Shown piece after piece: positions 1 to 64,000 of a stretch of DNA of 64,000 nucleotides; the stretch's first letter is position 1; the number at the start of each line of letters is the position of its first letter. The stretch comes from Rhea pennata. Taxonomy: Eukaryota > Chordata > Aves > Rheiformes > Rheidae. The stretch lies in NCBI RefSeq assembly GCF_028389875.1, contig NW_026907681.1, positions 2,373,242 through 2,437,241 on the forward strand. Reading direction: 5' to 3'. The notes beneath the pieces were generated by a model. It saw only the letters and a list, made by a program, of their open reading frames with translations. It did no database searches and was not told the origin of the DNA. Both the position numbers and the translations under genes were made by a program.

Positions 1-163
1 CAGATCGGGCTCTAGCTAGGTCAAGAGCAGAGGGGAAGGACTGCATCAATTGTATTATATCCAGTGCCTGCCTGCAGGAGGTGAATTTGCTGAGTGTTTG
101 TGTTTGGGGGGGAGATGTTTTTTGTTTTGGGTTTTTTTTTTTTAATCCTCTGTTGCATACTAG

Positions 164-10517
<10,354 letters not shown>

Positions 10518-12026
10518 GTAAGAGTTCAAAGCTTGAAAAATCACCACTTCCCCAAGGGAAGGGATTGAGGGTCCTCTTCCTTGACTACATTTGAGGCATG
10601 TTAGTCCTTGCCCCGTGTTGCCAGTCCTCTGGAGCTGGCAGCATGTTTGGTTTGCTTGTTGCTGCATTCCACCGAGATCATGCTGTCTTTAAACGGCAAG
10701 TTCCTTGCATGAGATCAGTCTTTGAATCCAGCTATGCCCTGGCCTTAATTGACACACTCTGACAGTAAATTTCTGAAGATAACTGTGAAACAGCACTTCT
10801 CAAACTTTCTGATTAGTCATGGTCTGCCTGTTTGGTTCTGAGATGCACAGGCAAATTTTTCTTTCTATCTTTTCTCTTTAAATTCACTAATCTGTCTGTC
10901 CCTCTCTCAAAATTACAGACCTCTAGTAATACTTTTCCCAGAGGTTTCCACTTTAATCCCCATCTAGGGGAAGGAATGGATCTTGCCATTGCAGTCATGT
11001 TCTAGAAAAGCAATTGCACTTGACTTCACTGACTTTCTCATGCAGCCTGCTTAAATACGAGCACGAGCAATCACGAGAGGACTGCCCACAGACCTGGGTC
11101 TGGGTTCAAAAAATACTGTCACTGTCCTCCAGCACTCCCTGCTCTTACAAGACTATGTTTGTTTCTGCTTGAATGTCTCTGTTGGATGAACTCCAGCATC
11201 CACTGTGAGTGCCTTTGCATGCCAAGGGAGTCTGTCGCAGAAGTCAAGATGATGTCAAGCACTGAATGAACTCTGCTCATGGAGTCTTATCTCCGGGGCC
11301 CTTGATTTTTTTCTGTGATTTTAGGGATGTCAGCAAGTGCACTTATTTCTTGCCCACTCTCCAAGTGGAAAGAGCAGTAGTGTGGAGCTGGCTGGCAGGA
11401 ACCACTGCCAGCTGAGGAAGAAAAGACTGCCTGGAGGAGGGGTGACAAAGCAATGTACGCTTGAGTCTCACCTCTGTTCCACTGAAGCTTCCTGTGATGG
11501 TTATATTGAGCGATACAAATAATTGGCAGGCATATGAAATCCACGAAACACAATAGAAAAAAAGTGGACAGTGTATTGTCATAGGTGTTTCAATAGCGAT
11601 GTCCAGTTTCCTCTGAGTCCATTTTGCCAGCGTCCCCTCCTATTTTCCAAACAAAGCTTGATTCTCCTCTATAAGGCTTTTCCTAGTATCTCACTCCATT
11701 TCTCTACTCCTCTCACCCTGACTCTCACTTCTTGCCCTTTATTTGTGTGCATTTAAGAACATTTTGCCAGTTAGTATTGGCAAGTTGGGGGCAGAGGCTG
11801 ATGTGCTTTTGCAGCTGGAGGTGAAGTAGTTCATGATGTTACTGTCTCTAGCTGTGTAAATATGCCTAGATCCTGCTAGTCCAGAGCCCCACAGCTTGGA
11901 TTAACTTACCTGGTGGCTGCCTAGTTTGGCAATACTGGAAGTACTTTGGCAGGAGGGTAGTAAGTAGCATCCTGGGTGATGTGTTCCTTGGCATAGACCA
12001 GGTTTTGCACAAGCTCTATATCCTAG

Positions 12027-14469
<2,443 letters not shown>

Positions 14470-14692
14470 GAGATCCTGGGCCCACCTGCTGCCATGGCCA
14501 CATTCCCCTAGGGAGGTTACTTTGTTCCTGGTTGGGTGGGAAAGGGAGACTGCAGGAGCCTGAGGCCAAGATTAGGCCAGATGCTGTCACCTTCTGTGCT
14601 CTTGCGCTTGTTGGGACAAGCAACTATGATGCTGGCACAGTTCTTCTATTGATGTGTTTACCCCGATGACTGTACCTCTTTCCTTTCCTCAG
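14470..14692 (+). other. Internal deletion junction in POLE pseudogene
   Basis: Only 223 bases separate the remnant ending in EILG from the exon starting RYYHIP. In human POLE these positions are separated by roughly 350-400 residues spread over several exons. None of that protein can be read in any frame here, so several exons have been lost. An unrelated short open stretch follows 14469 and looks like random sequence. Confidence 0.85.
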
Positions 14693-17600
14693 ATATTACC
14701 ACATCCCCATTGGGAATCTCCCTGATGACATGTCTACCTTTGGTTCTGACCTGTTTTTCTCCCACCACCTCCATCGCCACAACCATTTGGCGTGGCTCTC
14801 ACCCACGGCCCGCCCAGAGCTGGGGGGTAAAGAGGCTGATGACAACCGTTTAGTTACGGAGTTTGACGAGAGAGCCTCAGTGGAGATAAACAACCCTGGC
14901 TGCTACTCCACAGGTAGGATAGCACTGAGTGGGAGCCGAGCCAAGTGCTCTTCTATGAGCTCAGGAGAAGGATGGCTGCAGTGGCAGAAGAGTATCTGAG
15001 CAGTTCTGCAGTTTCTGACAGCTTCAGAAGTTGAGCAATGATCTGGACAGGATATATGCAATTGGCATCTCCTGGGGATAGAGTCCTGTATGCAATAGAA
15101 AAATGCATGTAGGCATTTAAGTACAGATTATTTTCTAGTTTGTGGCCTCTCATAGCAGCATTCAGAAGATCACTTCTGGTGGTCCCTAGGATGAATCTTT
15201 CTGTGATGCAAAACAAGCTGACTGATAGTTCTTCTGAGCACCTCTGCTGCAGTTTCCAGAAAAAGCTGGTGGCCCCTGGAGGGGAAGTAGATCCAAGTTC
15301 TGTTGGAAGGTGCTCTGCTGTTTAACTGTGCAGTGAATGGGGCCGTCTGTACATAGCATCACGGCCGTAGAGGGGAGAGGTCTGGCCATGTGCCAAAAGT
15401 GTCCTTTAAGGCCTGTAACACAAGGTGTGTGGCAGTCTGGAGAGCAGCACAGTTTCCCATGCTGCTGCAGTAGCATACAGGCTTTCACCATTTCCTGATA
15501 TGAATATCTTGATGTTGCACTCGGTAGATGCAGCAACACCTGTAAAGAGCTCTTACAACTTGTGGAAAGTCCTGGCAAGTGGGTGCATTCATCATACCTG
15601 GAGAGGGGATTGTGTGCTTGCTGGTTCTCTGCCCTGCTTGCCCGTTGACAGGTTGTGTTTGTTCACAATGTGTCTGGAGCTGGATATTCAGAGCTTGGCT
15701 GTAAACACAGTGTTACAGTCCCATCACATCAATGACATGGAAGAAGGTCCCAGCGTGAGTATCAGTTTTGATGTGATCCAGCAGGCATCTCTAGAAGACA
15801 TGGTGACAGGGAACCAAGGTGCCAACATTCCAGCCAGCTATGATGAGAGTGCCCTGTGCTCCAACCCCTTCAGGTATGTCTGTAAGGGTCAGCATGAGAT
15901 GGAGCATCTGTTTCATCCTGCCTGATGCCCTCAGGGTCCTGCTTCCCAGGCTGTACCTGCGAGAGGGCAGGGTCCTCCTTCCCAGCTGACTGGCTGGCTT
16001 TAGCCTCTCCAGATTCTTACTAGCATGTGGTTTGTGGGGTGCCTTGAAGCACAATAGGCAGCTGGCTTGGCAGAGGGAAGGAGGCGAAGCCCAGCTTTGT
16101 CTGTTGACATCCTCCCTTTTAGGCTTGAGGATCAGCTCTCCCTAGTGGCTCAGCCAGCATATGTGAGGAGATGCTTTTGAAGAGTTTGCCCTTTCCTGTT
16201 TCTCTTTTCATCTCCACAAGGTCATAGGGGCACATAATTGCCCTGTGGCTTATGTGCTGAGAGCTAGTGCATCTCTGCTTTGGCAGAGTTGCCACTTGCT
16301 CTAGCATTATCTGAAAACATGTCAGTGTGTGAAAGGAGGAAGGGCTCATGTGCCTGGTGTGATGCTCATCTCTGCTCCGTGGCAGGATTCTGAAGAGCAT
16401 GGTGGTGAGCTGGGTGAAGGAGATCACACAGTATCCCAACATCTGTGCAGAGAACCAGGTGATTCGTTTTTACCGCTGGCTCTGCTCTCCTTCCTCACTG
16501 CTTTATAACCCAGCTTTGCATCGCCCTCTGCACAACGTGATGAAGAAGCTTTTCCTACAGTAAGTGAAAATGGAGCTTGCCATGCCCTGTGCGTAGAGCA
16601 GACGGACATAGCCATGGGTGGTACTCTATTGGCACCCATAGCTGTGTCTTTCTGAGCACCTGTGGCACAACCTCTGGAAAGGCCCAGTAACTTCCAGATG
16701 CATAGTTGGTCCAACTTTTGTTGGAGTGCCTGCCATCCTGTGGTTGGAGCTCCCTTAGATGGCGAGACCAACGCATTTGACTACTGGCTGTGCTGGAGCA
16801 GCACATCCTTCCTGAATTGTATGTTGTGCTGTGGTTTGCTGTTCCCTGTTTAATGGCAGCTAAATAGCAGCAGTTCCTCCAGCCTGCTGCCTCCAGATCC
16901 TGTGTTCTGCTTGACCGTTAGTGGCTGAGTTCAAGCGTCTGGGTTCTTCAGTGGTTTATGCCAACTTCAACCAGATCATCTTGTGCACCAAGAAACGGCG
17001 AACTGAGGATGCCATTGGCTACATGGAGTACATCATCAACAGGTGGGGCACACTTGGCTGCCAAAGGGTACGCTCAGCAAGCCAGGCCTGGAGATAATCT
17101 TCTGGAGGCTGAGCTAAGACATGGCTCAAGGTGTGGAAGGAGGATGCTGATTCTTGCCTCTTCTTGGTCCTCAGCACTGCATTTCTTGCAAAGTTAGCTT
17201 TGGAAGAAAGCGGACAAGGTCACCTGGTTCTTGCGCCATCATGCCCGGAGTAGGGATCTGTCCCTTAACTGTGCTGTATGGGGCAATATTCCAAAAATAT
17301 CTGTATGATTCAATCTAAAGAGACCTTCAGGAGAATGTGAGCAGTTGCGCTCTACCCAGTCTCTTATACTCTGGTAGCTCTCAGCATCCCAGCTATGATG
17401 TGTGGGCTGCTAAGACAGGCGTCTTGACACAAGAGGCAGTTGAAGCGTGGGTATGATTCCTCTGCAGCCCTTAGTTCTGCTAATGACTGCTCTGCAGCCT
17501 TTTGTACTGAGTCCATTCGCTGAAGCATGGTTGGATGTGAGAAGTGAACTGCTCTCTTGCTAACATCGCCTGCTCCTCATTGCCTCCCATGGAGAAGGTT

Positions 17601-20284
17601 ATTAGCTAGGGAAGATGCCAACACTGTGTGTGACTGCAGTCTCTTCCCTCCAGCATCCACTCAAAGGAGATCTTCCACTCTCTGACTATTTCCTTCTGCC
17701 ACTGCTGGGGATTCCTGCTCTGCATGGATCCAGCAAATTACGGAGGTATCAAGGGAAGAGTGCGTTCTAGCGTCCACTCTGGGGAGGTAAGAGATGGGAA
17801 GTGCTCAGCTCCAGAGACAGGGTTGCAGTGGGTTGAGTTGAGCAGGGAGCTATTGGTTTGGATATAGGGAATTGCTATGATATCACCAACCGAAAGCCTG
17901 GGCATGGCTTGTGCTCCATTCCAGCAGGACACTAGCAAGAGTTAAGTGTTGGATGAGGACAGTGAGGAAGAAGAGGAGAATAAGGAAGAGGAGGAGGAGG
18001 ATGGAGAAGCAAATGTGGAGGACTTGCTAGAGAATAGTTGGAACGTTGTGCAGTTTCTCCCCCAGGCTGCTTCCTGTCAGAACTGCTTCCTCATGCTTGT
18101 GTTGGGTGAGTGCAGTCTGCTGCTCACCTGGTCCTACTTTGAATGTTACCTCTGGTGACTAGAGCTATCCCCACTCTTCTGCTGCCCAAGCCATATCCAC
18201 AGCATTCCCCACAGCTTCTTGAAGCTCTGTGTGCTACTGAGAAGGTTCTGATGTTGATCCAAAAAACCCCTTACAGTCAAAGACTGCACTGTGCTAGATG
18301 TGGTACAGAAGGGACCACCTCCATGTCTGTAAATATCATTGTTTGGGTGGTTTCAGCACCAGTGTGAACTCTCAGAGAGGGGAAAAATGTCATTAGTTCC
18401 TGATCAGTCATTGGTGCCCCAGGAGGGTCAACAAGCACAGTAGCACTTGTGCCACTCTCCCATCGTGGACTGCATCTGGAGCTTTTCTTATGTGTCTTTG
18501 CAGCCTACATTGTGGCTGTGTACCACAGCATGAAGGAGGAGCTGCGGTGCAATGCCCCTGGGAGCGCTCCCATCAAGAGGAGGGCCACGAGCCAGGTGTC
18601 CCAGGAGGCATTGGGAGAGACGGGAGCCATGCCTGGTGAGTACGGTTAGCCACAGTTAGGCATGGGAGAGCTGTGTGCAGCACTGCTGGGCCAGTCCTGC
18701 AGCAGGAAGAGAGCTGCCCACCTTGCTGTCCCCGTATGCTTCCATATGGCTCAAGAGCTTTCTCTGCTCCTCCTCTCCAAGCATGATCACTTTCTCACAG
18801 GATTACGTGGCCAACGAGCTCACGCAGAGCTTCTTCACCATCACTCAGAAGATCCAGAAGAAGATGGCTGGTTCCCGTAATGCCACTGAGCCCTCAGACA
18901 TGTTCTCAGTGCTATCTGGCTCCTACTTGCCACTCAACAACCCAGCTCTAGAGTTCATCAAATACGTCTGCAAGGTTAGTGGGGTGGGCCGTGTTTTTTT
19001 TTCTTTTTTTCTTTTTTAAAAAAGAATCTGTTGCAATTCTACAATCAGTTTGTTTTGCCCAGCTAGCACTCGCATCAGAGTGAGTCCCCATGAGGACTGT
19101 CTTCTCTGCTGGTGGCCTTCCCTAACACTTTCTCCTCTAGGTGTTGTCCCTGGATGCCAGAATAACTAACCAAGTAAACAAACTGTGCTTGGACCTGCTG
19201 CGCCTCATTGAGGTGGGTGAGTTCTCAGAAGAAGCCCAGTTTCGGGTCCCTTGCCGCTCCTATGTGCTCCCTGAAGTCACCCGCAGGAACTGCAATTTTT
19301 GCAGGGACTTGGACCTGTGCAAGGACCCTGCCCTCTCGCAGGTACAGCCTTCGTTTCCCAGGAAAACCCCTTTGCCCTGGCTGCATGCATGAAGTCCCTC
19401 TTGGGGACACCAGAGGCCCTAGCATGGTTGTGCTCTTGGCCTGTCGTGAACTCACATGTTGTCTGTCTTTCTCTCTCTCTCAATCCTTTTGCTTTGAAGG
19501 TTCCGTGACAGTGATAAACCTCCCTTCAGGGTTATTTTCTGCTCATCCCCTTTCGTAGCTGCCTGTGACAGTTTGAGGTGTGCTGGTGCTTTGGCTGATG
19601 CTTTATCCCCTCCCGAAATTGGTTATGGCTTCCTGGCACTCGGGGCTCTCAGAATGCTCTTGTTAGGCTGCGAGGGCTGAGGCTGCACCATGCTTTCTCT
19701 TGGGAAGAGTCACACTTGTGTTCATCTCCCTTCTCTCTGCCCCTCGGATGGGTCAGTGCTGCCCAGTTGGGTATGCTCCAACTGCCAGGCCCAGTATGAC
19801 TCGGATTCCATTGAAATGGCACTGGTGGAAGCGCTGCAGAAGAAGCTAATGGCCTTGCTGCTGCAGGACCTGGTGAGTGCTGGGCTGCTGCGCTGCAGGA
19901 GCCTGCCCTTGATGTGGCAGGCTGCAGCAGGAGGGCTGAAGCTGCTCTCTGCTCCTTGAAACCGAGCAGCCCAACCTTACTTCTCTGACTGATGTGATGC
20001 AGTGGGGATATGATGAGGAGAGTTTGGCTCGAGCGCTCTCCACTTCTTCTCAGCACATAGCTGCAGCCTTTTGCTGGCTGGCTGAGGCTTGACCCATTGA
20101 CCTTGTGTCAGTGGTGTCTCCCCAGAGAGCCCTGTCAAAGGACTGAGCTGCTCAGCCTTGTCTGCTATCCCAGCTAAAACCCCTTTGCCTCTAGGTGTGC
20201 AAGAAGTGTCATGGTGTGAAGGAGACACTTATGCCTATGTACTGCAGCTGTGCTGGAGATTTTGCCCTCACCATTTCCTCCCCG
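14693..20284 (+). pseudogene. POLE: POLE block 3: C-terminal non-catalytic domain exons
   Basis: Exons seen: 14693-14913, 15669-15873, 16386-16560 (donor weak or damaged), 16918-17042 (acceptor damaged), 17654-17786, 17925-18105, 18504-18635, 18781-18974, 19141-19341, 19747-19872 and 20195-20284. They match the inactive C-terminal polymerase fold, an acidic linker (17.95-18.0 kb) and the two C-terminal cysteine motifs. The first cysteine of the first zinc-binding module is Arg (codon 19282-19284). The second module (VCSNC, then CKKC and CSCAG) still looks complete. The final coding exon of about 37 residues, which should follow 20284, is not recognisable; the sequence after the AG near 20375 does not match it. 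Stop at 17943-17945. Confidence 0.92.
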
Positions 20285-21471
20285 GTATGTGTGCATCCTG
20301 CCACGACGTCTGGCCTCCTGCGAGCAGCTCCCCTGTAATAGCCAGTGAAAAACCCTGTGATAACTTGTGCCTTTCAGTCCATCTGGCACAAGTTCATCTC
20401 TCTGTGCTTTCTGGCTGTTTATTCATTGATTTGTGCCCAAGCCAGCCAGTCCTGCCTGAGCAGCTTGCAGAGCATCTCCTGGCATGCACACCTGTGGATA
20501 GCACGGCTGCAGCGTGGCAATGCTGGATCCCAGGGATTTCTACGTCTGCAGGAGATGGGTAATGCTTGGCTGCTGAAGGAAGTGGGTGGCAGAGCTCTGT
20601 CTGTGCTTTCTGCCAACCGCGAAGGCCTGCCCTGCACGGGCAAGGTAGCCGTGAGGTGCAAACCTCAGTCCAGGGAGGCTGGCTCTCCTGAGACTGCCCT
20701 GCTGGGGCGCTCTGCTTGCCTGTGCAGAGCAGCATGGCAAGGGCTGTTTGAGGTGGCTGCCGCAGCTCCCCTGTGGCACTGAGGACCTGACGCTGTCCTC
20801 ATCTCATCCCTGCCTTTGGGATACTTTCACCTTTCCTGAGCTGTGCAAAGCCCAGATTAGCAGGTTCTGCTGGCAGCCAGAGAGAGCAGGGTGTTGGTGC
20901 TTGCCCTGGCACGACTCCCCGCCCACCACCTCCACCCTCTCCTGTGCCACAAAGCAGCTGCGCTGGAGCCTATGCTCTCCAGAAGCTGCTTGGGACCAGG
21001 TAACGGAGGGGCCGTGCCTGCAGGCCGGGCGAGATACAGCAGAGACCGTGGGCATGTGTTGCTGTACAGGGCAAGGCGAGTGTGGCAGCTCTCTCTTAGC
21101 TGTCTGTCCACTCTGCCTGCCTTTGGTGGCTCTGAGATTACCTCCTTGCCCACATATTGCCCCATACCATGATCTCCTGGAAGTGTGACTGGAAGTGGAG
21201 CAGAGGGATAGGAAAGAGGAGGCGCAGCTGGAGCATTGCAGTGCCAGATCCCAGGGACTTCCAGAGCTGCAGGAGATGGATGACAGGTGCCTGGTGAACA
21301 AAGTAGCCGAGCAGAGCCCTTCCCATCCTGCCTGCTGCCCTCAAATACCTCAAACGGCAGCAGAGCCCTGTGTCTCCTAGCCCCATGTGCTGGTGCCCAC
21401 AGATGGTTTAGGGAGCACTTGTTCCACTCCGGTTCCCGGGGGCCGAGTGTCCGCTTTGGCAAGCCAGCACT
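20285..21471. other. Non-coding stretch after POLE, with an internal diverged repeat pair
   Basis: No exon is recognisable here on either strand; several open frames over 100 codons are unsupported. Two segments resemble each other in direct orientation, about 20508-20605 and 21228-21321. They share the core GATCCCAGGGA followed by CTGCAGGAGATGG and then related sequence, so part of the region arose by an old local duplication or by insertion of the same repeat family. Confidence 0.6.
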
Positions 21472-21487
21472 AACACACACACACACA

Positions 21488-21528
<41 letters not shown>

Positions 21529-21530
21529 AT
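21472..21530. repeat. (CA)n microsatellite
   Basis: CA dinucleotide run with one interruption (CATACA), ending next to the possible LTR remnant that starts near 21540. Confidence 0.97.
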
Positions 21531-21540
21531 GCACTCTTCA

Positions 21541-21900
21541 GCAGCAAGCAGTTTATTAGTAAATACTTACAAAGAGACCGACCCAATGGAAATCTCGAGA
21601 AGGACCACTCCAATGCTTGTCCCAATCATCTGCATGATGAAAGAAAGAGAGTTGGCAGGCACAATCCTTTCGGGTGTCCCCGAGGAGGCAACGTAGCCCT
21701 CTGTTGTGAAGCAGCCACCCTCTCCTTTGGAAAAATTCTGGTACTTATGGTTATTCATGGTAGGCGGAAGTCCCGGCACGTGGGCCCAGCAAGTGCAGGG
21801 AGTTTAGCCCAACTCCGTCCCAGTTGCATAACCGGGCTATGACACTGCGCACGTGTGCAGACTTATTTCGGGGGCCACATTGACTCTGGGGGTCACTATT
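21541..21900 (-). mobile_element. Possible LTR / endogenous retrovirus remnant (weak)
   Basis: Read on the - strand, there is an AATAAA signal at about 21552-21557 just after a 70-codon open frame (21779 to 21567). The frame has a hydrophobic C-terminal part and no recognised homologue. The arrangement of a GC/CACGTG-containing segment, a short frame, a polyadenylation signal and then a simple repeat resembles the U3-R part of an avian LTR, but I see no terminal repeats or target-site duplication. It could equally be a small unrecognised gene 3' end. Low confidence. Confidence 0.25.
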
Positions 21901-22077
21901 TCATTACTCTTCAACTTGAGACCTTCATGTTGACTGCTTCTCATGGTTATTCTGTGGCTGGGAGCCACCGAATCTCTATGTAACCAACCGCTGTTCTTTC
22001 TCACAGATTTCCAAGACCTTCTTAGTTACTTATTTGTATCCTGCTTAACACAGCGGTAGTTTTCTAGACACACAAAA

Positions 22078-22177
22078 GTTACAGCATGGACCATTCCCAC
22101 CAAGTATCACGTAGTACGGATACAAAAGTTGCAACAGGAACCATTCCCACCAAGTATCACCTAGTACGGATGCAGCA
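22078..22177. repeat. 50-bp tandem repeat, two copies
   Basis: A unit containing ACCATTCCCACCAAGTATCA and CTAGTACGGAT or GTAGTACGGAT is repeated with a period of 50 bases (ACCATTCCC begins at 22090 and 22140). The copies differ at several positions. Confidence 0.85.
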
Positions 22178-22239
22178 CTCTGGATCCCAGAGGCGAGGAG
22201 ATCACTGAGAGCTCCTTTTCCTGTCCTTTCCCTATACAT

Positions 22240-23545
22240 CTGTGTTCATCCTTCAGAAGGGCTACCAGGAATGGGAGACAGCCGGAGAGCTCTATCCTCA
22301 CCAAAGTCAAGGGTGTGACACAGTCACCAAGCAAGGTGTGGGATGTTGGGGTGTACAGAGCCCACCACCCCCTCCCCCGCGTCTGCTTCCCCCCCGCCCC
22401 CAGCCCCAGCCGAGGTGAGGCTCCGACCCTCCTTTCTCCCTTCTCTTGTCTTGCTTGCTTTGGGTGGCCTCTTGGAGCAGTAGATGAGCAGCAGACTTTC
22501 TGCAAGGGCTTCCCAATTGCTCCTTCATCCAGATGGACCCAGCAAAGGAAGCTGTCGTGTGTGGTGGTCCCCGCTGCCTGCATGGGGACTCCTGTGTTCC
22601 CTCTTCCAGGCCCAGCACTGTCCTTGGCTCCCGATGAGGCAACCATGGCTGCATCCCAGACACATTGGGACTGCATGTTAGGTCACCTTTGCAGTGCTGT
22701 GCGGCAGGCTCAGCAGAGCTTGGCACGTAGCACCAGGCAGGGACCTATGGCCTTAGCCAGGCAGGCGCGCCATGCTCTGCCTGCCCTGACAAGCAGCGTC
22801 AGGCCTCTGTGGTTTTGGATGTTCAGGGCGGGAGAGGGCACTCTCAGATCAGGTCAGGGGAAGCTCTGACATGCACCCCCTTGTTTGCCAGGGCTATTAT
22901 TGCCAGCTGCAGCTATTTGAAGCAGAGGGCAGATCAGCTTTGTATTGCCCCGAAGCTTAGGGGAAACAGATTGGACCTTGCCAGACTCTACAAGTGAGAA
23001 GTGGGAAGAGGAATGTGCCTTTGATGCTGGGCTCCGTGGCGGAGGAGAGGCACTCTCTCAGCCTTTCGTCTTTTGAGGCAACTGCATGACTTTGGTGGGG
23101 CACTTTCAGATGTGGCAGCTGCCCCAGGCCTGTTGCGTGGCCAGAGTGGAGATGGCCTGGTGCACTGGGGCAGGATCTTAGCTTTTTCAATGGGTGGCAT
23201 GAGAGAGAGGATGAGTTTGCAGTGGTTTTGGCAAAGTGCTTTTGAAATTACCAAGCTGGTCTGTGGAAGAGCTTGGGCTGGCCTCGAGCATTGCCAGTGT
23301 GGACATGGCTTGCAGCCGCCACCCGGCATCACCTGGCCAGTGTGTCAGACCTGGCTGATGGCCTCTCTCGCACAGAGAGTCTCGGAGCCTTCCACTATTC
23401 CCAGAAGTCTTCTCACAGAGATGTTGAGCCAGATGAATCCCCCCTAGGTGGCAACAGTGAGGCCACATCTGGAATGCAGTGCCCTGTGCAGGGACCATGA
23501 GAGCTGCCAGTAAGCTGGAGCAAGTGCAGCAGAGCCCATGAAGAT
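22240..23545. other. Intergenic, no gene recognised
   Basis: Open frames up to 184 codons occur on both strands (for example + 22315-22869) but resemble no family I know. They are rich in Pro, Ser, Gly and Ala, as expected of GC-rich non-coding DNA, and lack convincing splice or start context. Confidence 0.6.
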
Positions 23546-23547
23546 GG

Positions 23548-23893
23548 TCAGGGCTGGAGAACACAACGTAGGAGGAAAGGCTGAAGGAGCTGCGTTTGTC
23601 CTGTCTTAGGAAGGGATAATGAAGGGGGATCTAAGACAGTGATCCAGCACCCGGAGGAGGCTATGGAGGCAGACTCTTCTTAGAGGTGCTCAGTGAAGGC
23701 ACGAGAGGCAGCTGGCCTGAGGTGCCCCTGGAGCAATTAGGACTGGTAGAAAGGAAACTATTCTTGTGCCTGAGAGTGGTGCAGCCCTGGGAGAGGCACC
23801 AGAGAGGCGGGAGCCCTGTGTTCTTGGAGAGGTTCAAGACATAGCTGGACAAGGTCAGGGTGATTTAAGTTAGCTTTGCTGGAGAGATGCAAC
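23548..23893 (+). mobile_element. CR1 LINE 3' fragment, old and diverged
   Basis: The segment follows the typical avian CR1 3' end. In order it shows the AGGGCTGGAG...GGAGGAAAGGCTGAAGGAGCTG start, a degenerate middle with a GGATAATGA and GTGGTGCAGCCCTGGGAGAG-like portion, then TTCTTGGAGAGGTTCAAGAC and GCTGGACAAGG, ending near GATGCAACCCATTCTT. Many substitutions and gaps show that it is old and inactive. It ends about 110 bases before the left edge of duplication copy A. Confidence 0.8.
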
Positions 23894-24228
23894 CCATTCT
23901 TAGCTCTTACATACACGCCATGGAGCACTTCTGGGATCTTCAAAGGCTCTACTACCTATGACTTTGTTCTCCAAATAAGGAGCAATTGGTGACCAAATTG
24001 GCTTTGCTTGGAGCCGGGCGAGAGCGCGGCTGCTGCCGCGTGGGGCAGCGAGAATAACTGGGCAGCGCTCTCTGCGCCTGGGGAGGCTGTGAAACACAGC
24101 GCAGCCGCACGAGGCAGCCGTGCACGCGGCCGTGTGCCGCGCTGGAGCGCGGTGTTAGTGCGGGCGGCCAGGGCAGTGCGGGGGTGCTAGCGTGTCTCTT
24201 CTTTCTCCGTGCCCTCGTCTCGGCGTAG

Positions 24229-26850
24229 GGAGGCAGAGCGGTTTCTGGCGCAGGCGGAACGGGTGCCTGCGGTGCCCGGCCAGAGCAGAGGGACGCCTGG
24301 GGCCGCGCGCTCCTGCGAGTGCAAGGCCATCGTGGAGCTGGTGCTCGTGCCCCTGGCTCACCACCACACGGCAATGGGCAACGATGCCAGAGCCCTCTAC
24401 TACCTGCTGGAGAGCGCGGCTGCCTGCTTGCACGTCTCCGACAACTACCTGGTGAGTTGTCCTGCGTGCCAGAGGCCGCTGCACGTGGAGGCCTCTCGGT
24501 GGCCTTGCCCAGGGCAAGCCCATTTCCCCCCTGCACTAGGACCGGCCTCTGTGGGCCCTTGGGGGCGAAGGGCTGGGGTCGGAGCCGGGGTTTTCCTCCC
24601 GCTTGCGTGTCCCGGGGCAAGAGCCGCGGGGCAGGGGAGCGGGACCTTCGCGCGAGGCGCCCCAGCAGGGAGGCGGTGCGGAGGAGCGCTCGTGCCCGCG
24701 GCGTGCGCTGGGGTGGCATCGGCAGGGGCAGGGGCACGGCCTCCGCGGGGAGCTGTGCAGGCGGGTGGGAGTGCTGGGGCTGGAGGCGGGCTCCGCAGCG
24801 CCGCTCACCCGCTCTCCGTGCGCTTGCTCCAAGGCCTTCACGAGCCTGCGCAAAGCAGAGGCCCTGAGGAGCTCGGCGGCTCAGAAAGCCCCGGTGCCGG
24901 CCTGCTTTGAAGAAGCCACCTTCCTGAGCCTGCAAGGGGAGGTAAAGCGGCAGGGCGGCCGCGAGGGCTCTCGGGGCGGGAGGAGCGGGATGCCGCGGTG
25001 GCGCGGGGCAGCCGGCGGGGGCGGCGGGGGGGACACCTCTGGCACTTTGAGGCCCGGCCGCATTGAGCAGCCCTGCCTGCGACCGCCGCGTCCTCCGGCC
25101 CCAGCCGGTCGAGGCCCTCGGCCTCGCGTCGGGCAGGGGCGGGAAATGTGGTGGGAGCTCAGTCGGAGCCCTCGGGCACCGCCTGAAGAAGCCTTCTCCT
25201 GGGCAGGTGTGCTACAACGTGGGACGCGTGGAGCTGGCCAAGACGACCCTCAGGAAGGCGCTGAGCCTGCTGGGCCGGAAATTCCCGGGCACCTCGGCTG
25301 GCGCCTTCTTTCAGCTCCTGCTGGAGCAGTCGGCGCACGCCTCTCACCAGAAGAGCAGAGGCTCCTGCCCTCCCGCAGAGGCGGGGTAAGGAGCTCAGGG
25401 AGAAGAGAAGGGCAGAAAGAGCCCTTTCCTTGCTGGTGCTGAGCCCCTCGGCCGCCAGCTGCCTAGGCTTAGGGCTAGAGTCAGGTCCTGGCGAGGGCGA
25501 CGCTGCGCAGGGCGCTGGGGGCTGCTGTCGGGGGAGGCGGGCTGTGTCGTCTCGAGGGGGACGGCGTGGGTGAGAGCAGAGGGGTGCACAGGCTGCAGAG
25601 GGAAAGAGAGTGTGCAGGAGGGAGCAGGCGGTGGGCCCGGGGGGAAGCGGAGGCGAGGGGCGGGGAGGAGGGAGCTCAGGGCTCGCAGCTGGGTGCCAGC
25701 CTGCCGCACAGCACCCCTTCTGCTGCCGGTGCCCGGCTTTGCTGGGCCGCCGCGGGCTGTAGTGCCGTCGCGTCCTTGCGAGCAGTCACCTTTCCCCGTG
25801 GTGCTTCTCGGTGCTCCTGCATCCGCCCCTGCAGCCCTGCCCGCCCCAGCCGCCTCGTGGGCCTCGCGCCTCCCCGGCCCTGCCGGACTCGGCCCCGCGC
25901 GGCTCACGGCTGCGGCTCAGCAGTTTCTCTTGCGTGGCAGGACGGAGAGGCTGCCCTGGCTGTTCCAGCAGAGCCGCTGCCTTTCCTTGCTGCGGCAGCT
26001 CTTCAGCCTGGAGAACACTTCCAGCGGCCGGAGGCTCTCGCTCCTCGCAGCGCTCATGAGGGTCAACGCGGCCGAGGAGTCCGAGGACGCGAGTCACGTG
26101 AGTGCCTTCTCCGCACCGCAGCAGCCGCAGCAGGCGGCTGCACGTTCGACACGGCTCCTTTCCCCCGGCCCGGCAAGAGCAGCCGCAGGGTCTGCCCCGG
26201 CAAGGAGAGGCCAAACAGGACGGGGATGTCCCCGTCCCGGGACTTCTCTCTGCCAGCTCCCAGGAGACGGGGCTTGCTGTTCTTCTGGGCTGCTCCTCTC
26301 ATTGGATTTGTGTCGTGACTGTCACCCTTGGGCAGGCTGTGGCTGTGGGAGGCGTGCGAGTGAAAGAGAAGAGCGAAAGTGGCGGTGGGGTTTGTGGCCC
26401 TCTAGGCCCGAGAGTCACCCTGGCGAGATCCAGTCTTGTGCATTCTGCTGTCTGGACCTTTCTAGATCCTCGCGTCCTACCTGGAATATGTGCAGTGCTG
26501 CCAGGAGCTGGGCCGCCAGGAGGAGCGGCTGGAGAGCGGGCGGGCGGGCGGCCGTCCAGCTTAGCTCCGGCGTCGAGCCCTTTGGAGGAGGAGGGGCGTT
26601 AACCGCCGCAGAACTGGCCCAGGCCCTGTCCCGTCTGCACCTCAGCCTGGGAAATCTGCCCCTCTCTGTCGACGTTGGTAGGTGCTGCCCCGGCTCCCTG
26701 GGAGAGGAGATCTCTGCGGAGAGAGCCTCTGCGAGTCGGCTTTATTCACTCATTCATTTATTTCCCTCTGCAGTGCACGGAGCTGGAGAAGCCCGACCTG
26801 GACCGGGAGCTTCCAGGCACGCTCTTCACGGCGCTCTTTCTCCAGATGAG
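24229..26850 (+). pseudogene. ADCY10: Soluble adenylyl cyclase, 3' exon fragment (copy A)
   Basis: Six exons corresponding to the C-terminal part of ADCY10 are present: 24229-24451, 24834-24941, 25207-25385, 25941-26097, 26466-26677 and 26774-26850. The protein segments align with the long C-terminal helical repeat region of human ADCY10, for example LPLAHHHTAMGNDARALYYL and VCYNVGRVELAK. All cyclase and NTPase exons are absent, because the block begins inside an intron at 24001. The exon at 26466 runs into TAG at 26562-26564 after a (GGGC)n run, and homology resumes in another frame (GNLPLSVDVG), so a frameshift is present. It is identical in layout to copy B and cannot encode a functional enzyme. 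Confidence 0.9.
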
Positions 26851-27240
26851 GTAATGCTGCCGCTGGGCACGGTGCGGTGTCGGGGGGCCACCGGAGATCC
26901 TTTGGGCCAGGGTCACGGGAGCCTTTCCCCGGAGACTTGTTGCCAAAAGATGAGTGGGTGAAAAGAAGAGCGATGGGAACTCCCCTGGAGGTTCTCCAGG
27001 AGGAGCACAGAAGGGGGAGAGACGGGTGAGGAGAAGCGGGGTGGGACGCGTGCCAGGGTGCGGAGTTGAATCCCACCGCGCGGAGCTGCTCCCTGGGGCT
27101 CACTGCGTGCCTCCCCAGTGCCCGGAGCGTGCAGGAGCGCTCTCCAGGCTGGAGAAGCAGCTGGCTGGAGAGCCCGGGATCGCCGGGCAGGCGTGCTGCT
27201 CCTCCTGCTGCCGGGACCTCGCAGCGCGTGGAGGGGGCCG

Positions 27241-27408
27241 GGGCCGGGGGGCGGTCCCGCCGCGCACGGCTGCCGCTGATTGGCTGCGGGGGCGGGGCGG
27301 AGCGCGGGGATTGGTCCGGGCGTGGAGGAAGTGACGACTGGGCGGGGCGGGGCCGGCGCCGGGTTCAAAGGGCGGCGGCGGTTGGCGGCGGCGGTTGGCG
27401 GCGCCGCC
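27241..27408 (+). promoter_or_regulatory. NUF2 copy A core promoter: two CCAAT boxes, GC boxes and CHR
   Basis: Inverted CCAAT boxes (ATTGG) lie at 27279-27283 and 27310-27314, exactly 31 bases apart. GC-box-like GGGCGGGGC elements lie between and after them. A CHR-type hexamer TTCAAA (reverse of TTTGAA) is at 27364-27369, 40 bases before the ATG. This NF-Y plus CHR layout is the established signature of G2/M genes controlled by DREAM and B-Myb-MuvB, a class to which NUF2 belongs. There is no TATA box and the region is CpG-island-like. Confidence 0.75.
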
Positions 27409-30400
27409 ATGGAGGTGCTGACGTTCCGGCGCTGCAGCCCCGCCGACATCGCTACCTGCCTCCGCGGCCACGTCCGGGCCGGCTCCGAAGCCCGCAGCCT
27501 GGCCAAGGGCGACCTGTTCCCCGGCCCGAAGGTGCGGCGGGGCGGGGCGGGCGCTGAGGCGACGCGCGGGCTTTGGCCCCCCGCGGCGCGGGCGGGCGGG
27601 GGGGGCCGGTGCCCCGCAGCTGTCAGAGCGCGCGGTGCCGCCGCTCGTGTTGCGGAGCGCGGCGGAGCGGTGCCGCGCGGCTCCCTCGCCTCGGGGCGGT
27701 AGCGGCGGGGCTGCTTTTCCGGGCGGCCCGGGAGCCCTGCGCGGTGTGGGTGACACGCTGGTTTGTGTCTTTGCTTTCGCAGCCTGAAATCTCGCACGTG
27801 ATTTTCATGAGAATCCTGCAGAAGGTGTACGGGATCCGCCCGGAGCATTTCTATGTGGTTCGTGTGCAATGTGGTGGCTCACGTACAGCGGAACGCGTGG
27901 GGCAGATAATAAATGTTGGCTGTAGAGATGAAATGTTGAAGCGTTGCTCTCCTTTGCGTGTCGTGAGGTCAGGAGGACGCCGCCAGGAAGGTACGGTTTT
28001 CCACGTGCTGACAGTGAGGAGGAGCTTGGAAATCCTGCCTGTGCTGCAGAAAGCCCAGAGCGTTGGAGGCACTGTGTAGCGTGGGGATTTGCTGTGTGCG
28101 TGTCCAGGGAAGCGGCTGCTGTGTGTGTGTAGGCAGGGATGCGAGTGCAGTATTGCGGCATAGTCCTTGCAGTAGGTCCTTTGCTAGAGACCTCTTTGAA
28201 GCAGGAGTATGATGTGTGTGCGGACTGTTGCTGTGGCACGGCTGACTGCACCTGAAAATCAAAGAAGATTCTCCCTGTTTTCTGGGAGTTTGGTTCAGGT
28301 CAAGGTGCTTCTCAAAAGAGTGGGGTTTGGGTGTGCTGCATCCGAGTTGCTCTTTTTTCTTAAATAAAAAAATCTTTGTTTTGATGGGTTTGTTTTTTGG
28401 GGCTGGTTTCTTCTAGGGGGTGGGGTGGGGTGAGGGTTCCTCCTCGCTTCCTGCCCTGTCCGGGCCTCTGCCTTTGGCCCCGGTGGGAGGGAGGGTGCCA
28501 GCTCCAAGGGTCTGTGGGCGCCGTGGAGAAGGGCAGTGAACGCTACCTGCGGAGCTCGGCCCACTGCAGCTGTGCGTTTGCCGCGCAGCGTCCGAGGGCG
28601 GCTGTGGCCGGTGGCCTCGGCAAACGGATGCCGTGCTGAGGTGAGGCCAAGCGCGTCTTGTGCCTCCGCCACGCGGGAAGTTATTCCTGGAAGCCCGTGG
28701 GAAATGGTAGTCTCGGGGCATTTGTGGATAGCACGTGCTCGTGGCAGCTCAGCTGTTCGTGCGCTGTCACGTTGATTGTCGTCGTCCTGTTACGGCGTGA
28801 CCAGCCCAGAGCGGTGCTCGAGGCAGTCTGCTGGCAGAAGCGAGGGCAGCCTTCGGCGTCCGTTGAGCAGAGCTGTGAGTCAGCTCGCGGGCCAAAACGT
28901 AGCAGAGGAAGAGCTGGGACTCGTGGTGGTGTGGGGGGAGCCGAGCAGCTCCTCTTGCCAAGGGGTTCGTGTTTGTGCGACTCGGGCCTGAGCTCCGCCG
29001 CGAGAGGCGGCCTGCGTGCGGGGCGCCTGACGTGGCCACAGCGCGCTGTCTCCTTAGGGTCGGCTGCGTTTCCTTGCCCTGAGAGGGAGAGGTTTTTAAG
29101 CTGAAATGTGCAGTCTTAGGGAGCAGTTCTGGCTTCTGGGTGGCACTGTCCGGGGAGCATTTTTCCAACGGCCTTGTTTTGCAGCCTCTGGACAAATCCT
29201 AGGACGTGTCTCTCCAGGGTGAGTTTGTTACTTGGCAGTGACTATGTGGAGGTTTTCTTTCCTCCCTCCCTCCCTCTGTCCTCCTCCCTCCCTCCCTCTG
29301 TCCTCCTCCCTCTGTCCTCCTCCCTCCCTCCCTTTTTGTGTGTGTTTCTGGAGGGGAGGGTGTTTCATGCTTGGAGTTTACTAGAGAGAAGATGCATGTC
29401 CCGCAGATGGAGCCTTAGCAGCTTGTGTTCCCCAGGGGTGCAGAGACCATCAGGTGTGTCTTCAGCCTGTCTGAGTGATGTTCTGTTGTGGAGAAAACCT
29501 GCCTGTTTTTCTGGAAGTCTGCTGTGCCTGCGTATTCACTCTGCTCTCTTTCCTCTTTAGATGCCCGTCAACATTGACATCGTGTATCCCCAAATATTTG
29601 AAGGCTTTCTCCCTGTTTGTAACTTGTTTATTCACATGTAAGTACACAAGTTTGTATCCGTTTGGTTGTTACTTCTTCCAAGGCTTCAGTTCAGAGGGAA
29701 TGGGAATGGGGGTGGGGGTGGGGGCGGGTTGTTTTTTATTTTTTTGAGCACCTGTGAGCTGGTGGTGGCTGCAGCGCTCTCTGTGCTCTCTGGTTTGGAG
29801 CAAAATGAAATTTGCAGGCGAGCAAGAGGCAGCAAGGTTGTAATAGAAAAGAAAAACCTTGGCAGCTGTCTTTTGTCTAAATCGATGCGTTACCTTTACT
29901 GTGAGGACTAGGAGGCTGCGTTAGTGACTTGATTTAGAGGGTGGGGGAGTGAAAGGGCGGGTTGGAGCGCCTGGGGGTACCGCGAATGGCCAGAAGTTCA
30001 TCATCATACCCAAAAAGGGGTTTGAAGCCCTTGTTAGGTGAACTTGCCCCCCCAAATTCGAGATACCTTTGCTGCAGGGATGGGAGCGTTAAACACTAAT
30101 CTGTGCGGGCGATCGTACTGTGTTAGTCTCCTGAGAGGACTTGTTGCTGTTGCGTGCTTACTGCACCTGGGCTCTGGGGTAAGAGGAGAAAATCTCTTTT
30201 GAGTGAGCGTCTATAGCACAAAAACTGTAGTGGTCGCTGCAGATAGATCTATGTTTTGCTTCCTTGCAGGGAGCGCTTTCTCCCGGTGTGCCGTGTTAAT
30301 GACTTTGAGATTGCTGATGTTCTAAGTCCAAGTAAGCAAGTGCTTGTGATGCTGTCTGTCCCGTGTGGGAGTGTAGGGGGATTGGGGTGGTGGCACTTGA

Positions 30401-32291
30401 CAGGCAGGCTGCTTTCCTGCCCGCTTGGCACTCGACTGCTAGTAGTTTGTCCATCAAGCTGTGGCACTCTTGAAATGGTGTGGGAATACGTGGCCGTGGA
30501 AAGTAGCCTGAACTCTGTGGAGTTCTCTCTGGAGTCCTTAGGCAAATACCTCCGCAGGGAGCGGTTAGATGGTGAAAGCTGCTCTTTCGTCTCCGCGGTT
30601 CCCAGCTGTGGCGATTCTGCTGCGCCGCACAGCTTAGGACAGGCTGTTGTGAAGAACGCTTTCACTTCTGGGTCTGTCTTAGCTTGTGAGAGTGTTGCCC
30701 GTTACTGATGTTCCTGCTGGGGGGGCAGAGGAAGACAAGCCCTGTTTCTGCGATCCCTTGCCTCCTCTGTGAATTATGCTTGGCCCACCTTTTCCTAAGT
30801 GATTGCAATATGCATGGAGACCAAAACAGTGATGACTTGCAATTCTAATTTCAGAAGCAAAGAGGACAGCTCGCTTCTTGAGTGGCATTCTCAACTTTAT
30901 ACATTTCCGAGAATCACGCCGTGGAGTCTACTTGGATTTACAGGTGAACTATGTAAGATTCGGGGCTGTGTTACTCCTGATGCTTGCTAAAACATAAGGA
31001 ATGTTAACCTCAGTTTGAGAACATAGAGGTTGTACTTCTTAATTGCATGTTTTAGAAACACGCTGGGGTTTTCCTGTGGTTTTAGAGATGGTGTGTTTCA
31101 AGTGAAATACGTGATTAGTAGAGCTCAGAGAGAACCCAAAATGTAAACCGTGTTCCCCTAGAATAAAAACATCTCCACGTAATTAACTTGCAGAAATGAG
31201 CTGTGGAGAAACTGCAACAGCTGGAGACAGCAAATCAAGAGGCAGCAGTGAAGCTGGAGAAGCTGAAGTGAGTATAAGGAGTAGGAGCTGAGTTGCACTA
31301 ACCTTCTTGGCTAGCTCTCCTGTTCCCAGTGCATGTGTGGGGTGTGCAACTGGGAACTTACTAGTTGAGCTTTGTGGTTTGATAGAGCAGACTGAGAACA
31401 ACAGGCTTCTCTGCACCTGGTGTAGATAGTGGACAGCCCAACCGGTGCTCAGAAGTTTGGCCCCTCTACCTCCCTTCTGCTTGTCTGTGACAGCTGAGGT
31501 GGTAGTTCCTCTTGGACTAGACGAAAAGTACTTGCTTTGAGTAACGGGTGTGGACTTTTGTGTGTGTGGGACTAGCTTGCTGTGAAGGGCAGACGGTGTA
31601 GCGGCAGTAAGTTGAGACAGTAGTTAGCTTTGTTTCCTGGCAGTGAAACATATCTTGCTTTCCTAGGAGAGTTTTCTTTCAAACTGTCCACCTTCTCTCC
31701 CTTACCCCATCACACGTTCTCAGCATGTGCACCTCCATGCTTTGTAGCTTGGTTCTCAAAGCGAAGTAATATTTTTGAGCTTTCCTCCAAGCCTGTTTAG
31801 CTTAGTCTGGGCAGACTCAGCTTCTCCACTGGCACTTGACTTTGCTGTTTAGCCTCTTTGGGAAGCAAGCCCGGAAGCATAAAGCAGTTTCTGTTGGGTT
31901 GTGCCCTGTTAGAGGAGGGGCTTGTCTGGTGAGAGGCCAGAAGAGCTGTTGTGAGCAAAGAATAAGACTTTGGGAGTGCCTGGTTGCTGTGAGAGGAAAA
32001 CTGTATTTTGTAGCTCAGAGACTGTGGTGGATCTTTAATTTGAAACCATCATTTTGATCGTCTAAGCTCTTAAGGATGAATTCTTTCTGGAGTGGTTGTT
32101 CTAGCCTCACCAATCTATCGATTTCACTAATAATGCTGAAACTGTCAATATCTCAGTGTGTGGTTGTGTTATTTATTTATTTACGTTTGCTTAGCACTGT
32201 TCCTGTAGAAGAGCAAGCAGAGTTCAGGCAGCTGTCTGATGACATTCAGGAATTGCAGCAACTGCTAAACCACGACTATCGTCGGAAAACG
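27409..32291 (+). pseudogene. NUF2: NDC80 complex subunit NUF2, 5' exons 1-7 (copy A), premature stop
   Basis: NUF2 pairs with NDC80 in the outer-kinetochore complex that binds microtubules; its N-terminus is a calponin-homology domain followed by a coiled coil. Exons: 27409-27531, 27783-27857, 29561-29637, 30270-30331, 30855-30952, 31194-31267 and 32195-32291. The ATG sits in an ideal Kozak context (GCCGCCATGG). Landmarks matching human NUF2 are MPVNIDIVYPQIFEGFLP, ERFLPVCRVNDFEIADVLSP, KRTARFLSGILNFIHFRE and [20 protein letters not shown]. Exon 6 opens AAA TGA (stop 31197-31199), where Ser is expected, giving a 146-residue product covering roughly the CH domain. Later coiled-coil exons are not found before the block ends. 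Differences from copy B include Ile for Val in exon 2 and Val for Ala near the end of exon 5. Confidence 0.92.
29262..29335. repeat. (CCCT)n / CTGTCCTC short tandem repeat, copy A
   Basis: Pyrimidine-rich CCTCCCTCC and CTCTGTCCTC units in a NUF2 intron. The array differs in length and arrangement from the equivalent in copy B (about 58619-58700), which explains part of the offset change. Confidence 0.85.
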
Positions 32292-32299
32292 GTATGATC

Positions 32300-33988
32300 T
32301 CTTTACCCCTTTCTCTGGAATGCTGCTGTAGCTTCTGATCACAGGTGTTCCTTATTTTTGTGTTGGTTTTGTTTGTTTTGTCCCCTTCCCCTACTTTTGT
32401 GAAGGATAAAGAGGACTTTTCTGATTTAAAACAAAAAAGGTATTACAACACCACATTCTTTTTAATCCCTCCCCTTACCTCTTTGTTTACCCATAAGTGA
32501 TGTGAAACATGCTTGGAATCAGAGCTAGGGTCTTTTCTTTTGAAATACATTGTTGTGGTGAATGGAGAGGCACCTCTTTTCTTGTTGAAAGTAATATGTA
32601 TGTTTTGCCGTGAAATTTTTGATTTGTCTTGCGATTGAATTTGAAGGGTTTACTCAGAACTGAGGGTGAACTATGTTGGGAAATAGACTGAGGCCTAAGA
32701 AGGGTTACCCAAGGAAAGACTCTTAAAAAAAAAAAAAAAAAAGAGAAAAAAGAAAAAAAGCCAAGGTGATGTTGGTAGGGAAGAGTGCTACTTTCCAGCA
32801 AGGGCAGCTTTCTTCTAGGTTTCACAGGTAACCTTTTCTGTCACTTCAGAGAAATGAAAATCTGGTTAGTATTTTTTTTGGAGGTGCTACTGTAAGCCGT
32901 CTGTCTGCTTTTAATATTAACCATGTTTCACCTTCTTATTACTGGAGACCTGGTGTATTAATGTAGGCCTTCTCAAAGTAAAAACATGACCTCTGGCAAA
33001 GAAGATTGGGTGTGTGTAACAAACCACAAGGGCTGATGAGAGCAGAGGAAGTAAAATGGCACCAGTATTTGCAGGTTGGGATGGAGCTGGGATGGCAAGT
33101 GAGACATGCAAGCATGCCGAAAAGGCTTTGGCGTGGTAGTACAGAGAAGGGTGCTGATAGCACTGCGTAGTACAGAGGTAGCTGTTTTGGCTCTTGGGAG
33201 CTATGGGCTGTGTTCTTGTTTTCTGCGCTGCCTGCCCACTCTGATGGAGAGAACCTTCTGAAGTTAGTGCCATCTGTCACCCCTATTCCAAGTCACCTGC
33301 GGCTGCCTGCCTCCTCGATGCTCCCAGTGGCTTTTCAACAATGTTTTCCTTCCCTATATTTTAAGTTTCTACAGACTGCTATTTTATCTGCTAGTTGTGG
33401 CATTCCAAAGAAACTATCAGTGAGATTTAAATAGCAGTGAGGTGTACGACCTTAACTGTGGCTTGCATCTGGGAGATTAGCTTAGTATAAGGTAGCTCTT
33501 CCCCTGAAAGAGTCAGATATTGCAGAGAGGACCCGAAAATTGGTGAGTGTACCTTGATATAGGCTATAGTTTAAATTCCAGTTCAGCTAATTGATCATCT
33601 TTCTGCCTTTAAGATCAGGTTAGTCTTGGAGCTCGGTAACGTGATAGTTCAGGAGATGATTTTTAGCTTTTTAAAAACTGTTTCAGCTTTGCTTTTCCCA
33701 CAGAAACTTTACTGCAACTAACCGGTGATTTTTTTTTTTTTTTTTTTTTGCCTTTACAGACTTCTCTGGTATACGCGTGAACAAACACACGTCTGTCGCC
33801 CGTTAGACTGCGCCTCTGCGTCCACTCTTGCCTATTTGGGGCCTATGGATTAGAGGCAAGATCACTTCTTGGTAATTTCACTTTTGATTCACAGTCTGCA
33901 GACAGGTCACACTGTAATGGTTATAAGATAGCCTGTTTAGCATGCTTAATGGAATTTTATCATGCTTTTCCCTTTTATTTCACCAGAT
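32300..33988. other. NUF2 intron sequence, copy A, no further exon recognised
   Basis: AT-richer intronic sequence with an A run at about 32725-32743 and a T run at 33729-33749. No coiled-coil exon of NUF2 is recognisable here on the + strand. Confidence 0.5.
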
Positions 33989-34085
33989 CCCGCTGGTGTC
34001 GGACGAAGAAGCCAGCGTCTGGCACGTGGAGTTGCTGTGTGTTTTCATGCAAGCAGATACCTCCCTAGGCAAATGGCAGTGTTAG
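33988..34085 (+). other. Unidentified exon-like segment, copy A
   Basis: A pyrimidine tract and CACCAG acceptor precede a frame continuing in phase from NUF2 exon 7. It reads IPLVSDEEASVWHVELL and ends at TAG near 34083-34085. It does not resemble the expected NUF2 continuation (a QKK-rich coiled coil) and no good donor is seen before the stop. The same segment is conserved in copy B (about 63361-63458). It could be a degenerate or alternative terminal exon, or chance. Confidence 0.25.
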
Positions 34086-34627
34086 GCAAATGACAGGATT
34101 TTATTTGCACCTCCCTTTATTCTGGTCTGTATATACACTTTGGTATCAAAACACAAGTCATTTCCAAGAATACTTTGATAATGTGTAGGCAATACGTTTT
34201 ATGTTAAAAGATTCCAGCTTCAGCGATATATGATACAAACCTTTAAATTCAGGAGGATTTTCTAGGTCTGTAAGGGGACAAACATGCAAAATGTTCCTAA
34301 ACCAGTGGCGGTGTAGTGGGGCCCCACTGCAGGAGGACAGATGGCATCTTTTCACCGTTGCTGGTGTAAGAAAGGAAGAAAACAGGACCCGGTGGGATCC
34401 CAGGTTCCTGAAAGCCCTAAATGAGCAAAACGCTTCAGCCCGTGCTAATCCAGCGTGATTGAGGCCCGCTCCGAGCAGCCCTTAGGGTCGGGACCAAACC
34501 TACCTGCTGATGCCAGTTGTGGCGCATGAAGGATCTGGGTGCTCGTCTGCGCAGGGCAGGTGTTGGCATTGCCCCTCGCTGGCCTGCAAGGGGCTCGTGG
34601 GGCGCTCAGGAGAATCCAAGAAGTACC

Positions 34628-35500
34628 TGCTACAGGAATTAGACGCCTCTGGAATTTTAGCGACTGGTCAAAATCCTCATTTAGGCCATTAAATCGATTT
34701 TTGGATCCAACCGAGGGGCGTCTTTTTTTTCAACAGTTACAAAAATGCCAGATTATTTTTCCCCCAAAGTGTCAGTCTCTGCATTTAACTGCGACATGTG
34801 GCTGCTTCTTCTTTATAGTTTCTCTGGGGAGAAAATTTGTTTCTTTCTTATTGAGCTCCCCAGGTTTAAGGGTGGGGGGGGCACATGCAAGCTTTTCAGA
34901 AACTCAGAGCTTAAACTTAAACTCTTGTGCTTGCATTAAGGCTTGGAAACAGGTGACCTGGTTTCCAGCAGCCTTTGGCCCCAAATACTGCTCACCAACT
35001 GGAGCCCTGGGCTTCTGGTGACAGGAGCACCCTGCTTTAGAGCCTAGATGTAAATATAAGATCCTGACTTGACAACCCTGTTTTTAATCTCTTTGCTCAT
35101 ATACCTGCCTTTGCACAGCAGAAGATTCTCAGATTCTTTGGGGCACCAGTGAGCTCTTGGGGCTGGTCCCAGCAAGCTCTGCTGGGTTTTGTGGCCCAAA
35201 GACCTTGGTAAAGGTAAACTCCCTGGCTACAGCACAGTTCTGGGGCCTTTCCTGTGCATGGGACATAATTCCTCAAGCCTGTTTGTGGGACGTGGTAGGC
35301 CCCATGCTGATCCTGCTTTTCAGCGGGTGTCATATGGTACAGGAGGAGTGCTAATGCTCCTGGTTGGCAGATAGGCACTGTCCACAGTTCTAGTGGCCAC
35401 TCGCTATTTTGCCAATGATGTCCTGCGCCCCGGTGGAAGAATAAATGTGGAGGCAGCAGAGTGAGCAAAACTGTAACACAGGGACTTTGTTCTCCTGTAG
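34628..35500. other. Intergenic sequence between duplication copy A and LRRC52
   Basis: No gene is recognised. Open frames on both strands up to about 190 codons are not supported by homology; the - strand one overlaps the 3' end of LRRC52 in another frame. Confidence 0.55.
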
Positions 35501-35879
35501 TTTTATTTTGGTTCACAAAAATCACTTCTGGAGGGGGACGCACAATTTGCAAAATTGGACAGGAAGGACCTGGTTTCAGGTCTCGGGACAGGCATTCAGA
35601 AGCTTCTCCAGGGCCCGTTCTAAGTGGTTGTGTCTTCCTCTTCATCCTCCTCCCCTTTTGCAGTGTGGAGTTCATCTATCACTGCACAGATGCCAGCCAG
35701 CCAGGCTGCCACAGTGCCAGCTGAGAATATACAGAAGCCAACGAGACACAGAAAGATGTAGTCCTGCTTGTGCAGTTGGATCAGGCAGTCCAGCTGGAGC
35801 TGTGCCTCCACTGTGGGCATTTTCAAGCCGCGTAGACCTTCTGGCATGTAGCAGGTGATGTTCTCGGCACCTGCAGAGG

Positions 35880-38800
35880 GAAAAGCAGAAGCAAGACTAA
35901 CTCGTCCATGCCCTGAGCAATAGTGGATAGGAGTCCTGCTAGAAAAGCAGTGGAGGAGTTTCCTAAAGCCTTTGAAAAATGTCTCCGCACTTCACACTCC
36001 TTTCCCTGAACAGCCTGGGTGAAAATACGTAGTCCGTCCCTTGCCAAACCAGGTAGCCAGAATGATCAGAACGATTTCTGTGTTATTGTCGCGATAGGAA
36101 AATACTGCCGGTAGGATTATACCGCAGTGGCAAGCTGCTGTACCTGCATTGTTGAGTTCTGCTAACTGAGCACCTTCATTTTAATATAAAAGCACTTGTG
36201 ATTTTTTTGAAAAAACCTTAAACATCTTCTGCCATGCCATAGGCTAAGCTGAAAGAGGTTGTTTTATGCTGGCATAGTGAGGTCTGCATCCACAGAGTCA
36301 AGCTGTGAAACCTGGGTTGTTTGCAGTTAGGGGTCACCGAGCTTGTTGTGTGAAAGAAAAAGAGGAAAGTCCTCAGTAATTCAGTTCCGCTGAAATAATG
36401 ACTGTGCTCTGCTGTATTGTAGTCTAGGCCGTGAGAAAACAGGTGCTGGCTTTTCCCTCTGGAGCTAGTGAAGGCTGGGCGTAGTAGGAAGCAATGTCTC
36501 TTCCTGGTGTTTGTAGAAGGCCAGTGTGGCCTCCAGCACAGCCGCCTCCTTCCCCTGGGGGTTTTGAAATCAGTGCGACAGACTCGGTTACTGCGACAGA
36601 ACCGTGTCGGTCGCTGCTGGAAGTGCTGGATGGGTGGTCCTTAGGGAAAGGGAGCAGGGGAGAGGGACGAGCAACAATTTATACTGTATTGTGTTATGTT
36701 GTATTTTGTTATACCTTGACGAGTGGATACAGCTGCAGAGACCGTTGGTGCTGTTATCGCTCGCTGTCAGGAGCGTAACTGCGGGGCTCGTTCACCCTTA
36801 CCCCAAGCCGTCGAGCTGTGGGAACTTCCCGCCTGCGCCTCGACCGTGCGCAGCTCCTGCTGAGCGTAAAACACTGGCACAAAGTGGTCTGTGAAGCTGC
36901 AGTGGCTCTCTAAAGGCCGGGACAGGGATCTGCTTGCAGCAGATTTCAGTGCTCTGCGTTGCCCCTCAGTTCCGTCTGTCCCACTGTCCCTCTGCTAGAG
37001 CTGTCAGCTCCTGGGACAACCCTCGTTTTAGGGCCGCCTAAGCCTGACAAACAGGGAGTTGCTTTTCCCTGCCTGGATGCAGATAGGCGCACGTGATCCG
37101 GGGTTCCCAGCATGGATACACTTACCTGCAGCATTAAAGTTTACCCAGTTCTCACACCAGTTCCAGGAAATACAACACCTCGTGCTGACTCACCCGCAGC
37201 ACCTGGCTGGGACATAGCAGCAAAGTCTGACAGAGGAGGAAACTGGAGCTGCCTCCGCTGGCTGCTGCTGAGTCTTTCCGCTCTTTCTCCCCTGCCCTGA
37301 CACGTGGAAGCAGGGAGACGGGTCGTTTCTTCCCAGCCCTGGCGCAGTCTGTTCCATCTCCTCCCAGCCTCATCAGAAAGGTTTCAGTAGGTGCCTTGGT
37401 CTCTTTCCCATCCTTCCCGGGATTGTGCAGGGACCCACACGAATACGTCCAGTCCTCGCTGCCACTTGCTTTTCTGCTCGTAGCCTTCCAAACCGCCTGC
37501 AGTGAGCTTTACTCTCCTGTTCAGGGCTTCCACGTGTTATCTCCAAACTACCTGGCGACTGCTAGGGGTAGGACTTCTCTACACTGTTCCATAACTGTCT
37601 GTAATCTGTATGAGGACAATAAGTACCTTTACAGGCATTTACTACGCCTATTAAGACACTCAGACATCCCTAATTCTGTTCTGTCCTAACACCAGCTTCC
37701 CTTGCCCTTCCTTATGGTTCTTTTCTGCCTTTTTCTTACTTGATGGACAGGTTTTCTCAAATTTCTTTTTTTTTTTCCCAGCTCTCCTTCATTATTTTAT
37801 TGTGAATTACTGAGGATCAAGCTTTTTTAATTGGTGCAGTGATGTGTTCCTTTTCAATTTGGAAAATCAAATACAAATTTCATAGCTGCATAACAAATTT
37901 TTACGCTTGGGACTAGTGTTTCTGTGAAAAAGGGAACCAGTGATTACTTTGCCTCATGAATATTCAATATCTGTGGTCCAGCTGTAGACTCTCTCAATAA
38001 GATGGAAAAGAGCTGGATTTTGGTGAGCCAGATGATGGAAGGAAAGAAGGCTCCTGCCTTCAGTAAACTGCTCTTACTCGGGAGTAAGTGCCTTTCTGCT
38101 GCAGAAGTCAGAGGAACTCAAGCGAACGCTCATCTGCAATGCATGTACATTGATTATTTTGGATAACTTAAAACAAAAGTGAGCCAATTTGCTCTGGGAT
38201 GCTGGCGGAAGAGTGGGAGCGTATGAAGCCCGTCAGTCATAAGGATACAGGGACGCTTTTCTGACCACAGTCTTAACTTGCATTCTGTTTCACCCTGTCA
38301 ATCGCATTTCACCGGTACCCAAACCAGAACCCCCCATGGGAACAGCAAAAGTCTTTTGCCGAGTTCGGAGCATTTGGATCACGGCTTGATCCTGAGAACC
38401 TGTCAAATGTACCTGCTTTGACAGCTAGAAGCACTGTGATAGCTGGAGGTTATAGGAACTGTCGTTTTGATCTGCTTTAGCACAACAGCTGCCGTACTTT
38501 TACGGGAAAAGGCATTGCGTCCACTCTTCACATGTGGAGATGGGTCAGCAGGGAATGGGGTGTGATTATAGTCCCACTGAAGTTAGCAGCAAAACTCTTG
38601 CCACAGTAGCAGACCTTTTCCTGGAGACCCTATCCAGCGCCAGCTGAGAGCAGAAGCGGGGCTGGCTGGGTTTCAGCCCAGTTCTGTTTGTAGCAGGACT
38701 GATCTAGAGGTTGTGCAAATGAGAGCTGCCTTTCTGCAGCGCTGTGCAGGAACAGAGTAGCAGGAGGTGTTTGAGGTGAAGGGGACACTGGCAGAACGGT

Positions 38801-39140
38801 GGGCAGCTCAGGGCTGGAGAGGCTGAGCAGAGCAGGACAGAACAGAGGCAGGAGCAGAGTACTTCACGCATCTCCACGGAGAGAGGGGTTTTTAACGGAC
38901 TGTTATGGACGCAGCGATACTGCAGCAGCAACAAAAAGATACAGTCTATCGAGCAGCTGAAGAAAAGGCAGGAAAATCAGAGCAGTAGCCTTCTCTGCAG
39001 CTCTCCCCAGAGCCTCCTCGGGCTCCTCACCCTTGGCACTGCAGCTGTAAGGTGCTTGTGACTCGCAGTGACAAAAATGATAACAAGCTCGCAGTGATAC
39101 CGCCTGCAGCTGGAGCAGGCACTTTATAGAAGTAGCAATA
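35880..39140. other. LRRC52 intron or deleted interval
   Basis: No missing LRR coding sequence can be read in reverse orientation here. A segment at about 37075-37290 resembles 41095-41230 (see repeat entry). The rest is unremarkable AT-mixed sequence. Confidence 0.5.
37075..37290 (+). repeat. Diverged dispersed repeat, copy 1
   Basis: Shares an ordered set of blocks with 41090-41235 in the same orientation: a GGGTTCCCAGCATGGATAC-like core, GCA-AAGTTTA or GCA-AAGCTTA, then GGAAACTGGAGCTGCCTCC-like sequence. Many mismatches indicate an old repeat family or ancient local duplication. Confidence 0.55.
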
Positions 39141-39460
39141 TCCTAGCTACTGGTTACGCCGATGCGTAAAGTGAAATCCAGACCATCCCCCAAGAGGTTC
39201 TCCCGGCAGTCCAGATAGACCAGGTCAGCGAGGAAGCTCAGTTCCACTGCAGGCAGGTATGAGATCTTGTTTGCTGCCAGAATCAGCTGCCTGGTATCCA
39301 GTGGGATGGTCACAGGGAGCTCTTGCAGCTGTTGCCCTGTGCAGTTCACTTCCAGGTACTGACAGCTGCACCTGCTTGGGCAGTTGATAGTCTCTGATGC
39401 CAGCCCCAGCCCCAAAAGAAAGATGAGGCTCAGGGGCTGGTGTCCACCTGGAAGAGACAT

Positions 39461-41735
39461 GATCTAACACCTCCCAGAGTGCATGGCCCCTTAGGGAGTA
39501 CAGACAGACAGGCGCGGAGGAGCTGCAAAGGAGGGGACCTAGGGAAGTGGTTTTGTCATTACAGCCATGCCGACAAGATGTCCAGCGGCAAGGCTGTTGG
39601 GAAGCGCTCTGCTTCTGTGGCTCACCTGGCTCCTTGGCAGCCTGCCTGGCTGGAAGCGGAGCCGGGTTTCACCCACTTTCTGGATCTGCAAGTGCAGGGC
39701 GGTGGCTAGAGTGTCTCCATGTCACGCTCATTGCCAGCTGACACCTCCGTGATGTCAGCAGCTTGCAAAAGCCACCTAGTTTGGGGACACTGACATGACC
39801 GGCCTTGCTGAGCCCGTGCTGCTTTCGTCGGAGTGAAAGCGCACGCCTGTAGGCCTACGAGGCAGGTGCGCCCTGGATGAGGACACCAAGTGTGTGCAGG
39901 GCGGGTGTGAGCAAATGCAGTTGCTGTCACAAATAATGTCAAAAGCCGAGGCGTGGTCATCTGCACTGAATAAACTGAATAAGTGAGCTCTGCACAATGC
40001 TACACGGCGTGTATTGGCTTTATCTCCTTTGGGGAGAAGACAACTAAGGAAGCTCTTTCAGAGGTGGTTTTACCCAGGTGTTGGCTCTGTGCCAGGCAGA
40101 GCTTAGCATAATGAGCCAATCTGTTGATGGCCTTTAAAATACCTGGGGATGCAGGTGTAAAGCAACATTGGGGGCAGTTAAGTGAGGAATCTCAGGATTT
40201 CAGAACCAAGTGCTCACAAGGTAGCAAGCACTTGAGCTTAGGCAGATGGTGCAACCTCCTCTCCCCCTGGCTGTCCAGATCCTGTTGGAGCCCAGTGAGG
40301 AGCATGCATGCCTGGGGAGCTGCAGCACAGTGCTCTGAGCCCTCTTGCAGTGTGGGAAGGGACAGACTGTGCTGGCCTGAGCAATGACTTCCTGTGGGGC
40401 AGGAGCTTGGAAAGATCACTGCTGTGATCCTGACTTGGTTCTTTTGCAGTATCTTTTCCCAGTTTTCTGTCCCTGCCCTGGATCTGTGATGCTTTGCAAT
40501 AGCTAAATGACAACCCACAACTCTGAGATCAGGACTTTCCACAGCAAACCCCCTCTGAAACCAGATTTCTTGAAGGTATGAAGATACTTTTACTGGGAGA
40601 GGAAGCTGCTTTTAGGGCCCTGAGGGCCTAATGGCCCTGACAAGGCTCACCTGAGGGCACAGATCCACCCAGCTGCCCCCCCTGCCCATTGCAGCCCCAT
40701 TTCAGCCCAGGCCTGGGTTTTCAGTCCCTGCCTGAACTACACTGCAGATGTACCTGGCGCTTTTTCTGCCTCCTGAACGAACCTCAGGCTGACAGCGTAA
40801 GCAATTGATTTCCTGGACAGACCTGCTGTAAGTACATTGCAGCTTGTCTCCAGTCCTGTCTCTGGCCCCGTTTTGGTTTGGTCCTGAGGGGCCCATCCAG
40901 GTCTCCCTGGAGGGACCCTGGTGCTGGCTTACGACTTGCCTTGTCTGGACTGTTGCTGGGCCCTGTTACCAGCACCCGGCCGCGGGTGCCGTGTTCGGCC
41001 CCCGCAGGACCGTGCCGTGTGGGCAAGAGCACTGCCTGCGCAGAGGTTGCCCTCGGCTCCTAGTTCACCTTCCCTTGGGGAACAGGCAGCTGCAGACTGT
41101 GCGTGCGCCGGGGTGCCCAGTGTGGATACGGTTCCCTACAGCACGAAAGCTTAACACGGCCCTGGCAACTACAGCAGGGAACTGGGGCTGCCTCCTGCCA
41201 AGGCTTCCAACTTTTCCTGGCTCTCTCTGATGTGCCTGGGATGGACCCAGTGGTTTCCTTTGCTGCCCTGCAGTGCTGCGAAAGCCCCCGCCTTCTCCTG
41301 TATTTGCACGAAGGCTCTGTCCTGTTTGAGCCGTGCTGTCTGGGCGCAGCGTGCGTGCACAAATTAGGAAGCGGCCTTGCAGCTCTGTCGGGTGTATTGC
41401 TGCGGAGCTGCGTGTTCGCTGTTTGCTGAGCCCTGCGGCTGTCGTGAGGCTGCCTGCGCGGTGTGCCCCGAGCGCCCTTCTCACGGCGAAGCCCGCGCGG
41501 CTGCTGGGCCGCTTGTGCCGGGCAGCGTGGGAGGCAGCTGCTGCTTCGGGCCCCGGGGGAGCGCAGTCCCCGCGCGGGCCTCCCCGCAGCCCTGCCCGGG
41601 AGGGAGCTGCGCCGCGCTGGCCCCGTCTGGGCAGCGGGCACGGGGCAAGGAGGGAGCTTGGGCAGCTCCCCGGTGCGCGCTCGGGCAGCGACGCCTCGCA
41701 GAGGCCGTCGGCCGGGCCTGGAGCTGGGTGGCAGC
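39461..41735. other. Intergenic region between divergent LRRC52 and ADCY10 starts
   Basis: LRRC52 (-) and ADCY10 (+) are transcribed away from each other across about 2.5 kb. GC content rises steeply to the right. No exon is recognised. A 61-codon + frame at 39567-39752 begins with a signal-peptide-like hydrophobic run but matches nothing I know. Confidence 0.5.
41090..41235 (+). repeat. Diverged dispersed repeat, copy 2
   Basis: Partner of 37075-37290, about 4 kb away, carrying GGGGTGCCCAGTGTGGATAC and GGAACTGGGGCTGCCTCC. It lies about 0.7 kb upstream of the ADCY10-like start codon. Confidence 0.55.
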
Positions 41736-41744
41736 GTGCGGGTC

Positions 41745-41825
41745 ACCGCCGACGGGCGGGTGACGGCGCTGGGAGCCGCCTGTCACAGCCGACGGGCGGG
41801 TGACGGCGCTGGAGCCGGTTGTGAC
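41745..41825 (+). repeat. 40-bp tandem repeat with TGACG half-sites upstream of ADCY10
   Basis: GACGGGCGGGTGACGGCGCT begins at 41751 and again at 41791, a period of 40. Each copy contains TGACGGCG, a CRE half-site-like element. The first copy is part of an imperfect palindrome (GGTCACCGCC...GGCGGGTGAC). It ends about 120 bases before the predicted ADCY10 ATG, within a CpG-rich region, so it may belong to the promoter. Confidence 0.7.
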
Positions 41826-41945
41826 GCCCCGCTGGCGGCAGAGGGTCACCCGTGCCTCACAAAGGCTGGGGCTCAGTGCGCGAGTCTGCGCGGTGCTGGC
41901 TTGTCCTCCTCCCTGCTGGGCACGGGCGTCTTCTGCCGGGGCACC

Positions 41946-44900
41946 ATGGGGAGCCCAGGGCGCGTGACGACGCCTCGTGCTTGGGAGCCGAGGTTGAAGC
42001 ACTGCTCAGAGCTGGGGGAAGTAGCGGCTTACGTCCCCGACCTGCTTTTGTCTGAGGACTTGAAGCAGGAGAGCCGCTGCGTGGAGAACTTCCACGGCGT
42101 GCTCCTCTTCGCGGATGTGTCCGGTGGGTCAGCGAGCCGAGCCGCGGGGACGTGGCGGGCCTCCCGGGGTGCTGCTCATCCCGCCGGTGCTGGAGAAGGG
42201 CTCGGGGGAGACCTCCTGGCTGCTGAGGGCTTCCGCCTCGGGCGAGCGGCGCTGGGACGGAGCGCCGGCCGCGGCACGGGCATCTCGCCCGCCGGCAGCG
42301 GCACCGTGGCGTGCTTGCGGCCGCCCGCCCGCCGAGAGCGGTGCGCGTAGGACGCCGTGAGGCCCCGGGGCAGCAGCCTGGGGCTGAGCCGCTGCGCGCA
42401 GAGCTCTCCCTGGAGCTTTGGTGCCGTGCGAGCGGGGCCGGGCCTCCTCCCGCCTCCCTGGCCACGCGGGCGGCCTGGCTGCGGGCAGGAGGCGAGGCGG
42501 CGGCGGGATGTGCCGGAGGGCCCCAGCCGGCCGCAGCCGCCGGGCGTACCGTGCCGGCGTGGGAAGGGGCGAGCGGGCGCTGCGCGAGCGCGAGGAGGCG
42601 CGGGAGGGTTCAGGCGGCCGCGCTCGCTGCCGGAGGCCGTCCTGCGTCCTCCCGGCCGCGCGTCTCTCGGCCGGGGAAGCTGCCGGGGCCGCCGGCCGTG
42701 TCGGCGCTGCCTGACGCCTTTGCGCCCGTGTGTCCCCGTCGCAGGTTTCACTGCTCTGACGGAGAAGTTCAGTCAGAGCATCAACCTGGACCAGGGCGCG
42801 GATGAGGTGGCGCAGACCCTCAACCGGTACATGGGGGACATCCTGGAGGGTAAGTGCCGCCCCGCAGGGGCGCGTGGTGCCGGGCCGCAAGAGCGGAGCG
42901 CGGCCGGGCAGCCTGCCGCTGCCTCCTTGCGCCAGGCCCAGGTGCAGCGCTGCTTCTGCTTTCTTTTGTGTGCAGAGCTGCTGGCTTTTGGAGGGGACGT
43001 CCTCAAGTTCGCAGGTCTGTCCGCGAGGGAGAGCCGCGGCCTGGGGCGCTGCAGCTGCCGGGGAGCGCTGGAGAGAGGGGAGACGGAGGCGGGAGGCGGC
43101 CGAGCGCGGAGGGGGGGCCGCGTGCTCAGCCCGGTGCTCGGTGGAGCTGCCGTGCGGGGTGCCAAGCCGGGAGCTGCAGCGGGGCGGCGATGTGGCGCGG
43201 GGGTCGGGCAGCGCGGGAGCTCGGGGCGCGGGGCAGCACGGGGGGAAGGAGGGGGCTTGGGAGAGGCCGCGCGTCCGTGCGCTGGGTGGGACAGGCGGGG
43301 GGTGTCCGGGTTCCCGCAGCCCCCTGAGCCCCTCCTGCGCTGCCAGCGTGGCCGCTGTCGCGGCCGGCCCGCGCGCGGGGAAGGTGGCCCTGTGCCCAGG
43401 GTGCGGCGGGCGGGGAGGGGAGGGCGCCTCCGCGCCGGGGCGTTTCCCGCGGCACGCCTGCCGGTTCCCGCCGCCCCCGCGGGCGGGCGCGGGTCCGGGG
43501 GCGCCCGGTCTCACGGGAGCCGTCCTCACGCCCCCGCTTTCCCCAGGGGACGCCGTGCTGGTGCTGTGGCGCGTTCGGCAGACGCAGCTGCGGGACACCG
43601 TCGGCCTGGTGCTGCAGTGCAGCCAGCAAATCCAGGCCAAGCACGGCACCCGCGACACGGACGTGGGCCTGAAGCTCCGCCTGAAGATAGGTACGGGCCG
43701 TGCCGCGCTCGCCGCGCCGCGGGCGGCCGCAGCTGCAGCCGCGGGGCCCCGGGCAGGGCCGGGGGGCTCTGCAGCCCCGGGCGGAGGGCTCGATCCGCGC
43801 GGGGCCCCGCGGGGCTCTTCTGCGCGGAAGGCGGCTGCGCGGTCGCACGCAGGCGGTCGCGTGCGGGGAGGCGGCCGCCGGAGGGGGCTGCCCTGCGAGC
43901 ACGCGGGCAGCGGCAGCCCTGCCTGCCCCTCGGCAGACACCCCGGGCAGGGCCCTGTGTCCGCAGGGCCCCGCTTAGGCCCCGCGGCCCGTCCCTGGTCG
44001 GTCTCGAACGCCTCGAGACAGAGGCCTCCGCTCGCCGCGGTCGGACGAGGAGCCCGTGCGCAGGGCCGAGCTCCGGGCTCGGAGCTGCGGGGGCTGCGCG
44101 GGCAGCAGCGCGCTCTGCCGCAGCCGTGCTTGTGTCTCGCCAGGCATCTCTGCAGGGCACATGTCCTTTCTGATGGTCGGAGACAAACAGGAGCAGCGCT
44201 TCCTGATCGTCGGCCAGGCCGTGGGGGACGTTTGGCAGGCCCAGAACCTCGCCAGCGCCGGCGACGTCATCCTGTCCGCCGGCTGCTGGGAGCTCTGCAA
44301 CCAGAGCAGGGTCAAGGCCAAGTGCCTCAAAGGCCAGAAGGCTGCTGTGAAGGTGAGCAGGACGGCGTCCGGAGCGCCGCTGAGGAGCCGGCCGTGGGCG
44401 TGAGGGGGAAGGAGGGAGAGGGCTGCGGAGGTGAACGCGGAGGGAGCTGCAGGGGTTGGCGCAGGTGGGGAGCTGCAGCTGCGGCCCTGCCGTGCGAGGG
44501 CTGGCTCTGGAGTCCGCTTGCTGCCTTGGAGGAGGGGGCGGTGGGCCCTGGGAGGGTTTGGCTCGGCGAGTGACGGCTTCCGTGGGCCGTGGAGCTGTTG
44601 CGGAGCCCCGTTTGTTCGGGGGGCCTCTAGGTTACAGGCGTGGAACGGATGTCTCTCTCCGAGCGGGAAGACATCTCCTCCAAGGTCGCCCGAGCGCGGC
44701 TGAGCTCCTGCTCCCCTCAGCAGCCAGGTGAGCCCCACGCTCCTGCCGCTCTGCGGCTGCCCAGGCGGGTCGGGGCTTCGGCAGGGCGCAGCGGGGAGCA
44801 ACGCCCTGCGCCCTCTCCCGCTCGCGCTGCAGCGTCCGTGGCCGCGCTGAGCTCCGGCGCGGGGGCTCGCTGCCTCCTCCTCCCCCTTCGAGGGGGCTGC

Positions 44901-47900
44901 TCTGGCCGAGCGCGTGCGAGAGGAACCGGCGTGCGGGTGGAGGAGCGCCCTTCTCGCGGAGCGCCAGCGGCAGCCCCTGCCGTGCGGTGCCCCCGGGGCA
45001 GCTCGGCCGTGCCCTGCCGTGCCGCCAGCGAGCGCCTGGCTCTTCCTTCCTTAGGCGTCCTGAGGCCTGCCGTTACCCTGGCCCCTCGTCGTGCCCTGGG
45101 GAAGCTGCTGCGCAAGTACCTGCCAGCAACGGTGCTGAGGAAGGTATGGCCACGGCTGCCGGCGGCCGCGTCCTTGGCGGGCGGGAGGAGCCGCGCGCGG
45201 CCGAGCGGGAGCTCGCGAGAGAGCGGACGTGCCGAGACGGGGCAGCCTCGGGCGAGGAGCCGGGGCAGCCGGCGGGGCGCGCTGCCCGCGGCAGGAGCCT
45301 GCCCGCCGCGTGCTCGTGCGGGGAGAGGGGCGGGCGGCGGGGGGCGGGTTTCCCTCTGCCCTTTGCAGGGGGTTGTTCGGGCGCGACCGTGGGGGACGAG
45401 AGAGCCCCCCGCGGAGTCGCGCTCCTGTCTGCCAGCTCGACGACGGACAACCCCTGGAGTACTTGTCTGAGCTGCGGCCGGTCACCTGCCTCTTCGTCAA
45501 GCTGCAGTTTGCTGCCCGCGTCAACCTGACGCACATCTTCAAGGCCATCCAGGACAGCAGCGTGCTGATGTCGGAGATCCTCCGTCCGCACAAGGGCGAG
45601 ATCAACAAAATCTCCATGTTCGACAAAGTGAGCGTGGGGGCGCGGGGCACCGCGCAACGGGTGGGCAGCAAGGGAGAGGGGAGCGTGTCCGTGCGCTGGG
45701 CAGCGGGGAAAGGAGACGCAGCTCTGGCTCGGCGGAGGGACGAGCGGCCTGCGGCCTGGGGCTGCCGCGCAGCTCTGCCGGCCTCGCGGGAGGCCGGGGC
45801 GTCCCGGCGCGAGCCGTGTGCCGCCGGCATTGTAACGGGGCGTGCTGCCTGTGTCCTCGGCAGGGCTGCACGTTCCTGTGTGTGTTCGGACTGCCCGGAC
45901 AGAAGGTGCCCTGCGAAAGCGTTCACGCCTTGGAAAGCGCCGTTAAAATCTCCAGGGCGTGCTTGTCGAGGCCGCGGAAGATCGAGTGAGTGGGGAGGCG
46001 TGCTGCGCGGGCCGTCGCCGGGGCGGCGGGGGTGGTTTGCCAGAGAGAGGTGCCCTCTCGCTCGGCCCGCTCGGTGTCGGGGAGGAAGGAGGCAGAGCCC
46101 TGAGCAGCGGCAGCTGCCCGCGGGGCTTCGCCGGCCACGGCCGGGGCGGTTTCTCCAGCGCGCCCAGGCCAGCGGGGGCCCCGGCAGGAGCCCTCGGAGG
46201 GCGGCAGCAGGAGGGCACGAGGCCCGGGAGCTGCTGGGCCCGAGGGGAAGGGTTGGGCCCCGCCTGGCTGCTCCGCGCAGCCCGTTCCCGCTGTGGGCTC
46301 ACGCTCGCGAGCTCCGCGCGCCCGCAGGGTTTGGGCTGCCGGGGGGCTGGCGGGGCGAGGGGGTGGCGGTGGGCGGGCAGGCGGGGCTGCGCGCGGGCGC
46401 TGCTGACCGCCCGCCGCTCTCCGTGCACGGCAGGGCGGTCTCCGTCGGGGTCACCAGCGGCACCGTGTTCTGCGGAGTCGTCGGCCATCGCGTGAGGCAC
46501 GAATACACAGGTACGGAGCGGGTGTGCGAGGAGCGGGCGTCTGGGCCGGGTCTGTCCGACCAGAGCCGTGCGCCGAGGGCAGAGGCGGGGCGGCGGGGAA
46601 CAGGCCGCTGCCCGCGCGCGCCGGGCTCGGCCGAGGGCTCGGCCCGCGGGGAACGACCGGGGCGGAGCGGGTGCCGCCGCGGGGCAGGGCCAGGGGCTCC
46701 GAGCCGTGTTGGCTCGCGAGGGTCTGGGGCTCGCCCGAGCTGCAGGCGACGCAGCCGTCGGCCTCGGAGGGTGCGGCGGGCCGCTCGCAGAGGCGCGTGA
46801 GCGTGTGCTCTCTCTGTCTGCGGCAGTCATGGGCCAGAAGGTGAATTTGGCAGCTCGGCTGATGGAGCACTACCCCGGGGTAGTGTCGTGTGACGCCGCA
46901 ACCTACGCCGCCTCCCGGCTGCCCCGCTCCTACTTCAGGGAGCTGCCGGAGGCCAAGATGAAAGGGGTTGTCGATCCTGGCACCGTCTACCAGTACCTGG
47001 GGATCTCGGAGAAGCCGTGAGTGTGCTCGTTGAGCAGGGTTGCTTGGCTGGGGCCCAGCGGCCTGGTGGCCGCACTCGGGGTCCGGTCAGGGTCAGCAGA
47101 GAGCAGCTGCTGCCCTGGCCGGGCTTTGGCGGTCTCCCGGGACGACCTTTGCAAGGCCGACTTTGCCGTCCCCCGGGAACTTCGGGAGAGGTTCTGTTGC
47201 AGGGCTCAGCCTCCGTGAACTGCTCCCCGGGAGCAAAGCCTGGGAGCGCGACTCTGCGTCCTCCAGCTTCTGCCTCCCTGCCTGACTCTCGTGTTTCTCT
47301 CCCCCTGCTAGGGTACTCGGCACGGGTGTCCCGAAGGCGAGGTCCGAGTATTCCCCGTTGCTCGGTAGGTGGAGACCGCCTTGGTCTCCTGGAAGCCCGT
47401 TTCTTGCCCTCGGTACCTGTTAGCGCTGCGCCGGGAACGGAGCAGCTTCGTGCTCTGGGGCGGCGCTGCCTGCAGTGGCCGTAAGGGGTTGGTGCAGAGC
47501 TCGGCTCCTGGCTGGTGCCGGCATTTGGGGCTGGGCCACAGCTGGGGCCGGGAATCGGGATGAAGCGGCGGCTGCTTGCTGCCGTGCTCTGTGGGTTGCA
47601 CGGAGGGAGCTTCCAAGTGGGTGGGGAGGAGCGCTGGGTGGGGGCGGGCTTGTCGATGGGGTGGAGGGAAGGCGACTTGGCGGCGAGAGGGAAGGGTGCG
47701 GAGGGTTCTTTGCTTTTCGGCTCACTGCAAGAGCTTGCTTTCTGGTTTGCCTTCCCAGGTCGGGAGAAGGAGCTCGCCCTCTTTGAAAGCCACCTGAACG
47801 CCTATGTGGCTAGGAAAGAAAGCCACATCCTGGCGTTTGAGGGCGCGATAGGCTCCGGGAAGAGCCACCTCCTTAGCGAGCTGGCCTGCTTAGGGCAGGC

Positions 47901-50900
47901 CGCTGGGCAGAGGTGAGCGTTGCGGAGCGGTACCCGCGGGTGCCTTCCCCTGGCCAGCCCCTGATGTTTGTGGGGTGCTGGAGCCCCTCTGCCAGTGCGC
48001 CCGGCCCTCGCGCTGCAGCAGCCCCGAAAAGCCTCGTGGAGACGCTGCTCAGGGGCAGCAGCGCGCTGTTGTCCGAGGTGTCAAGGGCGGGAGAGGCGTC
48101 TTTGGGGCCGGGCACAAAGCAAAGTAGAGCCCGTGCTGAGGGCTCGTTGTGCCGCTCCAGAGCAAAGAGAGAAAGCCGGGTGGCCTGCTGGGCAAATGGT
48201 GTTTGGGCGGCTCTCTGGATCTCACTGCCTTTTGCTTTTGCCTGGCAGGGTAGTGGCTGTGGAGCTGACGGAGCTAAACCAGCGGCAGGTCTTCTCGGCC
48301 GTGCACATGGTGCTGGCCATGGCCATGGGCCTCCAGGCCTGTAAATCCTGCAGCGCCAGACAGCTCGTCCTGCAGGAAAAGCTCCGAGGGCTCATGGAAG
48401 AGAGCAGCTACTGCCTGCTCAATGTGCCCTTCCTGGTTAAGGTGAGAGGGGGAGCCGTGCCTGGCGCCAGCGAAGACTCGCTTGTGCGCTGCCCTGCGGC
48501 CGCTCTGGTGGGGAGTGGGCTTAGCTGGCTGGTGGGGAGAGCAGGGGGGCAGCACAGGCTTGTGTTTGTGGGCGCAGCGGGGGGCTGCCTGTTGGGGGTG
48601 AGTCCCGGTGGCAGGCTGCTGCAGGCAGCTCCTGGGGTCTTGCGCAGTGGCCTGGAAAGGGCATCGCGGAGAGGCTTTGAGCACCAGCTCATGGGCCCCG
48701 TCTGAGCTTGCTGCTGCGTGAGCGGTCTGCTCCACGGCGAGGGAACAAGCTCTTCCCCCTCCCCACCCCAAACGCCTCCCTCCCATACCCCAACAGCTCT
48801 GCCAGAGACCCCCAGCAGAGGAGCCCTGTTCGAGGCTCAGGGTGACGTCCACGCTGTCTCCCCTGCCCGCGGCACTGTGTGGGGGAGAGGCGTAAGGTGC
48901 TGAGGGCAGCTGAGGCGTTTGGCTCAGTTGGACTTGTGTGGTGGGCAGGTGTGCTGAAACACCCTGAAACTCTCTTTCTCTGTGCCTGTGCTTTTCTGGC
49001 CAGTTCCCACTGTCGGAGCAGGTGTCCAAGATGAGCGGTGCTCAGAGGACAGTGGAGTTGGAGTCGATCTTCAAGAAAGTGCTGCAGAAGGTGAGCAGTT
49101 CTCTGCGTCCTGGGTCGGAGGAGGAAAGCAGGCTGAGGGCTGTGCAGGAGAGCGGTGGGAGGTGTCGAGAGGACAGCGTACCGGAGCCCTTGCCCTTCAG
49201 AGGCTGGACTGCCCGTGCCGTGCCCCCTGGTTGCCGTCCCCCTGCCAAGTTGGAGGGCACGTGCGCAGGAGGAGGCGGAGGGACGGTGTCTTTGTGCACC
49301 AGCTTTTGCGAGAGACCTTGAAGTCTCGGAGACAGGAAGAGCCGGGGAGATTCTGAGCAGGGGAGAGGAGAGAGACTTTGGAGCGTGCCGTGTCTGGAGA
49401 GAGGCCGGCCAAAGCTGCTGCCGCGCAAGGTGCTAGAGAACGGCTCCGACTCCCCCAGCCCAAACAAGCTGTTTGTTTCAGACCGTTGAAGAAGACGTTG
49501 CCCTGTTTTTCATCGACAACGCGCAGTACATCGATCCTACCTCCTGGGCTGCGATGTCGCACGTGCTCAGGGACGTCCCGATCTTCCTGGTCGTGGGCTT
49601 TGCTCCCGGGCGCTGTGGAAGGGAGAGGCTTTGCAAAGCAGCTGCTGACATCGTGAAGCTGCAGCAAACGACCTACGTCCAGCTGGAAGAGCTGCAGCCT
49701 GCAGCTGTCGTGCAGAAAGCCTGCCACGACCTCGGAGTGGTCAGCGTGCCCCGGGACCTGGAGACGTAAGTGCCGGGCAGGGCCTCTGAGCTCTCTCCGA
49801 CGGGTGGAGCCTCTGCCGAGGGCGGAAGGGAGCGGACGCCCAGGAAAGGATGCGGGCGGCTGCTCGGAGCACCGCCGCGTCTGTGACCGTCGGCTGGCGG
49901 TTGTGAGCCGGGAGCGGGCAGCTGCCTGTGCTGGCGGACATGGAGCGTAGGTGGTGTCGGCCCGTCCGCATCGCGCTGCCAGGCAGGGAGGCGGTGGTGC
50001 TGGGCCCTGGGGTGGCTGAGGTGTGGCAAGGCGCGGGGGGTGATTTGGAGGGGCCCAGGTTCTCGCTGGTGCCGGCAAGGACGGAGGCTGCTGGGGACAG
50101 GAAAGGAGGAGGCGGCTTGCTGCCCTGTGCCTTGGGCACTGTCCGCGAGCGCTTTCCTGCAGGTTGCAGCAACTGCTGCGTCTTCAGGGCAGCTCGGCCG
50201 GCAAAGGCCGTGGGAGTCGCGGCCCCTCGAAAAGGGAGGTGCAGCTGTGGCGAAGACGCTGGCCTCCGGCGCGTCCGTCCTGCGCCAGTCCCTGCTGGAT
50301 CTGCTCCTTTGCAGGTTCCTGATGCAGAGAAGCTACGGGATCCCGTATTACTGCGAGGAGCTGCTGAGCTACCTTTGTCGGCACGACCTGCTCCTCTTCC
50401 AGCAGCAGCGGAAGCAGGAGAAAGCCGAGGCCAAGTGGGAGAATCTCTTCAGTAAGCACCTTTGTGGCTGGCTGCCTCGGTGCTGTGGTGCCTCTCCCAC
50501 AGCCCGTTCTTGCCCTGGAGTTGCCCCGCGCCTTTGGCACGGTCGCGTGTTGCAGCAGCGCAGAGCGAGGTCTGGCTCGGGCGTGGGTTCCCGTGCCGCT
50601 GGCCGCTGGGACGGGCGGAGCAGAGGCTGGGGGTTTTGTTGGCTTTGAGAGGAGCAGCGGTGCCGCTGTGGCGGGAAGTGGCGGTCGAGGAGAAGAGGCG
50701 CTCCCTGGCGCTGAGCTAAGCCCCGGTGCGGCTGGGAAGGAGCATGGAGTGGGGGGTTACTGCGGAGCTGTGCCGGGAGTCGCGTGGCCGCAGCGTTCCT
50801 CGTCCGCGGCTGGATTTGTGCTGCCGCCAGGTCCAGAAGCCGCCGGACGTGCTGGGGGGTGACTGCTCGAGGGTGGAGGACGGAGGGAGGGGAGGAGCAG

Positions 50901-53900
50901 CGACGTTTGCGAGCGGGAAGTCGGGGCTCGCACGGTCTCCGCGGCTAATCGCTTCCTGCTGCTCTCTTGCTGCGCTCAGCTTCTGGGACGGAGGCTTCAG
51001 CAGCGGCCGCGTGCTGGCGCGCCGGGGCGGGGAAGGAGCGCAGGATCTGCGCCGTGAGACCTGGCGTGGACCTGCAGAACACCGTGCTTCCCCCGACCCT
51101 GAAAGGTGAGGGGCCGAGCCCCGCCGGGGCGGCTGCTGGCCGCACCGGCCGTCTTTCCAGGGCCTCGTCTAGAGGGAGGCGGCGTGTCCGGCTGCTGCAG
51201 CTTCCCCTGCCAGCTCTGGGGCTCCGCTGGGAAGGGGGCCGTGGTCCCGCTGGAGCTCCCCGTTTCCAGGGGTGCTGCCTGGGAGGGTGTGAACAAGCAT
51301 CCCTGCCCTCTAGCCGTGTCCTTGCAGAGTGAAGCTGGTGATGCAGCCCTGCCCACGCCTTGGAGGAAGGGGGGTGGTGGGTCGTTCCCTGGAGCGTTTC
51401 TGCTTTTCCCGCTCCTTGCTTCCCGTGATTGCCGGAGGAGCAGGGCCACCTTGGAGACGTGTGCCCTGCCCAGCGGCTTTGGTGCCTGGGAAGCAAGGCT
51501 AAGGCCTGCCGCCTCGAGCGTTGCAGCTAACGCAGCCTCTGCGGCCTCAGCCTTGGCCGGGGCCGAGAGAGAGACCTGTGCCTTGTTTTTTTGGCAGGGA
51601 TTGCGCTGGCTGAGCTGGACAGCATGAAGCCCTCCGAGCGGATGGTGTTGAAGTGCGCAGCCATCATCGGGCGGACGTTCACCCCCGAGCTGCTCTTCCA
51701 CGTCCTTCCCAGGTGGACCAGGACAAAGATGTACAAGACCTTGGATGTCCTGGTGAAAGGCAACCTCCTGAAGTGGCTGAGTGCTGACGAGGTGGCAGAG
51801 GACGGCAGCGTTGCCACCAAGGGATCCTCCAGCTCTCTGCAGGAAGCGAGCGGTAAGTGTTGCTAAGGCGTCCCCGGGAGCGTGGTGGGAGGCTGGGCGC
51901 GTCTCGCCGAGCGGGAGGAAGGAGCTGCCCGTGGCTTGCTCCTGCCTCCGGCAGCACGGGCGGCTTCTTCGCGTGCGGGCTGTGGCGGCCCTGAGGTGCG
52001 CCCGGCGCCAGCTCTGGCTGCTGCAAAGCCCCGTTGCCTTTCAGATGCCCCGAAGGGGTCCGCGGGCGAGAGCGAGACCGCGAGGCTGCGGCGCGGCGTC
52101 CTGGCCTTCTGCGCCCCGCTGCTGCGGGAGGCTGCCTACGAGCTGTGGCCCAAGGCGCAGAGGGTGGCCATGCACGGCAAGTGCGCGGCCTTCCTGGAGA
52201 GGCGGGCGCACAAGTGCCGGTGCTGCGGCGGGGGGGACTTTGTGCCCTTCCACCGCTTGGCCGTCAGCAGCAGCAGCAGCAGCAGCCAGGAGGGAGAGAG
52301 CTGCGACGGCACCGCCAGCGAGCGCTGCTCGCCCCGCCGGGAGGCCTCCTTGGCGGCAGAGGAGGAGCTGGAGAGGGCCGCGCTCCGCACCGCTCCAGGT
52401 ATGCTCTGTGCTGTGCTCCAGGGCCCGGGCCCTGCCCGCCGCAGTGGCCCAGCGAGCGGATGAGCTCCTCCGTGCGAAGCCCCGTCCGCAGAAGCGTTTC
52501 CCCGAAGCCTCGGGATGCTTCCGGCGCAGGGCGGACGCTTCCCCAAGACTAGCTTAGCCCTGCGCCGAGCGCAGCGGCCCACCCAGAGCCGCGCTGCAGA
52601 CACAGCGTGGAGCCTCTGTCCCCTCGAGCGCCCTCCTGCCTCTGCCTGGAGCTCCGGGAGCCGGGGGCGCAGCTCCCAGCCCCGCAGGCCGAGGGGCGTC
52701 TCCGCGTGGGTCTGCTCCACCTGCCCAAACCTAGCAGCCCTGCAGTGAGGGCAGGTCTCGGGGGAAGGGGCCAGCAAGAGAGCTGCTGCCAGTGCCTTGA
52801 CCCCCCTCCCCTCTCCTCCCCTCCCCGTCCCTCCGCTCCCGTGCTCTTACTGATGCAGCCTGCCCGCAAGGTGCAGCTCTTGCCCCTGGTGAGGTGAGCG
52901 GGGGTTAACTTGTGCTTTGTTTGCAGATGCCGCAAAAGGTGCGGAGGAAGAGGAGAGCTGCACGGAGGAGACCTCTGGGTGAGGAGAGGGGGTTTTGAGT
53001 ATTGTGGGGAGTCTGCGGGCTGAGGGTGCGCAGAGGGGGCGAGCGGAGTTGCCAGCGTGGCCTGGCAGCTGCGAGCGTAGCCCGGGGAAGAGCCGGCCTG
53101 TTGGGTGGGAGGTGGTCTGCGCTGGCCCCGGAGAGGAGCATCCTTGCGGAAGCCAGAGGGATCACCGTGCTGATGGTGGCGCTCGGGTGGAGCCGTTGTG
53201 CTTGTGTAGCTGTGAGAGAGCAGTGCTGCGAGCTGGGCAGGGGCAGAGCAGCTGCTGGGAGCAGGGTGGCTGGTGGAAGGTGCGTGGTGCAGGGCCGGAC
53301 ATTGCTGCGGAGGAAGAAGAGGTGCCGTGCCCCAAAGCACTGTGTTAGGAGTAGCACAGGCTTTGCTTGGAGCCGGGCGAGAGCGCGGCTGCTGCCGCGT
53401 GGGGCAGCGAGAATAACTGGGCAGCGCTCTCCGCGCCTGGGGAGGCTGTGAAACGCAGCGCAGCCGCACGAGGCAGCCGTGCACGCGGCCGTGTGCCAGC
53501 TGGAGCGCGGTGTTAGTGCGGGCGGCCAGGGCAGTGCGGGGGTGCTAGCGTGTCTCTTCTTTCTCCGTGCCCTCGTCTCGGCGTAGGGAGGCAGAGCGGT
53601 TTCTGGCGCAGGCGGAACGGGTGCCTGCGGTGCCCGGCCAGAGCAGAGGGACGCCCGGGGCCGCGCGCTCCTGCGAGTGCAAGGCCGTCGTGGAGCTGGT
53701 GCTCGTGCCCCTGGCTCACCACCACACAGCAATGGGCAACGATGCCAGAGCCCTCTACTACCTGCTGGAGAGCGCGGCTGCCTGCTTGCACGTCTCCGAC
53801 AACTACCTGGTGAGTTGTCCTGCGTGCCAGAGGCTGCTGCACGTGGAGGCCTCTCGGTGGCCTTGCCCAGGGCAAGCCCATTTCCCCCCTGCACTAGGAC

Positions 53901-55921
53901 CGGCCTCTGTGGGCCCTTGGGGGTGAAGGGCTGGGGTCGGAGCCGGGGTTTTCTTCCTGCTTGCCTGTCCCGGGGCAAGAGCCGCAGGGCAGGGGAGCGG
54001 GACCTTCGTGCGAGGCGCCCCAGCAGGGAGGCAGTGCAGAGGAGCGCTCGTGCCCGCGGCGTGCGCTGGGGTGGCATCGGCAGGGGCAGGGGCACGGCCT
54101 CTGCGGGGAGCTGTGCAGGCGGGTGGGAGTGCTGGGGCTGGAGGCGGGCTCCGCAGCGCCGCTCACCCGCTCTCCGTGCGCTTGCTCCAAGGCCTTCACG
54201 AGCCTGCGCAAAGCAGAGGCCCTGAGGAGCTCGGCGGCTCAGAAAGCCTCGGTGCCGGCCTGCTTTGAAGAAGCCACCTTCCTGAGCCTGCAAGGGGAGG
54301 TAAAGCGACAGGGCGGCCGCGAGGGCTCTCGGGGCGGGAGGAGCGGGATGCCGCAGTGGCGCGGGGCAGCCGGCGGGGGCGGCGGGGGGGACACCTCTGG
54401 CACTTTGAGGCCCGGCTGCAGTGAGCAGCCCTGCCTGCGACCGCCGCGTCCTCCGGCCCCAGCCGGTCGAGGCCCTCAGCCTCGCGTGGGGAAGGGGCGG
54501 GAAATGTGGTGGGAGCTCAGTCGGAGCCCTCGGGCACCGCCTGAAGAAGCCTTCTCCTGGGCAGGTGTGCTACAACGTGGGACGCGTGGAGCTGGCCAAG
54601 ACGACCCTCAGGAAGGCGCTGAGCCTGCTGGGCCGGAAATTCCCGGGCACCTCGGCTGGCGCCTTCTTTCAGCTCCTGCTGGAGCAGTCGGCGCACGCCT
54701 CTCACCAGAAGAGCAGAGGCTCCTGCCCTCCCGCAGAGGCGGGGTAAGGAGCTCAGGGGGAAGAGAAGGGCAGAAAGAGCCCTTTCCTTGCTGGTGCTGA
54801 GCCCCTCGGCCGCCAGCTGCCTAGGCTTAGGGCTAGAGTCAGGTCCTGGCGAGGGCGACGCTGCGCAGGGCGCTGGGGGCTGCTGTCGGGGGAGGCGGGC
54901 TGTGTCGTCTCGAGGGGGACGGCGCGGGTGAGAGCAGAGGGGTGCACAGGCTGCAGAGGGAAAGGGAGTGTGCAGGAGGGAACAGGCGGTGGGCCCGGGG
55001 GGAAGCGGAGGCGAGGGGCGAGGAGAAGGGAGCTCAGGGCTTGCAGCTGGGTGCCAGCCTGCCGCACAGCACCCCTTCTGCTGCCGGTGCCCGGCTTTGC
55101 TGTGCGCCGCGGGCTGTAGTGCCGTCGCGTCCTTGCGAGCAGTCACCTTTCCCCGTGGTGCTTCTCGGTGCTCCTGCATCCGCCCCTGCAGCCCTGCCCG
55201 CCCCAGCCGCCTTGTGGGCCCCGCGCCTCCCCGGCCCTGCCGGACTCGGCCCCGCGCGGCTCACGGCTGCGGCTCAGCAGTTTCTCTTGCGTGGCAGGAC
55301 GGAGAGGCTGCCCTGGCTGTTCCAGCAGAGCCGCTGCCTTTCCTTGCTGCGGCAGCTCTTCAGCCTGGAGAACACTTCCAGCGGCCGGAGGCTCTCGCTC
55401 CTCGCAGCGCTCATGAGGGTCAACGCGGCCGAGGAGTCCGAGGACGCGAGTCACGTGAGTGCCTTCTCCGCACTGCAGCAGCCGCAGCAGGCGGCTGCAC
55501 GTCCGACACGGCTCCTTTCCCCCGGCCCGGCAAGAGCAGCCGCAGGGTCTGCCCCGGCAAGGAGAGGCCAAACAGGACGGGGACGTCCCCGTCCCGGGAC
55601 TTCTCTCTGCGAGCTCCCAGGAGACGGGGCTTGCTGTTCTTCTGGGCTGCTCCTCTCATTGGATTTGTGTCGTGACTGTCACCCTTGGGCAGGCTGTGGC
55701 TGTGGGAGGCGTGCGAGTGAAAGAGAAGAGCGAAAGTGGCGGTGGGGTTTGTGGCCCTCTAGGCCCGAGAGTCACCCTGGCGAGATCCAGTCTTGTGCAT
55801 TCTGCTGTCTGGACCTTTCTAGATCCTCGCGTCCTACCTGGAATATGTGCAGTGCTGCCAGGAGCTGGGCCGCCAGGAGGAGCGGCTGGAGAGCGGGCGG
55901 GCGGGCGGCCGTCCAGCTTAG
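41946..55921 (+). CDS. ADCY10: Adenylate cyclase type 10 (soluble adenylyl cyclase)-like, 26 exons, truncated by frameshift
   Basis: Soluble adenylyl cyclase makes cAMP in response to bicarbonate and calcium and is central to sperm activation in mammals. Exons: 41946-42123, 42744-42849, 42976-43014, 43547-43690, 44144-44352, 44631-44727, 45055-45143, 45436-45627, 45864-45985, 46434-46510, 46827-47016, 47312-47364, 47759-47912, 48249-48441, 49004-49090, 49482-49765, 50315-50451, 50980-51104, 51598-51852, 52045-52398, 52927-52978, 53587-53809, 54192-54299, 54565-54743, 55298-55454 and 55823-55921. They sum to 3903 bases: 1300 codons plus TAG. Cyclase C1 keeps both metal aspartates (FADVSGFT, FAGDAV) and the bicarbonate lysine (DVLKF). 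C2 is complete, and a P-loop (GAIGSGKS) and FFIDNAQ Walker B follow. The bicarbonate arginine (human R176) is Trp at 44233-44235. The human protein is about 1610 residues; the end is lost. Possibly a young pseudogene. Confidence 0.88.
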
Positions 55922-56207
55922 CTCCGGCGTCGAGCCCTTTGGAGGAGGAGGGGCGTTAACTGCCGCAGAACTGGCCCAGGCCCTGTCCCGTCTGCACCTC
56001 AGCCTGGGAAATCTGCCCCTCTCTGTCGACGTCGGTAGGTGCTGCCCCGGCTCCCTGGGAGAGGAGATCTCTGCGGAGAGAGCCTCTGCGAGTCGGCTTT
56101 ATTCACTCATTCATTTATTTCCCTCTGCAGTGCACGGAGCTGGAGAAGCCCGACCTGGACCGGGAGCTTCCAGGCACGCTCTTCACGGCGCTCTTTCTCC
56201 AGATGAG
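55823..56207 (+). pseudogene. ADCY10: ADCY10 frameshifted exon 26 and last recognisable exon (copy B)
   Basis: The exon 55823-56034 starts in frame (ILASYLEYVQCC). After the GGGC repeat at about 55893-55908 it reaches TAG 55919-55921, while homology to human ADCY10 (GGGALTAAELAQALSRLHL, then GNLPLSVDVG) continues in another frame. A net indel in the tetranucleotide run is the simplest explanation. A further exon-like segment, 56131-56207, has good splice sites and weak similarity to the next human region (TELEKPDLDRELPG). The last 200-300 residues of ADCY10 are absent; the NUF2 promoter follows within about 400 bases. Confidence 0.75.
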
Positions 56208-56597
56208 GTAATGCTGCCGCTGGGCACGGTGCGGTGTCGGGGGGCCACCGGAGATCCTTTGGGCCAGGGTCACGGGAGCCTTTCCCCGGAGACTTGTTGC
56301 CAAAAGATGAGTGGGTGAAAAGAAGAGCGATGGGAACTCCCCTGGAGGTTCTCCAGGAGGAGCACAGAAGGGGGAGAGACGGGTGAGGAGAAGCGGGGTG
56401 GGACGCGTGCCAGGGTGCGGAGTTGAATCCCACCGCGCGGAGCTGCTCCCTGGGGCTCACTGCGTGCCTCCCCAGTGCCCGGAGCGTGCAGGAGCGCTCT
56501 CCAGGCTGGAGAAGCAGCTGGCTGGAGAGCCCGGGATCGCCGGGCAGGCGTGCTGCTCCTCCTGCTGCCGGGACCTCGCAGCGCGTGGAGGGGGCCG

Positions 56598-56765
56598 GGG
56601 CCGGGGGGCGGTCCCGCCGCGCACGGCTGCCGCTGATTGGCTGCGGGGGCGGGGCGGAGCGCGGGGATTGGTCCGGGCGTGGAGGAAGTGACGACTGGGC
56701 GGGGCGGGGCCGGCGCCGGGTTCAAAGGGCGGCGGCGGTTGGCGGCGGCGGTTGGCGGCGCCGCC
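56598..56765 (+). promoter_or_regulatory. NUF2 copy B core promoter: two CCAAT boxes, GC boxes and CHR
   Basis: Base-for-base equivalent of the copy A promoter: ATTGG at 56636-56640 and 56667-56671 (31-base spacing), GC boxes, and TTCAAA at 56721-56726. No difference in these elements is visible between the copies. Confidence 0.75.
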
Positions 56766-59700
56766 ATGGAGGTGCTGACGTTCCGGCGCTGCAGCCCCGC
56801 CGACATCGCTACCTGCCTCCGCGGCCACGTCCGGGCCGGCTCCGAAGCCCGCAGCCTGGCCAAGGGCGACCTGTTCCCCGGCCCGAAGGTGCGGCGGGGC
56901 GGGGCGGGCGCTGAGGCGACGCGCGGGCTTTGGCCCCCCGCGGCGCGGGCGGGCGGGGGGGGCCGGTGCCCCGCAGCTGTCAGAGCGCGCGGTGCCGCCG
57001 CTCGTGTTGCGGAGCGCGGCGGAGCGGTGCCGCGCGGCTCCCTCGCCTCGGGGCGGTAGCGGCGGGGCTGCTTTTCCGGGCGGCCCGGGAGCCCTGCGCG
57101 GTGCGGGTGACACGCTGGTTTGTGTCTTTGCTTTCGCAGCCTGAAGTCTCGCACGTGATTTTCATGAGAATCCTGCAGAAGGTGTACGGGATCCGCCCGG
57201 AGCATTTCTATGTGGTTCGTGTGCAATGTGGTGGCTCACGTACAGCGGAACGCGTGGGGCAGATAATAAATGTTGGCTGTAGAGATGAAATGTTGAAGCG
57301 TTGCTCTCCTTTGCGTGTCGTGAGGTCAGGAGGACGCCGCCAGGAAGGTACGGTTTTCCACGTGCTGACAGTGAGGAGGAGCTTGGAAATCCTGCCTGTG
57401 CTGCAGAAAGCCCAGAGCGTTGGAGGCACTGTGTAGCATGGGGATTTGCTGTGTGCGTGTCCAGGGAAGCGGCTGCTGTGTGTGTGTAGGCAGGGATGCG
57501 AGTGCAGTATTGCGGCATAGTCCTTGCAGTAGGTCCTTTGCTAGAGACCTCTTTGAAGCAGGAGTATGATGTGTGTGCGGACTGTTGCTGTGGCACGGCT
57601 GACTGCACCTGAAAATCAAAGAAGATTCTCCCTGTTTTCTGGGAGTTTGGTTCAGGTCAAGGCGCTTCTCAAAAGAGTGGGGTTTGGGTGTGCTGCATCC
57701 GAGTTGCTCTTTTTTCTTAAATAAAAAAAAATCTTTGTTTTGATGGGTTTGTTTTTTGGGGCTGGTTTCTTCTAGGGGGTGGGGTGGGGTGAGGGTTCCT
57801 CCTCGCTTCCTGCCCTGTCCGGGCCTCTGCCTTTGGCCCCGGTGGGAGGGAGGGTGCCAGCTCCAAGGGTCTGTGGGCGCCGTGGAGAAGGGCAGTGAAC
57901 GCTGCCTGCGGAGCTCGGCCCACTGCAGCCGTGCGTTTGCCGCGCAGCGTCCGAGGGCGGCTGTGGCCGGTGGCCTCGGCAAACGGATGCCGTGCTGAGG
58001 TGAGGCCAAGCGCGTCTTGTGCCTCCGCCACGCGGGAAGTTATTCCTGGAAGCCCGTGGGAAATGGTAGTCTCGGGGCGTTTGTGGATAGCACGTGCTCG
58101 TGGCAGCTCAGCTGTTCGTGTGCTGTCACGTTGATTGTCGTCGTCCTGTTACGGCGTGACCAGCCCAGAGCGGTGCTCGAGGCAGTCTGCTGGCAGAAGC
58201 GAGGGCAGCCTTCGGCGTCCGTTGAGCAGAGCTGTGAGTCAGCTCGCGGGCCAAAACGTAGCAGAGGAAGAGCTGGGACTCGTGGTGGTGTGGGGGGAGC
58301 CGAGCAGCTCCTCTTGCCAAGGGGTTCGTGTTTGTGCGACTCGGGCCTGAGCTCCGCCGCGAGAGGCGGCCTGCGTGCGGGGCGCCTGACGTGGCCACAG
58401 CGCGCTGTCTCCTTAGGGTCGGCTGCGTTTCCTTGCCCTGAGAGGGAGAGGTTTTTAAGCTGAAATGTGCAGTCTTAGGGAGCAGTTCTGGCTTCTGGGT
58501 GGCACTGTCCGGGGAGCATTTTTCCAACGGCCTTGTTTTGCAGCCTCTGGACAAATCCTAGGACGTGTCTCTCCAGGGTGAGTTTGTTACTTGGCAGTGA
58601 CTATGTGGAGGTTTTCTTTCCTCCCTCCCTCCCTCTGTCCTCCTCCCTCCCTCCCTCTGTCCTCCTCCCTCCCTCCCTCTGTCCTCCTCCCTCCCTCCCT
58701 TTTTGTGTGTGTTTCTGGAGGGGAGGGTGTTTCATGCTTGGAGTTTACTAGAGAGAAGATGCATGTCCCGCAGATGGAGCCTTAGCAGCTTGTGTTCCCC
58801 AGGGGTGCAGAGACCATCAGGTGTGTCTTCAGCCTGTCTGAGTGATGTTCTGTTGTGGAGAAAACCTGCCTGTTTTTCTGGAAGTCTGCTGTGCCTGCGT
58901 ATTCACTCTGCTCTCTTTCCTCTTTAGATGCCCGTCAACATTGACATCGTGTATCCCCAAATATTTGAAGGCTTTCTCCCTGTTTGTAACTTGTTTATTC
59001 ACATGTAAGTACACAAGTTTGTATCCGTTTGGTTGTTACTTCTTCCAAGGCTTCAGTTCAGAGGGAATGGGGGGGGGGGATGAGGGCGGGTTCTTTTTTA
59101 TTTTTTTTTTTTTTTTTTTTTGAGCACCTGTGAGCTGGTGGTGGCTGCAGCGCTCTCTGTGCTCTCTGGTTTGGAGCAAAATGAAATTTGCAGGCGAGCA
59201 AGAGGCAGCAAGGTTGTAATAGAAAAGAAAAACCTTGGCAGCTGTCTTTTGTCTAAATCGATGCGTTACCTTTACTGTGAGGACTAGGAGGCTGCGTTAG
59301 TGACTTGATTTAGAGGGTGGGGGAGTGAAAGGGCGGGTTGGAGCGCCTGGGGGTACCGCGAATGGCCAGAAGTTCATCATCATACCCAAAAAGGGGTTTG
59401 AAGCCCTTGTTAGGTGAACTTGCCCCCCCAAATTCGAGATACCTTTGCTGCAGGGATGGGAGCGTTAAACACTAATCTGTGCGGGCGATCGTACTGTGTT
59501 AGTCTCCTGAGAGGACTTGTTGCTGTTGCGTGCTTACTGCACCTGGGCTCTGGGGTAAGAGGAGAAAATCTCTTTTGAGTGAGCGTCTATAGCACAAAAA
59601 CTGTAATGGTCGCTGCAGATAGATCTGTTTTGCTTCCTTGCAGGGAGCGCTTTCTCCCGGTGTGCCGTGTTAATGACTTTGAGATTGCTGATGTTCTAAG

Positions 59701-61665
59701 TCCAAGTAAGCAAGTGCTTGTGATGCTGTCTGTCCCGTGTGGGAGTGTAGGGGGATTGGGGTGGTGGCACTTGACAGGCAGGCTGCTTTCCTGCCCGCTT
59801 GGCACTCGACTGCTAGTAGTTTGTCCATCAAGCTGTGGCACTCTTGAAATGGTGTGGGAATACGTGGCCGTGGAAAGTAGCCTGAACTCTGTGGAGTTCT
59901 CTCTGGAGTCCTTAGGCAAATACCTCCGCAGGGAGCGGTTAGATGGTGAAAGCTGCTCTTCCGTCTCCACGGTTCCCAGCTGTGGCGATTCTGCTGCGCC
60001 GCACAGCTTAGGACAGGCTGTTGTGAAGAACGCTTTCACTTCTGGGTCTGTCTTAGCTTGTGAGAGTGTTGCCCGTTACTGATGTTCCTGCTGGGGGGGC
60101 AGAGGAAGACAAGCCCTGTTTCTGCGATCCCTTGCCTCCTCTGTGAATTATGCTTGGCCCACCTTTTCCTAAGTGATTGCAATATGCATGGAGACCAAAA
60201 CAGTGGTGACTTGCAATTCTAATTTCAGAAGCAAAGAGGACAGCTCGCTTCTTGAGTGGCATTCTCAACTTTATACATTTCCGAGAATCACGCCGTGGAG
60301 TCTACTTGGATTTACAGGCGAACTATGTAAGATTCGGGGCTGTGTTACTCCTGATGCTTGCTAAAACATAAGGAATGTTAACCTCAGTTTGAGAACATAG
60401 AGGTTGTACTTCTTAATTGCATGTTTTAGAAACACGCTGGGGTTTTCCTGTGGGTTTAGAGATGGTGTGTTTCAAGTGAAATACGTGATTAGTAGAGCTC
60501 AGAGAGAACCCAAAATGTAAACGGTGTTCCCCTAGAATAAAAACATCTCCACGTAATTAACTTGCAGAAATGAGCTGTGGAGAAACTGCAACAGCTGGAG
60601 ACAGCAAATCAAGAGGCAGCAGTGAAGCTGGAGAAGCTGAAGTGAGTATAAGGAGTAGGAGCTGAGTTGCACTAACCTTCTTGGCTAGCTCTCCTGTTCC
60701 CAGTGCATGTGTGGGGTGTGCAACTGGGAACTTACTAGTTGAGCTTTGTGGTTTGATAGAGCAGACTGAGAACAACAGGCTTCTCTGCACCTGGTGTAGA
60801 TAGTGGACAGCCCAACCGGTGCTCAGAAGTTTGGCCCCTCTACCTCCCTTCTGCTTGTCTGTGACAGCTGAGGTGGTAGTTCCTCTTGGACTAGACGAAA
60901 AGTACTTGCTTTGAGTAACGGGTGTGGACTTTTGTGTGTGTGGGACTAGCTTGCTGTGAAGGGCAGACGGTGTAGCGGCAGTAAGCTGAGACAGTAGTTA
61001 GCTTTGTTTCCTGGCAGTGAAACATATCTTGCTTTCCTAGGAGAGTTTTCTTTCAAACTGTCCACCTTCTCTCCCTTACCCCATCACACGTTCTCAGCAT
61101 GTGCACCTCCATGCTTTGTAGCTTGGTTCTCAAAGCGAAGTAATATTTTTGAGCTTTCCTCCAAGCCTGTTTAGCTTAGTCTGGGCAGACTCAGCTTCTC
61201 CACTGGCACTTGACTTTGCTGTTTAGCCTCTTTGGGAAGCAAGCCCGGAAGCATAAAGCAGTTTCTGTTGGGTTGTGCCCTGTTAGAGGAGGGGCTTGTC
61301 TGGTGAGAGGCCAGAAGAGCTGTTGTGAGCAAAGAATAAGACTTTGGGAGTGCCTGGTTGCTGTGAGAGGAAAACTGTATTTTGTAGCTCAGAGACTGTG
61401 GTGGATCTTTAATTTGAAACCATCATTTTGATCGTCTAAGCTCTTAAGGATGAATTCTTTCTGGAGTGGTTGTTCTAGCCTCACCAATCTATCGATTTCA
61501 CTAATAATGCTGAAACTGTCAATATCTCAGTGTGTGGTTGTGTTATTTATTTATTTACGTTTGCTTAGCACTGTTCCTGTAGAAGAGCAAGCAGAGTTCA
61601 GGCAGCTGTCTGATGACATTCAGGAATTGCAGCAACTGCTAAACCACGACTATCGTCGGAAAACG
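56766..61665 (+). pseudogene. NUF2: NDC80 complex subunit NUF2, 5' exons 1-7 (copy B), premature stop
   Basis: Exons: 56766-56888, 57140-57214, 58928-59004, 59644-59705, 60229-60326, 60568-60641 and 61569-61665, with the same structure and phase as copy A. Exon 6 again begins AAA TGA (stop 60571-60573) in place of the expected Ser codon, so translation would end after 146 residues, about the end of the calponin-homology domain. The downstream coiled-coil exons needed for NDC80 pairing would lie beyond the window. The exon 5/6 junction keeps normal AG and GT, and skipping the 74-base exon 6 would shift the frame. Gene identity is certain. Non-functional status is likely unless the stop is an assembly error or polymorphism. 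Confidence 0.92.
58619..58700. repeat. (CCCT)n / CTGTCCTC short tandem repeat, copy B
   Basis: Counterpart of 29262-29335 with extra units. Confidence 0.85.
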
Positions 61666-61669
61666 GTAT

Positions 61670-62102
61670 GATCTCTTTACCCCTTTCTCTGGAATGCTGC
61701 TGTAGCTTCTGATCACAGGTGTTCCTTATTTTTGTGTTGGTTTTGTTTGTTTTGTCCCCTTCCCCTACTTTTGTGAAGGATAAAGAGGACTTTTCTGATT
61801 TAAAACAAAAAAGGTATTACAACACCACATTCTTTTTAATCCCTCCCCTTACCTCTTTGTTTACCCATAAGTGATGTGAAACATGCTTGGAATCAGAGCT
61901 AGGGTCTTTTCTTTTGAAATACATTGTTGTGGTGAATGGAGAGGCACCTCTTTTCTTGTTGAAAGTAATATGTATGTTTTGCCGTGAAATTTTTGATTTG
62001 TCTTGCGATTGAATTTGAAGGGTTTACTCAGAACTGAGGGTGAACTATGTTGGGAAATAGACTGAGGCCTAAGAAGGGTTACCCAAGGAAAGACTCTTAA
62101 AG

Positions 62103-62134
<32 letters not shown>

Positions 62135-63360
62135 GAAAAAAAGCCAAGGTGGTGTTGGTAGGGAAGAGTGCTACTTTCCAGCAAGGGCAGCTTTCTTCTA
62201 GGTCTCGCAGGTAACCTTTTCTGTCACTTCAGAGAAATGAAAATCTGGTTAGTATTTTTTTTGGAGGTGCTACTGTAAGCCGTCTGTCTGCTTTTAATGT
62301 TAACCATGTTTCACCTTCTTATTACTGGAGACCTGGTGTATTAATGTAGGCCTTCTCAAAGTAAAAACATGACCTCTGGCAAAGAAGATTGGGTGTGTGT
62401 AACAAACCACAAGGGCTGATGAGAGCAGAGGAAGTAAAATGGCACCAGTATTTGCAGGTTGGGATGGAGCTGGGATGGCAAGTGAGACATGCAAGCATGC
62501 CGAAAAGGCTTTGGCGTGGTAGTACAGAGAAGGGTGCTGATAGCACTGCGTAGTACAGAGGTAGCTGTTTTGGCTCTTGGGAGCTATGGGCTGTGTTCTT
62601 GTTTTCTGCGCTGCCTGCCCACTCTGATGGAGAGAACCTTCCGAAGTTAGTGCCATCTGTCACCCCTATTCCAAGTCACCTGCGGCTGCCTGCCTCCTCG
62701 ATGCTCCCAGTGGCTTTTCAACAATGTTTTCCTTCCCTATATTTTAAGTTTCTACAGACTGCTATTTTATCTGCTAGTTGTGGCATTCCAAAGAAACTAT
62801 CAGTGAGATTTAAATAGCAGTGAGGTGTACGACCTTAACTGTGGCTTGCATCTGGGAGATTAGCTTAGTATAAGGTAGCTCTTCCCCTGAAAGAGTCAGA
62901 TATTGCAGAGAGGACCCGAAAATTGGTGAGTGTACCTTGATATAGGCTATAGTTTAAATTCCAGTTCAGCTAATTGATCATCTTTCTGCCTTTAAGATCA
63001 GGTTAGTCTTGGAGCTCGGTAACGTGATAGTTCAGGAGATGATTTTTAGCTTTTTAAAAACTGTTTCAGCTTTGCTTTTCCCACAGAAACTTTACTGCAA
63101 CTAACTGGTGATTTTTTTTTTAGCCTTTATACACTTCTCTGGTATACGCGTGAACAAACATATGTCTGTCGTCCGTTAGACTGCGCTTCTGCGTCCACTC
63201 TTGCCTATTTGGGGCCTATGGATTAGAGGCAAGATCACTTCTTGGTAATTTCACTTTTGATTCACAGTCTGCAGACAGGTCACACTGTAATGGTTATAAG
63301 ATAGCCTGTTTAGCATGCTTAATGGAATTTTATCATGCTTTTCCCTTTTATTTCACCAGA
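61670..63360. other. NUF2 intron sequence, copy B
   Basis: AT-richer intronic sequence matching 32300-33988. No NUF2 exon is recognised. It contains an A run at 62103-62125; the T run that is long in copy A is short here (about 63113-63121). Confidence 0.5.
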
Positions 63361-63458
63361 TCCCGCTGGTGTCGGACGAAGAAGCCAGCGTCTGGCACGT
63401 GGAGTTGCTGTGTGTTTTCATGCAAGCAGATACCTCCCTAGGCAAATGGCAATGTTAG
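63361..63458 (+). other. Unidentified exon-like segment, copy B
   Basis: Same CACCAG acceptor and IPLVSDEEASVWHVELL reading as the copy A segment at 33988. Its preservation is expected from the recent duplication and is not independent evidence for coding. Confidence 0.25.
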
Positions 63459-64000
63459 GCAAATGACAGGATCTTATTTGCACCTCCCTTTATTCTGGTC
63501 TGTATATACACTTTGGTATCAAAACACAAGTCATTTCCAAGAATACTTTGATAATGTGTAGGCAATATATTTTATGTTAAAAGATTCCAGCTTCAGCAAT
63601 ATATGATACAAACCTTTAAATTCAGGAGGACTTTCTAGGTCTGTAAGGGGACAAATGTGCAAAATGTTCCTAAACCAGTGGCGGTGTAGTGGGGTCCCAC
63701 TGCAGGAGGACAGATGGCATCTTTTCACCGTTGCTGGTGTAAGAAAGGAAGAAAACAGGACCCGGTGGGATCCCAGGTTCCTGAAAGCCCTAAATGAGCA
63801 AAACGCTTCAGCCCGTGCTAATCCAGCATGATTGAGGCCCGCTCCGAGCAGTCCTTAGGGTCGGGACCAAACCTACCTGCTGATGCCAGTTGTGGCGCGT
63901 GAAGGATCTGGGTGCTCGTCTGCGCAGGGCAGGTGTTGGCATTGCCCCTCGCTGGCCTGCAAGGGGCTCGTGGGGCGCTCAGGAGAATCCGAGAAGTACC

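What the first reader, a model, noticed from the sequence alone, without database searches (positions are those of the whole stretch)
24001..64000. Direct duplication of at least 10.6 kb carrying ADCY10-3'/NUF2-5' twice, starts 29,359 bp apart
24001-34627 and 53360-64000 align throughout with only scattered substitutions and simple-repeat indels. Copy B is continuous with the rest of ADCY10. Copy A begins abruptly inside an ADCY10 intron next to unrelated DNA. This implies a recent segmental duplication, or an uncollapsed haplotype or assembly artefact.
Basis: seen in the sequence. Interest (0 to 1): 0.75.

Follow-up and report, generated by a model that had tools for sequence, protein, structure and literature searches.

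The report
Rhea-like ADCY10-NUF2 segment, duplicated in tandem
In DNA whose closest named relative is the bird Rhea pennata, a stretch of at least 10.6 kb with the end of the ADCY10 gene and the start of the NUF2 gene occurs twice, 29.4 kb apart; this is likely a real member of a gene segment that has multiplied in rheas, though an assembly error would look much the same and is not excluded.

Summary
The duplication is in the sequence: 24000-34627 matches 53359-64000 in direct orientation (86 substitutions in 10,609 aligned bases, 0.81%; 9 indel events). Copy B reaches the window's end, so the right end of copy A is unseen; an LRRC52 remnant probably bounds it at about 35.6 kb. Copy B is continuous with ADCY10: the 53359 boundary lies inside one ADCY10 intron. 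Copy A starts in that intron, beside a decayed POLE gene (6 in-frame stops, a large internal gap, last exon not found) that is CpG-poor (observed/expected 0.23 against 0.67), with a sharp step at 24000. The nearest proteins are Rhea pennata 'ADCY10-like' models on contigs of two lengths (97% in matched exon pieces), with another lineage on a third. One R. pennata model (P0237) covers copy A's exons from its first exon into NUF2 exon 2, and an emu model has NUF2 exons 1-2 upstream of ADCY10, the order seen here. I favour a real head-to-tail duplication whose first unit was truncated and fused to the POLE pseudogene. An uncollapsed haplotype remains the main rival: divergence is allele-like, CpG loss is not biased to copy A, and exons look constrained. 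No reads, and not the window's own assembly, could be examined.

The parts
24000..34627 (+). Copy A of the duplicated segment (visible part): ADCY10 3' exons and NUF2 exons for aa 1-203
53359..64000 (+). Copy B of the duplicated segment, continuous with ADCY10 on its left, cut by the window end on its right
23999..24000 (.). Left junction of copy A: DNA downstream of the POLE pseudogene exons joined to an ADCY10 intron; no shared bases at the join; GC 0.48 to 0.70 and CpG observed/expected 0.14 to 0.98 between the adjoining 250-base bins
34628..35622 (.). Zone that would hold the right end of copy A if the LRRC52 remnant is not itself part of the NUF2 intron; weak CpG-density change-point near 34720
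   Evidence: inference
164..20287 (+). POLE pseudogene with introns: in-frame stops at 3362, 7102, 12085, 12214, 13051, 14467; a gap of 265-384 codons (by reference) between 14502 and 14679; last coding exon not found in the window
35623..35862 (-). LRRC52 remnant, 3' exon (human aa 211-290, 46% identical)
   Evidence: human sequence recalled
39155..39460 (-). LRRC52 remnant, 5' exon (human aa 1-100, 51% identical); aa 101-210 gave no credible match in the window
   Evidence: (Pfam LRRNT, below its curated cut-off)
41946..52979 (+). ADCY10 5' and middle exons (single copy in the window), matched exons without internal stops
52980..53587 (+). ADCY10 intron that contains the copy B start (53359)
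   Evidence: with R. pennata P0001; next exon start, about 53588, read from the sequence
24230..27235 (+). ADCY10 3' exons in copy A
53588..56592 (+). ADCY10 3' exons in copy B
27409..32294 (+). NUF2 exons for aa 1-203 in copy A
56766..61668 (+). NUF2 exons for aa 1-203 in copy B

Best explanation
A segment of at least 10.6 kb (ADCY10 3' part plus NUF2 5' part) lies twice in direct orientation, 29,359 bp apart, and this is likely a true head-to-tail duplication of a unit LRRC52-ADCY10-NUF2(5') in a bird that is probably a rhea, belonging to a likely ADCY10-NUF2 duplicon family. Inferred mechanism: (1) a tandem duplication with a period of 29,359 bp made two units, its new join being NUF2 intron to LRRC52 downstream DNA, somewhere in 34,628-35,622; (2) a second break removed LRRC52 and the ADCY10 5' part of the first unit and fused the rest, at 24000, to DNA behind the last remaining exon of a POLE pseudogene. 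Copy A is then a 5'-truncated ADCY10/NUF2 fragment, and the intact gene is the ADCY10 copy that ends in copy B. Local gene conversion would explain the 0.39% core between flanks of 1.5-1.9%. Shown: both copies, the gene content, the continuity of ADCY10 across 53359, the POLE pseudogene, and the presence of closely similar ADCY10-like models in R. pennata. Inferred: that both junctions exist in the animal, the order of events, and conversion.
For: Rhea pennata models P0001 (contig 38,578,059 bp) and P0003 (contig 15,144,788 bp) are 98% identical to each other over 785 residues and group with the window at 100/100, so genes of this kind sit at more than one place in a rhea assembly. P0237, a 344-aa R. 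pennata model on a contig of the same length as P0003's, begins inside the first exon right of the 24000 junction and runs through the ADCY10 3' exons into NUF2 exons 1-2, with no earlier ADCY10 exon. Emu model P0005 starts with NUF2 exon 1 (73% to tinamou NUF2), then NUF2 exon 2 read in another frame (E 4e-9), then ADCY10 from the window's second ADCY10 exon on: a NUF2 5' piece upstream of ADCY10, as copy A stands to the main gene. At 2 of 2 ADCY10 sites where A and B differ in protein and Rhea models can be read, B agrees with P0001; A agrees with emu at one and with P0237 at the other. Mostly transitions separate the copies (74:12), unlike sequencing error. The window holds no N, so two separate gapless misjoins would be needed for an artefact.
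Against: A-B divergence (0.81%, patchy) is what two alleles could show. Copy A shows no excess CpG loss although it borders CpG-poor pseudogenic DNA: 26 transition differences have the CpG only in A, 16 only in B (p 0.16). Exons differ less than expected from the neighbouring noncoding rate, 8 of 1,723 bases against 17.4 (Poisson 0.010), as between functional alleles; the deficit is all in 24.0-26.5 kb (4 against 13.6), none in 26.5-33.5 kb (4 against 3.9). P0237 differs more from A (311 of 325 residues alike) and from B (273 of 282) than they do from each other (3 differences in 365), and at the NUF2 site 27789 it agrees with B. The 24000 join has no shared bases. P0237 and P0005 are computed gene models: a frameshift upstream could also explain where P0237 starts, and the emu order alone does not prove a tandem array.
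Confidence: 0.55

Rival explanations
1. False duplication in the assembly: copy A is likely the other haplotype of the ADCY10-NUF2 locus (or a stretch from another closely similar rhea copy), placed by error between a POLE-pseudogene contig and the LRRC52-ADCY10 contig.
For: Allele-like, patchy divergence; no biased CpG loss in A and constrained exons; step in GC and CpG exactly at 24000; copy A starts inside an intron and no NUF2 exon beyond aa 203 follows it. Abstract of PMC9516828: 4 to 16% of sequence falsely duplicated in earlier platypus, zebra finch and hummingbird assemblies, mainly divergent haplotypes.
Against: No N in the window, so two gapless misjoins about 10.6-11.6 kb apart would be needed; similar gene models exist in R. 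pennata, and the NUF2-ADCY10 order in emu; B sides with P0001 and A does not at 2 of 2 ADCY10 sites.
Confidence: 0.28
2. Real, but inserted rather than tandem: a 10.6-11.6 kb duplicon would have been copied next to LRRC52 at the moment (by template switching) or at the place where the POLE pseudogene was joined to this locus.
For: Copy A lies between POLE-pseudogene DNA and LRRC52; related models lie on several R. pennata contigs; the 24000 join has no shared bases.
Against: The NUF2-then-ADCY10 order in emu suggests a head-to-tail arrangement. No insertion hallmark such as a target-site duplication was looked for at the right end, which is unseen.
Confidence: 0.17

Closest known systems
Segmental duplications of animal genomes (usual definition, recalled: two or more copies, at least 1 kb, at least 90% identical)
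   Same: Length, identity, a start inside an intron, mosaic composition with a pseudogene of another locus
   Different: Not yet shown to exist in the animal; right end not seen
False heterotype (haplotype) duplications described in PMC9516828 (outline and abstract seen)
   Same: Haplotype-like divergence, abrupt start within an intron
   Different: No gap in the window; similar gene models exist in another named assembly
ADCY10-like models of Rhea pennata (P0001, P0003, P0237)
   Same: 97% of residues alike in matched exon pieces (P0001 847 of 872, P0003 761 of 781; pieces under 88% dropped, exon-edge mismatches included); P0237 has the same ADCY10 3'-NUF2 5' content as copy A
   Different: Residue differences at several sites, so the window is neither of these loci as annotated in that assembly; P0237 has valine in place of the NUF2 start methionine
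Longer ADCY10 models of Rhea pennata (P0004, P0006, P0008) and Apteryx mantelli (P0002)
   Same: Same gene family and exon order
   Different: A separate lineage (100/100); P0004, the longest, runs about 220 residues beyond the last part matched in the window

Membership tests
Segmental duplication | At least 1 kb and at least 90% identity, not a high-copy repeat | tested here: met
   10.6 kb, 98.7% with gaps counted, and no other self-match in the window at E up to 1e-10; copy number in the genome not testable
Segmental duplication | Both copies exist in the animal's genome | tested here: inconclusive
   No reads or own assembly reachable; indirect support from R. pennata and emu models
Tandem duplication | Direct, head-to-tail order | tested here: met
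   Same strand; LRRC52 remnant and ADCY10 5' exons lie between the copies
Tandem duplication | One unit length from breakpoint to breakpoint | not testable with these tools
   Copy B is cut by the window end; the first unit lacks its 5' part
False haplotype duplication | Divergence at heterozygosity level and no excess decay of either copy | tested here: inconclusive
   0.81%; CpG only in A 26, only in B 16, p 0.16; exonic deficit 8 against 17.4
False haplotype duplication | Half read depth on each copy | not testable with these tools
   No reads available
Processed (retro) copy | Introns missing | tested here: not met
   Both copies keep introns
ADCY10 (soluble adenylyl cyclase) | Cyclase and following regions in exon order, open frames | tested here: met
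   Exons within human aa 16-1251 in order; stops only where an alignment ran into an intron; some human stretches unmatched (e.g. 870-916, 982-1056), most of them matched with P0001; the last 192 residues of emu P0005 not found

The most novel reading that the evidence does not exclude
Rheas carry a spreading ADCY10-NUF2 duplicon: a 3'-truncated soluble adenylyl cyclase gene joined to the start of a kinetochore gene, copied to several chromosomes, kept alike by gene conversion, and giving ADCY10-NUF2 read-through products like the R. pennata model P0237, in a bird group that still has ADCY10 while some other birds have truncated it or keep only a pseudogene.
Probability: 0.3. Interest if true: 0.6.

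Novelty: new member of a known kind. Interest (0 to 1): 0.38.

Why it matters
If real, it is one member of a recent amplification of the sperm cyclase gene ADCY10 onto two or more rhea contigs, beside extra ADCY10-like models in ostrich and in the tinamou Eudromia. PMC6660944 (passages read) reports that among the birds it examined only two palaeognaths keep CatSper genes and that sAC is full, truncated or a pseudogene in various birds, so copy number in palaeognaths bears on how their sperm signalling evolved. If it is an artefact, it would inflate gene-family counts in this family.

Tried and rejected
Rejected: an intact POLE gene truncated by the junction (my first reading, which would have argued for an artefact): POLE here is a pseudogene with 6 in-frame stops and a large internal gap, so its truncation says nothing about viability. 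Rejected: insertion of copy A into a POLE intron, because the last POLE exon is not found right of copy A or anywhere in the window (human tail, recalled: best whole-window match E 0.31; sparrow P0248 and platypus P0240: no match beyond 20305 at E 1e-3). A search for that exon restricted to 20280-24000 failed with a usage error and was not rerun; the whole-window search and the frame listing cover the stretch. Rejected: processed copies (introns kept). Rejected: duplication created by sequencing error, because differences are mostly transitions. Germline-restricted or B chromosome: considered, one paper search (3 listed, none on this by title), no evidence for or against. No Rfam family at gathering threshold. 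Copy A's right end by CpG density: a weak change-point near 34720, not relied on. P0073 matched 36748-37035 at 43%; not explained. An earlier exon count (4 differences in 1,161 coding bases, with an expectation of 10.4 that I worked out by hand) left out parts of exons; one search replaces it (8 in 1,723 against 17.4). A note reads the LRR part of turtle model P0089 as synteny with LRRC52; its LRR repeats look like another LRR family, and I do not use that.

Papers: searches found 0; 47 (10 listed); 3; 1; 3,172 (10 listed, two of three terms required); 2; 1 papers; no listed title reports an ADCY10-NUF2 duplication in palaeognaths. I saw only the outline and abstract of PMC9516828 and 11 passages of PMC6660944; other papers only as listings.
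Full report
What was checked. BLAST of the window against itself (E up to 1e-10) gives exactly one repeat besides the diagonal: 24000-34627 with 53359-64000, same strand, 98.7% over 10,661 columns. A global alignment has 10,609 aligned base pairs, 86 substitutions (0.81%), 74 transitions and 12 transversions, 46 of 86 touching a CpG, and 9 indel events, 6 of the 9 in base runs or short repeats. The window has no N. The copy B match runs to the last base of the window, so the duplication is at least 10.6 kb and its right end is not visible.

Gene content. The human sequences used here were recalled, not fetched. tblastn places ADCY10 exons within human aa 16-981 at 42.0-52.3 kb, then within aa 1057-1251 both at 24.3-26.1 kb (copy A) and 53.7-55.5 kb (copy B), and NUF2 aa 1-203 at 27.4-32.3 kb and 56.8-61.7 kb; no credible NUF2 match beyond aa 203 was found. 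NUF2 and POLE were also found by sequence match to solved structures. With the fetched emu model P0005, ADCY10 exons reach 27235 in copy A and 56592 in copy B, and its last 192 residues are not found in either copy at E 1e-3. On the minus strand, LRRC52 has its 3' exon at 35623-35862 and its 5' exon at 39155-39460, with aa 101-210 not found. LRRC52 between the copies means that copy A most likely ends before 35623; this is inference.

Continuity. The R. pennata model P0001 has an exon at 52926-52979 in the window, followed by the exon that starts at about 53588. Position 53359 is therefore inside one ADCY10 intron and copy B is native to the gene. Copy A starts in the same intron, about 230 bases before its first exon.

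The left flank. Positions 164-20287 hold POLE exons in order, with 6 in-frame stops in matched exons (3362, 7102, 12085, 12214, 13051, 14467). Between 14502 and 14679, 176 bases stand where references have 265 (pigeon P0263), 332 (sparrow P0248), 383-384 (platypus P0240, frog P0243) or 381 codons (human chain). The last exon is not found. It is a pseudogene with introns. CpG observed/expected is 0.23 over 1-23999 and 0.67 in copy A, with a step exactly at 24000. The two flanks share no bases at the join. That POLE lies on another chromosome than the other genes in humans is recalled, not tested.

Whose DNA. An ADCY10 search scored 7,995 candidates and listed 120 of 1,138 relatives; the best was R. 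pennata. Five of the 120 are R. pennata: P0001 (contig 38,578,059 bp), P0003 (15,144,788 bp), and P0004, P0006, P0008 (4,293,332 bp). In a 23-row tree the window, P0001 and P0003 form one set (100/100), apart from the 4.29-Mb copies, which group with Apteryx mantelli (100/100). In exon pieces of at least 88% identity the window agrees with P0001 at 847 of 872 residues and with P0003 at 761 of 781, exon-edge mismatches included. The window is thus likely from the genus Rhea, but is not identical to either locus. Ostrich models lie on contigs of two lengths, and two Eudromia models, 83% alike, on one; models on one contig may be isoforms of one gene.

Independent traces of the structure. The NUF2 search listed 119 proteins, one from R. 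pennata: P0237, 344 aa, on a contig of the same length as P0003's. It starts inside copy A's first exon and runs through the ADCY10 3' exons into NUF2 exons 1-2, which is what an annotation pipeline could make of a copy-A-like fragment; a frameshift upstream would give the same, so this is suggestive. The emu model P0005 begins with NUF2 exon 1, then NUF2 exon 2 in another frame, then ADCY10 from the window's second exon on: a NUF2 5' piece upstream of ADCY10. A turtle model (Emys, P0089) joins ADCY10 to NUF2 in the other order, ADCY10 first.

Alleles or paralogues. For paralogues: at the two ADCY10 protein sites where A and B differ and Rhea models can be read, B agrees with P0001; A agrees with emu at one and with P0237 at the other. 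Against: at the NUF2 site 27789 P0237 agrees with B, and P0237 is further from A and B than they are from each other; CpG losses are not biased to copy A (26 and 16, p 0.16); 1,723 exon bases show 8 differences where 17.4 are expected from the noncoding rate of the same regions (Poisson 0.010), the deficit lying wholly in 24.0-26.5 kb. Divergence is clustered (0 of 10,000 permutations as high), which fits gene conversion between paralogues as well as shared ancestry of alleles.

Verdict. I favour a real head-to-tail duplication within an ADCY10-NUF2 duplicon family, with the first unit truncated and fused to a POLE pseudogene (0.55), over a false haplotype duplication (0.28) and a duplicative insertion (0.17). 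The result that would settle it, reads across 24000 and across 34.6-35.7 kb, was out of reach; the genome search for the window's own assembly did not complete.

Noticed in passing
164-20287: POLE pseudogene with introns, 6 in-frame stops, an internal gap of 265-384 codons by reference and no last exon found; CpG observed/expected 0.23 over 1-23999.
   Followed up: yes
35623-39460, minus strand: LRRC52 remnant in which human aa 101-210 were not found.
   Followed up: partly
27235-27409 and 56592-56766: ADCY10 in both copies lacks the C-terminal part of the emu model, and the last matched exon ends only about 170 bases before the NUF2 start codon, so the two genes almost touch.
   Followed up: partly
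P0009, P0015, P0025, P0065, P0074 (Struthio); P0010, P0064 (Eudromia): Ostrich and the tinamou Eudromia also have several ADCY10-like models that group by species, suggesting separate amplifications or homogenisation; some may be isoforms.
   Followed up: partly
23500-23870: DNA just left of the junction resembles an avian CR1 element (recognised from memory, no call).
   Followed up: no
36748-37035: First 82 residues of the Apteryx owenii model P0073 match here at 43%, between the LRRC52 exons; not explained.
   Followed up: no
41742-41838: 39-40 bp tandem repeat just upstream of the ADCY10 start.
   Followed up: no
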